A stretch of 64,000 nucleotides of DNA, from the NCBI RefSeq assembly GCF_958301595.1, contig NZ_CATQJU010000001.1, positions 2,294,001-2,358,000 of the forward strand, written 5' to 3'. The position numbers and the translations under genes were made by a program. Of this stretch, positions 1 through 64,000 are shown one piece after another; positions within the stretch are counted from its first letter, which is position 1; every line of letters begins with the position of its first letter. The DNA comes from Porphyromonas vaginalis (GTDB lineage Bacteria > Bacteroidota > Bacteroidia > Bacteroidales > Porphyromonadaceae). The notes below the pieces were generated by a model. That model was not told the origin of the DNA and ran no database searches. It saw nothing but the letters and a program-made list of their open reading frames with translations.

Positions 1-2022
1 ACTGAGACGCTGAACGCTTGTATCGCTTACATCGATGCGCGTGGCGAGATCACGGTCGATGAACTGATGCAGTATGTCAAGGCGCCTGACTTCCCCACGG
101 GCGGTGTCATCTACGGCTACGAGGGGGTCAAAGAGGCCTTCCACACAGGCCGCGGACGTATCGTGATACGTGGCAAGGCTGACATAGAGGAGCACCACGG
201 CCATGAGCAGATCATCATCCGTGAGATACCTTATCAGGTACGCAAGAGCGATATGGTCGCTAAGATCGCCCAGCTGGTCAACGAGAAGAAGATCGACGGC
301 ATCAGCGACATCTCTGATGAGTCGAGCAATAAGGGTATCCGCATTGTCATCGATATAAAGAAGGATGCCAACGCTGGCGTCGTACTCAACTACCTATATA
401 AGTACTCCGACCTGGAGAGCTACTTCAGCGTCAATAACATTGCGCTAGTCCATGGTCGCCCTCGTCTGCTCAACCTTAAGGATCTCATCGGCCACTTCGT
501 CGATCACCGCCACGAGGTGGTGACACGTCGTGCGCAGTATGAGCTTCGCAAGGCTCAGGAGCGTATCCACATCTTGGAGGGCTTGATCATTGCCGTAGAC
601 AACATTGACGAGGTCATACGCATCATCCGCTCTAGTGAGGAGACTCGCGAGGCGATGAATCGACTGATGGAGGCTTTCAACCTCTCGGAGCTACAAGCTC
701 GTGCTATCGTCGATATGCGTCTGCGACAGCTCACAAAGCTCGATATTGACAAGTTGGAGCATGAGTACAATGAGCTCAAGGAGCGTATCGACTACCTAAA
801 CCTCTTCCTCAGCGACATCAATATGCGTATGGAGAAGATCCAGGAGGAGTGCCGTGAGATCATCGATAAGTATGGCGATGAGCGTCGCTCGGAGATCGTA
901 TATGCTTCGGAAGACTTGAATCCTGAGGACTTCTACGCTGATGAGGATATGGTCATCACCATCTCTCACCTAGGATATATCAAGCGTACACCCCTCTCGG
1001 AGTTCCGCACACAGACGCGTGGCGGTGTCGGGGTCAAGGGTGCCGATAGTCGTGACGAGGACTTTGTCGAGTACATCTACTCAGCGACGATGCACGCTAC
1101 GATGATGCTCTTTACCGCTACGGGACGTGTCTACTGGCTTAGGGTCTTTGAGATACCCGAAGGCTCCAAGAGCTCTAAGGGCAGACATATCCAGAACCTA
1201 CTAGACCTAGACGAGGAGAATCGTGTCACGGCTTTCCTACGTATTAAGAACTTGACAACCGATGAGGAGTTTGTCAATACTCACTACCTTGTCTTCGCTA
1301 CTGAGCATGGCTTGATCAAGAAGACGCTTCTAGCGCACTACGCCAACCCACGCAAGACGGGTGTCCGCGCGATCAACCTACGTGACGATGATCAGGTCGT
1401 TTCGGTGGCTCTCTCTAATGGTAACTGCGAGATCTTCCTTGCCAACCGCAATGGACGCTGTGTCCGCTTTAACGAGCAGGAGGTGCGTCCTATGGGTCGC
1501 ACAGCGACAGGCGTTCGTGGCATTCGTCTCGATAACGATCCCAACGACAAGGTGGTCGGTATGGTCGTACATCGCCTGAAGAACAGCGACGAGACGATCC
1601 TCGTCATCAGCGAGAAGGGCTATGGCAAGCGTTCGCTCATCGATGACTACCGCATCACGAAGCGTGGTGCCAAGGGTGTCAAGACGATCAACGTGACCGA
1701 CAAGACGGGTCAGCTCATCGATATACGTGCCGTAGAGGATGACGACAACATCATGATCATCAATAAGAGTGGCGTCGCTATACGTCTCTCGATGGAGCAA
1801 GTACGTGTCATGGGACGCGCTACTCAGGGGGTCAAGATGATAGATCTCAATAAACGATCGGACGAAATAGCATCTATATGTAATGTAGTGGCTGAGGAAG
1901 AGGAGCCAGAGCTGCTTGACGAGGCTGACCTGGACGACCCCTCGGAGTTTGTTCCCCAGGAGGAGGATCTACAAGGATCAGACCCAGACGAGGAGCTAGA
2001 GGTCAATGATGATCAGGAGTAG
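1..2022 (+). CDS. gyrA: DNA gyrase subunit A, 3' part (5' end outside window)
   Basis: GyrA is the DNA-cleaving, strand-wrapping subunit of the A2B2 type II topoisomerase that introduces negative supercoils. The frame is open from base 1, so the gene starts upstream and the catalytic Tyr region is missing. Visible parts are the APDFPTGG segment of the breakage-reunion domain, a coiled-coil tower (Arg/Glu-rich, about residues 160-290 of the visible part) and the C-terminal beta-pinwheel. A degenerate GyrA box (QTRGGVGVKG) and repeated GxR/GV blades mark the pinwheel. The protein ends in a very acidic Glu/Asp tail, as in many Bacteroidota gyrases. ParC/topo IV subunit A is the main alternative, but the complete pinwheel and the GyrA-box-like motif favour GyrA. 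Confidence 0.95.
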   Translation, partial: TETLNACIAYIDARGEITVDELMQYVKAPDFPTGGVIYGYEGVKEAFHTGRGRIVIRGKADIEEHHGHEQIIIREIPYQVRKSDMVAKIAQLVNEKKIDGISDISDESSNKGIRIVIDIKKDANAGVVLNYLYKYSDLESYFSVNNIALVHGRPRLLNLKDLIGHFVDHRHEVVTRRAQYELRKAQERIHILEGLIIAVDNIDEVIRIIRSSEETREAMNRLMEAFNLSELQARAIVDMRLRQLTKLDIDKLEHEYNELKERIDYLNLFLSDINMRMEKIQEECREIIDKYGDERRSEIVYASEDLNPEDFYADEDMVITISHLGYIKRTPLSEFRTQTRGGVGVKGADSRDEDFVEYIYSATMHATMMLFTATGRVYWLRVFEIPEGSKSSKGRHIQNLLDLDEENRVTAFLRIKNLTTDEEFVNTHYLVFATEHGLIKKTLLAHYANPRKTGVRAINLRDDDQVVSVALSNGNCEIFLANRNGRCVRFNEQEVRPMGRTATGVRGIRLDNDPNDKVVGMVVHRLKNSDETILVISEKGYGKRSLIDDYRITKRGAKGVKTINVTDKTGQLIDIRAVEDDDNIMIINKSGVAIRLSMEQVRVMGRATQGVKMIDLNKRSDEIASICNVVAEEEEPELLDEADLDDPSEFVPQEEDLQGSDPDEELEVNDDQE

Positions 2023-2083
2023 GCTTCGCTAGCTAGACACTACAAGATAACTAGAATACAAACCAGTAACATCCACTTGAAAT

Positions 2084-3286
2084 ATGAAAACAACACGCAA
2101 AGTAACCCTAGTGCTACTCGTGCTGATGAGTGCACTAACATTCGGATGCGCACAGACCTCCAACGTCAGAGGTGCTGATCGTCTGTCCGACGCGAGCAAG
2201 CCTGACTATCCTGGGGCTCGTAACCTAATCCAGCAGGCACTAGAGAATCCTGAGACCAAGGACGACGCCAAGACATGGTACACCGCAGGACTGATCGAGG
2301 AGCGTGCTTTCACTAGCGAAAACCAGAAGAGCCTCAAGAATGAGCCACAAGATCTCGCTAGCATGTACAAGGCTCTACTCGCTATGCACGAGTACTACAC
2401 AAAGACCTACGAGATCGATCACCAGCCCAACGACAAGGGCAAGGTGCGTCCTAAGTTTGAGAAGAAGATCTCTAAGGCATACAAGGACAACCTCCTCTAC
2501 TACATCAATGCCGGAGGATACTACATGGAGCAGAAGGACTTCAAGAGTGCACTCAAGGCATTCCAGTCATTCAGAGAGATCAAGCGCTCTCCGCTATTCG
2601 AGGGTGATAAGTTCGCTCAGACCGACTCCAACTCGCTCATGGTTGACTTCTTTGCCATCATCACAGCTTATCAGGCTGGAGACAAGAAGCTAGCTATCCA
2701 GTATGGTGAGGAGCTTAAGAACTCTGGTTATCGTCAGAACGAGGTCTACCAGATCCTCGCTCAGACCTACATCGAGGAGGGCGACACGGCCAACTACATC
2801 ACGACGATGCAAGAGGGTCTCAAACTCTTCCCCAAGGAGCCATACTACTCTGTCAACCTGATCAATACTTACATCGTACAGAACAAGTATGACGAGGCAC
2901 GCACCTTCCTCACTCAGGCTATCGAGCTCAACCCTGAGAACCCCCAGCTCTACGACGTGATGGGTAAGCTCTACGAGGAGAGCAATGAGGAGGAAGCGAT
3001 CAAGTGGTTTAGCAAAGCACTGGAGGTAGATCCGAACTATGTCGAGTCGCTTTGTAACATAGGACGTATCTACTACAACGAGGCGGTAGAGGTCTCTGAC
3101 AAGGAGGATGGCGGTAGAGCTGCCGCTCAGGAGAAGCGCACAGCACTGCTCCACAAGGCTCTCCCCTACCTCGAGAAGGCTTACAGCATCAACCCAGACG
3201 CATCTTACTACCTACTCGGTAATATCTACTACGCACTGGGCGACAACGCTAAGTACGATGCGATCCAAGCTGCTCACGGCAACTAA
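2084..3286 (+). CDS. Exported TPR-repeat protein, possible lipoprotein
   Basis: This 400-aa protein has an N-terminal signal peptide (hydrophobic residues 8-20) ending in FGC, a weak lipobox, so it is secreted and perhaps lipidated. From about residue 140 it consists of helical repeats of tetratricopeptide type. Clear examples are the segment starting NLINTYIVQNKYDEA and the following blocks with ELNPENPQLYDVMGKLYEE and EVDPNYVESLCNIGRIYY. TPR solenoids mediate protein-protein contacts; the partner cannot be told from sequence. It starts 61 nt after gyrA and is followed by a strong terminator, so it may be co-transcribed with gyrA. Bacteroidota genomes often have such a TPR gene next to gyrA, but no specific function is assigned. 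Confidence 0.85.
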   Translation: MKTTRKVTLVLLVLMSALTFGCAQTSNVRGADRLSDASKPDYPGARNLIQQALENPETKDDAKTWYTAGLIEERAFTSENQKSLKNEPQDLASMYKALLAMHEYYTKTYEIDHQPNDKGKVRPKFEKKISKAYKDNLLYYINAGGYYMEQKDFKSALKAFQSFREIKRSPLFEGDKFAQTDSNSLMVDFFAIITAYQAGDKKLAIQYGEELKNSGYRQNEVYQILAQTYIEEGDTANYITTMQEGLKLFPKEPYYSVNLINTYIVQNKYDEARTFLTQAIELNPENPQLYDVMGKLYEESNEEEAIKWFSKALEVDPNYVESLCNIGRIYYNEAVEVSDKEDGGRAAAQEKRTALLHKALPYLEKAYSINPDASYYLLGNIYYALGDNAKYDAIQAAHGN

Positions 3287-3328
3287 TCGCAGACACACGC
3301 TAGCCTCACGCTAGCTAGAAGACAATAC

Positions 3329-3368
3329 AGGAGACAGATACCCACGGCGGGTGTCTGTCTCCTTTTTG
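3329..3368 (+). terminator. Rho-independent terminator after the TPR gene
   Basis: A long stem (AGGAGACAGA-CACCC pairing with GGGTGTCTGTCTCCT) is followed at once by a T-run. It ends the gyrA/TPR transcription unit. Confidence 0.85.
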
Positions 3369-3482
3369 TTTGTGCGCTCACGAGTCAATTACGCAAATAC
3401 TACGAATAACGATTTGCTTGCATTTGAACTTAGAAAGCGAACACTAGAGTTACAGCGTCTAATGGCTGAACTTGTCATGTTG

Positions 3483-3655
3483 AGACTGTTGCAAAAGTCA
3501 ACAGTCTCACAATCTTGCTTGCAAGATTGTCTAGACTTTGCAGAAAGGATGAAGCGCAAGGCGCTGAGGGTGAGGTCTGAAGGGAGCATACCTCTGTATG
3601 TGACCGAAGCCGAATCCCGAAAGCAACACAGCGATTCGCCTTTATGCAACAGTCT
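3483..3655. mobile_element. 173-bp MITE-like element (family 2), copy 1
   Basis: The element has terminal inverted repeats AGACTGTTGCA / TGCAACAGTCT and contains no gene. The left end can itself fold into a hairpin (AGACTGTTG ... CAACAGTCT, 3483-3507). The sequence ATGTTG (ATGTTGA if one base is shared) occurs at 3477-3482 and again at 3657-3662, consistent with a target-site duplication. A second copy of exactly the same length lies inverted at 13619-13791, and a solo terminal hairpin at 19223-19247. Two independent copies of equal length with conserved ends support a non-autonomous transposable element. No transposase with matching ends is visible in this window. Confidence 0.75.
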
Positions 3656-3673
3656 TATGTTGATGTGGTCCCG

Positions 3674-3755
3674 TGTAGGGGCGGACCTGCGTGTCCGCCC
3701 ACAAGGCATACTGCGCTCCGATGAGGACGGGCGGACACATCGGTCCGCCCCTACA
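3674..3755. repeat. Long inverted repeat, GTAGGGGCGGAC type
   Basis: Two 27-nt arms (TGTAGGGGCGGACC... and its near reverse complement ending GGTCCGCCCCTACA) flank a 28-nt loop. Only a few internal mismatches interrupt the arms. In RNA this would be a very stable hairpin. It lies between a MITE and the promoter of the next gene. From memory, similar GC-rich inverted repeats recur in Bacteroidales genomes and are often mis-annotated as small proteins. This is probably a dispersed repeat, not a gene. Confidence 0.65.
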
Positions 3756-3801
3756 GTGGGTTACTCGTAAGGGTTGCGGAGTCTAGTGCAGCCGTAGACT
3801 C

Positions 3802-3832
3802 TTTGTCGTTCGGTCAAAGATCTGTAACTTTG
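3802..3832 (+). promoter_or_regulatory. Bacteroidota-type promoter for the plug-protein gene
   Basis: A -33 TTTG (3802-3805), 19-nt spacer and -7 TAACTTTG (3825-3832) match the Bacteroidota consensus. The ATG is at 3838, so the leader would be extremely short. Confidence 0.65.
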
Positions 3833-3837
3833 GGACG

Positions 3838-5109
3838 ATGAACAAGCTATGGACGCTTTGCTGGCTCCTCTTAGCCCTCGCTGGCTCACTCTCGGGAGGA
3901 GAGATATTCCCGCATCACATCTATACGACAGAAGTACAGACTCTACAGTGTCAGGTGTGGCGTGACGGGGAGCCAATTGCTATACCCTATCCGATCGCTC
4001 GCTTGGCTAGTGGTGATGAGGAGATCGTGGTGAGCTTTGACCTCGCAGACCCCGTCCCACATCGCATTCACTACCAGCTGGAGCTGTGCGATGCCGACTG
4101 GCAGATCAATGACCGTATGGCACTCAGCGAATACATCGATGGGTGGATCGGAGCGCGCTGGCAGACGGATGAAAGCACCCCTTCGGAAGCCACGAGCGTC
4201 GCTTATCGTCACTACGAGCTATGCCTCGGAGGGGCCTCCGTACTACAACCACTGCTCTCGGGCAATTACCGCCTCACCGCTTGGTGCGAAGAGCTACAAG
4301 AGGAGCCTATCTTCGTCACCAGCTTTGCCCTCTATGAGCCTCTCGCTGAGGTCGCTCAGCAGGTGGTGCCGACGACACCTCAGGGCAACTACTCCCGCTT
4401 TCAGCAAGTGGAGCTAGAGCTAACCTTCCCCCCCACACTGGCCAGCGACCCGCTCACGGAGCTACTCATCACTGTTGGTCAAAACGGTTCCTCCAACCGC
4501 TACCAGCGACTCACCCGCCCCACCTCCCTCGCTCCTGGGCGGCTCACCTTCAGAGGCCATGACGGAGCCACCTTTGCAGCGGGCAATGAGTGGCGCGCTT
4601 ACGAGATATTGTCGCCCTACGAGGCGAATATGGGTGTAGAGCATCTCAATAGCCAGGAGAATCCTCCTGCCGCCTCCCTTTATCTAGACCACCCGACGAG
4701 TGGTAGCTACATTACGCTCTCCGATGCCAATGGCTATCGCAAGGTGCGCCAGACAGACTACGATCCGTACTACGACGAGACCATGACAGACTACTACCTC
4801 GTCACCTGGCGACTAGCTCTGGATGACCCACTCAGGTATGGCACCCCATTCATCGAGGGAGCCGCCTTCGATGCACTCCCCAAAGAGCAGCGCACGCTGC
4901 GCTACAACCGCGAGACGGGCTACTTCGAGCTGTCGCTCCTCGTCAAGGGGGGCTACGTCAGCTACCGATACAGCACCTCGCCATCGCCCGCTCCCCTAGC
5001 CAGCAACGCTATCGAGGGCGACTATTACCAGACAGAAAACCAATATACGACGCTCGTCTACCTCACCTCCCCCATGCTACGCTATCAAAGACTGGTAGCC
5101 GTAAAGTAA
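3838..5109 (+). CDS. Type IX secretion system plug protein (DUF5103 family)
   Basis: This 423-aa exported protein has an N-terminal signal peptide. It matches the DUF5103/T9SS plug family in the EIFPHHIYTTEVQTLQCQ-type start, the VSFDLADPVPHRIHYQLELCDADW block and the late YFELSLLVKGGYVSYRY strand. In Flavobacterium johnsoniae a protein of this family was found associated with the T9SS translocon SprA, closing the giant outer-membrane pore when cargo is absent. The role here is inferred from family membership. This fits the window, which encodes several T9SS cargo proteins. The GH3-family gene follows after 11 nt, so the two are probably one operon. The start was chosen because it lies just downstream of a good promoter. 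Confidence 0.82.
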   Translation: MNKLWTLCWLLLALAGSLSGGEIFPHHIYTTEVQTLQCQVWRDGEPIAIPYPIARLASGDEEIVVSFDLADPVPHRIHYQLELCDADWQINDRMALSEYIDGWIGARWQTDESTPSEATSVAYRHYELCLGGASVLQPLLSGNYRLTAWCEELQEEPIFVTSFALYEPLAEVAQQVVPTTPQGNYSRFQQVELELTFPPTLASDPLTELLITVGQNGSSNRYQRLTRPTSLAPGRLTFRGHDGATFAAGNEWRAYEILSPYEANMGVEHLNSQENPPAASLYLDHPTSGSYITLSDANGYRKVRQTDYDPYYDETMTDYYLVTWRLALDDPLRYGTPFIEGAAFDALPKEQRTLRYNRETGYFELSLLVKGGYVSYRYSTSPSPAPLASNAIEGDYYQTENQYTTLVYLTSPMLRYQRLVAVK

Positions 5110-5120
5110 TCCCAAATACT

Positions 5121-6632
5121 ATGGACAGAAAGACCGCAACCATCTATCGCCTCATGTACCTCCGGCTCAAGAGCATCGAGCAGTACGCTAAGCAGAGCGA
5201 AGCTATCCAAATGCGCCAGTTCAAGCGCATCATGCGTGTATTACGTGGCACCGCCTACGAGCAGTCCCTCACGAGCGAGCCTATCCGCACCTACAGCGAC
5301 TACCAGCGCATCGTCCCGATCGTCGAGTACGAGGAGTTGCGCCCCTCGGTAGAGCGTATGCTACAGGGAGAGCGCAATCAGCTCATCAAGGGTAGCTGCC
5401 GTTGGTTCGCCACCTCCAGTGGTACCTCGGGAGGTCGTAGCAAGTACCTTCCCGTACCTGGGTTGCATCTGCAGAGTTGCCACTATCAGGGAGCCAAAGA
5501 TGCGCTCTGGCTTTATCTAGACACACGACCCGACAGCGAGTTCTTTGCGCACAAGAGCTTAGTCATCGGGGGGAGTCACAAGCCGACTGAGTTTGCCGCA
5601 GGCACCCACACGGGCGACCTCTCCGCCATCTTGGTGGAAAACATGCCAGCCCTAGGACAGATGTACCGCGTTCCCTCGAAGCAAACTCTCCTCATGAGCG
5701 AGTGGACTGCCAAGATGCGACAGATCGTCCGGGAGGTGGCGACAGCAGATGTGGGCAGCCTCTCAGGCGTGCCGAGCTGGATGCTCGAGACCATAATGGC
5801 GATCCTAGAGTATACAGGACGGGACAACCTCTCGGAGGTTTGGCCTCACCTCGAAGTCTTCTTTCACGGGGGGATCAGCTTCGATCCGTACCGTGAGCGC
5901 TACCGTCAGATCATCCCATCCGAGCGGATGCAGTACCGTGAGACCTACAATGCGAGCGAGGGCTTCTTTGGAGTTCAGGACGACCCCACCTCTAGCTCTA
6001 TGCTCCTGATGCAGGACTACGGCATCTTCTACGAGTTCATCCCAATGTCTCAGTTTGACGAGCCCGACCGTCAGGCTATACCGCTAGCCGACGTACAGAA
6101 AGGGGTCAACTATGCACTCGTCATCTCCACCCTCGGAGGGCTTTACCGCTACATCATCGGCGACACGGTCATGTTCACCGAGCTGCACCCCTACAAGTTC
6201 ATCATCACAGGACGTACGCAGAGCTTTATCAATGCCTTCGGCGAGGAGCTGATGGTCCACAACACGACCACAGCCATCTCGCGCGTCTCTCAGGAGATGG
6301 GCGTCACGGTGCTAGACTATACGGTGGCACCACGCTTCTGCCTAGACACGGCGAATGGCTATCACGAGTGGATCGTAGAGTTTGAGACGCCGCCAGCCGA
6401 TCCAGAGCACTTCATCGAGCGCATCGACCAAGAGCTCCGTACGCTCAATAGCGACTATGAGGCAAAGCGCTATGCCAATATGGCACTCCTAATGCCCCGT
6501 CTGGTGGTTGCTCGGCGAGGGCTCTTCAACGACTGGCTCGAGGAGCAGGGCAAGCTCGGCGGGCAGCACAAGATACCCCGCCTACGGAGCAACGCCGAGC
6601 TCAACGATCGCCTCATCAAGCTCAACAAATAG
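5121..6632 (+). CDS. GH3-family acyl-adenylating enzyme
   Basis: This 503-aa protein has GH3 (auxin-responsive promoter) family features. An adenylate-forming phosphate loop is seen in FATSSGTSGGRSKYLPV (about residues 95-111). YNASEGFFGVQ is the acyl/ATP-binding segment, and GGLYRYIIGDTVMF marks the hinge. Plant GH3 enzymes conjugate amino acids to acyl-adenylates; bacterial members are common in Bacteroidota and their substrates are mostly unknown. It has no signal peptide, so it is cytosolic. It lies 11 nt after the T9SS plug gene and ends at a clear terminator, so the two share a transcript. Any functional link to secretion is unproven. Confidence 0.88.
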   Translation: MDRKTATIYRLMYLRLKSIEQYAKQSEAIQMRQFKRIMRVLRGTAYEQSLTSEPIRTYSDYQRIVPIVEYEELRPSVERMLQGERNQLIKGSCRWFATSSGTSGGRSKYLPVPGLHLQSCHYQGAKDALWLYLDTRPDSEFFAHKSLVIGGSHKPTEFAAGTHTGDLSAILVENMPALGQMYRVPSKQTLLMSEWTAKMRQIVREVATADVGSLSGVPSWMLETIMAILEYTGRDNLSEVWPHLEVFFHGGISFDPYRERYRQIIPSERMQYRETYNASEGFFGVQDDPTSSSMLLMQDYGIFYEFIPMSQFDEPDRQAIPLADVQKGVNYALVISTLGGLYRYIIGDTVMFTELHPYKFIITGRTQSFINAFGEELMVHNTTTAISRVSQEMGVTVLDYTVAPRFCLDTANGYHEWIVEFETPPADPEHFIERIDQELRTLNSDYEAKRYANMALLMPRLVVARRGLFNDWLEEQGKLGGQHKIPRLRSNAELNDRLIKLNK

Positions 6633-6651
6633 CCACAACATCAGCCAGATA

Positions 6652-6684
6652 AAAGGAGCTTCCCCCTCGGGAAGCTCTTTTTTC
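6652..6684 (+). terminator. Rho-independent terminator after the GH3 gene
   Basis: A GAGCTTCCC / GGGAAGCTC hairpin is followed by seven T within a T-rich run. Confidence 0.9.
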
Positions 6685-6700
6685 TATGCCCCTTTCCCTC

Positions 6701-6872
6701 CGTCCCTCCGCTGGGACTTAGCCGTCCCTAGGGTGGGACAAAGAAATCCCTAGGGAGAGGTTTGAACTTTCCAACAGTGGAAAGGAACCTTTCCAGCGTT
6801 GGAAAACTAATTTTCCTCCCTTGGAAATTTTATTTTCCAAGCTCGGAACGGTTTTGGAAAGTTTACATTTCA
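6701..6872. repeat. 22-bp palindrome array 1
   Basis: About eight imperfect palindromes of 18 nt start every 22 bp (6701, 6723, 6745, 6767, 6789, 6811, 6833, 6855), separated by 4-nt spacers. The arms change between units while staying mostly complementary: GTCCC/GGGAC in the first two, then TTTCC/GGAAA. The array sits between two convergent transcription units (GH3 gene and efflux operon). Small open frames across it are artefacts of the repeat. Confidence 0.8.
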
Positions 6873-6910
6873 GCTGGGAGCTACCGCCCCGCTCCCCCAC
6901 AAATACGTAG

Positions 6911-6946
6911 AAAGCGTCAGCCCCGCTCGTGCGAGACTGACGCTTT
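6911..6946 (-). terminator. Hairpin at the end of the efflux operon
   Basis: AAAGCGTCAG pairs with CTGACGCTTT around a 16-nt loop, just downstream of the last efflux gene. The T-run on the minus strand is short, so termination is likely but not certain. Confidence 0.55.
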
Positions 6947-6969
6947 GTGCTGTGCTAGTGCTGTATTCG

Positions 6970-7272
6970 TTAGATCATATCGGTGACCTCCCAGGCGAAG
7001 GCTCTCAGCCCTTGCTTCGGATTGTCTTGGTCGATCTGATGCAGTGCCGCGAGGAGTCGCTCGGCTCGCTCAGCGTCCGTGATAACCATCATAGCACCAT
7101 TGGTCGTTGGCCAGGCGTGGCTACCGAGATGCGGATCGCCCGTTGCGGAGCCACGTCCGTAGACTTCGCTCCACTCGGTATAGCCCTTGGCATTGTGCTG
7201 CTCGAGGGTGCGCAGGACGAGCCCATGCAGGGCACTGTTGTAGACGATGAAGATTGCCTTTTGTCTATTCAT
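6970..7272 (-). CDS. PG0541-like small transporter-associated protein
   Basis: This 100-aa cytosolic protein resembles a PII-like ferredoxin fold (MNRQKAIFIVYNSAL start, central GHP-poor loop, GAMMVITDAERAERLLAALHQ helix). It matches my recollection of the family seen after RND permeases in Porphyromonas and Bacteroides (P. gingivalis PG0541). It begins 3 nt after the permease stop, so it is surely co-translated with it. A role as a small ligand-sensing or accessory subunit of the pump is inferred from position and fold only. Confidence 0.7.
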   Translation of the reverse strand: MNRQKAIFIVYNSALHGLVLRTLEQHNAKGYTEWSEVYGRGSATGDPHLGSHAWPTTNGAMMVITDAERAERLLAALHQIDQDNPKQGLRAFAWEVTDMI

Positions 7273-7275
7273 AGC

Positions 7276-10200
7276 TTAGTGGTGGTTTTTGAGACTTTTC
7301 TTACGCCGACGCCGTATCTGACGGCGAGAGACCAGCGCATAGACACTGGGGATCAGGAGGAGCGTGACCAGCGTCGAGATGGTCAGACCGAAGGCTACCG
7401 TGACACCCATCGGCTGCCACATCTCGCTACCCTGTCCGATGCCGATAGCCATCGGGATCATACCGAAGACGGTCGTGAGGGTCGTCATCAGCACAGGACG
7501 CAGACGCGACGCTCCCGCATGGAGCAGCGCAGTGCGTACAGACATGCCACGCTCACGATTGAGTATGGTGTAGTCGATCAGGACGATACCATTCTTCACC
7601 ACGATACCGACGAGCATAATCGCTCCGATGAAGGCAATGATACTCAGGGGGACACCCGTCACGAGCAAGCCGATGATAACTCCCGTAAAGGCAAAGGGCA
7701 CGGAAAACATGATGACAAACGGGGAGACCAAGCTCTCAAACTCCGCAGCCATCACGATGAAGACTAGGAAGACAATGAGCAGCAGGAGCGTCCCTAAGTC
7801 TGCAAACGCCTCTTGTTGCTGCTCGAAAGCTCCTGTGATCTCGTAGCTCACACCCTCGGGCATATCCATCCCGTCGAGGGTCTTCCGAGCCGTGCGGACG
7901 AGGTCTGAGAGGGCTGCCTTGGGTGCTGGCGTGAGTGCAATGGTGACGACACGAGAGCGGTCTTTCTGGTAAATGGCAGGAGGCGCAAAGTGCTCCACGA
8001 CCTTGCCCAGTTCGCCTAGTCGTACGCTCGTTCCCTGCGGGGTGCGTACGAGTGTCTGAGCGACGTCGTCTAGCGAGCGTCTGAACTCAGGTGCCAGGCG
8101 CACACGGATCTCATACTCCTGCCCATCCTCACGATAGAAGGAGGCGGTGGCTCCGTAAATGCTGTTGCGCAGATAGCTCGCTACCATACTATTGGTCAAG
8201 CCATGCTCGGCGAGGCGCTGCGGGTCGAAGATGACCTGGTACTCAGGCATAAACTCGTCCCGATTGCTCAGAGCCTGAGCACAAGCTGGAGACTTACTAA
8301 TCTCCGCCATAAACGCTTTGGAGATCTGATCGGTGACGGCAAAGTCGTGTCCGTAGATATCAACATTGACAGTGCTTTGCTGTCCCCCGCCACCTGTCTG
8401 AATGGAGACATTGTACTGCTTGATACCAGGCATGACGCTTAGATCACGACGCATCTCGGCAGCAACCTCCTTAGAGGAACGCTTTCGCTCGGAGGCATCA
8501 ACCAACTTGATATTGAAGGAGAGGATATTGTCACCATTATCCTGAGCCAGCGTCGAGGCACCAGACTGAAAAGCATCCGCCTGCCCCGTGGAGAACTGTA
8601 GCATCTCTATCTCGGGGTACTTCTTGTGCCACTCCTCGGTGAGGCGATGCCCCTCAGCGAGCGGGCGATCTATGGTAGTGCCTACGGGGTAGTACGCCTT
8701 GACAAATATATAGCCACCGTCTCCCTGCGGCATGAACTCGGTCTTAACCAGCGAACCGAGTGTGAGCGATAGTGCGAAGATGCCTACGGACAAGCCTACC
8801 GTGAGCCACTTGTGTCGTAATACCCAAGCGAGCGTGCGCTGGTAGAGCACCGTCAGTCGCTGGATGAAGTCGTTGAAGGGGCGTAGGATCTTTTGGGATA
8901 CTTTTCCCTCCTTGCGCTGACGATTGGCTCGTAGCATGTGAGCGCAGAGCGTAGGTGTCAGGGCAAGCGCACAGATGGTCGAGACGATCATCACAATACT
9001 GACGATCCAGCCGAGCTGACGGAAGAGCAGTCCCGCCATGCCCTGCATCATCACCATCGGGAGGAAGACCGCCAGCATCGTCAGCGTAGAGGCGATGACT
9101 GAGAGCGCCACCTCGTTGGTCGCATGGACGGCAGCTTGCTTGGGGTAGCTTCCCCGCTCGATGTGGTTGGTAATATTCTCTAGCACTACGATCGCATCGT
9201 CCACCACCATACCGATGGCTATGGAGAGCGAACTGAGCGAAATAATGTTGAGCGAGTTGCCCGTCAGCAGTAGGTATATGAAGGCCGAGAGCAGCGATAT
9301 CGGGATCGTCAGAACAATGATAAAGGTGGCGCGCCATCGGCCCAGGAAGAGCAGTACGATGAGCATCACGACGCAGAAGGTTATGCCGATCGTCGAGCTC
9401 AGACTATTGATAGAGCGCACGATGAAGTCGCTCTGGTCCATAATCACCTCTATCTTGATGTCCGTGGGGAGGTTCTTAACAATCTGCGGGAGCGCCTTGA
9501 GGACACGCTTATTCACCTGAACCGTGTTGGCACCCGACTGCTTCATCAGCATGAGCATGGCACCCCTCTGGTTGTCCACATAGGCGAGCGTTTGCTGCTC
9601 AGGATCGCCATCTACGACGCTCGCCACGTCTCGCAGATAGATGGTCCGGCCAGCGAAGCTCGTTATGGGTAGCTCCTCTAGCTGCTTCGGGTCAACGATC
9701 TCACCGATAGCTCGGAGGGAGATTTTACTCGTTTCTAGGTTCATCGACCCAGCCGAGATGTTGCGGTTTGCGACCGCAATGAGGTTGCTCACATCACTGA
9801 CCGTGATGCCGTAGCTCTCGAGCTTGTGCGGGTCGCAGTAGACGTTGATCTGTCGTTGTCTAGCACCTAGTAGGTTGACGCCCCCCACCCCGTCAATGCG
9901 TCCTAGAGGGGTTATCAACTGATCATTTAGGATTTTGTAGAGCGACTTAGAGCTAGCGTCCGACTTGATCGAGAGCATGAGGATAGGCAGGTCATCCATG
10001 CCAAACTTGATAATGTTTGGCGTGCCAGCCCCGTCGGGGAGCACCTCGGTGATAGCACTGATCTTATCGCGAGTATCGTTGATCGCATTCTCTATGTCCA
10101 GTCCCTCTCTGAGCTCCAGCGTGACGACAGAGACATTCTCTTTGCTTTGCGAGGTAATGTGCTTGACTCCGTTGATACCGTTGAGGACGTTTTGGATTGG

Positions 10201-10395
10201 CTTGGTAATGTTGTTCTCCACTTCTTCAGGAGCGGCTCCAGAGTAAGAAGTGACGACCATGACCCGATTGATCTGCATATCGGGCAGGAGATCTATCGGC
10301 AGGCGTGTCAAGGCAAAAAGGCCCAAGACGACCACCCCGACGAAAATCATGATCGTGGTGACAGGACGACGTACGGCTGATTGATAAAGACTCAT
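7276..10395 (-). CDS. RND efflux permease (AcrB/MexB-like)
   Basis: This 1039-aa inner-membrane proton/drug antiporter is the usual length for the family. The N-terminal TM1 (TTIMIFVGVVVLGLFALTRLP) precedes the porter domain. TM4 carries the proton-relay acidic pair in IAIGMVVDDAIVVLEN (about residues 395-410). The second half repeats the fold and ends in a basic tail. It pumps compounds from the inner membrane/periplasm through the TolC partner. It is the third gene of a minus-strand operon, TolC - membrane fusion protein - permease - PG0541-like. The layout resembles P. gingivalis PG0538-PG0541 (XepCAB). The substrates cannot be read from sequence. Confidence 0.95.
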   Translation of the reverse strand: MSLYQSAVRRPVTTIMIFVGVVVLGLFALTRLPIDLLPDMQINRVMVVTSYSGAAPEEVENNITKPIQNVLNGINGVKHITSQSKENVSVVTLELREGLDIENAINDTRDKISAITEVLPDGAGTPNIIKFGMDDLPILMLSIKSDASSKSLYKILNDQLITPLGRIDGVGGVNLLGARQRQINVYCDPHKLESYGITVSDVSNLIAVANRNISAGSMNLETSKISLRAIGEIVDPKQLEELPITSFAGRTIYLRDVASVVDGDPEQQTLAYVDNQRGAMLMLMKQSGANTVQVNKRVLKALPQIVKNLPTDIKIEVIMDQSDFIVRSINSLSSTIGITFCVVMLIVLLFLGRWRATFIIVLTIPISLLSAFIYLLLTGNSLNIISLSSLSIAIGMVVDDAIVVLENITNHIERGSYPKQAAVHATNEVALSVIASTLTMLAVFLPMVMMQGMAGLLFRQLGWIVSIVMIVSTICALALTPTLCAHMLRANRQRKEGKVSQKILRPFNDFIQRLTVLYQRTLAWVLRHKWLTVGLSVGIFALSLTLGSLVKTEFMPQGDGGYIFVKAYYPVGTTIDRPLAEGHRLTEEWHKKYPEIEMLQFSTGQADAFQSGASTLAQDNGDNILSFNIKLVDASERKRSSKEVAAEMRRDLSVMPGIKQYNVSIQTGGGGQQSTVNVDIYGHDFAVTDQISKAFMAEISKSPACAQALSNRDEFMPEYQVIFDPQRLAEHGLTNSMVASYLRNSIYGATASFYREDGQEYEIRVRLAPEFRRSLDDVAQTLVRTPQGTSVRLGELGKVVEHFAPPAIYQKDRSRVVTIALTPAPKAALSDLVRTARKTLDGMDMPEGVSYEITGAFEQQQEAFADLGTLLLLIVFLVFIVMAAEFESLVSPFVIMFSVPFAFTGVIIGLLVTGVPLSIIAFIGAIMLVGIVVKNGIVLIDYTILNRERGMSVRTALLHAGASRLRPVLMTTLTTVFGMIPMAIGIGQGSEMWQPMGVTVAFGLTISTLVTLLLIPSVYALVSRRQIRRRRKKSLKNHH

Positions 10396-10429
10396 AAGCT
10401 AAAGGCGAGGATCTGTGTGTTGGGAGAGA

Positions 10430-11482
10430 TTACTTCTGAGCCTGCGAAATCTGTACAGGCATCTGATCGGATAGGATGCTGGCTCCAGTCGTGACTACGA
10501 CATCGCCTGAGGAGACACCCTCACTGATCGCTGTGTACTTGCCGATGGTACGCTCTACGACAACTACCTGCCGATGGGCTATGCCGTCTCGTACGATGTA
10601 GACGCACTGCTCAGCGCTACCTATCTGCTTGACGATGCTCTCTGTGGGGACGACCGTATACTCCTTGTCGCCTAGATTGATCGAGACGCGAGCGTACTGT
10701 CCCGGCACCAGCTTGCGCTCAGGATTGGTTGCCTCAACTTCCATCGTAAAGGTATGAGTCTGTGGATTGATCGTCGGATACTTCAGCGAAATCTTACCGG
10801 CAAAAGTCTCATCCGGCAGGGACTCCGAAGTGATCGTCACAGGCATCCCTTTGGTCATCTGCCCGTAGTAACGCTCCGAGGGATTGATCCGTAGCACCAC
10901 TGGGTTGATCTGCTCCACAACGAGCAGAGGCATCTGTGGCGACATCATATCGCCCGCATCGTAGTTGCGCGCTGTGACCACCCCTGAGATAGGGCTACGA
11001 AGCTGTGTATTCTCCCTTATATTATTGTAGCTCGTCTGAGCCAGCGTGAGGGCTCGCTGCGTTGCCTCCCACTCCGACTGGGAGATACCGCCTATCTTGT
11101 ATAGTTCGTCTATACGAGCCAGTGCGCTCCTGCGCTCCTCGAGTTGCAGACGCGCCTGCTCCAGCTGGCTGTGGTCCATCTCGGCGAGGAGCTGCCCACG
11201 AGAGACCTGCTGCCCTACCTCTACATAGATGCGCTTGATACGGGAGGCCATCTGCGGAGCTATCTGATTAGTCACCTTAGCCTCGACCGTGCTGGTGTAC
11301 TCTTGTAGGTCTGGGAGCGTCTGCACCGAGACGGTCGCCACCTCTACATGCTTGATGTCTGTCGAGTCGATCGTGTGCGAAAAGGTCGTCTTGCCCTCCT
11401 TGCTCGCCGACTGACAACTGGTGAGAGAAATGAGTGCTAGGCTCAGTGCTATCGGAGCAAGTGTACGTATAGAGAGAAACAT
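10430..11482 (-). CDS. RND efflux membrane fusion lipoprotein (HlyD/AcrA family)
   Basis: This 350-aa periplasmic adaptor connects the RND permease to the outer-membrane channel. Its signal peptide ends in a good lipobox (LTSC at residues 20-23), so it should be a lipoprotein. Domain order is as in AcrA: beta-barrel/lipoyl start (YVEVGQQVSRGQLLAEMD), a helical hairpin (about 105-150), the second lipoyl half (LRSPISGVVTARNYDAGD), then barrel and membrane-proximal domains (VPTESIVKQIG). It lies between the TolC and permease genes with short spacers, in one operon. Confidence 0.93.
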   Translation of the reverse strand: MFLSIRTLAPIALSLALISLTSCQSASKEGKTTFSHTIDSTDIKHVEVATVSVQTLPDLQEYTSTVEAKVTNQIAPQMASRIKRIYVEVGQQVSRGQLLAEMDHSQLEQARLQLEERRSALARIDELYKIGGISQSEWEATQRALTLAQTSYNNIRENTQLRSPISGVVTARNYDAGDMMSPQMPLLVVEQINPVVLRINPSERYYGQMTKGMPVTITSESLPDETFAGKISLKYPTINPQTHTFTMEVEATNPERKLVPGQYARVSINLGDKEYTVVPTESIVKQIGSAEQCVYIVRDGIAHRQVVVVERTIGKYTAISEGVSSGDVVVTTGASILSDQMPVQISQAQK

Positions 11483-11517
11483 AGGATATTGTTTTGGCTT
11501 AATAGGATATATGGCGT

Positions 11518-12969
11518 TTAGAAGTATCGTGTCATTCGTTTGATCGAGTTGAGACGCTCCTCGTAATCATTGCTTGGATCGGAGGAGAGCGGTGTCTCGG
11601 GGGCTATGAGTTGCTCTATCTCTACGCCCGCTATGAGGTAGTCGTAGAGCGCCTGTGTCTGATTAAGACGAGCCTGTAGTAGCGCCAGCTCAGCATCGTT
11701 GACCTCTAGGAGCGTACCCATGCCCTTGTCGTACATACGCTGTGCGATGGTGTAGCCCCGCTCGGCTGTCGCTTGTATCTGTGTCGCTGTGCTGTACTGC
11801 TCCTGAGCCTTACGTGCTTTGTCTCGCTGGCTCTGCATACCGAGCGTGAGTGACCGCTCAGCATCTTGTCGCTGGAGCTTTAGCAGTAAAGCCCGCCCCT
11901 TGGCTTGTCGCGTCGTGTAGTAGTTCTTCAGCCCTGTGAAGAGTGGAATTTGAAACTGTAGGCTCACGACTGAAAAGGGAACCCAGAGACGACTCTTAGA
12001 GAGGTCAAAGTCGTTTGACGAGAAGTTGTAATTGTAGTTTGCTCCCAACGAAATCGAAGGCACCCAGCTCAGCTTGGAGAGCTTGATACTCTCGTCAGCT
12101 ATCTGCTGCTGTAGCTCTAGTACTCGCATGGTCGGATTGGTTGTAAGCCATAGCGAGTCGGTCGTCGGGACCTGTGCGATGAGTTGCTGGCTCTCGGCTT
12201 GGTAGTCCTCGAGGTGCCCCACCAGTCGCAGACCTGTGTGAGGGTCTAGTCCTAGGAGTACCGCCAACTGCATATAGGCTAGGTCAACGCCCTGCTCTGC
12301 TTGCAGTACTGAGGGCTTGATATTGGCGTATTGTACCTCAGCGCGCATCTTGTCGTACTCCGCCACGAGCCCCGCTTCGTACCGCTGGGTGACCCGCTCG
12401 AGGTTCAGCTCCGCATTGCGCATGCTTTGCTGCAATGTCTCACAAGACTCCTGTGCGAGGAGCACCGTGTAGAAGGCTTTCTTGATCTGCCCGACCAACT
12501 CCTGACGAGACTGCGTAGCTTGCTGTAGTGCTAAGTCAACTTGCTTGCGGTTGATCTGCAGTGCCTTCCAGAGCGTCGCATTGACGAGTGGCATACCAGC
12601 TTGTAGCCCCAGCTGTATATTGTGCGTACGTCCCACCTCAATACCGTTTTCCATGCCAGGCATAGCGCCCATACCGGGCATGCCGTCGAAGTAGATGCGC
12701 TGCTTCTTGAGCGTGTAGCCGTAGTTGCCCGAGAGCGACAGCTGCGGGTAGAGAGCACTCTGCGCCTCCCGCTCGGCATACATTTGGTTGACCAGAGCCA
12801 CGTCCTTGCCCAGCACCATGGGGCTCTGCTCCAGCCCGAGAGCGATGCTCTCGTCTAGTGTCAGCACGAGCGTATCCGGTTGCTGCGCCGAGAGCGTCAG
12901 CGTAAGCAAGAATAAGTATGGTAGCATCACATAGCGCCACCCAGAGATGAGATGTGTCTGTTGTCTCAT
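11518..12969 (-). CDS. TolC-family outer membrane efflux channel
   Basis: This 483-aa protein has a signal peptide ending at LSAQQ. It contains the two repeated OEP halves of TolC-type trimeric channels: LTLDESIALGLEQSPMV near the N-terminus and the long helical segments with AELNLERVTQRYEAGLVAEYDKMRAEVQYANI and the later YDKGMGTLLEVNDAELAL motif. It is the first gene of the minus-strand efflux operon. A second possible start lies at residue 15, directly before the hydrophobic stretch; the upstream ATG was kept because the resulting signal peptide has an ordinary length. Confidence 0.93.
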   Translation of the reverse strand: MRQQTHLISGWRYVMLPYLFLLTLTLSAQQPDTLVLTLDESIALGLEQSPMVLGKDVALVNQMYAEREAQSALYPQLSLSGNYGYTLKKQRIYFDGMPGMGAMPGMENGIEVGRTHNIQLGLQAGMPLVNATLWKALQINRKQVDLALQQATQSRQELVGQIKKAFYTVLLAQESCETLQQSMRNAELNLERVTQRYEAGLVAEYDKMRAEVQYANIKPSVLQAEQGVDLAYMQLAVLLGLDPHTGLRLVGHLEDYQAESQQLIAQVPTTDSLWLTTNPTMRVLELQQQIADESIKLSKLSWVPSISLGANYNYNFSSNDFDLSKSRLWVPFSVVSLQFQIPLFTGLKNYYTTRQAKGRALLLKLQRQDAERSLTLGMQSQRDKARKAQEQYSTATQIQATAERGYTIAQRMYDKGMGTLLEVNDAELALLQARLNQTQALYDYLIAGVEIEQLIAPETPLSSDPSNDYEERLNSIKRMTRYF

Positions 12970-13341
12970 ATATAATAAGGTGTGTAGCGAACCCCTCTCC
13001 AGAGCGAGGAAGCCCCAGTCGGATCCTTCAAGAATACCAACTTAGAGACGAATAGGACTTTTTCGTTTAATCCAGCAACGACCTTTCGATGCTTCCGTAT
13101 GAACCGCCAACCGCCACTAGGAGACTTCAGTCTGCTCCACCATTAAATATACTTGAGACCAGGGCTGACGCATTATATACAATGAGCTTATCTACCTCTC
13201 GACTCCTCGCTTGTCGCTCATCTGTAGCTCCTGACAAAGCGATTATGATGCGTCAGCCATCTCTGGGTAAATTCGACACTGACTTGTTACAATAATTTAG
13301 AGCAGACTACATATCGAAACGGCGCTATGTCGGGGAAAAGT

Positions 13342-13510
13342 GATTTCCACGTGGATATTTCAAAATCTCCACGTGGAGAATAAAAAATTCCTCGGAGGAA
13401 TGAAATGAAACTTCGGAAGAATCAAATGAAACTTCGGAGGAAATGAATCACGCCCACGTGGAAAATAAAAAATATCCACGTGGAGATTTGAGATTCCCCA
13501 CGTGGATACT
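13342..13510. repeat. 22-bp palindrome array inside composite 1
   Basis: Eight dyads are spaced by 21-22 bp. Five have the perfect core CCACGTGG (13347, 13369, 13454, 13476, 13498) and three have TTCGGA/CTCGGAGG cores, with A/T-rich spacers. The geometry matches the free-standing arrays at 6701, 41020, 46581 and 58432. Confidence 0.8.
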
Positions 13511-13618
13511 CGAGAAAGGAGAGAATCGGACAAGTTTCCCCGTAAAGATATGTTATTAGAGATTGGAGGTTAGAGATTAGAGGGCAGGGGTGACACATTA
13601 TATTATAATGACCTCATG

Positions 13619-13791
13619 AGACGATTGCATAAAGGCGAATCGCTGTGTTGCTTTCGGGATTCGGCTTCGGTCACATACGGAGGTATGCTCCCGTCAGACC
13701 TCACCCTCAGCGCTTTGCGCTTCATCCTTTCTGCAAAGTCTGGACAATCTTGCAAGCAAGATTGTGAGACTGTTGACTTTTGCAATAGTCT
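13619..13791. mobile_element. 173-bp MITE-like element (family 2), copy 2, nested in composite 1
   Basis: This is the reverse complement of the 3483-3655 copy, with the same length and many shared blocks. Its ends are AGACGATTGCA and TGCAATAGTCT, each with one change from copy 1. It interrupts the right cap of the composite element, so it arrived later than the composite. Confidence 0.75.
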
Positions 13792-13886
13792 TCTCACCTA
13801 TTCCTTGCTTTGTCGCTCATCTGTAGCCCCTGACAGAGCGATTATAATGCGTCAGCCCTGAGTTAGCCATTCAAAAAGAAATACAC

Positions 13887-13894
13887 TATCTTTG
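13887..13894 (+). promoter_or_regulatory. -7 box before the phase-variable lipoprotein gene
   Basis: TATCTTTG fits TAnnTTTG and lies 15 nt before the first ATG. The -33 region is weak (GTTAG), so this is a tentative promoter. Confidence 0.45.
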
Positions 13895-13908
13895 CCTGCA
13901 CTATCTCA

Positions 13909-14702
13909 ATGGATGAAATGAGTAACCGCAAACAATCTCTCTGCACAGACAGACAGACAGACAGACAGCGTGGACACTCCGCGCCCTCCTCATCGGGTTT
14001 GTGACCATCGGACTTGTTGCATCATCCTGTGCAACGAGAACAAAGTCAACACTTCCAACCTATAATTTGATAGCTAGTCCCGTAGGACAGAGATGTCTTA
14101 CGAGACCATCACAAGCAGAGGTAGATAGCTTAGTCGCTATTTATGGTCGCAACAAGGACTTACTCCCAGAGTACTCAGATGTCTTAGTCGTAGCTCTATC
14201 CTACTACCCTGAGCTACAGTCTACGCATATCAAATTTGAATATTCGAGCGAGCAAACGACTATGGCGTCCCGACCAGCGTCCGTTTTCCCTCCTAGGCGA
14301 TATAAGATAGTTATCAACAACGCCCCCCAGTTCAAGGGGATACCTTTTGACTCTATTCCCTACAACGCCGCTGTTGGCATCGTCGGGCATGAGCTAGCAC
14401 ACATCGTGGAGTACGAGACCAAGACCCTCTTAGGTCTTCTAGACTGCTTGTTACTATACTCTGACAAGTCTCACGGGAAAGCATACTTCGAGAAGACAAC
14501 AGATCTCACGACCATCCAGCATGGTTTAGGCTGGCAGCTTTATGACTGGGCAAAGTATGCTATGTATGACAACCAGATAGCTAGTGAAGAGTACAAAGCG
14601 TTCAAGCAACGCACATACTTATCCCCCGATGAAATCGAGCAGTACATACGCCACTACGCCAAGTACGCCACACCTCACATCAGGACTATCCAAGCTGAGT
14701 AG
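13909..14702 (+). pseudogene. Zincin-like (HELAH) lipoprotein gene, out of frame at an (ACAG)6 tract; probable contingency gene
   Basis: The downstream frame (readable from about 13983) encodes a hydrophobic segment ALLIGFVTIGLVASSC with a lipobox, then about 220 residues. These include VGHELAHIVEYE, a zinc-metallopeptidase HExxH motif, and a later FEKTTD acidic motif that could supply a third ligand. No ATG precedes the signal peptide in that frame; an internal GTG at 14001 would cut the signal in half. ATGs at 13909 and 13918 are in another frame and lead into (ACAG)6, then stop at 14002 after 31 codons. With seven or four repeat units the frames would fuse into one complete lipoprotein. 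As read, the gene is OFF. The CapA-family gene follows after 15 nt. The metallopeptidase role is inferred from motifs only. Confidence 0.72.
13945..13968 (+). repeat. Tetranucleotide repeat (ACAG)6 in the start region of the lipoprotein gene
   Basis: There are six perfect ACAG units. Four is not a multiple of three, so each gain or loss of a unit shifts the frame. Adding one unit or removing two joins the upstream ATG to the signal peptide. This is the classic layout of a phase-variable contingency locus. Confidence 0.85.
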
Positions 14703-14717
14703 GATACCTCACCGTCT

Positions 14718-15764
14718 ATGAGGGAACAAGGAACACACTGGTGGGGATCGCCCTATACCTTTAGAGAGAAGATAGACTTCCTTAAGTACAGACTCCTCTC
14801 ACCCAAGGAGTCGCCCGAGAGCGATATCCTAGAGGGTATGCAGCCCCTAGTCTCTGATTACACCTTTAGACCCGAAGCTTCTGAAAAGGGAAAGGAAGTC
14901 TCAATGATCTTCACTGGAGATCTAATGCCCTTTGGCGATACTAAGCCAAGCCATACGGTAGAACTGGAGCAGTTCCTAGCATCGGCGGACTACATAGTCT
15001 TTAACCTCGAGGGCGTTGTCACAGATCAACAACGCTTCCTCGCTCTATCCCTTAGAGACACACCACTCTACGACTATCTGCATACTTCGTTCGGACGAGG
15101 GGTAATCCTAAATGTAGCCAACAACCACGCCTCGGACTTCGGACGCGAAGCGTTCAATCTGCAAAACCAACGACTTAGAGATCAAGGATTTTTAGTCGTC
15201 GGAGACACCCCCAAACCTCTTACTATTGAAGACCAAATCACCCTCTCGGCTAGGACACTCCTAAGCAATCAGCCACCTATCATCGAGACGCTTAGCCTGA
15301 GCCATCCATCAATTTCTCACGAATGGAGACCTCCCCAGCACACCTACAACATCTTTATGCCACACTGGGGATATGAGATGCACCTATCCCCAACACAAGA
15401 ACAGATTAAGATGTACCACAGCATCGTCCCAGCAATCTATGATAGTGTCATAGGCAATCACGCCCACACACCCCAGCCTGTATATCTGTCTGAGAGCTCT
15501 GTCTTGGCAACATCTCTCGGCAACTATTGCTACCGCAACTACAACCCCAACCATTGGCTAGGAAGTTTGTTGAAGTGCACCTTCACGATGCAGGAGCTTC
15601 CTAATACCAAGCCCGTCCTCTCCCGTGTAGAGCTACGTCATACGATACAGCATATCACTAAGAACACACTCCAGCTAGACCTTGTGGACGCTATAGACTA
15701 TAGCACACTCCGCAAAACAACTAACTTTTATCGCTGGAGCTATCTCAAAGACCTCCTCAAGTGA
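14718..15764 (+). CDS. CapA-family (poly-gamma-glutamate synthesis type) metallophosphoesterase-like protein
   Basis: This 348-aa protein has CapA family motifs in order: MIFTGDLMPFGD, YIVFNLEGVVTD, NVANNHASDFG, FMPHWGYEMH and GNHAHTPQPV, ending ATSLGNYCY. The conserved D, N, H and E residues form the presumed metal site. CapA of Bacillus works in capsule (poly-gamma-glutamate) synthesis; most bacterial members have unknown substrates. No signal peptide or membrane segment is seen, unlike Bacillus CapA. It lies 15 nt after the out-of-frame lipoprotein gene, so its translation could be affected by that gene's phase state. A remnant repeat and an IS follow. Confidence 0.82.
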   Translation: MREQGTHWWGSPYTFREKIDFLKYRLLSPKESPESDILEGMQPLVSDYTFRPEASEKGKEVSMIFTGDLMPFGDTKPSHTVELEQFLASADYIVFNLEGVVTDQQRFLALSLRDTPLYDYLHTSFGRGVILNVANNHASDFGREAFNLQNQRLRDQGFLVVGDTPKPLTIEDQITLSARTLLSNQPPIIETLSLSHPSISHEWRPPQHTYNIFMPHWGYEMHLSPTQEQIKMYHSIVPAIYDSVIGNHAHTPQPVYLSESSVLATSLGNYCYRNYNPNHWLGSLLKCTFTMQELPNTKPVLSRVELRHTIQHITKNTLQLDLVDAIDYSTLRKTTNFYRWSYLKDLLK

Positions 15765-15884
15765 AGCCCCCCTATTCCTACAGCCTCCCGAGACATCAAT
15801 CCCGCAACTCCTACGTGTGCCGATGTGTAGCCACGCACGAATTGTGTCTTCTTGCTCATTGCCACGCACAGTTTCTGTCAGATC

Positions 15885-15901
15885 ATAATGCGTCAGCCCT
15901 G
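15885..15901. repeat. Solo right end of an ISAs1-type repeat element
   Basis: ATAATGCGTCAGCCCTG is identical to the right terminal repeat of the IS and composites and lies 18 bp before the IS. Upstream sequence (about 15815-15884) keeps only faint similarity to a cap, so this is a decayed remnant. Confidence 0.6.
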
Positions 15902-15909
15902 ACTTGAGA

Positions 15910-15919
15910 CGAGGAAGTA
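15910..15919. repeat. Left 10-bp target-site duplication of the IS
   Basis: CGAGGAAGTA is repeated exactly at 17239-17248, on the other side of the IS. Confidence 0.9.
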
Positions 15920-17238
15920 CAGGGCTGACGCATTATAAATGACAAGCTGATTGTGATCTTAAGAGGGAGAATGAAAGGCCTAAAAAGTGAACTCAATATA
16001 GTCGCAAAAACTCTTCATTTTTCTCTTCAAAAAGCTTGTCCATGTCGTAGGTTTTTCGTACCTTTATAACTGATAATCAATACAATGAGTAATCTCTATG
16101 AGCATATTCAATCAGCTTCTAATGGTCGAAGATCCACGCATAAATCGATGCAAAAAGTTCCCCCTAGGATACATCCTTACGACGGTATTCACAGCTACTC
16201 TCTCTGGCTGCTCCTCTTGGTACGAAATAGAAGACTATGCAGAGGAGTACAAGGTTGATCTGGAGGCTCTATATGAGCGTATATCAGGAGAGTCGAGCTC
16301 TTGGGGAGTCCCCTCTCACGACACGCTCAATCGGGCTATCAGTCTTCTTGATCCCAATCAGATAGAGCTAGTCTACAAAGCCTTCCTGGAGGAAAGCTTT
16401 GAGATAACAACGGGCAAGCACATCTGTCTAGATGGTAAGACGATGCGAGGCGTTAAGAAGCTAGACTTCGATGCCGACAGCCATTGCGTTACAGCCTTTG
16501 ACCCTCAGCAGCAAGCTTCATTGGCTCAGGTATATATCTCCACTAAGTCTAATGAAATCAATGCCATCAAAGAAATTCTCAAGGCTCTAGATCTGCGAGA
16601 CACCGTCATCACTATTGACGCTATCGGCACTCAAACCGATATAGCAACCGCAGTGGTCGGGAAGGGTGGTGACTACCTACTCCAAGTTAAAGATAATCAG
16701 AAACTAACGAAGGAAGAGATGCAAAGTTTCTTTTGTCCCCTCTACGATGCTCATATCGTGCATCAAGAGCAGAAAGACTTTGGTCACGGGCGAATAGAAA
16801 CACGCACGATGAGTAGCATCGTAAACCCTTTATCTCTAGATCCAGACTCGACTTTAGACAAATGGAAAGGGCTGAAAAGTATCCATATGATGACAAGAGT
16901 ACGGACGGACAAGAAGACAGATAAGTCCAGCACCGAAACCACCTTCTATATTTCTAGCCTGACAGACGGAGCGGAGATCTTCAAATTAATACGTGAGCAT
17001 TGGGCTGTGGAAAACAAGCTACACTATATGCTGGATATGCTTTTTAGAGAGGACTACTCTACCAAGAGAGCCCGCAACGCAGCTCAGAACATGAACATTA
17101 TAAACAAGATAAACCTGACTATCATTCAACGGCTTAAAGACAAGCTCAAAGGCACATCAACGCTACGCCTGAGGAAAAAGCTTGCACGAATGACTCCAGA
17201 GGAAATCTTCGAAATGGAATTATAATGCGTCAGCCCTG
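15920..17238 (+). mobile_element. Complete ISAs1-family insertion sequence (1319 bp)
   Basis: The element is bounded by perfect 19-bp inverted repeats (CAGGGCTGACGCATTATAA) and flanked by exact 10-bp direct repeats CGAGGAAGTA. It contains a single transposase gene. The stop codon of the transposase overlaps the right inverted repeat. Intact ends, uninterrupted frame and identical target duplications point to a recent insertion. Its ends match those of the composite elements at 13160, 18722 and 27268, making it a candidate source of the transposase that moves them. Confidence 0.93.
16098..17225 (+). CDS. ISAs1-family DDE transposase
   Basis: This 375-aa transposase has the ISAs1 signature. 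An N-terminal segment DPRINRCKKFPLGYILTTVF precedes the three catalytic acidic residues: Asp in CLDGKTMRG (about 114), Asp in ITIDAIGTQ (about 175) and Glu in HWAVENKLHY (about 306). The length is normal for the family and the frame is intact, so it is probably active. A small region of about 180 nt between the left repeat and the ATG holds its promoter; TACCTTTA near 16059 is a candidate -7 box. Confidence 0.95.
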   Translation: MSIFNQLLMVEDPRINRCKKFPLGYILTTVFTATLSGCSSWYEIEDYAEEYKVDLEALYERISGESSSWGVPSHDTLNRAISLLDPNQIELVYKAFLEESFEITTGKHICLDGKTMRGVKKLDFDADSHCVTAFDPQQQASLAQVYISTKSNEINAIKEILKALDLRDTVITIDAIGTQTDIATAVVGKGGDYLLQVKDNQKLTKEEMQSFFCPLYDAHIVHQEQKDFGHGRIETRTMSSIVNPLSLDPDSTLDKWKGLKSIHMMTRVRTDKKTDKSSTETTFYISSLTDGAEIFKLIREHWAVENKLHYMLDMLFREDYSTKRARNAAQNMNIINKINLTIIQRLKDKLKGTSTLRLRKKLARMTPEEIFEMEL

Positions 17239-17248
17239 CGAGGAAGTA
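17239..17248. repeat. Right 10-bp target-site duplication of the IS
   Basis: An exact copy of CGAGGAAGTA at 15910-15919. Confidence 0.9.
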
Positions 17249-17279
17249 TTTGGTTTGTCAAAAAATTGTCGTACCTTTG
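17249..17279 (+). promoter_or_regulatory. Promoter of tRNA-Cys
   Basis: TTTG (17249-17252), a 19-nt spacer and TACCTTTG (17272-17279). The -33 element begins on the first base after the IS target duplication, so the IS landed immediately upstream of the core promoter without breaking it. Confidence 0.8.
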
Positions 17280-17301
17280 TAGTCGCAATCAGCCAAGCAA
17301 T

Positions 17302-17375
17302 GGTTCGTTGGCCGAGTGGTTAGGCAACGGTCTGCAAAACCGTGTACGGCGGTTCAAATCCGCCACGAACCTCCA
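17302..17375 (+). tRNA. tRNA-Cys (anticodon GCA)
   Basis: This is a 74-nt cloverleaf with acceptor stem GGTTCGT / ACGAACC, a D-arm with GGTTAGGC, anticodon loop CTGCAAA reading GCA, a T-loop GGTTCAAATCC and an encoded CCA end. The discriminator base is U, as required for cysteine tRNAs. Confidence 0.96.
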
Positions 17376-17405
17376 TCAATGAAGATGATTTCATTTCTTT
17401 GTAAA

Positions 17406-17445
17406 GATCCCTCTGCAAGTAATTTGTGGAGGGATTTCTTTTTTC
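17406..17445 (+). terminator. Terminator after tRNA-Cys
   Basis: An ATCCCTC / GAGGGAT stem is followed by TTTCTTTTTT. It also lies at the 3' end of the converging methyltransferase gene. Confidence 0.75.
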
Positions 17446-18670
17446 AGGAGGTTAGGATCAAGAGCTTACGTGCACGCTCTCCCATAGTCGTCGCGAGCAG
17501 ATAGTAGGTATCGCTCTCATCGGTCTTGAGCGTCTGCTTGAGCTGCTGAGCAGTCAGAGGGAAGTGCCGAGACATGATGGTCAGTGCTGGATAGCGCTGG
17601 CGGAGAGCCTGTAGCTCCTTACCTCTTAGGGTCGACTTGCTGTAGTCGATCTCCTCTATGAGCTTGTAGCTCTTGTAGAGCGGACTGGGAGAGGCCTTTG
17701 CTGAGGTGTAGATGTGACTATTGGGGCCGAGTAAGGTGAGCGACTGCTCCTCAGCGATGAGGTGAAAGGCACCGCTCTTCATCAGGAGTGGCTGTGGAAT
17801 GTGTATATACTCCTCGACCTTAGTCGCATAAGCTGTACGCACTGACGATAAGTGGTGGTACGGGAAGCTCCAGCGGCTCACCTGCCCCAGGCGATCCACG
17901 ACAGCTAGATAAATCTCTGAATCAGTCTCTTGTCGCTGCATAGAGACTGCGACCAGTAGCTCCTTGACCTCATCCTGCACCTGTACTATATGTACGGCAC
18001 AGACCTGCGGGAGCTGCTCTAATATCCACTGTATATCTAGCATCGGCGACAACTTGAGGAGCAGTCGTCCCTGATAGTCCAGCTCTTGTAGCCTACTCAT
18101 GATCTGTAGCGGTGATGGACTATACTCATCCATACTAATGAGCCGGCGATTAGGGTCCTCCATATCTCGGCGAGCCGGATCTGCGTAGATGAGTGTGATC
18201 CCCTCGAGTGTAGCACGCTCCATCGCTGCTAATGCGTCCCCGCAGTGTACCGTGACAGGACCCTGCGGCAAGATCTTGTGCAGATTATAGGTCAAGGCCT
18301 CTGCCATCGTCTGGTCTATCTCGTAGATGACGCTCAGCTCGGATACAGAGGCCATCGCTAGTGCGTCAATGCCTAGCCCACCAGTCATGTCTAGGATATG
18401 CTCCTGAGGTGCTATCAGTTGCTGCTTGTAGCGGGCTGTCAGTTCGCTACTACTCTGCTCGAAGTTGACTCGATGTGGTATATACCCACCGCTCTCGGCA
18501 AAGCGTGGCATCTTACGCTGCATCTTAGGCAGCAGAGCGACCTGTAGGGCTATCTGTCGCTTGATCTCAGGCTCCAGCTCACTCCGCTCGAAGAGTATCC
18601 TATCAGGCGATCTGTCGGCCCACTGCCTACTCAGAGCCACTACTTGCTCCATCTGTTGTTGTGATAGCAT
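17444..18670 (-). CDS. Class I SAM methyltransferase with THUMP-like domain (PG_1098-like)
   Basis: This 408-aa cytosolic protein has a Rossmann methyltransferase core with motif I ILDMTGGLGIDALAMA (about residues 93-108), an acidic SAM-ribose residue in VIYEIDQT, and the unusual catalytic-like motif YADPARRDM (about 160-168). The C-terminal part from about residue 320 matches the THUMP-like domain of the PG_1098 family. The family is thought to modify RNA, but the target is not established. A TAACTTTG -7 box on the minus strand (18694-18701) has its -33 CAAA at 18722-18725. That position is the edge of composite element 2. Confidence 0.85.
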   Translation of the reverse strand: MLSQQQMEQVVALSRQWADRSPDRILFERSELEPEIKRQIALQVALLPKMQRKMPRFAESGGYIPHRVNFEQSSSELTARYKQQLIAPQEHILDMTGGLGIDALAMASVSELSVIYEIDQTMAEALTYNLHKILPQGPVTVHCGDALAAMERATLEGITLIYADPARRDMEDPNRRLISMDEYSPSPLQIMSRLQELDYQGRLLLKLSPMLDIQWILEQLPQVCAVHIVQVQDEVKELLVAVSMQRQETDSEIYLAVVDRLGQVSRWSFPYHHLSSVRTAYATKVEEYIHIPQPLLMKSGAFHLIAEEQSLTLLGPNSHIYTSAKASPSPLYKSYKLIEEIDYSKSTLRGKELQALRQRYPALTIMSRHFPLTAQQLKQTLKTDESDTYYLLATTMGERARKLLILTS

Positions 18671-18693
18671 ATTGACTTGATGGTCTTATGACG

Positions 18694-18725
18694 CAAAGTT
18701 AAGACAACGCCCCCTTACGAGCAAA
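18694..18725 (-). promoter_or_regulatory. Promoter of the THUMP-like methyltransferase gene
   Basis: Read on the minus strand: TTTG (18725-18722), 20-nt spacer, TAACTTTG (18701-18694). The -33 part falls at the very edge of the truncated composite element. Confidence 0.65.
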
Positions 18726-18819
18726 ATGCCTCAGCCCTGACTGGGGAAATTCAACGCCGACTCGTTACAATAATTTAGAGCTGACAACGTATCGATACGA
18801 TACTGTGTCGGGGAAAAGT

Positions 18820-18995
18820 GATTTCCACGTGGATATTTCGAAATATCCAGGTGGAGAATTTTTATTTTCCACGTGGGGAATAAAAAATTCTTCGGAGGAA
18901 TCAAATGAAACTTCGGAAGAAATGAATCACGCCCACGTGGAAAATAAAAAATATCCACGTGGAGATTTGAGATTTTCCACGTGGATATTCGAGAA
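18820..18995. repeat. 22-bp palindrome array inside composite 2
   Basis: CCACGTGG-type dyads recur at 22-bp spacing (18825, 18847 as CCAGGTGG, 18869), then two TTCGGA dyads, then three CCACGTGG dyads with the last at 18977. Confidence 0.78.
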
Positions 18996-19222
18996 AGGAG
19001 GGGATCGGACGAATTTTCCTGTAAAGATATGTAAAGCAGGATTAGAGGTTAGAAGTTAGAGATTAGAGATCAGATCACTCTGATAGCTCCGATAGCTCCG
19101 ATAGCTCCAATCACTCCAGCTAACAGCCAACAGCCAATCCATGGCAGGACACATTATATATATAGCACTCATCTATGCCTCGCTTGTCCTTATGTGTGGC
19201 TCCTGAGAGAGCGATTATCATG

Positions 19223-19247
19223 AGACTATTGACTTTTGCAACAGTCT
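19223..19247. repeat. Solo hairpin of the family 2 MITE
   Basis: AGACTATTG ... CAACAGTCT matches the terminal hairpin of the 3483 copy (reverse complement) with the internal part missing. It splits the right end of composite 2. Confidence 0.65.
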
Positions 19248-19305
19248 CATAATGCGTCAGCACAAAAAAAACTAGGCTATAAAACTCCCTATGAAGTTTT
19301 TTCCC

Positions 19306-19313
19306 TACATTTG
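19306..19313 (+). promoter_or_regulatory. -7 box before the orphan lipoprotein gene
   Basis: TACATTTG fits TAnnTTTG; no clear -33 TTTG. The ATG is 73 nt downstream. Confidence 0.45.
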
Positions 19314-19385
19314 TAACTGTGTTGCACTTGACACTGGAATGTGCGTATTCCTGATCACTAAACCGAAATCCACTAATAATGAGCA

Positions 19386-20063
19386 ATGAATTGTAAAAAA
19401 ACACACTCTATTGTAGTTGTCACATTAGCCCTACTCTTTCTGACAACGTCTTGTAAACAAAGCTCAGCCCAAGAAAGTTGGAGCATTTATTCTTTTAGTA
19501 ATATTTGCTCTTTTAGGATTCCTAATACAATGGAGCTAAGAGCCCCCGATTCAAAAGTTGGTGTATTTATCAACGAGGCGGTTAATCGTATTTCAATAGA
19601 ACTCGGGCAAACTATTGCTAATAGGGAAATAAAATTTCAACCCAGAGGAATGAATTCCTCCGATAGAGAAGAGGTTATTAAAGCAACATCATTGTATTCG
19701 CGGATTATTGTTGCGGATATTATTGATGATGATATACCATCTCAACAGGATGTTGCCTCTCTAACAAATGAAGAAATTGATGAGGTTGAAGCTATTTTCA
19801 AAGACGATGTTGAATCCCTTGCTAGACGGTTAAACTTTACTGTTGATTGGATATCTTTTAGACGAGAAAAAATTGCGGGTAAGTATGCGTTGGTTTCAGT
19901 ATATAAAAGACCTTCTCAAAAAGGAGGACTAACCTATGTCGAGGAGTATAAATTCTTTATGAAAACCCATTTACTTCGCATCACATTAAGCTATCGAGAG
20001 GATGAAAGCAAATTATGGAAAGATGATTTCTCTAACATAATGAAAACCCTAAGTTTTAACTAA
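19386..20063 (+). CDS. Putative lipoprotein of unknown function
   Basis: This 225-aa protein has a signal peptide and a lipobox TTSC (Cys at residue 23). The mature part starts with a beta-rich segment (WSIYSFSNICSFRIPNTMEL) and ends with paired strands YVEEYKFFMKTHLLRITLSYRE and FSNIMKTLSF. This resembles small periplasmic proteins that measure or bind at the membrane, but no family is recognised. Its codon use is markedly more A/T-rich than neighbouring genes. It stands alone between composite element 2 and rpsP, which suggests acquisition by transfer. Confidence 0.7.
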   Translation: MNCKKTHSIVVVTLALLFLTTSCKQSSAQESWSIYSFSNICSFRIPNTMELRAPDSKVGVFINEAVNRISIELGQTIANREIKFQPRGMNSSDREEVIKATSLYSRIIVADIIDDDIPSQQDVASLTNEEIDEVEAIFKDDVESLARRLNFTVDWISFRREKIAGKYALVSVYKRPSQKGGLTYVEEYKFFMKTHLLRITLSYREDESKLWKDDFSNIMKTLSFN

Positions 20064-20119
20064 GCAAAGTAGATATTTAAGGTTCATCCCAATAGTGTCC
20101 TAAACGTTTGTGGAGGTGA

Positions 20120-20149
20120 TTGTGGAATGAAGATTTTTGCGTACCTTTG
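20120..20149 (+). promoter_or_regulatory. Promoter of rpsP
   Basis: TTG (20120-20122), 19-nt spacer, TACCTTTG (20142-20149). The leader to the ATG at 20213 is about 55-60 nt. Confidence 0.75.
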
Positions 20150-20212
20150 CACAGTTCGTATGAGACGAAAGTTCTCACGGACATCCAAATCATTCAAATC
20201 TCAATATCAACA

Positions 20213-20806
20213 ATGGCAACTAAAATCAGACTACAAAGATTCGGTCGTCGTGGCTACCCCTTCTACCGTATCGTCATCGCTGATAGCAGGGCTCCACGGG
20301 ATGGAAAGTTTATTGAGAGGATAGGTTCTTATAATCCGAACACTAATCCTGCTACAATAGATTTGAAGTTTGACCGCGCTCTCTATTGGCTCAAGGTCGG
20401 TGCACAGCCTAGTGACACCGCACGTCGCATCCTCTCACGTGAGGGTGTCCTCCTTAAGAAGCACCTCGATGGTGGTGTCGCCAAGGGCGCATTCACACAG
20501 GAGGTCGCAGACCAGCGCTTTGAGAGCTGGCTCACAAACAAGCAGCAGCTCCTCAAGGGAGTCGCTGAGCGTGACCAGCAGAAGGCTCATGATATAGCTC
20601 AGAAGCAGCACGAAGCTGAGGAAGAGCAAAACAAGGAGCGTAGCAAGGCACTAGAGGAGAAGAAGGCAGCCATCGAGCGCGAGAAGGCTGAGGCCGAAGC
20701 TGCTGCAAAGGCTGAAGCAGAGGCTAACGAGGAGGCTAACGCTACCGAGGAGGCTCCTGCCGCTGAGGAAGCACCAGCTACCGAAGAGGCTCCCGCTGCT
20801 GAGTAA
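20213..20806 (+). CDS. rpsP: 30S ribosomal protein bS16 with long acidic tail
   Basis: Residues 1-80 are a standard bS16: [21 protein letters not shown], then [14 protein letters not shown] and [20 protein letters not shown]. bS16 binds 16S rRNA and is needed for 30S assembly. From about residue 120 the protein continues as an Ala/Glu/Lys-rich, probably coiled, C-terminal tail with repeated EEAPA units, giving 198 aa against about 80-90 in E. coli. Such tails are usual in Bacteroidota. The start was placed at the conserved MATKIRL, not at the upstream in-frame ATG at 20120, which lies in the promoter. Confidence 0.95.
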
Positions 20807-20887
20807 GCTGACAGCTACACAACCTTTACGACATACCTAGTCGTATCTACCATGATACGTATCTATGTATCATAACATCTAGAGAGG

Positions 20888-20926
20888 CCCAGACTACATG
20901 ACTTTGTGTGGTCTGGGTTCTTTTTT
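20888..20926 (+). terminator. Terminator after rpsP
   Basis: A CCCAGAC / GTCTGGG stem is followed by TTCTTTTTT. Confidence 0.85.
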
Positions 20927-20965
20927 GGAGCTGGCAGATCTATGTGACTGTCTCTCTCTTTCATT

Positions 20966-22210
20966 ATGACATCTCCACAACTACAATACCACACCACTAC
21001 CCAGGGACTACGTATCGTCTACTACCCTATCCCCAGCCAGGTCACCTATATAGGCTACATGGTACAGACGGGGTCGGCTCACGATCCGCAGCCCTACCAT
21101 GGACTGGCGCACTGTACGGAGCACATGCTCTTTAAGGGGACGCATAGACGACACGCCCTACACCTAGTGAATCGTGTCGAGGCGGTGGGTGCTGATCTCA
21201 ACGCTTTCACCACCAAAGAGGATACAACCCTACACATAACCATCCCCTCACGCTATGCGCTCAGGGCCATTCATCTGCTCACAGATATAGTGCTCAACAG
21301 CTACATACCATCCGAAGAGCTGAGCAAAGAGCAGGAGGTGATCATCGAGGAGATCGCCAGCTACCTAGATGCTCCGAGTGAGCGGATATATGATGAGTTT
21401 GAGGAGCTACTCTTTAGCGGCACGCCACTAGCGCACAATATCCTAGGCTCCGAGCAGTCTGTCAGACGTATCTCCTCGACAGTCGTGCGACGCTTTATGG
21501 ATCAGTACTATCGTCCCGACAATATGGTGCTGGGCATCTGGGGCGAGATAGACTTTGACAAAGCAATCGAGATGATCGAGCATCTCTACAGCGAGCCACG
21601 AGTAGCTGCGGGAGACCCATTTAAGGTGCCAAAGGTCAAGCCCACGGCCACACCCGAGCAGCTCATCGCTAAGACCCACCACTACCGCACCAACCAGTGC
21701 CACTGCATCATAGGGACGCATGCTCCGAGCCTGCACAATCGAGAGCGCTACGCAATGACGCTCTTCAACAACTTCGTCGGAGGACCCGCCATCTCCTCGC
21801 AGCTGAACCTTCATCTGCGTGAAGAGCTGGGACTAGTCTACAGTGTCGAAGCAAATTATACGCCTTACCTGAGTGATGGCGTCTGGAGCGTTTACCTGGG
21901 TACAGGGAGCGACACACTACAACAAGCAGTGGAGGCGGTGCATAGCATCTTGGACCGCTACGTCACCACGCCTATGAGTGTGGAGCAGCTGGCGATCAGT
22001 AAGCAGCAGATCGTGGGGCAGCTACTCCTCGCCAACGATCAGCACGACAGCGAGCTCATCACGATGCTCAAGAGCTACCTTTACTTCGGCAGGGTCAGTA
22101 GCGTCGCCGAGGTGGCAGAGCGCATACAGGCGATCACGCCTGAGGATATCACCGAGATGGTCAGTCGCTACCTAACGAGAGCGCAGCGACACACGCTCAT
22201 CTATAAGTAG
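20966..22210 (+). CDS. M16-family zinc peptidase (processing-peptidase type)
   Basis: This 414-aa protein has the inverted zinc motif HCTEH (about residues 47-51, in GLAHCTEHMLFKGT) and a distal Glu in EEIASYLDAPSERIYDEFEELLF. These are the catalytic site of single-domain-pair M16 peptidases related to mitochondrial processing peptidase. The second half (from about 220) is the inactive M16 domain with LNLHLREELGLVYSVEANY. No signal peptide is seen, so it is probably cytosolic. The substrate is unknown. The acyltransferase gene downstream has its own -7 box. Confidence 0.9.
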   Translation: MTSPQLQYHTTTQGLRIVYYPIPSQVTYIGYMVQTGSAHDPQPYHGLAHCTEHMLFKGTHRRHALHLVNRVEAVGADLNAFTTKEDTTLHITIPSRYALRAIHLLTDIVLNSYIPSEELSKEQEVIIEEIASYLDAPSERIYDEFEELLFSGTPLAHNILGSEQSVRRISSTVVRRFMDQYYRPDNMVLGIWGEIDFDKAIEMIEHLYSEPRVAAGDPFKVPKVKPTATPEQLIAKTHHYRTNQCHCIIGTHAPSLHNRERYAMTLFNNFVGGPAISSQLNLHLREELGLVYSVEANYTPYLSDGVWSVYLGTGSDTLQQAVEAVHSILDRYVTTPMSVEQLAISKQQIVGQLLLANDQHDSELITMLKSYLYFGRVSSVAEVAERIQAITPEDITEMVSRYLTRAQRHTLIYK

Positions 22211-22254
22211 TAAAGCGACATTACGAAGGAAGTGACTGTCAAGGGCTTTTTCAT

Positions 22255-22262
22255 TACCTTTG
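22255..22262 (+). promoter_or_regulatory. -7 box before the acyltransferase gene
   Basis: TACCTTTG, 69 nt before the ATG. No good -33 TTTG at the expected distance. Confidence 0.5.
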
Positions 22263-22331
22263 TGAGCAAGATACAAGCACTGAGGCTCGTATGCTACGAC
22301 TTCAGTATGTGAGACAACCCCCTACTCCTCT

Positions 22332-23081
22332 ATGCTACTACGGATACTATACATTATATATATAGTCTTAATAGCGGCTCCCATCTATGCGGTGGTAACC
22401 ATCGTCTTGGCACTTATCATGACGGTGGGCTGCTTGCTAGGCTTCGGCAAGTTCTTTAGCTACTACCCAGGACTCATCTGGTCGTGGCTAGGACTGATCC
22501 TATCCCTCTGTCCCGTCACCGTGCGAGGGCGCAAGAACTACGACAAGAAGTCGGGTCCCTATGTCGTCATGGCCAACCACCAGGGCGCTTACGATATCTT
22601 CCTCCTCTACGGCTTCCTCGGCATCCCCTTCAAGTGGGTGATGAAAGAGTCGCTGCGGCGTGTCCCCTTTGTGGGCAAAGCGTGCGCAGTCGCGGGCTTT
22701 ATCTTTGTCAATGGGCATAGCATACAGAACATCCGCAACTCACTAGACGAAGCTAAGCGTTCGCTCGGTGATGGCTACTCGATCTTTATCTTCCCCGAGG
22801 GCAGTCGTACTCGCACGGGACGTATGCAGCCCTTCAAGAAGGGCGGCTTCGTGATCGCCGATGAGCTAGACATCCCGATCATCCCTGTCTCCATCTCGGG
22901 CTCCTATGGCGTGATGCGCGCAGGCTCGTTGCTACCACACTGGCGTCGCCTCTATCTAGATATACACCCGCCAGTCCACCCTCGAGAGTTCCATACTTCG
23001 GATCAGCCGATACAAGATCTCCGCGAGCAAGTTTACCACACGATACAGCAAGGCATACATGATGGCACAGAGCGACTCTAG
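22332..23081 (+). CDS. plsC: 1-acyl-sn-glycerol-3-phosphate acyltransferase (PlsC type)
   Basis: This 249-aa membrane-associated acyltransferase makes phosphatidic acid from lysophosphatidate. Two N-terminal hydrophobic segments (about 1-60) are followed by the catalytic NHxxxxD box (NHQGAYD, about 84-90) and the glycerol-phosphate box FPEGSRTRTG (about 153-162). Its last 23 nt overlap the phosphatase gene, so the two are translationally coupled. Other lysophospholipid acyltransferases share these motifs, so the exact acceptor is inferred. Confidence 0.9.
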   Translation: MLLRILYIIYIVLIAAPIYAVVTIVLALIMTVGCLLGFGKFFSYYPGLIWSWLGLILSLCPVTVRGRKNYDKKSGPYVVMANHQGAYDIFLLYGFLGIPFKWVMKESLRRVPFVGKACAVAGFIFVNGHSIQNIRNSLDEAKRSLGDGYSIFIFPEGSRTRTGRMQPFKKGGFVIADELDIPIIPVSISGSYGVMRAGSLLPHWRRLYLDIHPPVHPREFHTSDQPIQDLREQVYHTIQQGIHDGTERL

Positions 23082-23571
23082 TAGTAAAGCTCCTTACCGC
23101 ATCCTCTTCGTCTGTCTAGGCAACATCTGTCGCTCGCCTCTCGCAGAGGCTATCATGAGACAACTCCTAGCCGAAGACCCCGCCAGTTCGTCTCGGATCG
23201 AAGTAGACTCGGCAGGCATAGGTGGATGGCATCAGGGACAACTAGCAGATCCGCGCATGCGTGCCCATGCAGCACGGCGGGGCATTGAGATGACGCATCG
23301 TGCGAGGCAGATTAAGGATGAAGACTTTGACGCCTTTGACCTGATCATCGCCATGGACGATGACAACTATGATGCACTGCGCGAGCTAGCCCCGACGCTA
23401 GAGCAGCAGGAGAAGGTCGTGCGTATGGCGGACTACCTCGAGCAGATGCCATGGGACCACATCCCCGATCCATACTACGGCGGGGCGTCGGGCTTTGAGC
23501 TCGTCCTGGATCTACTCACTGAGGGGTGTACCAATCTATACCACCGATGCAAGGCGCAGAGCGGTAAGTAA
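23059..23571 (+). CDS. Low-molecular-weight protein tyrosine phosphatase
   Basis: This 170-aa enzyme has the P-loop CLGNICRSP (C-x5-R-S, about residues 20-28) near the N-terminus and the general-acid motif DPYYGG (about 138-143), the complete active site of the family. In bacteria these enzymes often control exopolysaccharide synthesis or signalling by dephosphorylating tyrosine kinases. The partner is not visible here. The gene overlaps the acyltransferase by 23 nt. A second ATG follows immediately (23062), and either could be used. Confidence 0.93.
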   Translation: MMAQSDSSSKAPYRILFVCLGNICRSPLAEAIMRQLLAEDPASSSRIEVDSAGIGGWHQGQLADPRMRAHAARRGIEMTHRARQIKDEDFDAFDLIIAMDDDNYDALRELAPTLEQQEKVVRMADYLEQMPWDHIPDPYYGGASGFELVLDLLTEGCTNLYHRCKAQSGK

Positions 23572-23593
23572 TCGGGGGGAACACGACTTTTCG

Positions 23594-23601
23594 TACTTTT
23601 G
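23594..23601 (+). promoter_or_regulatory. -7 box before the phosphoethanolamine transferase pair
   Basis: TACTTTTG matches TAnnTTTG; no clear -33 box. The ATG of the first transferase is at 23660. Confidence 0.5.
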
Positions 23602-23659
23602 CGCTAGACTTATTACGACCTCTTATTACGACCTTGTTAACGAGCAATCTTTTATTCCG

Positions 23660-25423
23660 ATGATTCCTAAGATAAAAAGGCTTCTCTCCATCTGTGGGGG
23701 CTATCTGAAGCAGTTGTGGGGGCGTATGTGTAGTATGCCAAATCTCTTTGCCTTCCTGACCCTCCTGCAAGTGCTTATGGGGAGCTTAATGATACTGTAC
23801 CTTCGCATGGAGATGCCTCTGCTCCTTTGGCTGGGAGGCTATATCGCCGGCACTGCGATACTGATGACGCTCCCTGCCATACTGCCGCAACGGTGGTGGC
23901 GCATCACTTGGACTAGTCTCATCGTACTGCTCTCGGCTGTACTATTTATATATGAGTATTATCTGCTCACCCAGTACGGCACGCTCCTCACGCAGACCGT
24001 CTTGCTGCAGTACTATCCGCCCTGGGCCGATGATGTGTGTCGCTCGCTACTACCATGGAGTATGCCGATGCACACGCTACTAGAGGCTATCGGACTGCTC
24101 TGTGGCATCAGTCTTGTGACCTGGTTAACCCGCAAGGGCTGGGGACTAGTCTTCATGCTACTGCTAGTACTTATCTCTGGTATACCGCACGCTACACAGC
24201 TAAGCCCAATAGTGACAGGGGGTATCTCGAATGAAGAGGCTTACACGCTCGCTCACGAGTACAGTATGATGAGCCGCTACGTAGCGACCACGCTAGGAGT
24301 CTTTACCAATCAAAAGCGATACGACGAGATGGGGCAAAACTTATGGAAAAACACTCCGACCAACGTTCGCCTCATGCCGCAGCGTCAGCCACACAACGTG
24401 GTGGTCATCATAGGCGAGTCTCTACGTCGCTTAGACATGCACTGCTACGGCTATCCACTAGAGAATACCCCACGCCTAGACTCACTAGTCCAGGCTGGCT
24501 CACTAGTCCTCTACGATGATGTCGTCTGCCCACAGCCTAACACGCTCACCTCGCTGCGACGCGTCCTCACCATACGAGGCGAAGACGAGCAAGCTCCTTG
24601 GGATGCCACGACGACACTCCCTATCACCTTCTCCTCTGCTGGCTACAAAACCTACTGGTGTAGCAATCAGGAGATGAGTGGAGACTGGATCGAGGAGGTC
24701 TCGCTCATAGCCTCCACGGCCGACAGCACTTACTACACCGATGGGAGTACCTCTAGTGCCTTGCACTGGAAGGCTGGGCAAGTCAAGCACGATGAACTCC
24801 TCCTCCCGCATCTGATCGACTATCGGCATACCACTTCACCTAATGGGAGCCTTCTCGTCGTAACTCACTTGATGGGGAGTCATGCGGCCTTTGCCGATAG
24901 ATACCCCAACGATCGCTTTAGCCACTTTACAGCTACAGATGTAAAGCAAGTAGAGCCTCGCCTCAGCTCAGGAGAGGCGCAAAACTCGGCTGAGTATATG
25001 AACTCGATCCTCTACAACGACTCCATCGTCTCAGAGATTATCAAATACTACAGCCAGAGCTCCTCCATCGTCATCTACTTCTCAGATCATGCTATCTCTC
25101 GCTACGACAATCCCAAGGCTCCTCATCAGGCAGCACACGGAGTCTGCGAGAGTGCTCTGCAGGTACCCTTTATGGTCTATATGTCCGATCAGTTTGCTGC
25201 AGAGAATCCCGACATCCTACTCGCCGTGCAGCGTGCGCGATACAAACCCTTCATGACCGATCTCTTCACCTCTTCACTCATGGGACTTATGGGCATCGAG
25301 TCAAACTATACCATTCCCCGCTTACAGCTATGGAGTCTATCGTACGATGCGACCCGTCCTAGATGTATCAAGGGCTTTGGCTCTGAGGTAACCTTCTCAC
25401 CTAAGCATCCAGATCAGCTATGA
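23660..25423 (+). CDS. Sulfatase-fold phosphoethanolamine transferase, catalytic residues present
   Basis: This 587-aa protein has about five N-terminal membrane segments (residues 30-180) followed by a periplasmic alkaline-phosphatase/sulfatase-fold domain, as in EptA/CptA enzymes that add phosphoethanolamine to lipid A or core. The active-site features are present: metal-binding Glu in VVVIIGESLRR, a probable Thr nucleophile in PQPNTLTSLRRVLT, His in HLMGSHAAF...RYP, and Asp-His in YFSDHAIS with a later His in APHQAAHG. The acceptor is not known. The start was set at MIPKIKRL; the open frame extends further upstream into the phosphatase gene, but that part is not protein-like. The stop overlaps the start of a paralogue (ATGA). 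Confidence 0.85.
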   Translation: MIPKIKRLLSICGGYLKQLWGRMCSMPNLFAFLTLLQVLMGSLMILYLRMEMPLLLWLGGYIAGTAILMTLPAILPQRWWRITWTSLIVLLSAVLFIYEYYLLTQYGTLLTQTVLLQYYPPWADDVCRSLLPWSMPMHTLLEAIGLLCGISLVTWLTRKGWGLVFMLLLVLISGIPHATQLSPIVTGGISNEEAYTLAHEYSMMSRYVATTLGVFTNQKRYDEMGQNLWKNTPTNVRLMPQRQPHNVVVIIGESLRRLDMHCYGYPLENTPRLDSLVQAGSLVLYDDVVCPQPNTLTSLRRVLTIRGEDEQAPWDATTTLPITFSSAGYKTYWCSNQEMSGDWIEEVSLIASTADSTYYTDGSTSSALHWKAGQVKHDELLLPHLIDYRHTTSPNGSLLVVTHLMGSHAAFADRYPNDRFSHFTATDVKQVEPRLSSGEAQNSAEYMNSILYNDSIVSEIIKYYSQSSSIVIYFSDHAISRYDNPKAPHQAAHGVCESALQVPFMVYMSDQFAAENPDILLAVQRARYKPFMTDLFTSSLMGLMGIESNYTIPRLQLWSLSYDATRPRCIKGFGSEVTFSPKHPDQL

Positions 25424-27087
25424 AAAAAGCACTCTTACACTACCTCCAGGGAGTCAAAGCTAGGATTCCACAGCTAGTATGGCTACTGATTGCGCTGCTA
25501 GCGATCTTGACGCTCAATAACCTCGTCATCAGAGGCCTACTCTCTAGGAGTGCCACTTATCTATCTAGAGAAAACCTCCCCCTACTATGGGATACCCTCT
25601 GGATGGCTACGCTACTCTACATCATCCCCACTCTGATTCCCCATCGCATCACACGTCGCGTGGTCCTCATCACCGAGCTAGTACTGGTTAGTGCCATACA
25701 CATTATGGACCTCTACCTCGTCAGTACCTATCAGATGCCTTACTGCGATGCTATCGCCATCCCGATCTTTGCGACCAATCCCGGAGAGGCCCACGGCTTC
25801 TTTCAGTCGCTACGACTAGATATACCCTTTATGCTACGAGAGGGCGGCAAGCTCCTACTAGCTATCTTCCTGCCGCTCGGCATCTCTTGGCTCATAAGTC
25901 GTGCTAAGAGGACTAAAGAGCAAACCACACCTTGTGACAAGCGCATCCAGCGATACAGCTCCAGAGCCCTCTTTGTAGTAGTTCTCGTGGGTGCACACAT
26001 ACTCGGTATCAACTATCTGCGTCAGACGCGTATCGCCACCAGTTCCGGAGTCATACAGTACAATGTGCATGCACCTCTAGTTCGTCTCATGCTGAGCAGT
26101 GGAGAGCTATATCGCAATGCAAAGCACTGCTCGCTAGACTACAGACCCCGACAAGCGACACCCCAAGAGGTAGCCGTAGACTCGCTCCTACCACCACACA
26201 ACGTCGTGCTGGTTCTTGCCGATGACGTTTACTCGCACCTGATGCACTGCTACAACCTAGACATCAATGAGAATACACCAACCATAGACTCCCTCCTGCA
26301 GGCTGGCTCTCTCATCAAGCTGGACAGCGTCTATAGTGCCTCTGACAATGCAGCTCTAGCTGCAGCCTGGACGCTCTCTCTCTGTCCTAAGGATAGCCCT
26401 GACAGCTGGGACACCTACCCCTCTATCTATAGTATCTTTCGTGCAGCAGGCTACGACACCTATTGGCTAGACAACACTCCTCGCATAGCCCGTGGACTAG
26501 ATGTCTACCCACAGCTAGCTGCCGACTGCGACCAGCACTTCTTTACCAATCTACGTGCAGACGATCAGGAGTGGACAGACCGCATCCCCTACGATGATGC
26601 GGTCCTCGACCAGCTCAAGCAGCTAGAGAGCCAGTCTCGTCTCACCACCATACATCTCTTGGGAGCACGCAGTAACATTTGGTGGCGTATCCCCGAGGAG
26701 TTTTGTAAGTACAATCGTCTATCGGCAAACATTGACATAGACTTACCAGGCGATGCTCTAGACCACGTAGCTCAATACTACAACGTCGTCTACTACCAGG
26801 ACTATCTACTCAAGCAGCTCATCGCACACTACCAGGAGACCCCCACGATACTTATCTATTGTAGCCCGGTGGGTGTGTATAGTGAGTGGCACCCCTACTC
26901 CAGCGGACCAGTCGCTCCCGAGATGAGAGGTCAGGTACCCATGCTACTCTACCTCTCCCCAGCTATGCAGCGCATCTCTCCCGCTCTACGAGATCAGCTC
27001 CTACAGCTCAACGCCGAGCGTCACAACCTCAGCGACCTACCCCAGCTACTGATGCGACTCTCTAGCATCCGGGTTTCCCTCTCGTAG
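25420..27087 (+). CDS. Phosphoethanolamine-transferase-like pseudoenzyme (paralogue of the upstream gene)
   Basis: This 555-aa protein has the same layout as its upstream neighbour: about five membrane segments, then a sulfatase-fold domain that can be aligned along its length (NVVLVLADDVYSHLMHCYNL...NTPTIDSLLQAGSLIKLD). Every catalytic position is altered. The metal Glu of GES becomes Asp in ADD, the NTLTS nucleophile loop becomes NAALAA, GSH becomes GAR, and SDH becomes SPV. It is therefore probably inactive as a transferase. The frame is intact and full length, and it overlaps the active paralogue by 4 nt (ATGA), which suggests a conserved partner, scaffold or regulator instead of decay. 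Confidence 0.8.
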   Translation: MKKALLHYLQGVKARIPQLVWLLIALLAILTLNNLVIRGLLSRSATYLSRENLPLLWDTLWMATLLYIIPTLIPHRITRRVVLITELVLVSAIHIMDLYLVSTYQMPYCDAIAIPIFATNPGEAHGFFQSLRLDIPFMLREGGKLLLAIFLPLGISWLISRAKRTKEQTTPCDKRIQRYSSRALFVVVLVGAHILGINYLRQTRIATSSGVIQYNVHAPLVRLMLSSGELYRNAKHCSLDYRPRQATPQEVAVDSLLPPHNVVLVLADDVYSHLMHCYNLDINENTPTIDSLLQAGSLIKLDSVYSASDNAALAAAWTLSLCPKDSPDSWDTYPSIYSIFRAAGYDTYWLDNTPRIARGLDVYPQLAADCDQHFFTNLRADDQEWTDRIPYDDAVLDQLKQLESQSRLTTIHLLGARSNIWWRIPEEFCKYNRLSANIDIDLPGDALDHVAQYYNVVYYQDYLLKQLIAHYQETPTILIYCSPVGVYSEWHPYSSGPVAPEMRGQVPMLLYLSPAMQRISPALRDQLLQLNAERHNLSDLPQLLMRLSSIRVSLS

Positions 27088-27118
27088 CAGCAGTCCCCTA
27101 TTACTCACACAACACGCT

Positions 27119-27162
27119 CGCCACACCTATGAGACTTCGAGTCTCATTCGTGTGGCTTTTTT
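27119..27162 (+). terminator. Terminator after the transferase pair
   Basis: A CCACAC / GTGTGG outer stem and a TGAGACT / AGTCTCA inner stem are followed by CTTTTTT. Confidence 0.85.
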
Positions 27163-27163
27163 A

Positions 27164-27203
27164 GTTTCATACCTATGGCACTGGAGTTTCATACCTATGA
27201 AAC
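27164..27203. repeat. Short 22-bp palindrome array (2 units)
   Basis: GTTTCATACCTATGGCAC (27164) and GTTTCATACCTATGAAAC (27186) are separated by TGGA. The first unit has mismatched arms (GTTTC with GGCAC), combining the two arm types seen at 58432-58560. Confidence 0.65.
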
Positions 27204-27441
27204 TATACTCTCCTCACAGACGTTGCTAAAGTTGCCCTAATTGATCTTCCCTTGGGCGGAGGCGGGGCAGGGCTGACGCATTATAATAATGAGTTCATCC
27301 AAACCCCGCTTGTCGCTCATGTGTAGCTCCTGCAAGAGCGATTATGATGCGTCAGACCTATTTGGGCAAAATTAGACGCTGGCTCGTTGCAATAATTTGG
27401 AACTGGTTACATATTGAGACGGCGCAGTGTCGGGGAAAAGT

Positions 27442-27590
27442 GATCCTCACGTGGATATTTCGAAATCCCCACGTGGAGAATAAAAAATTCCTCGGAAGAA
27501 TGAAATGAAACTTCGGAAGAAATGATTCGCCTCCACGTGGAAAAAGAAAAATATCCACGTGGAGATTTGAGATTCCCCACGTGGATATTC
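27442..27590. repeat. 22-bp palindrome array inside composite 3
   Basis: The dyad series resembles composites 1 and 2: CACGTGGA and CCACGTGG cores near 27447, 27469, 27534, 27556 and 27578, with CTCGGAAG and TTCGGA dyads between them. Confidence 0.75.
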
Positions 27591-27696
27591 GAGAAAGGAG
27601 GGAATCGAACGAATTTCCCCGTAAAGATATGTAAATAGAGATTAGAGGTTAGAGGTCTCGGAGTGAATCGGAACAATCGGAGGGATTGGAGCGATA

Positions 27697-27948
27697 CGAC
27701 CGCTTGCGGTCGGACAAATCATAGTCCCCAGTCGGAGGGGCTACGCCCCGAACGACTGGGGGTAGGAGTGCCATGTGAAGTAAGCAACCTCCCCATTGTG
27801 GGAGGTCGGACTGGAGCTGTAACTATAAGCTGCGTCTAGTCCGACCCACAAGGGGTCGATAAGTTGCTATAATCTTGTCCCCGTGGGTCGTTCGGGGCTT
27901 TGCCCCTCTGACCCACGGCGATGATTCGTCGGACCTCTTGCGAGGTCC
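27697..27948. other. Cluster of at least six strong hairpins
   Basis: Stems seen: CGACCGC/GCGGTCG (27697-27713); CCCCAGTCG/CGACTGGGG with an inner GGGGC/GCCCC (27727-27761); CCTCCC/GGGAGG (27788-27805); GTCGGACT/AGTCCGAC (27806-27845); CCGTGGGTC/GACCCACGG with an inner GGGGC/GCCCC (27880-27919); GGACCTC/GAGGTCC (27931-27948). AGCAAC (27783) can pair with GTTGCT (27863) to enclose the middle hairpins in a junction. It could be a nested mobile element or a structured RNA; neither is shown. Confidence 0.55.
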
Positions 27949-28170
27949 TATCCATCAGGGCGGATCGGAGGGTGGGTTAGAGATTAGAGATCCAATCACT
28001 CTGATAGCTCCGATGGTTCCGATAGCTAACAGCCAATAGCTAACAGCTAACAGCCAATCCATGGGTGGCACATTTATATATAGTGACCTCATCTATGCCT
28101 TGCTTGCCGCTCATGTGTAGCCCCTGATAGAGCGATTATAATGCGTCAGCCCTGGCGGGGGGGGAAGATG

Positions 28171-28202
28171 TTGCTCAGTCTTAAAACATTTTCATACCTT
28201 TG
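28171..28202 (+). promoter_or_regulatory. Promoter of the T9SS serine protease gene
   Basis: TTG (28171-28173), 21-nt spacer, TACCTTTG (28195-28202). A run of eight G lies just upstream (28157-28164). The leader to the ATG at 28396 is about 190 nt, unusually long for this window; I see no recognised riboswitch in it. Confidence 0.72.
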
Positions 28203-28395
28203 CTAGGCGTCTGAAGCTCGATCGAATGTGAAGATTATAAAGCCTAGTCATACGATCACACTAAGTGTAGATATGAGCCTACCGCCACTAGCCTCTATGC
28301 GGTCGCTAGAGTGCGCTAGGGCCACATTTCTTCTGAGCTTCACCAGATACTTGTCACTTATTAAACAACCACCGATATAATACTAACTAAAAGTA

Positions 28396-31281
28396 ATGAA
28401 TCACCTAACGAATCGACTGATCTTACTGATCCTCATACCGCTCTGCCTCCTCACTGGAGCGAGTAGCGGTATCGCACAGCAATCCTTCGGAGGCACACCA
28501 CAGCTTCTCGGGGAGGGCACACTACGCACTGCGACAGCCGGCATATCGCTTGCTCCAGACTTTAACACCCAAGACCTCATGCGCCGAGAGTCATGGCACG
28601 AGGGGAGCTTGCATCGCAAGCCTTACAACGTCGGCAAGGTAGTCCCCTGCTCCATAGACTTCGCTACTGATGCGGAGCTGATCGGCTCTGTAGCAGGCAC
28701 CGACATTTATCGACTAGAAATAGATATGGAGCAGAGTCCTGTAGGACTAAACCTGTACTACTCCGACTTCTTCATTCCTCAAGGCGGACGTCTCTACATC
28801 TACACCCCAGGTGGCGAGCAGCTCCTCGGAGCCTACACACACGAGACGCATCCTAAGCATGGAGCCTTCGCCTCGGAGCCTCTGAGCGGTAGCAAGCTCA
28901 TCCTAGACTATGAGGCTCCTCATAGCTCGGCTATGCCCTCTATCCAGATCAGTGGCGTGGGCTACCTCTACCGCTCGGTAATGCAGGCTAAGGTCAGACC
29001 TACCATAGAGAAGGAAGACGCTTCAGATCCTGGCAAAGATCGTTACTGCCAAATCAACATCAACTGTCCCGAGGGTGACGACTGGCAGGAGCAAAAGAGT
29101 AGCTCGGTCATCTATATGCCTGTCTTCGCTGATGGCACCATGAGCTTGTGCTCAGGCAACCTGATCAACAATGTCAAGGGAGACTTCAAGCCCTATATCC
29201 TTACCGCAGCACACTGCTCGGGCGAGAAGGGTACGGGAGACCCGATCGTGGGAGCGTTCAAAGGAAAGTTTGGCATTGATCAGAGCAAGATGGATCAGTG
29301 GGTCTTTGGCTTTCACTATGAGAAGCCTCGCTGCAACAACAGCGACTACGGCTTTCAGACGACCAAGACACTCACTGGTGCTACTATCCGTACCTACACA
29401 TCTACCTATGGGTACTCTGACGGTATGCTTCTAGAGATCAATGAAGAGATACCTCTCGACTATCGTGTCTACTACTCAGGCTGGAATGCTAATGAGACGA
29501 CTTGGCGCTCTGGTGCTGGCATCCATCACCCAGCAGGAGATGCGACCAAGATCGCCCTTTATAATGGAGGTATGAGTCTCGGACAGTGGGCCGAAGGTAA
29601 TCTGAAAAACCCTACAACATTAGGTGGAAAAGATGATCACTACAAGCTTATGTTTGACAAGGGAAATACTGAGGGAGGCTCCTCAGGATCGCCACTATAC
29701 AATGAAAACAAGGAGCAAATCGGCACACTCACGGGAGGATTTATAACTACCTGTTCTCAAGATGGGTACTATGGTCGCCTCAGCTCACACTTCAACAGGT
29801 ACAGCGACAAGGGAGATCTATACCACATGGATATGTACCTCGATCCTGACAAGACGGGTCAGCGCCAGGTGGCCGGCACTTGGCGTAAGGGCTACAAGCC
29901 TTTTACTCCTGTACATGCGCTACGTGGCATGCTAGACCTCAAGAATCACCTCAAGGTAGAACTAGAGTGGGATGCAGTGCCTGCACACGCACAGGGCTAC
30001 CCTATCAGCTATCAGATATACCGCAACGGCACACCACTCAAAGAGGTCACAGAAACTAAGTATACAGACCAGCTCACATACGATCTCACCTCTAGAGGCT
30101 CTGTCCAATACACTGTAGAGGCTCTCTACGATGTCGATGGTAAGAAGATCGCTACCCCAGCAGCTTACCGGACTATCTATACGGGCAAGCTCGTCAAGGA
30201 GGTAAATGCTAATGTCAAAGCGGAGGAAGCTGGAGGCGTAAAAGTCACTTGGGAACACCCCGTCAATGCGCAGACGATCTCTAAGATTGCTGATAGAGCA
30301 AAGATGCATCTAGTCAAAGCTTCCTCTAAGTATGTAGGTGCACTTGCTTACAATGGATATCCTGAGATACGCTACTTTGACAAGTTCCGTCTAGGGCAGT
30401 CTCCCTTTGAAAAGCCTCTATACGTACACCAAGTCAATGTACTGCCTGTACGAAAAGAGAAGGGATGGGCACATACCATCTATCTGCGCCAGAAGCGTAA
30501 CGGGAGCCGTGAGTATGCTCAGACCTTTTCAGTACCCAAGGAGGGAGAAGGCTCTAGTGAGTGGATGTCTGTAACGTTCAGGAAGCCCTTTGAACTACAC
30601 ATGGATGAGAATCTCGAGGTAGGCTTTAAGGTTCGGACAAACTTTCCCCACGAAGTGTACGTCGATACGAACTCTAAGGATGAGTACATGGGGGTAGATG
30701 GCGGTTTCGCTGCAGTCTACTTTGGCTCGCCACTTAACCAGTTGCTAGGACAGCCAGAGCCCACCTTTACTACAGACGGCTATATGGCTATCGAGCTAGT
30801 CGTATCAGATAGTCCTACGCTCAGCGGAGACACGATCCGTGAGACCTTCACGCGTGGTCCACTGCCCGTACCCTTCCCCGAGGTCAAGGGCTATGTGATC
30901 TATCGCAACGATCAGAAGGTCGGAGAGACAGCCCCCACCGTACTCTCTTACAAAGATGCTGCGGGCAAGGAGGGTGACAACTACCGCATCGAGGTACTAT
31001 ACGATGCTCCTGAGAAGCTAGCGATCGATAAGAGCATAAAGAGCACGCAGCAGCCCTATCTCTACCCCTCTGTGATACGAGATATGGCTACCCTAGCTGA
31101 GGCAGACGAGGCACTGTCGCTACAGCTCTACGATCTCTCAGGACGCTGTCTCCTGACGCTACAAGGTGATGCACTACGTAGCTCTATCGATCTGACAGAT
31201 CTACCCGAAGGCTCATACATTGCGCTCATACGCACTATGCAAGAGACCTTTACACAGAGAGTAATGATTAAACGAAACTAA
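28396..31281 (+). CDS. T9SS-exported lysyl-endopeptidase-like serine protease
   Basis: This 961-aa secreted protein has a signal peptide (about 1-28), a pro-region, then a trypsin-fold domain. The catalytic triad is probably His273 (LTAAHCSG), Asp342 (SDGMLLEIN) and Ser430 (GGSSGSPLYN). Many paired Cys occur in the domain (YCQININC, LCSGN), as in Achromobacter/Lysobacter lysyl endopeptidases and the Porphyromonas PepK-type enzymes. Fibronectin-like and jelly-roll regions follow (about 500-860). The end is a type A sorting domain (LSLQLYDLSGRCLLTLQGD ... RVMIKRN) that directs export by T9SS to the surface or medium. Lys specificity is inferred from the family. Confidence 0.88.
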   Translation: MNHLTNRLILLILIPLCLLTGASSGIAQQSFGGTPQLLGEGTLRTATAGISLAPDFNTQDLMRRESWHEGSLHRKPYNVGKVVPCSIDFATDAELIGSVAGTDIYRLEIDMEQSPVGLNLYYSDFFIPQGGRLYIYTPGGEQLLGAYTHETHPKHGAFASEPLSGSKLILDYEAPHSSAMPSIQISGVGYLYRSVMQAKVRPTIEKEDASDPGKDRYCQININCPEGDDWQEQKSSSVIYMPVFADGTMSLCSGNLINNVKGDFKPYILTAAHCSGEKGTGDPIVGAFKGKFGIDQSKMDQWVFGFHYEKPRCNNSDYGFQTTKTLTGATIRTYTSTYGYSDGMLLEINEEIPLDYRVYYSGWNANETTWRSGAGIHHPAGDATKIALYNGGMSLGQWAEGNLKNPTTLGGKDDHYKLMFDKGNTEGGSSGSPLYNENKEQIGTLTGGFITTCSQDGYYGRLSSHFNRYSDKGDLYHMDMYLDPDKTGQRQVAGTWRKGYKPFTPVHALRGMLDLKNHLKVELEWDAVPAHAQGYPISYQIYRNGTPLKEVTETKYTDQLTYDLTSRGSVQYTVEALYDVDGKKIATPAAYRTIYTGKLVKEVNANVKAEEAGGVKVTWEHPVNAQTISKIADRAKMHLVKASSKYVGALAYNGYPEIRYFDKFRLGQSPFEKPLYVHQVNVLPVRKEKGWAHTIYLRQKRNGSREYAQTFSVPKEGEGSSEWMSVTFRKPFELHMDENLEVGFKVRTNFPHEVYVDTNSKDEYMGVDGGFAAVYFGSPLNQLLGQPEPTFTTDGYMAIELVVSDSPTLSGDTIRETFTRGPLPVPFPEVKGYVIYRNDQKVGETAPTVLSYKDAAGKEGDNYRIEVLYDAPEKLAIDKSIKSTQQPYLYPSVIRDMATLAEADEALSLQLYDLSGRCLLTLQGDALRSSIDLTDLPEGSYIALIRTMQETFTQRVMIKRN

Positions 31282-31391
31282 CCCTTAGCTCTCTAAGCAA
31301 GCAAAGGTGACTGAGGCGGAAGTAGCTCGCCAAGAGGCTTCCCCTCAGCACCCAGCTTAAACAGATTACAAACCCTAAACCAACAATTACC

Positions 31392-32822
31392 ATGATGAGG
31401 CTTACAAGATCTATATCTCTACTCGTGATCGTCGCCCTCTCATCATATATATGGAGTGCGGCACAGGTAGACTGGGATGACGACGTATACTACGTCCCCT
31501 CCAAGACTTCTCAGCAAGATAGTCGCTCTAACAACCTGTGGGGCGACTATGAGTATCAGTATGACAATCAAGACCCTCTCGACGCTTACAACCGCCGTGG
31601 AGAGGAGTATCAAGGTGCGCGAGGACAGAGCTACTCCTCATCACAACAACCTAAGAAAGGAGTCGGTAAGTATAGCCGTCGCATCTCTCGCTTTCACAAT
31701 CCTGCTACCATATATATATATGACTCAGACAACGTAGATGTGTACTACAATGAGGATGGTACCTACGGCATTTACAACTATCCCGATCGCTATGACTACG
31801 TAGCTGATCGCTACAACCCCGTCGGCATATCAATTAACCTATGGAGCCCGGGCTGGTACCCCTCGTGGGACTACTACTATGACTACATGTGGTACAGCTC
31901 TTGGTATCCATGGTACACGAATCGCTACCCCTACCCTTACAGCTGGGGTGGATACAGCTACTGGGGACCTTCTATATGGTACACCAACCCTTGGTCATGG
32001 GGCGGTAGCTACTGGTACGGATACTATCCACACTACGGAGGCTACGGCTATGGTGCTGGCTATAACAATGGATACTGGGACGGATACTATGCTGGCTCCT
32101 ACGGTATCTACGATCCATACTACGGAAACTATGTCAAGCCCTCGACCTACTACTCCAACGGTCGCCTAGGTAGTAGCTACTATGACAAGGGCTATAGTAG
32201 CAACCCACGCGCCACACGTGGCAACCAAGGCTCCCTCTCGGGCAATGCTCGTAGAGGTTCGCTAGATCAATCTACTTATAGTCGCAATGAGGTAGCCAAT
32301 CGTGGCAACTTCTGGCAGGATGATCGCAATCGTGTCTATGACAATACGCAGGGACGCAGTGCTCGTGGATCGTACGACCAGTCTACTAGCACACGCCGTG
32401 TCTCCTCTGAGCAGTACCAGATAGGTTCCGCCCGCTCACGTCGTGGCTCCTACTTTGAGGATAGTAGCACGATAAGACAAGATCGTCAACTCTCCTCGCC
32501 AAGTCGCAGCTACGATGCTAGCTCTGCTCGCTCACGTCGTGGTAGCTACGACGCCTCAACGACTAGCCAGAGGAGAAGCTACGACACGCCAAGAAGTTAT
32601 CGCGAAAACAACAGTTCCTCTTCTGTACGCTCTAACCGCGGTAACAGTAGCTGGCAGGGAAGCTCCTCTAGCTCCTCCGCTCGCAGCAGTCGTAGCTACG
32701 ACTCTCCCAGCAGCTCTAGATCATCCTCTAGTAGCTTTGGGTCTTCGTCCTCCTCATCACGGAGCAGCAGCTCATCTAGTAGTTCCTCTTCTTCTGGCCG
32801 CAGTGCTAGAGGACGCCGATAG
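31392..32822 (+). CDS. Secreted Tyr/Trp/Gly-rich protein with Ser/Arg-rich tail, unknown function
   Basis: This 476-aa protein has a signal peptide (about 1-25). After an acidic, Tyr-rich start there is a central part (about 145-255) built almost entirely of Tyr, Trp, Gly, Ser and Pro (for example SWYPWYTNRYPYPYSWGGY). The C-terminal 200 residues are low-complexity Ser/Arg, with repeats of the type RRGSYD and ARGSYDQST, ending in poly-Ser and GRSARGRR. No enzymatic motif or sorting domain is recognised. Composition resembles adhesive, matrix or cross-linkable structural proteins. It follows the protease gene by 110 nt and precedes a FadL-like porin, so it is probably a cell-surface component. 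Confidence 0.72.
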   Translation: MMRLTRSISLLVIVALSSYIWSAAQVDWDDDVYYVPSKTSQQDSRSNNLWGDYEYQYDNQDPLDAYNRRGEEYQGARGQSYSSSQQPKKGVGKYSRRISRFHNPATIYIYDSDNVDVYYNEDGTYGIYNYPDRYDYVADRYNPVGISINLWSPGWYPSWDYYYDYMWYSSWYPWYTNRYPYPYSWGGYSYWGPSIWYTNPWSWGGSYWYGYYPHYGGYGYGAGYNNGYWDGYYAGSYGIYDPYYGNYVKPSTYYSNGRLGSSYYDKGYSSNPRATRGNQGSLSGNARRGSLDQSTYSRNEVANRGNFWQDDRNRVYDNTQGRSARGSYDQSTSTRRVSSEQYQIGSARSRRGSYFEDSSTIRQDRQLSSPSRSYDASSARSRRGSYDASTTSQRRSYDTPRSYRENNSSSSVRSNRGNSSWQGSSSSSSARSSRSYDSPSSSRSSSSSFGSSSSSSRSSSSSSSSSSSGRSARGRR

Positions 32823-32840
32823 TAGACACTTCTAAGGTAT

Positions 32841-32893
32841 GAGACTTGTATCATTAGCCACTGCACGCAGGTTCTGACTAATGGTCAAGTCTC
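32841..32893 (+). terminator. Hairpin between the Tyr-rich gene and the porin gene
   Basis: GAGACTTG...CATTAG pairs with CTAATG...CAAGTCTC around a loop of about 20 nt and is followed by a weak T-run (CATTCGTTT). It is probably a terminator. Confidence 0.5.
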
Positions 32894-32922
32894 ATTCGTT
32901 TATACACCTATACTTATAAACT

Positions 32923-34536
32923 ATGCTTCGACACTATTTCATTCCCCTCATAAGCTCAGCTCTCCTACTCATCACGGGGGGCTATCTATCCGCACAGACT
33001 CATGATAATGCGCTACGCTTTAGCACCGAGACGCTCGACGGGACGGCTCGCTACCAAGCTATGGGAGGAGCCTTCGGTGCTGTAGGTGCTGACTACAGTA
33101 GCTTACGACAAAACCCCGCTGGACTAGGGCTCTTCCGCAGTAACGAGATACAGGGGACCATTGCTTTCGGACAAAACCTGGACCAAGCTACTTGGTACGA
33201 AGAGCACTACAAGAAGGGGCGCACAGCCTTCAGTGGCAATATGTCTGTCGTGCTGGCGACTCCGCTCAGAGGGTCTGGCCTAACCTTCAATCTGGCTCTA
33301 GGCTTCTACCAGCGTCAGAGCTTCGCACGCTCTTTTGACGTAAGCAACCATCATATCACGGACTTCTCACTAGCAGACTACACGGCTCTTATCACGCCGA
33401 CCAATGTCTCTTCCGAGGATCTCCTCAGCAAGAACGCGTATGGCAACGTCCGCGCACCATGGCTCTCCATACTAGGGCATGGAGCTGGCTGGACAGTGCC
33501 ACATCCAAAGGGATTCTATGAGAGTGCTTTCAACTACAGTGAGAAGGGGGGCATCTTAGGGCCGAGCAATTCGCAATTACGAGTCAACGAGCGTGGAGGC
33601 ATCCAGGACTTTGACTTCACTGGTGGACTCAACTACAACGACCGCCTATACTTCGGTCTAGGTCTTAAGATCAGTGCGCTAGACTATCGCATGAACTCTT
33701 ACTACGGCGAGGACTTCATAGACAAGGATTACCTAGAGCTCGCCAACGAGCTTCGCACCTCTGGTTCGGGCGCATCGGTTAGCTTCGGCTTGATCGCTCG
33801 TGTCTCAGGCCATCTGCGCCTAGGTGCTGCCATACAGACACCCACATGGTTCACACTGCAAGACAACTACGTGGCAGGTGCCGAGTCTCGACACCTACGA
33901 GTAGACAAGGAGGGCAAGCCTCTACCCGAGAAGGATTGGACCGTCAAGGATCAGACACCTAGCGATGCTGCTTGGCGTTACCAGCTACAGACTCCCACAA
34001 AGATCGTCCTCAGTGGAGCCTTCGTCGGACGGCATGGCATGTTAAGCCTCGACTATGAGCTGGCCAACTACTCGGGCATCCAGCTCAAAGACACCTATGG
34101 TCCCTTTGTCGATGACAACAAACTGATGAAGGAGTACTTCACCCCGATGCAGAGCACCCTACGTGTCGGTGGCGAGCTGAGAGTCTCTCCTCAGTTCAGT
34201 CTTCGTGCGGGTGGATACTGGAGACAAGCTCCTATGAAGGCTAGCTTCGACTCCGATCCTAAGCAGAGTGCCAAGATCCATGTCAACGAGGCTGGTACCG
34301 TGCCGCACTACGAGATCGTCGGCATGGGCTATGGCGTCACGGGCGGACTAGGCTGGCGCTTCTCACCCTCCTCTTATGTAGATCTAGCTGTCGTCTATCA
34401 GGGACAAAAGTCTCACATGTACCCCTTCCCGACAGGTTACGATGAGAAGACTAAGTTTCACGTTGAGACGCCTCAAGCTATCCAGCTACAGAAGCACCGC
34501 ATCTACGGGGTAGCTACCTTCGGTTTTAAGTTCTAA
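32923..34536 (+). CDS. FadL/OmpP1-type outer membrane transport protein
   Basis: This 537-aa protein has a signal peptide ending YLSAQT. It then has the N-terminal hatch sequence typical of Bacteroidota OmpP1/FadL proteins (GTARYQAMGGAFGAVGADYSSLRQNPAGLG, about residues 40-70), followed by alternating beta strands and a terminal aromatic residue (VATFGFKF). FadL proteins form 14-strand barrels that let hydrophobic compounds diffuse across the outer membrane; some Bacteroidota members are labelled hemin receptors without clear proof. The small EcsC-like gene follows after 22 nt. Confidence 0.88.
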   Translation: MLRHYFIPLISSALLLITGGYLSAQTHDNALRFSTETLDGTARYQAMGGAFGAVGADYSSLRQNPAGLGLFRSNEIQGTIAFGQNLDQATWYEEHYKKGRTAFSGNMSVVLATPLRGSGLTFNLALGFYQRQSFARSFDVSNHHITDFSLADYTALITPTNVSSEDLLSKNAYGNVRAPWLSILGHGAGWTVPHPKGFYESAFNYSEKGGILGPSNSQLRVNERGGIQDFDFTGGLNYNDRLYFGLGLKISALDYRMNSYYGEDFIDKDYLELANELRTSGSGASVSFGLIARVSGHLRLGAAIQTPTWFTLQDNYVAGAESRHLRVDKEGKPLPEKDWTVKDQTPSDAAWRYQLQTPTKIVLSGAFVGRHGMLSLDYELANYSGIQLKDTYGPFVDDNKLMKEYFTPMQSTLRVGGELRVSPQFSLRAGGYWRQAPMKASFDSDPKQSAKIHVNEAGTVPHYEIVGMGYGVTGGLGWRFSPSSYVDLAVVYQGQKSHMYPFPTGYDEKTKFHVETPQAIQLQKHRIYGVATFGFKF

Positions 34537-34558
34537 TCCTCTTTATATCCACAGAACC

Positions 34559-35272
34559 ATGTCACTATCTTCCAAAGCTTGGGATCGTCTTCTAGACTTT
34601 GTCCTCGGAGCCAATATGGCGCAAGTCAATCGTGTCGAGTGGCTCACCGATACGCTCTACCCCTTTCTCTCTATCACCGAGCTAGAGCAGCTCGCCACGG
34701 AGCCTCCCCACCGCTTCCTCTCGGTCAAAGTGCTCAACCATATAGCCAATCAAGAGATACGTCGTCACACCGAACTCCTAGCTATGGGCTCGGCAGGCAG
34801 CAGTCTCACAGGCTGCATAGCTACATGGGTCGGCATACCGACAGAGCTAGCGCAGTACAGCGTCAACCTCGTCCTCCTCATACAGAAGCTCGCCTACCTC
34901 TACGGCTGGAACGACTTCTACTCCTATGGAGCCGTAACGGCAGAGACCAAGGCACGTATCACCTTTATGATGGGCAGCATGCTAGGCATACGAGAGGCTG
35001 ACGCACTCCTGCGCAACGCTTGTCGTTCATATCAGGGACAGGTCTCCATAACGCCTATGCCCTACGTAGGCGACCGCTCCCCTATCGACAAAGTCATTGT
35101 AGAGATCTCAAAGCGTCTCTTGATACTCTCTGCCAAGGGAGGCGTCACCGCTTGGATCGGGCGCAAGGCTCCGCTCATCGGTGTAACCATCGGAGCCAGT
35201 ACCTCTTACCTCCTTGTCAAGCCTTCGCTCGTACGTCTCAAGGTGCTCCTACGTGACCTCATGCAGGAGTAA
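34559..35272 (+). CDS. EcsC-family-like protein
   Basis: This 237-aa protein has hydrophobic/amphipathic segments (GSAGSSLTGCIATWVGIPTELAQYSVNLVLLIQKLAYLYGW and GGVTAWIGRKAPLIGVTIGASTSYLLVK). The pattern of Gly-rich turn, IPTEL, IQKLAYLYG and terminal IGVTIGA matches the EcsC family. EcsC was named after a Bacillus ABC-transporter operon and its biochemical role is not known. It is 22 nt downstream of the FadL-like gene and probably in its operon. No signal peptide is present. Confidence 0.68.
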   Translation: MSLSSKAWDRLLDFVLGANMAQVNRVEWLTDTLYPFLSITELEQLATEPPHRFLSVKVLNHIANQEIRRHTELLAMGSAGSSLTGCIATWVGIPTELAQYSVNLVLLIQKLAYLYGWNDFYSYGAVTAETKARITFMMGSMLGIREADALLRNACRSYQGQVSITPMPYVGDRSPIDKVIVEISKRLLILSAKGGVTAWIGRKAPLIGVTIGASTSYLLVKPSLVRLKVLLRDLMQE

Positions 35273-35290
35273 TCTCAGAGACTTCGGCTC

Positions 35291-35321
35291 TTTGGTGCAT
35301 CTCAATAAATCCGTACCTTTG
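35291..35321 (+). promoter_or_regulatory. Promoter of the DUF4494 gene
   Basis: TTTG (35291-35294), 19-nt spacer, TACCTTTG (35314-35321): a near-perfect consensus. Confidence 0.78.
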
Positions 35322-35359
35322 CCCCACATCAATTCACTTTTTAGACGAATAGCAACTAT

Positions 35360-35812
35360 ATGGCCAATTGGTTTGAATGCAAGGTGACCTACGAGAAGAT
35401 GGTCGACAACGGAACGCCCAAGCGTACCTCCGAGGGGTACCTCGTACAGGGCGACACCTATACGGAGATAGAAGAGAGACTCACCAAGGAGCTCACGCCC
35501 TTTACCTCTCTAGGCGAACTCATCATCAATACGATCAAGCGGATCAAGCTCGCTGAGCTCTTCCTCTCTGATCACCCCGAGGACGATCGCTTCTATCGCT
35601 GCAAGGTCAACTTCATCTCTCTAGACGAAGCCAAAGGCATCGAGAAGCGCACCGCTGCAGCTATGATCGTACAGAGCGACAGCCTGCCCAATGCCCTCAA
35701 CCGCCTAGAGAAAGAGATGTCTACGACCCTCTCACCTTACGAGATAGCCTCCATCACCGAGACCATCATCATGGATGCGTGGCCGATAGACTTCTCTAAG
35801 CCCAACGAGTAA
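35360..35812 (+). CDS. DUF4494 protein
   Basis: This 150-aa cytosolic protein starts MANWFECKVTYEKMVDNGTPKRTSEGYLVQ, the signature of DUF4494, a small Bacteroidota-specific family of unknown function. The second half repeats the theme (YRCKVNFISLDEAKGIEKRTAAAMIVQSD), suggesting two related beta-alpha units. It stands alone between a strong promoter and a strong terminator, so it is a monocistronic gene. Confidence 0.85.
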   Translation: MANWFECKVTYEKMVDNGTPKRTSEGYLVQGDTYTEIEERLTKELTPFTSLGELIINTIKRIKLAELFLSDHPEDDRFYRCKVNFISLDEAKGIEKRTAAAMIVQSDSLPNALNRLEKEMSTTLSPYEIASITETIIMDAWPIDFSKPNE

Positions 35813-35825
35813 TAAATCCCTACTT

Positions 35826-35866
35826 CGAGACTGTTACCTAGAGACAGGTAGCAGTCTCTCTTTTTG
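35826..35866 (+). terminator. Terminator after the DUF4494 gene
   Basis: A GAGACTG-TACCT / AGGTA-CAGTCTC stem is followed by TCTTTTTG. Confidence 0.85.
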
Positions 35867-35898
35867 TATTGTACCAATCTCAAATTCCCCTACACATC

Positions 35899-36564
35899 AT
35901 GATCGCAGAGCGTCTAGCAGAGATACGGAGTCAGATACCAGAGCAGGTGCAGCTCGTGGCCGTCTCCAAGTTTCACCCCGTCGAGTCTGTCCGTGAGGCT
36001 TACGAAGCAGGTCAGCGACTCTTCGGCGAGAATCGTGCACAAGAGCTTGCCGAAAAAGCTCCCCAGCTCCCCGAAGACATCCAGTGGCACTTCATCGGCA
36101 CCCTCCAGCGCAACAAGGTCAAGAACATCGTCCCCTACGTCTCCCTCATCGAGAGCGTCGACTCCGAGTCACTCCTCCAGGAGATCGTCAAGCAGGCAAA
36201 TCGCTTCGACCGCCAGCTGCGCATCCTCCTGCAGTACAAGATAGCTCAGGAGGAGAGCAAGAGCGGACTAGACCACGCAGAGCTCCTAGCACTCGTAGAG
36301 CACTACCTAGCGACTCCCGAGTGGCGAGAGCGCATCACCATCTGTGGCTTGATGGGTATGGCGACGCTGACAGAAGACAAAGAGCAGATACGCCACGAGT
36401 TTGACACGCTCCGTGCGCTACAGACGGAGCTGCGAGAGCGTTACCCCGACATCTCATGGGACGAGCTCTCCATGGGCATGAGCAGTGACTGGCCCCTAGC
36501 CGTAGAGGCGGGCTCCACAATCGTACGCATCGGCACCGCCATCTTTGGTGAGCGACAATACTAG
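35899..36564 (+). CDS. YggS/PROSC-family pyridoxal-phosphate homeostasis protein
   Basis: This 221-aa PLP-binding protein has an alanine-racemase-like N-terminal barrel fold without a second domain. The PLP Lys is in VAVSKFHPVESV (about residue 25). LFGENRAQELAEKAPQL, WHFIGTLQRNKVKNI and the phosphate-binding LSMGMSSDWPLAVEAGSTIVRIGTAIFG complete the family pattern. YggS proteins buffer free PLP and affect amino-acid and vitamin B6 metabolism without a known catalytic reaction. The start was set at ATG 35899 (MIAERLAEI); a TTG ten codons upstream is possible but unlikely. Confidence 0.92.
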   Translation: MIAERLAEIRSQIPEQVQLVAVSKFHPVESVREAYEAGQRLFGENRAQELAEKAPQLPEDIQWHFIGTLQRNKVKNIVPYVSLIESVDSESLLQEIVKQANRFDRQLRILLQYKIAQEESKSGLDHAELLALVEHYLATPEWRERITICGLMGMATLTEDKEQIRHEFDTLRALQTELRERYPDISWDELSMGMSSDWPLAVEAGSTIVRIGTAIFGERQY

Positions 36565-36620
36565 TAGTAGCCCAGCCCTCCCCCATCATTCTCTGACGAA
36601 AGTCAGACGCCCCCCACGCA

Positions 36621-36667
36621 AGGAGACTTAATCGCTGATTAAATGCGGTTAAGTCTCCTCTCTTTTG
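36621..36667 (+). terminator. Terminator after the yggS-like gene
   Basis: A GGAGACTTAA / TTAAGTCTCC stem is followed by TCTCTTTT. Confidence 0.8.
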
Positions 36668-36814
36668 TCGTCTTCTCCCCTAAAAAACCTCTACTCCCCG
36701 AAAAGGGATCAGACTAGCATGATAAGCTGCTAAACAAGTCAAAGGTCCCCCCCACACAAACGAATGAGTCTAGTTTATCAACCTACTGAACCTTTGGGAT
36801 ACCAGCAGAAGGTC

Positions 36815-36846
36815 TTGATTCATACCTGCTTAAAGTCGTAAATTTG
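36815..36846 (+). promoter_or_regulatory. Promoter of the C10 protease gene
   Basis: TTG (36815-36817), 21-nt spacer, TAAATTTG (36839-36846), 34 nt before the ATG. Confidence 0.65.
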
Positions 36847-36879
36847 CATCGAAACATTTCTTAAACCTGTACAAGACTT

Positions 36880-39800
36880 ATGACTCGTCTCTTGACCCGA
36901 TGGCGACAATTGCTCGTCCTCACCCTCTTACTGCTTTGTAGCGTAGGCACTCTATCCGCACGCCCCTTAAGTGAGCGTCAGGCTCGACACCTAGCCGAGC
37001 AATTCTTCCTCCAGTCGACTCGCACGACCATGTCTCGTCCCATATCACAGCAGGGACTACAGCTCGTCTCAGCACCTGTACGAGACGCTAAAGGCTTGCA
37101 ACTACGCTCACTCACTGGCGAGGAGGCTCGCTACTATTACATATACAATAGAGGTAGCAATGAGGGCTTCGTCATCATCGCTGGCGATGACGAGCTGACA
37201 CCTTATATAGGATACGCCACTACGGGGCGGTTCATCGTAGAGGATATGCCCGAGCAACTAGCCGCTTTTCTCAAGGCATGCCAAGAGCGTATCGATGAGC
37301 TAGTCTCTAGTATCAGCTATCATCAGGCACTACAGCCGACACGCCCCAGAGCCTCCGAGCCGACACAGATTGCTCCTCTACTGGGAAACATACAGTGGAA
37401 TCAGAGTGCCCCTTGGAATAATCAGACACCCGTCGTCGATGGTGAGCATACACCCGTAGGTTGTGTCGCAATCGCCTATACACAAGTGATGCGCTACTAC
37501 CAGTGGCCTACACAAGGCGAGGGAACCTTCTCCTATACAGAAAAAAGAAGTGACCGCCAGCATAGTGTAGACTACGAGTCTACTACGTATGACTGGGCGC
37601 ACATGCCTGAGCGGTATGCTGATCCATCACAAGCCACCGAAGAGGAGACCAACGCGCTCTCGACGCTTGCTTACCATGCTGGCGTTGCTGTTGAGATGAT
37701 GTACGCACCTCGTGGCAGTGGAGCTTCTATGCCCTATGTAGACCGTGCTTTACGCGAACACTTTCGCTACGACAAGCGCGTGAGCTTCAAGAACCGAGTA
37801 AACTATACGCAGGCTACCTGGGAGCAGCTACTACGTAATGAGTTAATTGCCGCTCGCCCTATTGTCTATAGTGGCTATGGTCATGGTGGTCACGCCTTTG
37901 TCTGTGATGGGTATGATGCGAATGGTCTCTTTCACATCAACTGGGGCTGGGGAGGCATGAGCGATGGCTACTTCAACCTCAACTACCTGGTTCCTTCAGA
38001 TCTAGGCATCGGTGGTGGTGCTGGTGGTGGCTATAGCCTAGGGCAGGGAGCGGTCGTCGGGATTATGCCTGATCGTCAGGGCACCTCGCAGCGACCGGAG
38101 TCTTCCGTAGTCACCACGTGGCGCTTCAGTATGCTCTTTGACAAAGGCACACTAGATGCCACAGCAGACTACATAGTAGCTCTCGTAGACGATGCAACCC
38201 CATACGATGACCTCATTACCTATGGTGTCACACGCCTAGGCTCTACCGATACGACTTACCTCGATCAGTACGCACGCAACGCTCATATAGAGAGCCTCTA
38301 TCTGTCTGACACTATTACATCTCAAAAGCTCCAACTCAGTGGCTATATAAACGAGGGTACGTGGGACTTCTTCCTCGCCTATCGAGCTAAAGACGTAGCT
38401 GGTACTGCTTCTTGGAGACCTTGTGGGCAGCATGAGCGTGCTAAGGATCAGTATCGTCGCACCTTTACCATCTCACGAGAGGGCGATGGCTCCTATACAG
38501 CTACTGAAGATGCTAGTGCTAATCAACCTAAGCTAGAGCTCGTCGCTGGATCTGCTCAGAGCAAGATCGCAGGCTATGAGAAGAGCCAAGTCTCCCTCCA
38601 GCTGCGGAATACAGGACGTGTCGAGTACTTTGAGCAGTTATACCTCTTCGCCCGTAAGTCTGGCGAAAAGATGTTTCAACCGCTCCTCAATCTCCTTCCA
38701 GCCATTGAGGCTGGTGGTCAGAAACGTATGACCTTTGACATAGAGCGCTTCCCCTATGGTTCAGGATATGTAGAGCTACTGGTTGGCTATTTCGAGGGAG
38801 AGCGCTTTACCCCCCTCTGGTCTAATACGGTCTCCGTCCAGCCAGCGACCGATATACGCACGGCTTACGTCCTCTCATCGGATCAGCCCGTCACGGCCAA
38901 CCTATCTACTGGAGCCCTCTCGCAGATACGCATACGCAATGTCGGGACGACAACGGCTCCTTTGCAAGGAGACCTCTACTATCGCTGGGAACTTAGCAAG
39001 GGCGACAACAAAGCTTCATCAGAGTGGACAACGATAACTCCTATCTCAGCTGGAGGCGAAGCCACCTTCACACCTAATCTAGAGCGCGAGCTTCAGAAAG
39101 TCAATGCTCAGGAAGGCGATGAGATTACGCTCACAGCGACCTTTGTAGTGCTTTACAATGAGGGAAAGTCTTACAGCTACATCCCTTTGCTAGAGCAGGG
39201 CTCACTAGCAGTCACCTGTACGAAAGACCGCATCATCGGCGACGGCATCATCACGATGACCACGACGAAACTAGTCGGAGAGACGATTCAGCTAGGTTAC
39301 GAGGCAGACAAAGATGTCTCCGTTGAGGGGGCTGAGCTGATAGATGATTCAGAGCGGTTCATGCGACGATACAGAGTCACCAATCAGCAAATAACTCTGC
39401 GTGGAAATATCACAGCATTATTTTGTTTTACACAGGGATTGACTGATATAGATGTTTCCCAGTGTAGCTCCTTAAGCGAACTTTACTGCTTTGCCAACGA
39501 AATCAAGGGGAAGTCAATGCTACAACTGGTCAATAGCTTACCTGATCGTACAGGACTAAAGAATGGCACCTTAGTTGTCTACTCAGATGGCTCTCTCGGG
39601 GCAGAAGGCAATGTGTGTCTGAAAAGCGATGTCGCCATAGCTAGGGCGAAGAATTGGGACGTAAGACAACTGGTGAAATATAATGAACTAGAGTTACACC
39701 CCTACGACGGCGAGGACCCGACAAAGACCTTTGCCGTAACACTGACTCAGGGCGACAATGGATCCATCTCAGCCACCGGCGCAGACGATCTTAATGCCGT

Positions 39801-40947
39801 ACTAGAGGGTACCGAGCTAACCATCACAGATCACCCCGACGAAGACTACCTACTAGTCGCTCTGACGGCCAACGGCGAAGACATCCTAGTAACGAAGAAG
39901 CTGAGCGTCCGGGAAGACTCTGAGATCAAGGCGACCTTTGCGAAGAAGAGCTATACCGTGACATTCTCGACGGAAGGCGAAGGCGAAAACAAGCTCACAG
40001 CTACTAGAAATGGGGAGCCCTTTACCTCTGGAAGCCCAGCTCATGAAGGCGACAAGATCGTCATCACAGCTCAGCCTGCTGAGGGGTACCAGATAGACAA
40101 GTGGCTCGTTGGCAAGGAAGAGATAGAGTTCACTCCCTATACGGGTCAGACGACCTTCGAGTGTACCGTCGGCACGGCAGATGTTTTAATCAAGGCGACC
40201 TTTGCGAAGAAGAGCTATACTGTGACATTCTCGACGGAAAGCGAAGGCGAAAACAAGCTCACAGCTACTAGAAATGGGGAGCCCTTTACCTCTGGAAGCC
40301 CAGCTCATGAAGGCGACAAGATCGTCATCACAGCTCAGCCTGCTGAGGGGTACCAGATAGACAAGTGGCTCATTGGCAAGGAAGAGATAGAGTTCACTCC
40401 CTATACGGGTCAGACGACCTTCGAGTGTACCGTCGGCACGGCAGATGTTTTAATCAAGGCAACCTTTGCGAAGAAGACCTACCCTGTGACACTGGCATAC
40501 AATGAACATGGGACAATTTCCATCGTGGAGCCTGTGGACCTAGAGACAGTGCCATACGGTACGACTCTGACGGTCCAGGCTACGGGCAAAAATGCACAGT
40601 GCGAGCTGACCGCTCTGACAGCCAACGGCGAAGATATCCTAAGCTCTAAGAAATTCACCGTCAAAGAAGCCACCGAAGTGCAGGCAACCTTCGTAGACCA
40701 TACGAGTGTAGAGACAATCGCTGGGAACGCCGTCCGTATCTATCCGAATCCAGCACAGACGTTTGTCCTGATCGAGGGCTTGCAACCAGCTAGCCAGGTC
40801 TCGCTCTACAGTATGGATGGCAAGCAGCTGTACACGGGTCAGACAGACCAGCAAGGGACTCTGCGAATTGACCTAACCGCTCTGAGCGATGGTGTCTACC
40901 TCCTCGTAGGTGAGGGGTGGCAAAAGCGTTTAGTCGTCAAGCAATAG
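36880..40947 (+). CDS. C10-family (streptopain/PrtT-like) cysteine protease with T9SS sorting domain
   Basis: This 1355-aa secreted protease has a signal peptide (about 1-27), a Spi-like propeptide (about 30-150), then the C10 domain. The catalytic Cys is probably 195 (TPVGCVAIAYTQVMRYY) and His 338 (GYGHGGHAFVCDGYD), with the following INWGWGG motif. After beta-rich regions there is a short LRR-like block (about 840-930), then InlB-type beta-grasp repeats, of which two 88-aa units (about 1018-1193) are nearly identical. A type A C-terminal sorting domain ends the protein (VRIYPNPAQTFVLIEG ... RLVVKQ). Export by T9SS and a role in host-protein degradation are inferred. Confidence 0.9.
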   Translation: MTRLLTRWRQLLVLTLLLLCSVGTLSARPLSERQARHLAEQFFLQSTRTTMSRPISQQGLQLVSAPVRDAKGLQLRSLTGEEARYYYIYNRGSNEGFVIIAGDDELTPYIGYATTGRFIVEDMPEQLAAFLKACQERIDELVSSISYHQALQPTRPRASEPTQIAPLLGNIQWNQSAPWNNQTPVVDGEHTPVGCVAIAYTQVMRYYQWPTQGEGTFSYTEKRSDRQHSVDYESTTYDWAHMPERYADPSQATEEETNALSTLAYHAGVAVEMMYAPRGSGASMPYVDRALREHFRYDKRVSFKNRVNYTQATWEQLLRNELIAARPIVYSGYGHGGHAFVCDGYDANGLFHINWGWGGMSDGYFNLNYLVPSDLGIGGGAGGGYSLGQGAVVGIMPDRQGTSQRPESSVVTTWRFSMLFDKGTLDATADYIVALVDDATPYDDLITYGVTRLGSTDTTYLDQYARNAHIESLYLSDTITSQKLQLSGYINEGTWDFFLAYRAKDVAGTASWRPCGQHERAKDQYRRTFTISREGDGSYTATEDASANQPKLELVAGSAQSKIAGYEKSQVSLQLRNTGRVEYFEQLYLFARKSGEKMFQPLLNLLPAIEAGGQKRMTFDIERFPYGSGYVELLVGYFEGERFTPLWSNTVSVQPATDIRTAYVLSSDQPVTANLSTGALSQIRIRNVGTTTAPLQGDLYYRWELSKGDNKASSEWTTITPISAGGEATFTPNLERELQKVNAQEGDEITLTATFVVLYNEGKSYSYIPLLEQGSLAVTCTKDRIIGDGIITMTTTKLVGETIQLGYEADKDVSVEGAELIDDSERFMRRYRVTNQQITLRGNITALFCFTQGLTDIDVSQCSSLSELYCFANEIKGKSMLQLVNSLPDRTGLKNGTLVVYSDGSLGAEGNVCLKSDVAIARAKNWDVRQLVKYNELELHPYDGEDPTKTFAVTLTQGDNGSISATGADDLNAVLEGTELTITDHPDEDYLLVALTANGEDILVTKKLSVREDSEIKATFAKKSYTVTFSTEGEGENKLTATRNGEPFTSGSPAHEGDKIVITAQPAEGYQIDKWLVGKEEIEFTPYTGQTTFECTVGTADVLIKATFAKKSYTVTFSTESEGENKLTATRNGEPFTSGSPAHEGDKIVITAQPAEGYQIDKWLIGKEEIEFTPYTGQTTFECTVGTADVLIKATFAKKTYPVTLAYNEHGTISIVEPVDLETVPYGTTLTVQATGKNAQCELTALTANGEDILSSKKFTVKEATEVQATFVDHTSVETIAGNAVRIYPNPAQTFVLIEGLQPASQVSLYSMDGKQLYTGQTDQQGTLRIDLTALSDGVYLLVGEGWQKRLVVKQ
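39931..40458 (+). repeat. Two nearly identical 264-bp in-frame tandem repeats in the C10 protease gene
   Basis: Units at 39931-40194 and 40195-40458 differ at only a few bases. Each encodes 88 residues beginning ATFAKKSYTVTFST. The first 24 bp of a third, divergent unit follow at 40459. Confidence 0.9.
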
Positions 40948-40974
40948 ACGATAAACAGCTACTAAGAGGCTGCT

Positions 40975-41020
40975 ACATTGCGATGGACTCCATCACTGCA
41001 ATGTAGCAGTCTCTTTTTGT
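40975..41020 (+). terminator. Terminator after the C10 protease gene
   Basis: A GGCTGCTACATTGC / GCAATGTAGCAGTC stem is followed by TCTTTTTG. Confidence 0.88.
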
Positions 41021-41125
41021 GTCCTCCCACTTGGCACTGCAGTTTCTCCTAGAGGAAACTGGAGTTTCTTCCGCATGAAACTGGAGTTTCTTCCGCATGA
41101 AACTGGAGTTTCACCCCTATGAAAC
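41020..41125. repeat. 22-bp palindrome array 4
   Basis: 18-nt dyads start at 41042, 41064, 41086 and 41108 (GTTTCTTCCGCATGAAAC type, TGGA spacers), preceded by a degenerate unit at 41020 ending TTGGCAC. The array lies exactly between the terminators of two convergent genes. Confidence 0.8.
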
Positions 41126-41126
41126 T

Positions 41127-41160
41127 AAAAAGGGAGACCCACCGACGGTGGATCTCCCTC
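41127..41160 (-). terminator. Terminator of maeB
   Basis: Read on the minus strand, a GGGAGATCCACC / GGTGGGTCTCCC stem is followed by TTTTT. Confidence 0.85.
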
Positions 41161-41183
41161 TTATTGTCGTATGGCGCGACGGA

Positions 41184-43460
<2,277 letters not shown>

Positions 43461-43531
43461 TATGCTATCTTATAGTATGATACATAGTTCTCCGTGGCAA
43501 GTATTTCGCCTCACTTACTGAAGAACGCATA

Positions 43532-43539
43532 CAAAGCTA
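43532..43539 (-). promoter_or_regulatory. -7 box before maeB
   Basis: TAGCTTTG on the minus strand, 72 nt before the ATG; no clear -33 box. Confidence 0.45.
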
Positions 43540-43568
43540 CAACTTTTGCGCCACTCTAGAGCGCATCG

Positions 43569-44759
43569 CTAGAGAATTGTCCAGTTGTTGCGAAAGGTGA
43601 GTGTCAGGGAGATCATGTGGCTCAGCTGGCTCCGTATGGCGGTGCGCTGACTCCACCAGAGCGCACCCTCTAGGCGCAACGCCCCGAAGCTGGGAATGGG
43701 TACTTCTAGTGCTGGATAAACGCCTAGTCGCCACTGCTCCTCGGCTGTACGAGCGGACGCTAGGAGCGGCCCCCCATAGGGTGCATAGTAGCGGTGCACG
43801 TAAGTGGCATCTGTCGCTAGTCGCAGCATCTTGTGTCGCCAAGCTAAGCGACCATAGAGAGCGTATCCGAGCGGTGGCTCAGCCTTGCCGTCACGGAGCG
43901 AGGAGCCTAAGAGGTGCAAAGCGCCTTCGACCGCACCCTGCGTGGCATACTTATATTGTGTAGTCACCCCAGCGGCACCAGCTAAGTAGGTGTGTAGCGT
44001 GTCTGGAAGCGACATCTGCTGTATCTCTCCTGCCCGATGATGCGCCGTAGCTTGCAACTCTAGTTGCGTCTTCCAGCTTTCACTGCTGTGGAGCTGATAA
44101 GCTGTGGATAGTAGGGCTGAAAAAGCCTCCTGATGAGTCTCTCCAGGGAAGATAAAGCCTTGCCAATCCACAAGAGCTTCTAGCGCAAAGCGAGGATAGC
44201 GCAGCTGAATCATTGCCCCCTGCGCAGGGTCTCGTGTGAAGCTGTACTCGGGATCGTAGAGCGGTGAGACGAGCGAGAGCAACCCATCTTGATCGATCGT
44301 AGAGGAGGCGACACCTCGCAGTGCCACTGTCTGCGCTCCGAGGAGTGTCCCCATCGAGACGGTGACATGGTCATTTGGCCTGTATTGTAGGGAGAGGATA
44401 GGACGTAGATGCACGCCACTCCCCTGCTCCTTAGGGTCACCGCTCCAGTGTGGCAAGTGGTCGTACCACCCACCTCGTGGATAGCGCTGTGCACCTAGTA
44501 AAGTGAGGTTGTAGACGCCCCCCACGAGACGCACCTGACGATGCTCGAGTGCCACCGTGGGAGCCAATTCCCACCCGGGGAGCGTATAGCCGAGCTGGTA
44601 GTCGGCGTGGTACTCATTATTGCGAAAGAAGGTCACCGCATCTACCCCCACACTCAGACGCAGGGAGTCCGCACCCCGCTCTGCGGCATTGCTGGCAGAG
44701 AGTACGGAGATCGGGGCTAGCAGTAGGAGGAGCGTCCCCAGTAGCTGTCTCGCTTTCAT
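43569..44759 (-). CDS. Predicted outer-membrane beta-barrel protein of unknown function
   Basis: This 396-aa protein has a signal peptide (MKARQLLGTLLLLLAPISVLSA). The rest alternates polar and hydrophobic residues with many aromatic girdle residues (LRPILSLQYRPNDHVTVSMGTLLG, FALEALVDWQGFIFPG, YALYGRLAWRHKMLRLATDATYVHRYYAPYGG) and ends LTFRNNWTIL, a pattern of outer-membrane barrels. No family is recognised. The start was placed at 44759, where ATG shares one base with the TGA of the methyltransferase gene (TGATG), implying translational coupling. A longer reading frame extends upstream, but it runs inside the methyltransferase gene. Confidence 0.72.
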   Translation of the reverse strand: MKARQLLGTLLLLLAPISVLSASNAAERGADSLRLSVGVDAVTFFRNNEYHADYQLGYTLPGWELAPTVALEHRQVRLVGGVYNLTLLGAQRYPRGGWYDHLPHWSGDPKEQGSGVHLRPILSLQYRPNDHVTVSMGTLLGAQTVALRGVASSTIDQDGLLSLVSPLYDPEYSFTRDPAQGAMIQLRYPRFALEALVDWQGFIFPGETHQEAFSALLSTAYQLHSSESWKTQLELQATAHHRAGEIQQMSLPDTLHTYLAGAAGVTTQYKYATQGAVEGALHLLGSSLRDGKAEPPLGYALYGRLAWRHKMLRLATDATYVHRYYAPYGGPLLASARTAEEQWRLGVYPALEVPIPSFGALRLEGALWWSQRTAIRSQLSHMISLTLTFRNNWTIL

Positions 44760-45691
44760 CACGCCTGACGAACGAAGTGGTAGAGCAGTGCACTCGCTCT
44801 CATCGGGGTAAAGAGAGAGCGTATGTGGTAGGAGAAGCCGACGCCAAAGGCTTTGAGCCAAGTAATGAAGTTGATACGCCCCCCCTGGTTGTAGCTTTCG
44901 CTCAGCAGTGCAATGTAGTAGACATCTAGTCGCTGCGGGCGAATCTTCTTTAGGGTGAAGTGGTGCGCCTCCACCGTTTGTCGCATAGAGTGTGGCGTAA
45001 AGTGCCACAGGTGACGCGGCACATCGTAAGCGGCCCAGAGCGCACGGTAGTAGCTAGCGTCAAAGCTCTGCGCATTAGGCACAGCGATGCAGAGCGTCCC
45101 CCCAGGCTTGAGTAGCTGTTGGTACATCTCCAGTTGATCGGCAAGATCTGGGAGATGCTCTAGGCTATGCCACAGGCAGATAAGGTCTAGCTGACCTGAT
45201 AGTTCGGAGTGGTACGCCACAAACTCTTGGGTCGTGGCAAAGAGTTGCTCGCTGGGGATCTGCTGAGCGCACAGCTCTCGTGCTGCCTTGCTCTGCTCCA
45301 CGACATACGCCTTGCACCCTCGCTCCTGCATAGCGTGGGCAAAGGCTCCGACGCCCGCCCCGACCTCCAGCATCATCTGCGGAGCTGTCGCACAAAGCTT
45401 GCGAGCGGTCCGAACCCGCCGTCCCGTGCGGTAGCGCTTCACCGCACGATAGATGCGAGCCATACCGCCCCGCCCCTCTGTCTGATGACTCAGATATTCG
45501 GAGCTGTCGTAGTAGTGCCCTAGCTCCTCTGCGGGAGGTGGCGTCAAGGTCTGTAGCAGTCCACACTGGTTGCAGCGACCTATGGCATATCGCTCGTGCG
45601 AGACGAGGTGGTCCTCACACTCCCACAGCTCGGTATAGCTGCTATTATGGCAGTGTGGGCAGGTTTGATCGGAGAGACTACATGCTATCAT
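44759..45691 (-). CDS. Class I SAM methyltransferase with N-terminal zinc-ribbon-like motif
   Basis: This 310-aa protein has two Cys pairs at the N-terminus (CPHC at about 11-14 and CNQC at about 40-43) that may bind zinc. A Rossmann methyltransferase domain follows, with motif I MLEVGAGVGAFA (about 106-117), an acidic residue in AYVVEQSK, CLWHSLEHLPD and LLKPGGTLCIAVPN. C-methyltransferases acting on nucleotide sugars and several surface-polymer enzymes share this architecture, but the substrate is unknown. It sits between mazG (12-nt gap) and a barrel gene, all on the minus strand. Confidence 0.83.
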   Translation of the reverse strand: MIACSLSDQTCPHCHNSSYTELWECEDHLVSHERYAIGRCNQCGLLQTLTPPPAEELGHYYDSSEYLSHQTEGRGGMARIYRAVKRYRTGRRVRTARKLCATAPQMMLEVGAGVGAFAHAMQERGCKAYVVEQSKAARELCAQQIPSEQLFATTQEFVAYHSELSGQLDLICLWHSLEHLPDLADQLEMYQQLLKPGGTLCIAVPNAQSFDASYYRALWAAYDVPRHLWHFTPHSMRQTVEAHHFTLKKIRPQRLDVYYIALLSESYNQGGRINFITWLKAFGVGFSYHIRSLFTPMRASALLYHFVRQA

Positions 45692-45703
45692 AGCTAGACG
45701 GGA

Positions 45704-46495
45704 CTATTTGCTGGTACCCTTTTTGGCCTCCTGCCATAGCGTCTCCATCTCCTCTAGTGAGAGGTCGGTAATGCTTTTGCCATGCTCCTTAGCAGTCCGC
45801 TCAATGTACCCAAAGCGGTCGATAAACTTACGATTCGTCCGCTCCAGCGCATTGTCGGGGTTCACTCCATAGAGACGAGCCGCATTGACAATGCTAAAGA
45901 GCAAGTCCCCTATCTCGGCCTCTAGGTCGTCAGCACTGCCCGAAGTCATCTCCTGCTCGACCTCCTGCAGCTCTTCGCGCACCTTCGCCCAGACCTCCTC
46001 ACGCTCCTGCCAGTCGAAGCCGACAGCACGCGCCTTGTCCTGTATGCGATACGCCTTGATCAGTGCCGGCAGAGCTGACGGCACACCCGAGAGGACCGAC
46101 TTATTGCCGTCCTTCTCCTTTTGCTTCACCTGCTCCCAGAGCTGGACCACCTGTCCGGCATCCTCGACCTGCTCGGTAGCATAGATGTGCGGATGGCGAA
46201 AGATGAGCTTGTTGCACAGCTTGTTGCACACATCTACAATGTCAAAGTCGCCCTGCTCATCCCCTATGCGTGCATAGAAGAGGACATGCAGTAGCACGTC
46301 GCCTAGCTCCTTAGAGATAGCGTTCGTATCTCCTTGCTCTAGCGCCTCGCTCAGTTCGTAGACCTCCTCGATGGTGTTCGCCCGTAGCGACTCATTCGTT
46401 TGCTTGCGATCCCACGGGCAGTGCGTGCGCAGATTGTCTAGGACATCCAGTAGGCGGGAGAAGGCCTCCAGCCGTTCATCTTTGCTGTGTATCAT
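45704..46495 (-). CDS. mazG: Nucleoside triphosphate pyrophosphohydrolase MazG
   Basis: This 263-aa protein has two MazG domains. The first (about 10-110) has the metal-binding ExxE-type motif in CPWDRKQTNESL...EEVYELSEAL...KELGDVLLHVLFYARI. The second (about 160-245) has EELQEVEQEM...LEAEIGDLLFSIVNAARL. MazG hydrolyses (d)NTPs to monophosphates and cleans the pool of abnormal nucleotides; E. coli MazG also lowers ppGpp. The start is at MIHSKDERLEA (46495); the longer open frame runs into the palindrome array and is not real. A TACCTTTG -7 box on the minus strand lies at 46518-46525. Confidence 0.93.
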   Translation of the reverse strand: MIHSKDERLEAFSRLLDVLDNLRTHCPWDRKQTNESLRANTIEEVYELSEALEQGDTNAISKELGDVLLHVLFYARIGDEQGDFDIVDVCNKLCNKLIFRHPHIYATEQVEDAGQVVQLWEQVKQKEKDGNKSVLSGVPSALPALIKAYRIQDKARAVGFDWQEREEVWAKVREELQEVEQEMTSGSADDLEAEIGDLLFSIVNAARLYGVNPDNALERTNRKFIDRFGYIERTAKEHGKSITDLSLEEMETLWQEAKKGTSK

Positions 46496-46517
46496 AGCTT
46501 GTCTATTATTATAGTGC

Positions 46518-46525
46518 AAAGGTAC
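46518..46525 (-). promoter_or_regulatory. -7 box before mazG
   Basis: TACCTTTG on the minus strand, 22 nt before the ATG; the -33 region is not consensus. Confidence 0.55.
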
Positions 46526-46580
46526 CACTTTGAGGACAAAGCACCTCACCCATCGAGTCGCTCCCGCAGTTTTCCAAAAA

Positions 46581-46796
46581 CTTTCCAGCCTTGGAAAAAT
46601 AAATTTCCAACGCTGGAAACTTTCTTTTCCTCCCTTGGAAACTTTCTTTTCCACCCTTGGAAATTTCCTTTTCCACCGTTGGAAAAGAAAAATCCCCACG
46701 TAGGGATCGCAGAGTTCCTCCCTTGGAACTAAAGAGTTCCTCCGTTGGAACTAAAAAGTTCCAAGAGGGGAACTATTTTTGGAACTCGTATATACT
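46581..46796. repeat. 22-bp palindrome array 5 (longest)
   Basis: Nine complete 18-nt dyads start at 46581, 46603, 46625, 46647, 46669, 46691, 46713, 46735 and 46757, with a partial tenth at 46779. All are spaced exactly 22 bp with 4-nt spacers. Arms are TTTCC/GGAAA in units 1-5, ATCCC/GGGAT in unit 6 and GTTCC/GGAAC in units 7-9, so base changes are paired. The array lies upstream of mazG. Confidence 0.88.
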
Positions 46797-46894
46797 ACTA
46801 TATCAAACCGATACGAATGACACTGACGACAGCCTACGCTATGAGCGCACACGGATCAGGCTTAGCAGGAGGACGAGCAGTCTGTCATCGATGC

Positions 46895-46979
46895 AACTGT
46901 TGCAAAATTTGCAACAATTCAATCTGAGGGAAGTAAAGCCGTCTAGTAATTCAGTTGTTGCAAAAAGTGCAACAACTGA
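46895..46979. repeat. Pair of GTTGCA...TGCAAC palindromes
   Basis: AACTGTTGCAAA-TTTGCAACAATT (46895-46919) and TCAGTTGTTGCA / TGCAACAACTGA with a 5-nt centre (46951-46979, perfect 12-bp arms) lie 31 bp apart. They resemble the terminal GTTGCA motif of the family 2 MITE. About 300 bp here (46797-47103) otherwise holds nothing I recognise. Confidence 0.6.
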
Positions 46980-47103
46980 GTGTTAGTAAGGGCACACAGA
47001 GAGTGTCTAGCGGATTAGCTGGCTTGAAAAGCCTTAGCTTGCTCGTAGAGACTCTAGTGGACGGACGTATGAAGTAGTTAAGGGCAACTTCCTCTTCCAC
47101 AGC

Positions 47104-47835
47104 TCAGGGGAGCGGCGTGATGTGCTTGATACGGAAGGAGGGCGAGTGCAGCTCGGTGAAGTGGAGCAGCAGCCTGCGCAGGGTCTCGTACTCGGCGGTC
47201 GAGAAGCTATTTGGGGCAAAGTGCTCTAGGTCGTATCGCAGAAGCCTCGGCAAGGCACTCTGGAGTTCTGGCGTGAGCGGCACGGAGTAGTCAGTCTGGA
47301 GCGGGAGTATCGTCCACTGCTCGAGGTCTAGCCAGTGTGTCCTGTAGCTTTCTGAGTTCAGGCTTCGCATCTCTAGACCCTCGGGTAGGTATCCTTTGGC
47401 ACGCAGTATGGAGACGAACAGAGCTAGGTCAAAGCCTTGTAGCTCCTCAAGGCTCTCGATGCTGTCTAGCTGGTCTAAGGCTTGCACTACGATAGTATAG
47501 AGTTGCAGGTCCTCAGGCTCCTGTGCGAGCAGCTCTCTGAGGAGCTGGGATAGATAGAGGAAGTAACCGCTAGCAGCGGGTCGCTGAGCTAAAGGGAGCG
47601 CACCACGAACGAGCTGTACCTGACGGATGAGCTTGACGGGCTGACTGGCCGGCGAGGGGGTCGTAATCTGCAGACCTCGTAGCGGTTGGAAGAGGTTGCT
47701 CGTTGCTCGGCTCCGACCACCGATGGGTACGGAGAAGGCTGTAGCTCCCCACAAGTCGGTGTAGAGCGTAGCTATGAGTGAGCGGTCTGAGTACGGGATG
47801 ACACGCAGCACGATGCCCTCGACGGTGGTGATCAT
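47104..47835 (-). CDS. recO: DNA repair protein RecO
   Basis: This 243-aa recombination mediator works with RecR (and RecF) to load RecA on SSB-coated DNA. The N-terminal OB fold is typical (TTVEGIVLRVIPYSDRSLIATLYTDLWG...GGRSRAT), and a helical C-terminal domain follows (LFVSILRAKGYLPEGL). The length is normal. The zinc-binding Cys of some RecO proteins are absent, as in many Bacteroidota homologues. Its start overlaps the stop of the HAD phosphatase gene by 4 nt (ATGA). Confidence 0.92.
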   Translation of the reverse strand: MITTVEGIVLRVIPYSDRSLIATLYTDLWGATAFSVPIGGRSRATSNLFQPLRGLQITTPSPASQPVKLIRQVQLVRGALPLAQRPAASGYFLYLSQLLRELLAQEPEDLQLYTIVVQALDQLDSIESLEELQGFDLALFVSILRAKGYLPEGLEMRSLNSESYRTHWLDLEQWTILPLQTDYSVPLTPELQSALPRLLRYDLEHFAPNSFSTAEYETLRRLLLHFTELHSPSFRIKHITPLP

Positions 47836-48560
47836 AGGCGTGTCGCACTACTCGGTGTGAGCAGGGGCAGTAGCTCCCGCAGATCTCTGATCTCAAGCAC
47901 GGAGTGCTGTTGCTGGTCATATTCGGGCATCGGCACTTGCCATAGATTGTACCAGATGGAGTCGATGCCACTGTTGAAGGCACAAATGATGTCGCTCGGC
48001 CAACTGTCCCCAATGACGAGTGCCTCCTGACGGCTACAGCCTACTGCCTTCAAGGCGTAGTCTAGAAACTCAGGTGCCGGCTTAGGCACACCGACATGGT
48101 CGACGAGGATCACTTTGTCAATGTAAGGTGCCAGGCCCGAGCCGTTGATCTTGCCGTATTGCACCTCGCCAAAGCCATTGCTCACGATAACGATTGTGTA
48201 GCTACGATGTAGCTCTGCGAGCACCTCTAGGGCATGCGGTATGAGTGCTGTCTCTTGCTGCACATACTCGATGAAGCGCTGATTGAGCTCCTTGACCTGC
48301 TGGTCGCTCCACGAGACTTGTCCTCGCAGTGGATAGCGCAGACGATCTAAGAGCAGTTGCTCCTTGCTGATATACCCCTTGCGATAATCGTCCCAGAGCT
48401 GCTCCTGATGAGGGAAATAGACGGCAAAGTACTCTTCGAAGGTTGCATAGTAGGTGCCCCACCCCTCCTCATCGTAAAGTCTGTGCAGGCTAGCCTTATT
48501 ATTGTCAAAGGTAGCCCAGAGCGTATCATCGAGGTCGAAGAGTAGTGCTTTGTACTTCAT
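47832..48560 (-). CDS. YjjG-family HAD nucleotidase
   Basis: This 242-aa HAD hydrolase has motif I FDLDDTLW (residues 8-15), motif II IVSNGF, motif III Lys in KPAPEFLDYAL and motif IV IGDSWPSDI. Its helical cap (DNNKASLHRLYDEEGWG...YFPHQEQLWDDYRKGYIS) matches YjjG-type non-canonical pyrimidine nucleotidases that remove mutagenic nucleotides. The exact substrate is inferred from similarity. It is coupled to recO by an ATGA overlap. Confidence 0.9.
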   Translation of the reverse strand: MKYKALLFDLDDTLWATFDNNKASLHRLYDEEGWGTYYATFEEYFAVYFPHQEQLWDDYRKGYISKEQLLLDRLRYPLRGQVSWSDQQVKELNQRFIEYVQQETALIPHALEVLAELHRSYTIVIVSNGFGEVQYGKINGSGLAPYIDKVILVDHVGVPKPAPEFLDYALKAVGCSRQEALVIGDSWPSDIICAFNSGIDSIWYNLWQVPMPEYDQQQHSVLEIRDLRELLPLLTPSSATRL

Positions 48561-48599
48561 AGGTTTGCTGGCAAACTAAAGATGAGTCTCATAAACTTC

Positions 48600-48634
48600 A
48601 AAGGGGAGGTGTCTTGAGGCACCTCCCCTTTTGC
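48600..48634 (-). terminator. Terminator after the coiled-coil lipoprotein gene
   Basis: A perfect AAAGGGGAGGTG / CACCTCCCCTTT stem with A/T ends on both sides. It works for the minus-strand transcript and could act in both directions. Confidence 0.85.
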
Positions 48635-48660
48635 ATTAATGTAATGTGTCAGGAGACAGA

Positions 48661-49512
48661 TTAGTAGATCTGTATGACAAGTATCTTAGAGAGGCTCCAG
48701 AACTCTCGAGGATTAGTGATCTCAAGAGTTAGCATCTTGTCCTCTCCCTTGACCAGCTTGTAGCTAGACCCAGGGTGCTTCGTCTTGAGCTCAGCCTTCT
48801 TGGCATAGAGAGGTATGGAAGTAACCTTGCGTAGATCGATCTGCGTAAAGTAGTCAGACTGATAGCCCTCTGTGACGACCTCGCCATTGCGGATGATGTT
48901 CATATCCTTAAGGTCGCGTGAGGTACCGATGCAGTAGCGTACGGTGTTGAGCGCAGCGTCCTGACGATCTAGCTCGGCTTGCTGTGCTGCAGAGGTCTTG
49001 CTTAGATTCTCCACATTGCTACTTAGGTCTGTGACCATAGAGTCGAGGACACCGATAGCGTAGTTCTTGCGCTTGAGCTCCTCGGTGAGATCTAGGATCT
49101 CAGCATTCTTAGCATTGAGCTGCTCTTGTAGCGTGCCGATGGTGCGCTGTAGAGAGCTGTTCTTGTTTCCAGACTGAGCGAGCTTCTTGTTGAGGAGGTC
49201 GATGGTCTGGCGGTTAGACTCCAGCTTCTCATTGATCAAGCGTAGATTGTCCTCGATCTTACCACGCTGAGACTGGGGCACCTCGCTATTGCTGTCTAGC
49301 GTTATCATGCCTTCTAGCTGCTGTATCTGAGCAAAGTTCTGGATCACCATATTGATTAGTGAATCCTGCTCTGCAACTTGCGTGCGGAGAGACTGCAGTT
49401 CGGTGAGCTCCTTCTGTCGCTCTTCCTCCTGCTTACTGTTTTTACCGCAAGCGGTGAGCATTAGTAGCACTACTACCAATGCTGATAAAGTGAGAGATAG
49501 TGACTGTTTCAT
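48661..49512 (-). CDS. Coiled-coil lipoprotein, possibly Cbp1 adhesin-like
   Basis: This 283-aa protein has a signal peptide and a lipobox LTAC (Cys at residue 22). Residues 25-195 form a long coiled coil with regular heptads (LQRTIGTLQEQLNAKNAEILDLTEELKRKNYAIGVLDSM). A C-terminal globular domain of about 90 residues follows (RYCIGTSRDLKDMNIIRNGEV ... FWSLSKILVIQIY). The layout resembles a Bacteroides family named after the collagen-binding protein Cbp1, but this is memory of architecture and not an alignment. Its start overlaps the stop of rsmI (ATGA), so the two are coupled. Confidence 0.7.
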   Translation of the reverse strand: MKQSLSLTLSALVVVLLMLTACGKNSKQEEERQKELTELQSLRTQVAEQDSLINMVIQNFAQIQQLEGMITLDSNSEVPQSQRGKIEDNLRLINEKLESNRQTIDLLNKKLAQSGNKNSSLQRTIGTLQEQLNAKNAEILDLTEELKRKNYAIGVLDSMVTDLSSNVENLSKTSAAQQAELDRQDAALNTVRYCIGTSRDLKDMNIIRNGEVVTEGYQSDYFTQIDLRKVTSIPLYAKKAELKTKHPGSSYKLVKGEDKMLTLEITNPREFWSLSKILVIQIY

Positions 49513-50240
49513 AATTGTATAGTTGTATCTTCTGTTATGTGTCTATTGTTGTTTTTAGAGGCCTTGACGGGTGTAGCGCCAGCTACGACGATGACAAACT
49601 CCCCGCGAGGAGCTGTCTCTGCAAAGTGGTCGCTCAGCTCCTGGAGCGTGCCTCGCCGTACCTCTTCGTGTAGCTTAGACAGCTCACGACAAGTGGCTGC
49701 CTGTCGCTCTGCGCCGAAGTATGTGATCAGGTCAGCGAGCGTGCGACAGACCCGGTATGGCGACTCATAGATGATGATGGTGCGTGTCTCGGTGGCTAGT
49801 GCCGTGAGAAGTGTTTGCCGCCCCTTCTTGACGGGGAGAAAGCCCTCATAGCAAAAACGAGACGTGTCCAGTCCGCTAGCAACTAGAGCTGGGACAAAAG
49901 CGGTGGCTCCTGGCAGGCAGGTGACCGTCACGCCAGCATCTATGCAAGCTCGTATGAGCATAGCTCCTGGATCATTGATGCCTGGCGTACCGGCGTCGCT
50001 GATGAGCGCGACGGAGGTACCCTCGGCAATGCGCTGAGCTAGCCGCTCGGAGGTCTTGTATTCGTTGAACTTATGGTGGCTCTCCATAGGCTTCGCTATC
50101 TCGTAGTGCCGTAGCAATACGGAGGAGGTACGTGTGTCCTCGGCAAGGATCAGATCAGCCTCACGCAGAGCTTCTAATCCACGTAGGGTGATGTCTCCCA
50201 GATTACCTATAGGGGTCGGTACGACCGTTAGTTGAGCCAT
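49509..50240 (-). CDS. rsmI: 16S rRNA 2'-O-ribose C1402 methyltransferase RsmI
   Basis: This 243-aa tetrapyrrole-methylase-fold enzyme methylates C1402 in the decoding centre. Family motifs: VVPTPIGNLGDITLRGLEAL (start), LILAEDTRTSSVLLRHY, ISDAGTPGINDPGAMLI, TCLPGATAFVPALVASGL and ESPYRV. The start was chosen at MAQLTVVPTPIGN; the frame extends 16 codons upstream without conserved sequence. A possible -7 box TAAGTTTG lies at 50286-50293 (minus strand). It is coupled to the downstream lipoprotein gene by a 4-nt overlap. Confidence 0.94.
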   Translation of the reverse strand: MAQLTVVPTPIGNLGDITLRGLEALREADLILAEDTRTSSVLLRHYEIAKPMESHHKFNEYKTSERLAQRIAEGTSVALISDAGTPGINDPGAMLIRACIDAGVTVTCLPGATAFVPALVASGLDTSRFCYEGFLPVKKGRQTLLTALATETRTIIIYESPYRVCRTLADLITYFGAERQAATCRELSKLHEEVRRGTLQELSDHFAETAPRGEFVIVVAGATPVKASKNNNRHITEDTTIQL

Positions 50241-50377
50241 TGTAGTTATACTGCGTTCTTGACTAGTCAAGAGACAATTACGGTGCAAACTTACGAAAAA
50301 CTCGTGGAATCTAGCATTACCGCCCCGATCTAAACGAAGAAAGCGGTTGTCTACAAAGCTTTTACGAGTGTACGGAC

Positions 50378-50992
50378 TTATTCGATATCTTGCTCTTTCT
50401 GCAGCGTAACGCCATAGATCTCCCCGGCCGCTGCGACAAACGCGGGCATATCGCCTTGTCGTAGCTGTACCGTGAGATGGTACTGAGAGGTGTAGTCCTG
50501 AGCGATGATCTCGGCTCCATGGTTCTTGACCAGCAGCATCACGGGCCCCATCAGATCCATCTGGAAGCTGAGCGTCACGCTACTATATAGGATCACCTCT
50601 CTGACTGTTGCCTTGTCTAGGACTAGTTCGGTCGTAGAGCGATAGGCGTCGATCAGCCCACTGGTGCCGAGCTTGACACCTCCAAAGTAACGGACCACCG
50701 CCACAGCTACGTTGGTTAAGTCACGAGAGAGCAAGCGTCCTAAGATCGGCTTGCCAGCAGTGCCTGAGGGCTCTCCGTCATCGTTGGAGCGTGTCTCGTA
50801 CTCCTCAGCTCCATAGATCGAGTAAGCCCAGCAGACGTGCGTCGCACTGTAATGCTCCTTGCGAAGCTCCGAGATGCGCTCCAGGGCTTCCTCAGCACTA
50901 GCGACCGGATAGCAGTAACCGATGAAGCGGCTCCGCTGAATGTTTTGCTCGTCAATGGCTGGAGACTGGATGGTGTGGTAAAAGTCTTTCAT
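50378..50992 (-). CDS. YigZ/IMPACT-family protein
   Basis: This 204-aa cytosolic protein has the UPF0029/IMPACT N-terminal domain (RSRFIGYCYPVASAEEALERI...HVCWAYSIYG...SNDDGEPSGTAGKPIL and VAVVRYFGGVKLGTSGLIDAY), then a ferredoxin-like C-terminal domain. The family's bacterial role is poorly known; some members are proposed to act on peptides or to regulate translation-related processes. It follows the T9SS type B protein by 18 nt on the same strand. Confidence 0.9.
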   Translation of the reverse strand: MKDFYHTIQSPAIDEQNIQRSRFIGYCYPVASAEEALERISELRKEHYSATHVCWAYSIYGAEEYETRSNDDGEPSGTAGKPILGRLLSRDLTNVAVAVVRYFGGVKLGTSGLIDAYRSTTELVLDKATVREVILYSSVTLSFQMDLMGPVMLLVKNHGAEIIAQDYTSQYHLTVQLRQGDMPAFVAAAGEIYGVTLQKEQDIE

Positions 50993-51010
50993 CGGTCAGG
51001 CTTCCTCAGA

Positions 51011-52396
51011 TTAGTTGAAGTTGGGTTGCTGCGAGAAGTCGCTCTCTAGGATGTTGACGTCTCCACTCTTGTGGTACTGCACGCCATCGGCACCCTCAGC
51101 GGTGATGACGTAGTAGTAGACTCCACTCGGTACGGGCTTGCCACGACAGGAGCCATCCCAACCGCCATTGGGATCACTCCAGCTATAGATCAGTCCGCCC
51201 CAAGAGTCGTAGATGCGCCCTTCGAAAGAGATAAGCGACTGATGCACCACCTGAAAGAGGTCATTGACTCCTGGACTGCTAAAGGGCGTAAAGACGTTTG
51301 GCACCTCTAGCCTCGAGCTTTGTACCGTTACCACCACGGGCTGAGAGGTAGCTGTGCAACTAGCTGTGCGGTCGCTCACTGTGCCGTAGAGGGTGTAGGT
51401 GCCCATCTTGTCGAAGGTGTACTGAGCTTGGCGTCCGTTGAACTGCATCACCACGGGCGCGTCCTTAGAGATGCTGGCTCCCTCAGCAATGATGATCTGG
51501 TAAATGACCGCCGCAGGCTCATTAGCAACCAAATCAATCTCCACCGTGGCAGGAGCCGAGAGACTGGAGGGGAGTTGCTCCGCATTGGTTGCGGTCGAGT
51601 CTGCCGCCTGCGACTGCCCCGTGCTAAGCAGCCGATAGCGAGCGTGCAGCTCTACACGACGAGCCTGTAGCACGGGACTCTCTATGGGCAAGCCGTACTG
51701 ACTGGAGACACCCTCGGTAAAGCGGTCGCCGATGATAGCAAAAGAGGTGTCCGTGAGCGGAGCGATCAGATGCCACGCCCCACCATTGGTCTCGGGGAGC
51801 TGCTCTTCCTTTTGCTCTGCGGTGAAGGCATGAGCCTCCTCCTTGTAGACTAAGTCTTGGTAGCGCACTACTAAGCCACGATCCGCCTGCATGGAGGCAC
51901 CCTGTAGCGTGTGATAGGATATGGGAGCAAGCGGACGAGAGAGGGCGAGCGTCACCTGCTGGCAAGGCTCCGCAGCATCGTAGTCCGCCGTCAGTGTGAG
52001 GTTACTCAGAGAGACACGGCTGTAGTCAAAGACCCAGTAGTAGGCCCGCGTCATCATGATCTGACTAGGCTGAGCGGTGAAGTACCCGCACTCCAGCTGC
52101 GCATTGGGTAAGGTGACGGACGTGCCCGCATACTGCGCCGTAGCGACGGGCTGCGCCTCCTGTATCGAGGTGGTGTAGCTGTAGAGCTGCTCTCCCGTAG
52201 CTATGGGAAAGGTCAAGGTAACCGCACCACTCCCCTCTCCACTAGCGGGATGATAAGCCAAGAGCTGTACCTGCTGCCCCGTCGGGGTGTAGGGCTGACT
52301 GAGTTTGCCCGGACTAGCTGTGACACCCTGCGCCGAGAGTGTCACGGCAGAGCTGACGAGCATGAGGAGTGATAGGATCAAGCTTCTAGTCTTCAT
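51011..52396 (-). CDS. Exported protein with T9SS type B (gliding-motility-type) sorting domain
   Basis: This 461-aa protein has a signal peptide ending LSAQG. It has a beta-rich body and a PKD-like segment (AEGASISKDAPVVMQFNGRQAQYTFDKMGTYTLYGTVSD, about 305-350). It ends in the characteristic type B C-terminal domain (VPNVFTPFSSPGVNDLF, RIYDSWGGLIYSW, WDGSCRGKPVPSGVYYYVITAEG). Type B domains direct export through T9SS without the usual type A cleavage and anchoring; in gliding Bacteroidota they are found on large adhesins. This protein is small and its partner is unknown. It lies between the AddB-like gene and the YigZ gene. Confidence 0.85.
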   Translation of the reverse strand: MKTRSLILSLLMLVSSAVTLSAQGVTASPGKLSQPYTPTGQQVQLLAYHPASGEGSGAVTLTFPIATGEQLYSYTTSIQEAQPVATAQYAGTSVTLPNAQLECGYFTAQPSQIMMTRAYYWVFDYSRVSLSNLTLTADYDAAEPCQQVTLALSRPLAPISYHTLQGASMQADRGLVVRYQDLVYKEEAHAFTAEQKEEQLPETNGGAWHLIAPLTDTSFAIIGDRFTEGVSSQYGLPIESPVLQARRVELHARYRLLSTGQSQAADSTATNAEQLPSSLSAPATVEIDLVANEPAAVIYQIIIAEGASISKDAPVVMQFNGRQAQYTFDKMGTYTLYGTVSDRTASCTATSQPVVVTVQSSRLEVPNVFTPFSSPGVNDLFQVVHQSLISFEGRIYDSWGGLIYSWSDPNGGWDGSCRGKPVPSGVYYYVITAEGADGVQYHKSGDVNILESDFSQQPNFN

Positions 52397-52422
52397 GTGG
52401 CGTGCTACTATATATGGTGTCT

Positions 52423-55400
52423 CTAGAAATCAAGCTTCTTGCGTCCACAGATTGTCCTGTAGTTGCATTCATTGCAAATGTTCTGTACGGAGGTTTGGTA
52501 AAAGTGATTCTTAGGGTTTACTAGCTGGTTCAAGTATTCTAATACGATCTTTCTGATTACGTCTAGATCTTTGGGACTTTCAAAGTATATCGCCCCTTCG
52601 CTAGCCGGCACAGCGGGAGCCAACGAGTAGAGCGTAGGCTGCACCTCATGGATTCCGCCATTTACCTTCTGGATTCCACCCTTTACCTCCTGAGCATAGA
52701 GCAAGGCGTAGAGATAAGACTGTAGCATGTAACCGCCTAGCTTGTAGTTGTTTTCCTGAAAGCGCCAGCTTGTTAGCGTATCGGAGTCTAGTTTCTTTAG
52801 TTTCTTAGGCTGCTTGATGATCCCTGTCTTGTAGTCTACGATGCGACAGACACCTCCACAGACTTTGTCCACTCGGTCGGGCTGAGCAGTCATGTGTATC
52901 GTATGCTCGTCCCACTCGAAGGTGACGTTCATCATCTTCGTCTCACTGGCCAGCAGCTGGAGCGTGCCACTCTCCCCGAGCAAGAGGCGGTCTATCTCTA
53001 GAGCCTTGTAGATGTATCGCTCCAGGTCTGTCAGGAGGATTTCGTCGGGGGCACTCTTGTCAGAGACGATCTCTTTATAGATGTCTGTCAGCATCTGGCG
53101 AGAGACCTTGTGCTCGAGCTGATCTCGAGTTATGACGTCTCCAGGCTTCTGCACCAGTCCTTTGTAAAACAGCTCTAGATACTCATGCACTATCGAGCCC
53201 AACTCTATCTGTGTCACCACTCCAGGCTCAGGTCGTGGCTCGCCGACACCCTTTATCTTCTTAAGGTAAAACTGGTAAGGGCACTTGTAGTAAGTGATCA
53301 GGTCAGATGGAGAGAAGGTCCTCTTGCCTGAAGCCAACTGCGCTATGTAGCGACGCACCTCCTCATCTTGACCCGTGATCTGGGGCACCATCTCGTCTCT
53401 CGCCTCCAGTGGGTCTGCATAAGCGGACTCTTGGGGCTTTAAGTTTGTCAAGTAGCGTATCTGATCCACATAGCGCGAAGGCTCCATCGAGGAGATGCTC
53501 TTAGGACGAGTATCTTGGAGTAGATAAACTTCCTTAGCGCCCTGTATGAGGCGATAGAAGTGGTAAGCATTGGTGTCATCTTCCGTACGGTAAGTGGTCA
53601 TACCGAAGGCTCTTCGTAGCATATCGGGGATCAGCGTCGTCGTATGGCTCGACTTAGGCAGATCACCCTCCTGCACATTGAGCATGATCACATAGTCAAA
53701 GGTGAGCGTACGGGTCTCCAAGAAGCCCATCACCTGCAAGCCCTCTAGCGGAGCTCCCTCGAAGGGTATACTCCCCACAGCCAACAGTTGCTCCAAGAGG
53801 TAGGCGACATGCATCGGTGTGTCTAGCAGATGCCGAACACCGTCGCGCGCTGTTAGCAGGTTAGACACCTGTGTGGCATAGCGAACTATCTGGTCGCGTG
53901 CCTCCGAGAGGATTACTTGATCTATCGGCTCCTCAGCAGCTTCGTCCTCCTCTTCCTCTGGTGCTGACGAGCTCTCTTTGATCAGCTCTAGCAGTTGACC
54001 AACACGACCGAGTAGCTCTTTACCAGTAAAGCTAGGTGTGAGTATCTCTAGGAGAGGCTGTCGTATCGCCTCATCAGCATCTTTCGTAAGCTCCTCGATG
54101 ATCTCACGAAGCTCCGATGCTTTGATGGCATAGTGATGGAGAGCTATCTGCTCCATCAGGGTAGTCGTCAGCTCACCAAAGAGCTTGCGCGTCAAGGGGG
54201 CTGCCAGCCAAAGTTGCAAGCGTGAGCAGGTGAGCTTGACACGAGTTAGCTCTCTATCTGAGGGACTCACGAGCCCGAAGATGTTTAGGTATCTACGTAT
54301 CCAAGTCGCGACAGAGGTGTACTGGAGGGGGTAGCCCATCGTCACGTTGAGCGATGTGCAGGTCGGCTGCTTGAGCGACTTCATCAGAGGGATGAGCGTT
54401 TTCTCATCGTTGAGGACGATCGCTATGCGTAGCTCTTCGAGTGCTTTAGGATCGCGCTCGATGATCTCGTCGATGAGACTATTGACCACTTGTGGCTGGA
54501 GAATGGTTGAGTTGAGCGAGAGGAGATGGATCTCTGGCGAATGCCCACGAGCCTCTTCTCCGTCTATGACCTCACCTCCGTCTATGACCTCACCTCCGAG
54601 AAGATTGACGTTTTGCTCGATCGTACGGTAGAGATGATTTGTAAATTCGTCTGTAGCGTCTAGCGAGACTTTCTGCCAGTAAAACTGCACCTTGAGCGCA
54701 TCAGCATCGGCTGTCCGTAGCTTCTTGATGATCTCCTGCTCCGCTGGCGTCAGGTTGTAAAGTCCCACGAAGGAGACCAAGCTGATCTTCGAGCCACTAT
54801 GGCGACGTAGCTCTCTGAGTAGATCATCATCAGTAAAGTCTCGCTCCGCAACGAGCCTATAAGCTGCTGCTCGGTATGCCACTCCGAGCTCGGTCAAACG
54901 TGCATTAAATCGCTTATAAATCTCTCTCCAGACGATGGAGAAGTGGAGATACTCTGCGCCGTGCGCTTTTTTGAAAAAGTCTTTAGGCAGTGTGGTCCAA
55001 AACTTTTGGATTGCGTCGCGCTCCTCTTCTGTTAGGAACTCGTAGTCATCAAAAGCATCTAGCTCCTCGAGATTTCCCAAGAGCATCTCCACATGCGCCA
55101 GGGCAAGATCCATATCTTGGAAGTCTCGTAGCATGCGCTCCGTCTGACTCAGGCGAAGCATCTGATCTGTCTCCGTCTGCGCCTCGCCCTGCTCCGCCAG
55201 ATAAGCTGCGTAGACCTCGTAGAGTATCGATATGAGTGCTGTGTTGTCTAGGATGACCCGCCCACTCATCTCAGTGATCCACTCGTCGATGGTGACTATG
55301 CGAGGCAGGATAGTGGCAGCATCGGCCAGTTGCGCGATGAGCTCACGCTGTAAGAATGTGCCAGCACGCTTTGTCGGCACCACCACCAGCTGCTCTCTCA

Positions 55401-55464
55401 GCGGTGTGTCACTATTGCGCAGTTGCCTGACGACCTGCGAGAGAAAGTTGTCACTAGAGTCCAT
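52423..55464 (-). CDS. AddB-like PD-(D/E)XK nuclease / helicase-family protein
   Basis: This 1013-aa protein resembles the AddB subunit of AddAB recombination nucleases. The C-terminal part (about 730-1013) has a RecB-type nuclease: a conserved His in GSIVHEYLEL, Asp in QPDRVDKV, and DYK in CRIVDYKTG. Four Cys typical of the AddB iron-sulfur staple are present, one in YYKCPYQFYLKKI and three in CNECNYRTICG. The N-terminal half is an inactivated helicase region. AddAB processes double-strand breaks for RecA. No AddA-like gene is next to it in this window. Two short in-frame duplications are visible (54557-54592, and near 52661-52690). Confidence 0.88.
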   Translation of the reverse strand: MDSSDNFLSQVVRQLRNSDTPLREQLVVVPTKRAGTFLQRELIAQLADAATILPRIVTIDEWITEMSGRVILDNTALISILYEVYAAYLAEQGEAQTETDQMLRLSQTERMLRDFQDMDLALAHVEMLLGNLEELDAFDDYEFLTEEERDAIQKFWTTLPKDFFKKAHGAEYLHFSIVWREIYKRFNARLTELGVAYRAAAYRLVAERDFTDDDLLRELRRHSGSKISLVSFVGLYNLTPAEQEIIKKLRTADADALKVQFYWQKVSLDATDEFTNHLYRTIEQNVNLLGGEVIDGGEVIDGEEARGHSPEIHLLSLNSTILQPQVVNSLIDEIIERDPKALEELRIAIVLNDEKTLIPLMKSLKQPTCTSLNVTMGYPLQYTSVATWIRRYLNIFGLVSPSDRELTRVKLTCSRLQLWLAAPLTRKLFGELTTTLMEQIALHHYAIKASELREIIEELTKDADEAIRQPLLEILTPSFTGKELLGRVGQLLELIKESSSAPEEEEDEAAEEPIDQVILSEARDQIVRYATQVSNLLTARDGVRHLLDTPMHVAYLLEQLLAVGSIPFEGAPLEGLQVMGFLETRTLTFDYVIMLNVQEGDLPKSSHTTTLIPDMLRRAFGMTTYRTEDDTNAYHFYRLIQGAKEVYLLQDTRPKSISSMEPSRYVDQIRYLTNLKPQESAYADPLEARDEMVPQITGQDEEVRRYIAQLASGKRTFSPSDLITYYKCPYQFYLKKIKGVGEPRPEPGVVTQIELGSIVHEYLELFYKGLVQKPGDVITRDQLEHKVSRQMLTDIYKEIVSDKSAPDEILLTDLERYIYKALEIDRLLLGESGTLQLLASETKMMNVTFEWDEHTIHMTAQPDRVDKVCGGVCRIVDYKTGIIKQPKKLKKLDSDTLTSWRFQENNYKLGGYMLQSYLYALLYAQEVKGGIQKVNGGIHEVQPTLYSLAPAVPASEGAIYFESPKDLDVIRKIVLEYLNQLVNPKNHFYQTSVQNICNECNYRTICGRKKLDF
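54557..54592 (-). repeat. In-frame 18-bp tandem repeat in the AddB-like gene
   Basis: Two consecutive copies of an 18-bp unit encode GGEVID twice. The number is a multiple of three, so copy changes would lengthen a loop without shifting the frame. Confidence 0.75.
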
Positions 55465-56143
55465 AGATACCCAAGACTAAAAGGTTATTACACATGTGTA
55501 GCGCGACCGATGGCCAGAGCGAACCTGTAGCCCAGCGCAGGTAACCCAGCAAGAGGGCCAGAAAGAAGATCTGTAGCATCCCCACGGGGTTGAGGTGCAT
55601 CACGGCAAAAAGTAGTGCGGGCAGGAGGATAACACTCCAGCGTGGGAAGCGTCTCAGCATCATCCACCCCATGAGTGCCCCTCGGAAGAAGAGTTCCTCA
55701 GCAATCGGCGTCAGCACCCCGACGATGAGGAGAGACCACCCTATATTCGACTCCCCGATGAGCGTCGTCTGCGCCTCCTCGACCATCTTACTCCAGTTGC
55801 GTAGCCACGCACCGCCCCACCCCTCTGGCCATACGGAGACGAGTGCTTGATTGCTCCATGCGAGGAACAGATAGATAGCCACAGCAAGGATTGCGTAGAG
55901 GAGGAAGCGTGGCAGCCTCACCCCCTTTAAGTATTGTCTGAGCGGTTCGAGTGGCAGGGCTAGCAGTTCATAAGGCTCCTGCGGGGCTGGCTGATGGTAG
56001 AGTCTTTGGTAGCCCCATAGGTAAGTCCATGTGGCAAGTAGCGCACTGCCTCCGAAGGCGATGACTCCCACCCAGGAGACTGGGAGCAGTGGGTACGCCA
56101 GCACAAAGAGGATTAAGGAGTATAGGAGCAGTAAGACCAGCAT
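55454..56143 (-). CDS. CPBP-family intramembrane metalloprotease
   Basis: This 229-aa polytopic membrane protein has about six membrane segments. The CPBP/CAAX-protease motifs are complete: the catalytic double Glu in PIAEELFFRGALMG (about 148-161), then His in FAVMHLNPVG and the HMCNN box near the end. Bacterial members act in prenyl-protein processing, bacteriocin maturation or immunity; the substrate here is unknown. Its end overlaps the AddB-like gene by 11 nt. Its start shares one base with the stop of the upstream barrel gene. Confidence 0.9.
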   Translation of the reverse strand: MLVLLLLYSLILFVLAYPLLPVSWVGVIAFGGSALLATWTYLWGYQRLYHQPAPQEPYELLALPLEPLRQYLKGVRLPRFLLYAILAVAIYLFLAWSNQALVSVWPEGWGGAWLRNWSKMVEEAQTTLIGESNIGWSLLIVGVLTPIAEELFFRGALMGWMMLRRFPRWSVILLPALLFAVMHLNPVGMLQIFFLALLLGYLRWATGSLWPSVALHMCNNLLVLGIYGL

Positions 56144-56820
56144 CAGCGCACCTTAAAGTAATAGCCCAGCCCCACCGTGACGCCCAGCTCGCCCGCACGG
56201 CCATAGTCATCGCGCACGGTCGTGGCAAAGATGTCGCTCAGACCGTAGTAGAAGTGTCCGCTCAGCGTGATCCTATGCCTCTGAGCTATGTCTAGGCTCA
56301 TGACGGGACCGCCTTTGAGACCCCACGAGAACTTGCTAAAGAGCGGATAGACATGTCGTCTCTTGACGACGGATCGCGTCTCTTCGCTCGGCGTAGGGCT
56401 GCTCACATCTCGTATGATGTAGCCCACACTTGGTCCCACCTCTAGTCCCAGCTGAAACGTACCAAAGGGATAGTAGAGGTGTGCCATCAGCGTCAAGTCT
56501 ATGAAGTCCATATCTCTTGCGAAGCTGTAGGCGATCGGCTTCGTATACTCCTCTCGCCATCCACGCTGCTCGTAAGAGAGACGCATCGTCATGCCCGTAT
56601 ATTTCTGATTGGTCAGCAGCACCCCCACGTAGCCCATAGCACCTAGGTGAGGTAGCATCTCCACGCGAGGCACTAGGTCGAGCATCGATCCACTCACACC
56701 ACCACCACCTCCTATGCGCACCTCTAGAGGCTTCAGCTGGGAGCGCTGAGCCTGTGCGGGGAGTATGGTGCAGAGGAGTGTGAGGAGCAGTCCGCTCCAC
56801 CATTTCATCAAGCTTAGCAT
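56143..56820 (-). CDS. PorT/OmpW-like small outer-membrane barrel protein
   Basis: This 225-aa protein has a signal peptide (cleavage near PAQAQ) and about eight amphipathic strands with repeated Gly and aromatic residues (VRIGGGGGVSGSMLDL, GMTMRLSYEQRGW, FIDLTLMAHLYYPFGTFQLGLEVGPSVGYIIRD, GVTVGLGYYFKVR). The pattern matches the outer-membrane beta-barrel families named after PorT in Bacteroidota. PorT itself is required for T9SS in P. gingivalis, but many relatives have other roles, so only the barrel fold is claimed. It lies between the LysM gene and the CPBP gene. Confidence 0.72.
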   Translation of the reverse strand: MLSLMKWWSGLLLTLLCTILPAQAQRSQLKPLEVRIGGGGGVSGSMLDLVPRVEMLPHLGAMGYVGVLLTNQKYTGMTMRLSYEQRGWREEYTKPIAYSFARDMDFIDLTLMAHLYYPFGTFQLGLEVGPSVGYIIRDVSSPTPSEETRSVVKRRHVYPLFSKFSWGLKGGPVMSLDIAQRHRITLSGHFYYGLSDIFATTVRDDYGRAGELGVTVGLGYYFKVR

Positions 56821-56829
56821 AGTGCTGAT

Positions 56830-58353
56830 CTACTCTGACAGAGGGATCTGCTGACGCTGCACCCCCCGTGGACTATAAGTGATGAAGAAGAGGTTCAAGT
56901 TCGTGTAGCCCCCTCTCCCAGAGCTACGCCCCGTGATGGCTGGTGCAAAGAGGAAGCCCGACTGCAGACCATCGCTAGGCAGCTGATGCTGGTACTGCTG
57001 GAAGCCCCGTCCATACGACGAGAGAGCCGATATAAAGTAGCGCACCACGTCGTACCCCAGCAAGGCATAGCTTGGATAGCCCTCCTCTATATCACGTCCG
57101 TACCAATGCTTGTAAGATTCCCGGACTTGCTGACTCTCGGGTAGCTCCCGATCCCAGTAAAAGGTGGAAAAGATCGTAGCCCCTACCGCTTGCAGACGTT
57201 CATCTATATTCTTGCCATAGGTTTGCCACTGCGGATATCCGAAGAGCTGATAGTCACTCGTCGAGAGCTGCGCATCACGCATCGCATCCAGTACAGCCGT
57301 AAGGTCCGCCTTCTTGCTTGAGTTGAGCAGGATCACACACTTCTTACCACCCTGGCGAGGCCACTGCCCGACAGCTAGCTCTCGCAGAGAGCGGCTTTGC
57401 GTGGAGATACCCGCCTCTCGGCAGGCTGTCTCGATCGCCTTAAACTTGTCCGCCTGATCGCCCTCGCCACAGCGCACGAGTAGCACTTCGTAGTCCGCAT
57501 AACGCTCTACAAAGGCTTGCTGCAGTCTCTCCGTGACACGATACTGTGCGGGGTTGAGCTGGAAGAAGTGGTCGTACAGCTGCCCCTTACCGCTCTGCCA
57601 TACAAAGGGCGAGAGGTAGACCGCCTGTTGCACCTTGGCGCGCTGAGCTAGTAGCTCCACGCTCTGCTCTGAGTCACCACCGATGATCAGGTCGTACCGC
57701 TCGCCCTCCTTGCTCTTGAGGAGCTGCTCGAGTGCCGAGCGATTGACGGCTGCATCGACTTGTAGATCAATGCTCACGCCCTGACGCTGCAAACGCTCGA
57801 TACCTAGGAGTACACCCTCGTAAAAGTGCAGATAGCGACTAGGCTGCCCACTCTCTCGCAGAGGAAGTATCAGGGCCACCCGCACTTGCGCTATCTGAGT
57901 ACCATTCAGCGGGCTGGGCTCCTTCTTAAGCTTAGCTCCAGAGGCTACTACGATCCGCTCCCCTACTGCGATCTGCGCATCATGCTTCTGCGGGTTTAGC
58001 TCGAGGAGCTGGCCCATTGTCAAGCCATACTTACGACTAATGCCGAAGAGCGTCTCGCCGGACTGCACCACGTGAATGCCTGGCTCAGCCTGCACGACGG
58101 CTGGTGCCTCGACATAGATTGTGTCAGGCTTGCGCTGGGGTATCAGGAGCGTCTGTCCCTCACGAATGCCCCACTGACTGCCCTCATTAAGCCGGTAGAT
58201 CTCCTCTTCGGAGACTCCGTAGCGCTTGGAGATAGCGTAGACCGTCTCCAACTTCTTGACCACATGCCGTAGAGGCGCCTGTGCCATGAGCGAGGTCGTG
58301 ATTAGGAGCAGGCTCATGCAGAGCAAGAGAATACGCTGTAATATCTGTTTCAT
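56830..58353 (-). CDS. LysM-domain protein with periplasmic-binding-protein-like domain
   Basis: This 507-aa exported protein has a signal peptide (about 1-27), then two LysM modules (HVVKKLETVYAISKRYGVSEEEIYRLN at about 30-75, and HVVQSGETLFGISRKYGLTMGQLLELN at about 93-140) that bind peptidoglycan. From about residue 160 a type I periplasmic-binding fold follows (VRVALILPLRESGQPSRYLHFYEGVLLGIERL ... YDLIIGGDSEQSVELLAQ). It may be a wall-tethered sensor or scaffold; no ligand is known. The start is MKQILQR at 58353; the frame runs further upstream but crosses the promoter. Confidence 0.85.
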   Translation of the reverse strand: MKQILQRILLLCMSLLLITTSLMAQAPLRHVVKKLETVYAISKRYGVSEEEIYRLNEGSQWGIREGQTLLIPQRKPDTIYVEAPAVVQAEPGIHVVQSGETLFGISRKYGLTMGQLLELNPQKHDAQIAVGERIVVASGAKLKKEPSPLNGTQIAQVRVALILPLRESGQPSRYLHFYEGVLLGIERLQRQGVSIDLQVDAAVNRSALEQLLKSKEGERYDLIIGGDSEQSVELLAQRAKVQQAVYLSPFVWQSGKGQLYDHFFQLNPAQYRVTERLQQAFVERYADYEVLLVRCGEGDQADKFKAIETACREAGISTQSRSLRELAVGQWPRQGGKKCVILLNSSKKADLTAVLDAMRDAQLSTSDYQLFGYPQWQTYGKNIDERLQAVGATIFSTFYWDRELPESQQVRESYKHWYGRDIEEGYPSYALLGYDVVRYFISALSSYGRGFQQYQHQLPSDGLQSGFLFAPAITGRSSGRGGYTNLNLFFITYSPRGVQRQQIPLSE

Positions 58354-58378
58354 CGGTTTATCTCTCTTTTTACTTAGA

Positions 58379-58409
58379 CAAAGGTAGCATAAATAGCACT
58401 CTTGGTCAA
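58379..58409 (-). promoter_or_regulatory. Promoter of the LysM-led gene series
   Basis: On the minus strand: TTG (58409-58407), 20-nt spacer, TACCTTTG (58386-58379), 26 nt before the ATG. Confidence 0.72.
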
Positions 58410-58431
58410 CCGTTCTCCCCAAGAGATTTTA

Positions 58432-58560
58432 GTTTCATAGGTAGGAAACTTTAGTTTCATACGGAGGAAACTCCAGTTTCATACGGAGGAAACTCCAGTT
58501 TCATACGGGTGAAACTGGAGTGCCAAAGGGGGGTGGCACTAGAGTTTCACCCGATGGAAC
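58432..58560. repeat. 22-bp palindrome array 6
   Basis: Dyads start at 58432, 58454, 58476 and 58498 (GTTTCATACGGAGGAAAC type), then GTGCC...GGCAC at 58520 (20 nt, both arms changed together), then GTTTCACCC...GGAAC at 58544. It lies just upstream of the LysM gene promoter. Confidence 0.82.
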
Positions 58561-58585
58561 TTACATCTCCGCGCCTCCAGGCAAC

Positions 58586-58616
58586 AAAAAGTCCCCGTAG
58601 CAATACTACGAGGACT
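58586..58616 (-). terminator. Terminator after dxr
   Basis: On the minus strand, an AGTCCTCGTAG / CTACGGGGACT stem is followed by TTTTTG. Confidence 0.82.
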
Positions 58617-58641
58617 CACAGATGTTTATTTGACGAGGGGG

Positions 58642-59787
58642 CTATCGGGGGAGCTGCTCGGTGGCTAAAGCGGTCGCCACGTCGTGGTAGTGCAGCAGAG
58701 CGTCGAGCGTCGGGGTGGCGTCGTAGGGTACGGCCGTCATAATTGGCTCAATGAGTCGCGCTATCTCAGTGAAGCCAATACGCTCATCGAGGAAGGCGCG
58801 CACAGCGACCTCGTTGGCCGCATTGAGCAAGCAGGGAATATTGCCACCCTGTCGGAACGCTTCGAAGGCGAGACCCAAGCAGGGGAAGTGGGCTGCGTCT
58901 GGCTCCTCAAAATGAAGCGTCGTGCCGACAAACGGCTGACGCGCTATGGGTAGCGGCTCACGCACACCACCATGGAGCGCTAGGCTGATCGGGAGACGCA
59001 TGTCGGGGACGGCTAGCTGCGCCTTGACCGAGCCATCGGCAAACTGCACCATCGAGTGCACGATGCTCTCGGGATGTATCAAGATAGAGATCTGATCGGC
59101 TGAGACGGCAAAGAGGTGGCACGCCTCCATCATCTCAAAGCCTTTGTTCATCATTGTCGCCGAGTCGATCGTCACCTTAGCGCCCATCGACCAGCGTGGG
59201 TGATGGAGCGCATCTGCTACGGTAACTTGGCTTAGCTTATCGAGAGGCATCTGCCAGAAGGGGCCTCCACTGGCCGTGAGCCAGATGCGCTCTAGAGGTG
59301 TCTCCTCGCCCATCAGGCATTGGTAGATGGCTGAGTGCTCAGAGTCCACAGGAAGGATGCGCACACCATGCTCCCGAGCAGAGCGCATGATGAGTTGACC
59401 TGCCACTACGAGTGTCTCCTTATTGGCCAAAGCAATCTCATGCCCGCTCTCAATAGAGAGAAGTGTGGGGCGCAGACCAGCGAAGCCAACAAGAGCGGAG
59501 AGCATGACGTCGTAGTCACTATGCTGCGCCAGTTCGCAGAGTCCCTCGGTGCCGACTAGCACGGTGCAGGTTAGCCCTTTGAGGAGTGCGGTGTGCTCTG
59601 TGGCGGCTTTTTCGTCAGCTACGACCACGACGGTCGGATGGTATTTCTCCGCCTGCTCTACGAGGAGAGGCACGTTGCGATGAGTGGTAAGGGCATAGAC
59701 GGAGAGCAGCTCGGGGTGAAAGGAGATGACCTCCAGTGCCTGGGTGCCGATACTGCCTGTCGAGCCAAAGAGTGCGATGCGTCGCAT
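58642..59787 (-). CDS. dxr: 1-deoxy-D-xylulose-5-phosphate reductoisomerase
   Basis: This 381-aa enzyme converts DXP to MEP with NADPH, the committed step of the non-mevalonate isoprenoid pathway. NADPH-binding GSTGSIGTQAL is at residues 8-18. The metal and substrate residues are seen in PVDSEHSAIYQCL (about 150-162) and in ASGGPFW, and MMNKGFEMMEACHLF is conserved. It is the target class of fosmidomycin. It is the last gene of a minus-strand series, gpsA-pgi-DUF4290-murA-rimM-dxr, ending at a terminator. Confidence 0.96.
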   Translation of the reverse strand: MRRIALFGSTGSIGTQALEVISFHPELLSVYALTTHRNVPLLVEQAEKYHPTVVVVADEKAATEHTALLKGLTCTVLVGTEGLCELAQHSDYDVMLSALVGFAGLRPTLLSIESGHEIALANKETLVVAGQLIMRSAREHGVRILPVDSEHSAIYQCLMGEETPLERIWLTASGGPFWQMPLDKLSQVTVADALHHPRWSMGAKVTIDSATMMNKGFEMMEACHLFAVSADQISILIHPESIVHSMVQFADGSVKAQLAVPDMRLPISLALHGGVREPLPIARQPFVGTTLHFEEPDAAHFPCLGLAFEAFRQGGNIPCLLNAANEVAVRAFLDERIGFTEIARLIEPIMTAVPYDATPTLDALLHYHDVATALATEQLPR

Positions 59788-59817
59788 AGTGTGTAGTCTG
59801 CTTTGGGAAATGGGGGC

Positions 59818-60363
59818 TTACAGGTCTAATAGCCCTTGGGGTATGTGTAGCTGGATGGTTTTGCTCTCGGGATCTATCGCCTCGACCAGCTCCTCGTGGA
59901 TGGGGATCAAGTGCTGAGTGCCGTCGGAGGTCTCGATCGTAAGGAGGATGTTTTCCGTTTGGTCATTGACCTCTAGGATCGTGCCGACAGGTTCCCCCTC
60001 GGGGGTGAGCACTTGGTAGCCAATGAAGTGATCCCAGCTATAAGCGACCTCGCTCTCTGCCAGTAGCTCTGTGGGAATGAAGAGACGCCACCCAGTCATC
60101 TGCTCAGCAATCGATCGATCAGCGACATGCGCCAGGGTGAGCAGGTAGCTGTCTCCCTTGCTGCGATAGCTCAGGAGCTGGTAAGGAACGGGGAGCGCGT
60201 CGATCTCGGCAAAGAGGTAAAAAGCTTCGCGACTAGGGTCGCTGCAGAGGGTCTCCAGCTCGATGGTTAGGTAAGCGGCTAGCTCACCACGCACGCCGTG
60301 AGGCTTGCCTAGGTGACCAACAGGCGTGAGCTCCGGTACGGTAAAAGCGGTCGTGCTACTCAT
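59818..60363 (-). CDS. rimM: Ribosome maturation factor RimM
   Basis: This 181-aa assembly factor helps 16S rRNA processing and binds uS19. The N-terminal RimM barrel (PVGHLGKPHGVRGELAAYLT, about 15-35) and the PRC-barrel C-terminal domain (YSWDHFIGYQVLTPEGEPVGTILEV...HLIPIHEELVEAIDPESKTIQLHIPQGLLDL) are both complete. Its start overlaps murA by 8 nt, so the two are translationally coupled. Confidence 0.95.
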   Translation of the reverse strand: MSSTTAFTVPELTPVGHLGKPHGVRGELAAYLTIELETLCSDPSREAFYLFAEIDALPVPYQLLSYRSKGDSYLLTLAHVADRSIAEQMTGWRLFIPTELLAESEVAYSWDHFIGYQVLTPEGEPVGTILEVNDQTENILLTIETSDGTQHLIPIHEELVEAIDPESKTIQLHIPQGLLDL

Positions 60364-61666
60364 CGCGTCTCTCGATGTGAGCGCCTAGAGCGTTGAGTCG
60401 CTCGTGTAGATGCTGGTAGCCACGATCTATCTGCTCCGCATTGTTGACCACACTGGTGCCATCGGCACTCATGGCGGCTATCAAGAGCGCGATACCGGCG
60501 CGTATATCTGGCGAAGCCATCACAGCGGGACGCAGACGGGTCTGGTGGTCTTTGCCAACGACGACTGCTCGGTGTGGATCGCAAAGGATGATCTGGGCGC
60601 CCATATCGATGAGCTTATCCACAAAGAAGAGTCGGCTCTCAAACATCTTCTGATGAATAAGGACGGTCCCCTTGGCCTGTGTCGCTACGACAAGGAAGAC
60701 GCTCAGCAGGTCTGGCGTGAGTCCTGGCCACGGCGCATCGGCGATGGTGAGGATAGAGCCATCCATAAAGGTCTCTATCTCGTAGCTCTCTCTAGCGGGT
60801 ATGATGAGGTCATCGCCTCGCTCTATAATCTCGATGCCGAGCTTGCGAAACATCTGCGGGATGAGTCCTAGGTCGGGCAGACCGACGTTCTTGAGCGTTA
60901 GCTCGCTCTGCGTCATAGCTGCGATGCCGATGAAGCTGCCCACCTCGATCATATCGGGCAGGATGCGATGCGTCGTGCCGTGTAGTCTCTCGACGCCCTC
61001 GATGGTGAGCAGGTTAGAGCCGATGCCTGAGATGCGAGCTCCCATGGAGACGAGCATACGGCAGAGTTGCTGTATGTACGGTTCGCAAGCAGCATTGTAT
61101 ATAGTGGTCTTGCCCTCTGCTAGGACTGCCGACATGATCACATTGGCGGTACCTGTCACGGAGGCTTCCTCGAGGTGCATGTAAGCGCCTCGCAGGTGTG
61201 GCACCTCTATGCGAAAGGCTCTACGATCCTGATCATACTCGCACTCCGCCCCTAGGGTAGCAATGCCAATCAGGTGGGTGTCTAGTCGACGGCGTCCTAT
61301 CTGATCACCACCGGGCTTGGGGAAGACCGCATGGCGACAACGACCAACGAGAGGACCAACGAGTAAGACGGAGCCACGCAATATCTTGCTCTCATGGAGG
61401 AACTGTGGAGAGTCGACGAAGTCTAGATCTATCTCCTGAGCTTTGAAGCGATAGCTGTCGTGGCTGAGTCGTGTCACCTCGACACCGAGTAGCTCTACGA
61501 GCTTGATGAGGTTGTTGACATCGAGGATATCTGGTACATTCTCTAGGATGACCTCTTCGCTGGTTAGTAAGGTGGCGGCGATGACTTGGAGCGCTTCGTT
61601 TTTAGCTCCCTGTATGGTTACCTCGCCATGGAGTCTGTGACCTCCCTCGATGATGTAAGATGCCAT
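60356..61666 (-). CDS. murA: UDP-N-acetylglucosamine 1-carboxyvinyltransferase, Asp-type active site
   Basis: This 436-aa enzyme transfers enolpyruvate from PEP to UDP-GlcNAc, the first committed step of peptidoglycan synthesis. Conserved features: GAKNEALQVIAATLL (about 20-34), RGSVLLVGPLVGR, and GRRRLDTH. The loop position filled by Cys115 in E. coli MurA (PGGC) is Asp121 here (PGGD). Cys is the residue alkylated by fosfomycin, so this enzyme should be insensitive, as known for Asp-type MurA of mycobacteria and chlamydiae. It overlaps rimM by 8 nt. Confidence 0.95.
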   Translation of the reverse strand: MASYIIEGGHRLHGEVTIQGAKNEALQVIAATLLTSEEVILENVPDILDVNNLIKLVELLGVEVTRLSHDSYRFKAQEIDLDFVDSPQFLHESKILRGSVLLVGPLVGRCRHAVFPKPGGDQIGRRRLDTHLIGIATLGAECEYDQDRRAFRIEVPHLRGAYMHLEEASVTGTANVIMSAVLAEGKTTIYNAACEPYIQQLCRMLVSMGARISGIGSNLLTIEGVERLHGTTHRILPDMIEVGSFIGIAAMTQSELTLKNVGLPDLGLIPQMFRKLGIEIIERGDDLIIPARESYEIETFMDGSILTIADAPWPGLTPDLLSVFLVVATQAKGTVLIHQKMFESRLFFVDKLIDMGAQIILCDPHRAVVVGKDHQTRLRPAVMASPDIRAGIALLIAAMSADGTSVVNNAEQIDRGYQHLHERLNALGAHIERRDE

Positions 61667-61708
61667 AAGCTAGTATCGTAAGAGTAAGATAGTGAGTGTC
61701 TGTATCGG

Positions 61709-62422
61709 CTAACGTCTAGAACGGTTGGGGCGGCCACCACGGCGACCTCCTCCTCTGGAGTTGTTGCCTCCCCGTGCTGGACGCCTGAACTGTCGTCTAG
61801 AGCGGTTTCCACCCCGTCCCTGAGGCGTGCGTCGTGTGGCAGCGTCTAGCTGGTGCTCCTCTTCGGTCAGCACGAGCTTACCGCCGGAGAGTTCGTAGAG
61901 ATCCTTAAAGATGGTGTAGTCGTCGACGGCACGCTTATTCCACAAGATATAAGCCTGCTTCATGCGGTTGGCAATGGAGAGTGCCAAAGCCTCGCGCTCG
62001 TCACCCTCGGGCATCTCGCACGCTTTCTTGATCAGCTCCTGAATGAGGTGACCATAGTGGCGGTAGATGATGTCGTCCTCGGGATAGGACAAGGATTCGG
62101 GCGCACCACGAAGTGCCTCCTCGTGAATGGGCTCTATGGGGTAGTCAATGTCTAGCGCAAAGTGCGACATGATGGCGAGGTGATCCCAGAGGACTTTGTG
62201 ATCCTCCGACTTCTTAGCTTGCTCAGGCTGTATGATCGCCATCGCCTTGACAATAGCGTGCGCGCATCGAGTCCGCTCATCGCGATCCTCAATGGTCAAG
62301 CAGTGGTCTACCATGTGCTGGATATGGTGTCCATACTCAGGGAGAGGGATGACCTCGTGGTAGCTTTTCTGGGGGGTTGTTTGTATCGTATCTGTCATTG
62401 TTGTAATCTGTCGTAAGTTCAT
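61709..62422 (-). CDS. DUF4290 protein with basic Arg/Gly-rich tail
   Basis: This 237-aa protein has the DUF4290 core, a Bacteroidota family of unknown function (LPEYGHHIQHMVDHCLTIEDRDERTRCAHAIVKAM ... YRHYGHLIQELIKKACEMPEGDEREALALSIANRMKQAYILWNKR). The last 45 residues are an Arg/Gly/Asn-rich tail of RGG type, which suggests nucleic-acid binding. The ATG at 62422 overlaps the pgi stop (ATGA); an ATG eight codons later (62398) is possible. It lies between pgi and murA in one series. Confidence 0.88.
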   Translation of the reverse strand: MNLRQITTMTDTIQTTPQKSYHEVIPLPEYGHHIQHMVDHCLTIEDRDERTRCAHAIVKAMAIIQPEQAKKSEDHKVLWDHLAIMSHFALDIDYPIEPIHEEALRGAPESLSYPEDDIIYRHYGHLIQELIKKACEMPEGDEREALALSIANRMKQAYILWNKRAVDDYTIFKDLYELSGGKLVLTEEEHQLDAATRRTPQGRGGNRSRRQFRRPARGGNNSRGGGRRGGRPNRSRR

Positions 62423-63786
62423 TTGTTGAGCCGCTGGCGCATCGCTTTCGTCTCGCTCTCGAAGCCTGGCTTAGCGAGGAGGGCAAACATATTGCGCTTG
62501 TAGTCCTCCACACCTGGCTGGTCAAAGGGGTTGATCCCCATCATATAGCCACTGACCGCAACCGCATACTCCATCGTATAGATGAAGGCGCCAATCGTCC
62601 TAGCATCGATCTGCGGCAACTGCAACTGCAAGACTGGCACACCGCCATCTTCGTGTGCTAAGAGCGTGCCTAGATGTGCCTGCTCATTGACATGGTGCAT
62701 CGTTTCGCCTGCTAGGTAGTTGAGCCCGTCTAGGTTTTGCTCGTCAGTCGGGATGGTTATGGTGTCTCGCGGCGTGTCGACGACGATCATCGTCTCGAGG
62801 ATATTGTGGGGACCCTGCTGTATCCACTGCCCCATGGAGTGCAGATCGGTCGTATAGGTCAGAGAGAGCGGGAGTAGTCCCTTGCCCTCCTTGCCTTCGC
62901 TCTCGCCAAAGAGCTGCATCCACCACTGCCCCATGGCACTCAGCCGAGGCTCGAAGGCTACCAGCACTTCGCTCACAGCGTGCTCCCGATAGGCTGCTTG
63001 TCTTGTCACGGCATACTGCACGGCTGGAGTCTCTAGCGGATGCTCCGTACTACGATATAGGAGAGCCGTGTCACTAGCGCCTTGGAGCAAAGCCTCAACG
63101 TCAAAGCCTGCCAAAGCAATCGGTAGCAACCCCACAGGAGTCAGCACGGAGAAGCGACCGCCTACATCATCTGGTATGACGAAGGTATCGTACCCCTGCT
63201 CGTCTGCTAGGCGACGCAGAGCACCCCGCTTCTTGTCGGTAATGGCTACGATACGTCGCTTAGCCACCTCCTGCCCATCACGAGCCACTAAGTATTGGCT
63301 CAGCATGCGGAAGGCAATGGCCGGCTCGGTCGTCGTGCCACTCTTAGAGATATTGACAATGCCAAAAGGCTTGTCCACGACCAGATCCATCAGATCGTGC
63401 AGATAGTCACTGCTGATATTGTTTCCAGCGAAGAGTACTTGCGGGCGTCCCAGCTCCGGCTGACGATGTGCGGAGAAGTGGTCTCCGAGTGCCTCCATGA
63501 CGGCCTTGCCACCTAGGTAGCTGCCCCCGATGCCTATACATATTATATATAGGCACTCATGGCGAAGCCTGTCGGCTACCGTCTGTACTCGCTTGCAAAG
63601 GTCACGCTCGAGCATCTCCTCGGGGAGCGTGAGCCAGCCTAGGAAGTCGTTACCAGCGCCTGAGCCCGTGTGTAGCGTCTCAATCGCTGCGAGCGCATCT
63701 TGCTCTGCCTGGCGGATGGTCTCTGCCGATAGATGAGCTTGCGCATGTGTTGTGTCGATCTGTATGAGCGATGCGACTGTCTTCAT
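62419..63786 (-). CDS. pgi: Glucose-6-phosphate isomerase
   Basis: This 455-aa glycolytic/gluconeogenic enzyme interconverts glucose-6-phosphate and fructose-6-phosphate. Two SIS domains are present. Family motifs: YIICIGIGGSYLGGKAVMEAL (about 78-98), VNISKSGTTTEPAIAFR (about 145-161), DVGGRFSVLTPVGLLP and the catalytic Glu region GEBxx-like GESEGKEGKGLLP. The length fits the short Bacteroidota/Firmicutes type. It overlaps the DUF4290 gene by 4 nt and follows gpsA by 59 nt. Confidence 0.95.
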   Translation of the reverse strand: MKTVASLIQIDTTHAQAHLSAETIRQAEQDALAAIETLHTGSGAGNDFLGWLTLPEEMLERDLCKRVQTVADRLRHECLYIICIGIGGSYLGGKAVMEALGDHFSAHRQPELGRPQVLFAGNNISSDYLHDLMDLVVDKPFGIVNISKSGTTTEPAIAFRMLSQYLVARDGQEVAKRRIVAITDKKRGALRRLADEQGYDTFVIPDDVGGRFSVLTPVGLLPIALAGFDVEALLQGASDTALLYRSTEHPLETPAVQYAVTRQAAYREHAVSEVLVAFEPRLSAMGQWWMQLFGESEGKEGKGLLPLSLTYTTDLHSMGQWIQQGPHNILETMIVVDTPRDTITIPTDEQNLDGLNYLAGETMHHVNEQAHLGTLLAHEDGGVPVLQLQLPQIDARTIGAFIYTMEYAVAVSGYMMGINPFDQPGVEDYKRNMFALLAKPGFESETKAMRQRLNK

Positions 63787-63845
63787 GGTTGTATCGTCTG
63801 TTAGGTTAGAAGGTTTCGTCCGTCAGCAGGGTCTTGAGCCAGTGT

Positions 63846-64000
63846 TTAGCGGAACTTGAGCGAGAGCCGCTCAATGGTCTCCTTGGCCGACTGCTTATTA
63901 TAGAGTATCTCGTAGACAGCGTCCATAATCGGCATATTGACTCGGTAGCGTGTCGTGTTGAGTTCGCGCACACACTTAGCTCCGTAGTAACCCTCCGCCA
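63846..64000 (-). CDS. gpsA: NAD(P)H-dependent glycerol-3-phosphate dehydrogenase, 3' end only
   Basis: The last 51 codons of a minus-strand gene read AEGYYGAKCVRELN..., then RVNMPIMDAVYEILYNKQSAKETIERLSLKFR and stop at 63846. This is the C-terminal helix region of GpsA, which reduces dihydroxyacetone phosphate to sn-glycerol-3-phosphate for phospholipid synthesis. The rest lies beyond the window. It is directly upstream of pgi and probably heads or joins the same operon. Confidence 0.88.
   Translation of the reverse strand, partial: AEGYYGAKCVRELNTTRYRVNMPIMDAVYEILYNKQSAKETIERLSLKFR

Follow-up and report, generated by a model that had tools for sequence, protein, structure and literature searches.

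Palindrome arrays on a 22-bp lattice in Porphyromonas vaginalis resemble docking sites lined up for a putative DNA-binding protein more than they do RNA hairpins

Among described systems, the REP and BIME elements are among the closest in kind to the arrays reported here, both being dispersed, intergenic, palindromic, clustered, present in high copy and targeted by IS. Two IS3-family elements, IS1397 and ISKpn1, target REPs (PMC1525189), BIMEs and REPs are reported to bind IHF, DNA polymerase I and gyrase (PMC2817692), and described REP families have a palindrome whose foot bears a GTAG or CGTC tag (PMC3733652). The arrays of our window (the whole analysed stretch of 64,000 nucleotides) and of the remaining genome behave like REP/BIME in their intergenic dispersal, variable unit number, extra half-sites at the ends and IS landing, but differ in the rigidity of their 22-bp lattice, in short arms of 5-7 bp and in half-sites conserved by position. 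By inspection, no constant GTAG or CGTC foot tag is present in aligned array units. Moreover, a REP with RAYT is rejected as the identity of the arrays, as the RAYT/Y1 transposase domain PF01797 gave no genome match at E<=0.001 (control positive in 5/14 genomes).

BrickBuilt elements, which the earlier note considered possibly related, are a different repeat with a 23-nt unit and an IS5-like TIR (GAGACCTTTGCA in several copies), as opposed to the 22-bp unit and other ends of the arrays, although both share the layout of leader, short tandem repeats and tail, the intergenic position and the occurrence in Porphyromonas (PMC4596501). According to the same source, BLAST matches of BrickBuilt at default settings are confined to P. 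gingivalis, with homologues in P. gulae; its main text contains neither palindrom- nor hairpin, and 22-nt tandem repeats of strain W83 are mentioned there without positions. Short repeats of 3-31 bp have elsewhere been left unannotated (PMC5771137). PINSR of Prevotella intermedia, compared with the arrays by description, is a 188-bp intergenic repeat of 177-184 copies without TIRs; about three-quarters of its sites are conserved between two strains, and its authors link it to rearrangement (PMC4755523). No account of such 22-bp palindrome arrays, whether in Porphyromonas or in Bacteroidales, was found among the matches listed (titles and abstract openings). Iterons and partition-site arrays likewise consist of short repeats, spaced roughly two helical turns apart, on which one protein binds cooperatively, but they are mostly direct repeats at a single locus beside their gene, whereas the present arrays are palindromes dispersed over the chromosome.

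The design of dyads spaced at 22 bp, as first proposed from the sequence, is real, and the palindrome-array observation is confirmed. A scan of the window for perfect 5-bp arms at fixed centre-to-centre spacing yielded, among periods 14-39, eight chains of at least three dyads at period 22, five at its alias 33 (22 + 11) and none at the 24 other periods, while 20 dinucleotide shuffles gave one chain in total (periods 21-22). The same period was found when a further 800 kb of the genome was checked as 40 stretches of 20 kb at even intervals, with 20 chains at 22, 23 at 33, 17 at 44 and 9 at 55, two or fewer at any other period of 12-60, and none at 22 in one shuffle of this sample. Successive NTYCC..GGRAN dyads, counted with spacings of 14-32 bp permitted, step by exactly 22 bp in 122/124 cases in the sampled DNA of this genome (G000), and in 55/55 (G001), 39/39 (G024), 13/13 (P. 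gingivalis, G006) and 7/7 (G004) cases in others. Hence the dominance of 22 bp described earlier stands, but strict 22 is much commoner than the few 21-bp steps included in that description. The centre of this dyad class is 6 nt in 123/124 cases, and a pattern search gave 147 matches on one strand of G000 against none for the reversed control. Adjacent units differ at about 26% of their sites, or about 5.7 differences per pair, yet their spacing is rigid; intergenic DNA of this genome has 0.092 indels per substitution (40 alignments from 274 queries), which would predict, very roughly, 0.5 indel for each step, so the arrays show an indel deficit.

Five of the eight sites originally assigned to one design are variable arrays (6701, 27164, 41020, 46581 and 58432), to which no strand is assigned, while the other three (13342, 18820 and 27442) are no separate arrays but copies of one dispersed element of ~316 bp. 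The array at 6702..6862 lies between convergent genes and carries GTCCC, ATCCC and TTTCC dyads on the 22-bp lattice, ending in ...GGTTTTGGAAA. A short array at 27163..27205 has, by eye, only two GTTTC-class units, the first with a GGCAC right arm; four GTTTC-N8-GAAAC dyads are found at 41041..41126, where the flanking genes are again convergent, and the array at 58431..58560 combines GTTTC dyads with one GTGCC/GGCAC unit and is kept at the corresponding position of P. uenonis DSM 23387. The core of the remaining array (46582..46774) is an unbroken run of nine dyads, each exactly 22 bp from the next: five TTTCC, one ATCCC and three GTTCC. It is bordered by an A-end at 46570..46581 (TTTTCCAAAAAC), which adds a further half-site 11 bp beyond the first dyad, and by a B-end at 46776..46818 (TTTTTGGAACTCGTAT... 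plus an imperfect hairpin common to many copies). The ~316-bp element, with dyad steps of 22 and ~21.5, occupies the + strand at 13330..13560 (CACGTGG / CCTCGGAGG dyads centred at 13350.5, 13372.5 and 13394), 18760..19075 and 27425..27620; the second copy, used as query, gave 40 scored, nearly full-length genome matches including itself (85-100% identity), out of 228 first-look candidates.

All arm classes have in common the core half-site T-Y-C-N8-G-R-A, extended as TTTCC, GTTCC or GTTTC, and its T(-7):A and C(-5):G are invariant in 29 sequences. The suggestion that symmetry and spacing are conserved but sequence is not can thus be kept for the dyads and their spacing, which look constrained, while the sequence is not free, as all classes have T at -7, C at -5 and the bases that pair with them. 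That different arm classes share one geometry holds, and is seen across lineages as well. At the outer arm bases, paired changes exceed within-array shuffles, in line with the earlier claim that both arms change together: with units found by the left arm only, position -8 is paired in 674/792 units, many of which share descent, compared with a within-array shuffle mean of 547.5 and a maximum of 581 in 1000. Cells changed on both sides number 59 versus 21.2 in shuffles (0/500 as high). Of the five covariation measures, two exceed shuffles little or not at all: pairs changed on both sides number 9 versus 6.8 (31/500) and further pair types 21 versus 21.5 (342/500). A first count (16 compensated versus 10) leans to pairs because the arrays had been found by pairing, and was replaced by the left-arm-only test.

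Between close species, the arms change least, far less than the centre and spacer. In 38 aligned unit pairs from 11 loci (20/58 own units and 7/45 of the relatives' units could not be aligned and were dropped), the centre was changed in 37/228 positions, the spacer in 34/228 and the arms in 6/380; if only the arm positions that the unit finder leaves free are counted, the figure for the arms is 6/228. All six arm changes are one-sided and none is both-sided. G024 has an array at the locus of window 46582, where the interval was computed as negative because the flanks overlapped.

Of the three proposals made earlier, binding sites fit best, and we give about an even chance to the arrays being tandem sites for a putative dimeric DNA-binding protein, REP/BIME-like in behaviour and without RAYT. 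Each 22-bp unit would be a double-stranded site for a dimer of a candidate sequence-specific protein, in which a centre of constant length separates two facing half-sites (TYC and GRA core). With successive units some two helical turns apart, neighbouring dimers might touch and form a cooperative nucleoprotein row, which at 10.5 bp per turn would wind slowly, by ~34 degrees per unit by arithmetic. The paired changes at -8 sit oddly with a single protein accepting either T or G, and would call for two paralogues or for descent from a few ancestral unit types. Also weighing against the binding proposal are the good folding of 9/12 arrays, the partial covariation, the one-sided changes between species, the patchy presence in the genus and the existence of 21-bp arrays.

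The 22-bp lattice recurs in other families of Bacteroidales, partly with unrelated arms (AAAG..CTTT). If this step persists in several families while the letters change, it is the mark of a protein-DNA architecture conserved in an order to which major gut and oral bacteria belong. It is possible, though on balance doubtful, that the arrays belong to an undescribed Bacteroidales class of chromosomal nucleoprotein platforms, patchy across the order, in which half-sites remain spaced at two turns with fixed geometry while the half-site of the putative protein has diverged (TTTC/GAAA, AAAAG/CTTTT and others). By analogy with the proposals for BIMEs, such platforms may serve chromosome organisation or the handling of supercoiling. 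The genus can dispense with the system, because a three-dyad model has no match in 11/26 genus genomes and no 22-bp chains occur in 200 kb sampled from each of G012 and G017. Symmetric arrays stepping by 21 are seen in G131, within the order, which counts against a strict 22 rule, and outside it in G512 and G598. Other 21-bp matches are likely coding repeats, being on one strand only (G344, G079 and others) or spanned by stop-free frames of 333 and 121 codons (G169 and G042); 22-bp pattern matches in G066, spanned by a 267-codon frame, were set aside.

The arrays could instead be the body of non-autonomous miniature transposable elements, with the dyads as transposase binding sites, which we consider unlikely. 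BLAST with one array gives 67 matches in the genome, and array ends are conserved and polar, with 27 B-ends and 14 A-ends recognised by eye (from 30 and 24 motif matches, three and ten being dropped as chance-like) and TTCCAAAAA at both. In P. gingivalis (G006), moreover, six of the eight arrays shown sit within a longer element whose leader and tail are conserved. However, one or both ends are missing in many copies, arrays of G084 have no visible common flank beyond extra half-sites, and no Y1 transposase was found in the genome. An array was also present, with no empty site, at all 12 loci for which both flanks were found in relatives, a sample biased because the relatives' DNA was mostly taken at their arrays.

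A role as RNA or single-strand DNA hairpins, in which tandem stem-loops act in transcription termination, RNA stability or template pausing, appears quite improbable. Paired arm changes would fit it, and so would RNA folding, which is better than in shuffles for 9/12 arrays (z -3.3 to -10.3), including all four window arrays folded (-3.3 to -7.5) and five others (-3.8 to -10.3). The lengths of centre and linker are fixed, however, which stem-loops do not need, and three AAAAG/CTTTT arrays of the same geometry have no folding excess (z 0.07, 0.56 and 0.07). The fixed 6-nt centre and these three arrays speak against RNA hairpins, and both hairpins and cruciforms, as raised by the earlier note, fit poorly. 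Known RNAs are rejected as the identity of the arrays, with Rfam at gathering scores giving a tRNA only in the window and no match at arrays. Transcription terminators are rejected as well: a simple scan between gene and array detected a hairpin followed by T on few 3' sides in six sets (3/28 in the G000 sample, then 3/24, 1/29, 1/14, 0/4 and 0/6). Tolerance of G-U is uninformative as an RNA test (5 G.T, 3 A.C and 13 other mismatches in 116 interior units), and in the left-arm-only data G.T and A.C counts mirror each other because both strands are read.

All 19 arrays of the G000 sample are intergenic after discarding ORFs below 1100 bp that overlap an array; before this filtering, 4/20 lay in ORFs of 92-332 aa. 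Ten of the 19 lie at convergent gene ends, which make up 19% of intergenic length (p 0.001), but this enrichment is rejected as a general rule (G001 8/25, p 0.11; G024 2/12 placed, p 0.20; G006 0/6; G084 0/8).

It is very unlikely that the arrays are neutral minisatellites without function, whose 22-bp unit is multiplied by tandem duplication and whose arms are equalised by quasi-palindrome template switching. Unit number does vary between species, the clearest differences being 22 bp (L033/L217, L036/L256) or 44 bp (L032/L213), and the TTTCC and GTTCC blocks within arrays indicate shared descent of units. Yet the much lower rate of change in the arms than in centre and spacer, the indel deficit and the recurrence of the period with unrelated arms in other families all argue against it.

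Of the full-length copies of an IS with IS3-type ORFs, 18/19 lie in or adjoining array elements, much as IS1397 does with REPs, and 18/19 have a 3-bp duplication (flanks read by eye; G024, with IS fragments only, and seven half copies excluded); array elements make up about 1% of the sampled genome. The arrays thus explain the landing places of this abundant IS, and rearrangements between species may have their basis in them. This association also supports the binding-site reading. Least probable of all is that the arrays persist mainly as a landing platform, with the IS sparing genes by its preference for palindromes. An automatic test is weaker, with a dyad of an outer run of at least five pairs beginning exactly at the duplication in 4/19 versus 1.6% of random positions, and the idea accounts for neither spacing nor arm conservation.

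The nearest named relatives of the window's genome (G000, 2.52 Mb) place it in Porphyromonas, P. uenonis DSM 23387 (G024) and P. uenonis 60-3 (G025) among these; two further genomes of the genus are taken by us to be P. asaccharolytica DSM 20707 (G001; 2,186,370 bp) and P. gingivalis ATCC 33277 (G006; 2,354,886 bp). Eight separate arrays of dyads at a 22-bp step had been proposed for the window in an earlier note. Five of these stand as variable arrays (window 6702, 27163, 41041, 46582 and 58431), while the other three are copies of one dispersed element of about 316 bp (13330, 18760 and 27425). In G000, 40 matches to this element, itself included, were scored at nearly full length (85-100% identity; 228 first-look candidates), and the element's consensus holds dyads at 126.5/148.5 and 255.5/277.5, 22 bp apart within each pair. 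Its right end is followed immediately by TTAGAG-like heptamer repeats, both in the window copies (for instance 19040-19074, 13555-13583 and 27636-27656) and in a consensus built from 30 copies.

Chains of at least three perfect 5-bp dyads, searched in the window at periods of 14-39, are found eight times at 22 and five times at the 22+11 alias and at no other period, and 20 dinucleotide shuffles of the window gave, at periods 21-22 taken together, one chain. The same period recurs elsewhere in the genome, with 20 period-22 chains in 800 kb of G000 (40 evenly spaced 20-kb stretches), where multiples of 11 are the only periods standing out. One of these stretches (L108, G000:C1:2430001-2450000) has a GC skew of about -0.32 over 20 kb, the other 39 ranging from -0.09 to 0.07. 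The pattern KTTCC-N6-GGAAM-N6-KTTCC-N6-GGAAM has 147 matches on one strand of G000 and is present in 10 of the 26 genus genomes, in all of which its reversed form gave no match.

In G000, 122 of the 124 steps between successive NTYCC..GGRAN dyads (14-32 bp permitted) measure exactly 22 bp, the two exceptions (21.5 bp each) flanking a single unit whose centre is 5 nt; the centre is 6 nt in 123/124. The step is equally exact in G001 (55/55), G024 (39/39), G006 (13/13) and another genome, G004 (7/7). Neighbouring G000 units show 5.7 differences over their 22 sites, and intergenic DNA has 0.092 indels per substitution (a rough calibration from 40 end-to-end alignments out of 274 queries, 9184 bases), so neutral units would be expected frequently out of register.

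The centred arm classes share a frame in 29 three-unit sequences, picked from arrays detected by pairing: counted from the dyad centre, T(-7) and C(-5) are invariant with their partners, and -8 (T:A, G:C, A:T) and -6 (T:A, C:G) co-vary. Two arrays of other classes (L103 and L245:17017) were shifted by the aligner and left out of this set. Compensated changes, as asserted before, are partly borne out here, three of five covariation measures exceeding all 500 shuffles while two are not outstanding (pairs 9 against 6.8, 31/500; further pair types 21 against 21.5, 342/500). With units detected by the left arm alone the result is the same: of 792 units, 674 are paired at -8, where shuffling right arms within arrays gives 547.5 (sd 8.8, maximum 581 in 1000), and 756 at -6, where it gives 707.5 (sd 4.9, maximum 725), both strands being read and units sharing descent, so that events are not independent. 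The majority base of the array is missing at -8 in 166 of these units, 110 of them compensated and 56 uncompensated. The comparison between species covered 38 aligned pairs of units from 11 loci, with 20/58 own units and 7/45 units of the relatives unaligned; changes number 37/228 in centres, 34/228 in spacers and 6/380 in arms, or more fairly 6/228, the unit finder fixing 4 of 10 arm positions and requiring 4 of 5 pairs. Since arm changes are so few and all six one-sided, the arms are conserved as sequence over short times, and replacement in pairs is slower. The 22-bp lattice also carries other arm classes: AATAGTA/TACTATT (L245:17019-17101, G006), ATAGAC/GTCTAT (L103:18781-18884, G000) and ATTTTC/GAAAAT (L110:5505-5598, G025).

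The site that the data favour is double-stranded and sequence-specific, has two-fold symmetry and recurs about every two turns, as in a dimer array. An array of sites for a putative DNA-binding protein is our preferred reading, to which we give about an even chance. RNA stem-loops fit poorly: 9 of 12 arrays fold better than shuffles (four window arrays at z -3.3 to -7.5), but dyads do so anyway, stem-loops need neither a fixed centre nor a fixed linker, and three CTTTT-class arrays of the same geometry fold no better than shuffles (z 0.07, 0.56 and 0.07). An Rfam search of the window gave a tRNA only, with no match at the arrays.

A three-dyad covariance model matches 15 of the 26 genus genomes and, under stricter filters, nine of 247 order genomes, of which six lie outside Porphyromonas and represent five families. 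In G084, from another family, 300 kb scanned without regard to arm sequence gave 13 chains at 22, seven at 33 and at most one elsewhere, about half of the stretches having been picked at known arrays; seven of eight displayed G084 arrays have four dyads, and extra half-sites lie outside several. Such scans found no 22-bp chain in 200 kb each of the Porphyromonas genomes G017 and G012, one in 464 kb of other Bacteroidota, and two in 991 kb of Gammaproteobacteria, with 1-7 at most other periods. A free-linker pattern, allowing periods of 19-25 bp, has matches in 23 of 393 order genomes; among both-strand matches listed outside the genus the period is 22 bp in G084, G129, G228, G298 and G300 and 21 in G131, and G210 has a single 22-bp match on one strand. 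The reversed control unexpectedly matched other genomes, and eight of these, when searched directly, all matched, as they had to, with AAAG..CTTT dyads. Their chain period is 22 in G388, G054, G395 and G385, 21 in G042 and G169 and mixed in G055; the G066 locus has mostly 22-bp steps, yet without a fixed-period chain. The repeats of G042, G169 and G066 may be coding. Where a search of 198 genomes in the class gave both-strand matches outside the order, their period is 21 bp (G512, G598). Three IMG/VR contigs (L362, L366 and L368), labelled as viral, carry dyads at a 22-bp step, of the TTTCAAC/GTTGAAA, GTTTTCCAC/GTGGAAAAC and GAAAC/GTTTC classes.

The arrays have two conserved ends, recognised by eye. 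The B-end is an imperfect hairpin (about TCGTATcGTGCTGattccGTAGCACATACGA) followed by GTTCCAAAAA in 27 of 30 motif matches, and the A-end (about GTTTTCCAAAAAC) adjoins an array in 14 of 24; at both, an extra half-site lies 11-12 bp beyond the first dyad, and the sequence outside is divergent between copies. From 40 distinct G000 arrays, 12 loci had both flanks in the compared relatives' DNA and all 12 kept the array, often with changed length (window 46582 counted as kept in G024 by separate inspection), but this DNA was mostly chosen at the relatives' arrays and is hence uninformative on array loss. Several G001 and G024 arrays have flanks that map to separate G000 places, as rearrangement points would give, and the relatives' arrays L220, L224, L225, L233, L237 and L238, with flanks split likewise, are possible points of this kind. 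A promoter-like TTGACC..TACCTTTG (window 58379-58411, minus strand), which we liken to the Bacteroidetes-type consensus, adjoins an array upstream of a LysM gene.

The arrays behave like REP/BIME, the known dispersed palindromic repeats, although they do not qualify as REPs, for want of the transposase and, as judged by inspection only, of the tag. IS3-family elements are known to target REPs (PMC1525189); the Porphyromonas palindrome elements are targeted by an IS of IS3-type layout, whose ORFs are of the HTH_Tnp_1 (126 aa) and rve (351 aa) types. Full-length copies of this IS number 11 in G000 and eight in G001 (L101:10157-11729 and 18 more); G024 has only fragments. A 3-bp target duplication is present at 18 of these 19 copies, and by flanks read by eye 12 lie in ~316-bp elements, three in dyad arrays, one in a B-end, two just beyond an array end and one elsewhere. 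In a sample of 864,000 bases, arrays take up 2126, to which 32 starts of the ~316-bp element add roughly a further 1%. An automatic test asked for a dyad that starts exactly at the duplication and has at least five pairs in its outer run; it was positive for 4/19 copies against 1.6% of random positions. In another part of the window, two 264-bp tandem copies, 99% identical (39925-40452), lie inside a C10-type peptidase gene with a Por secretion tail (36880-40947).
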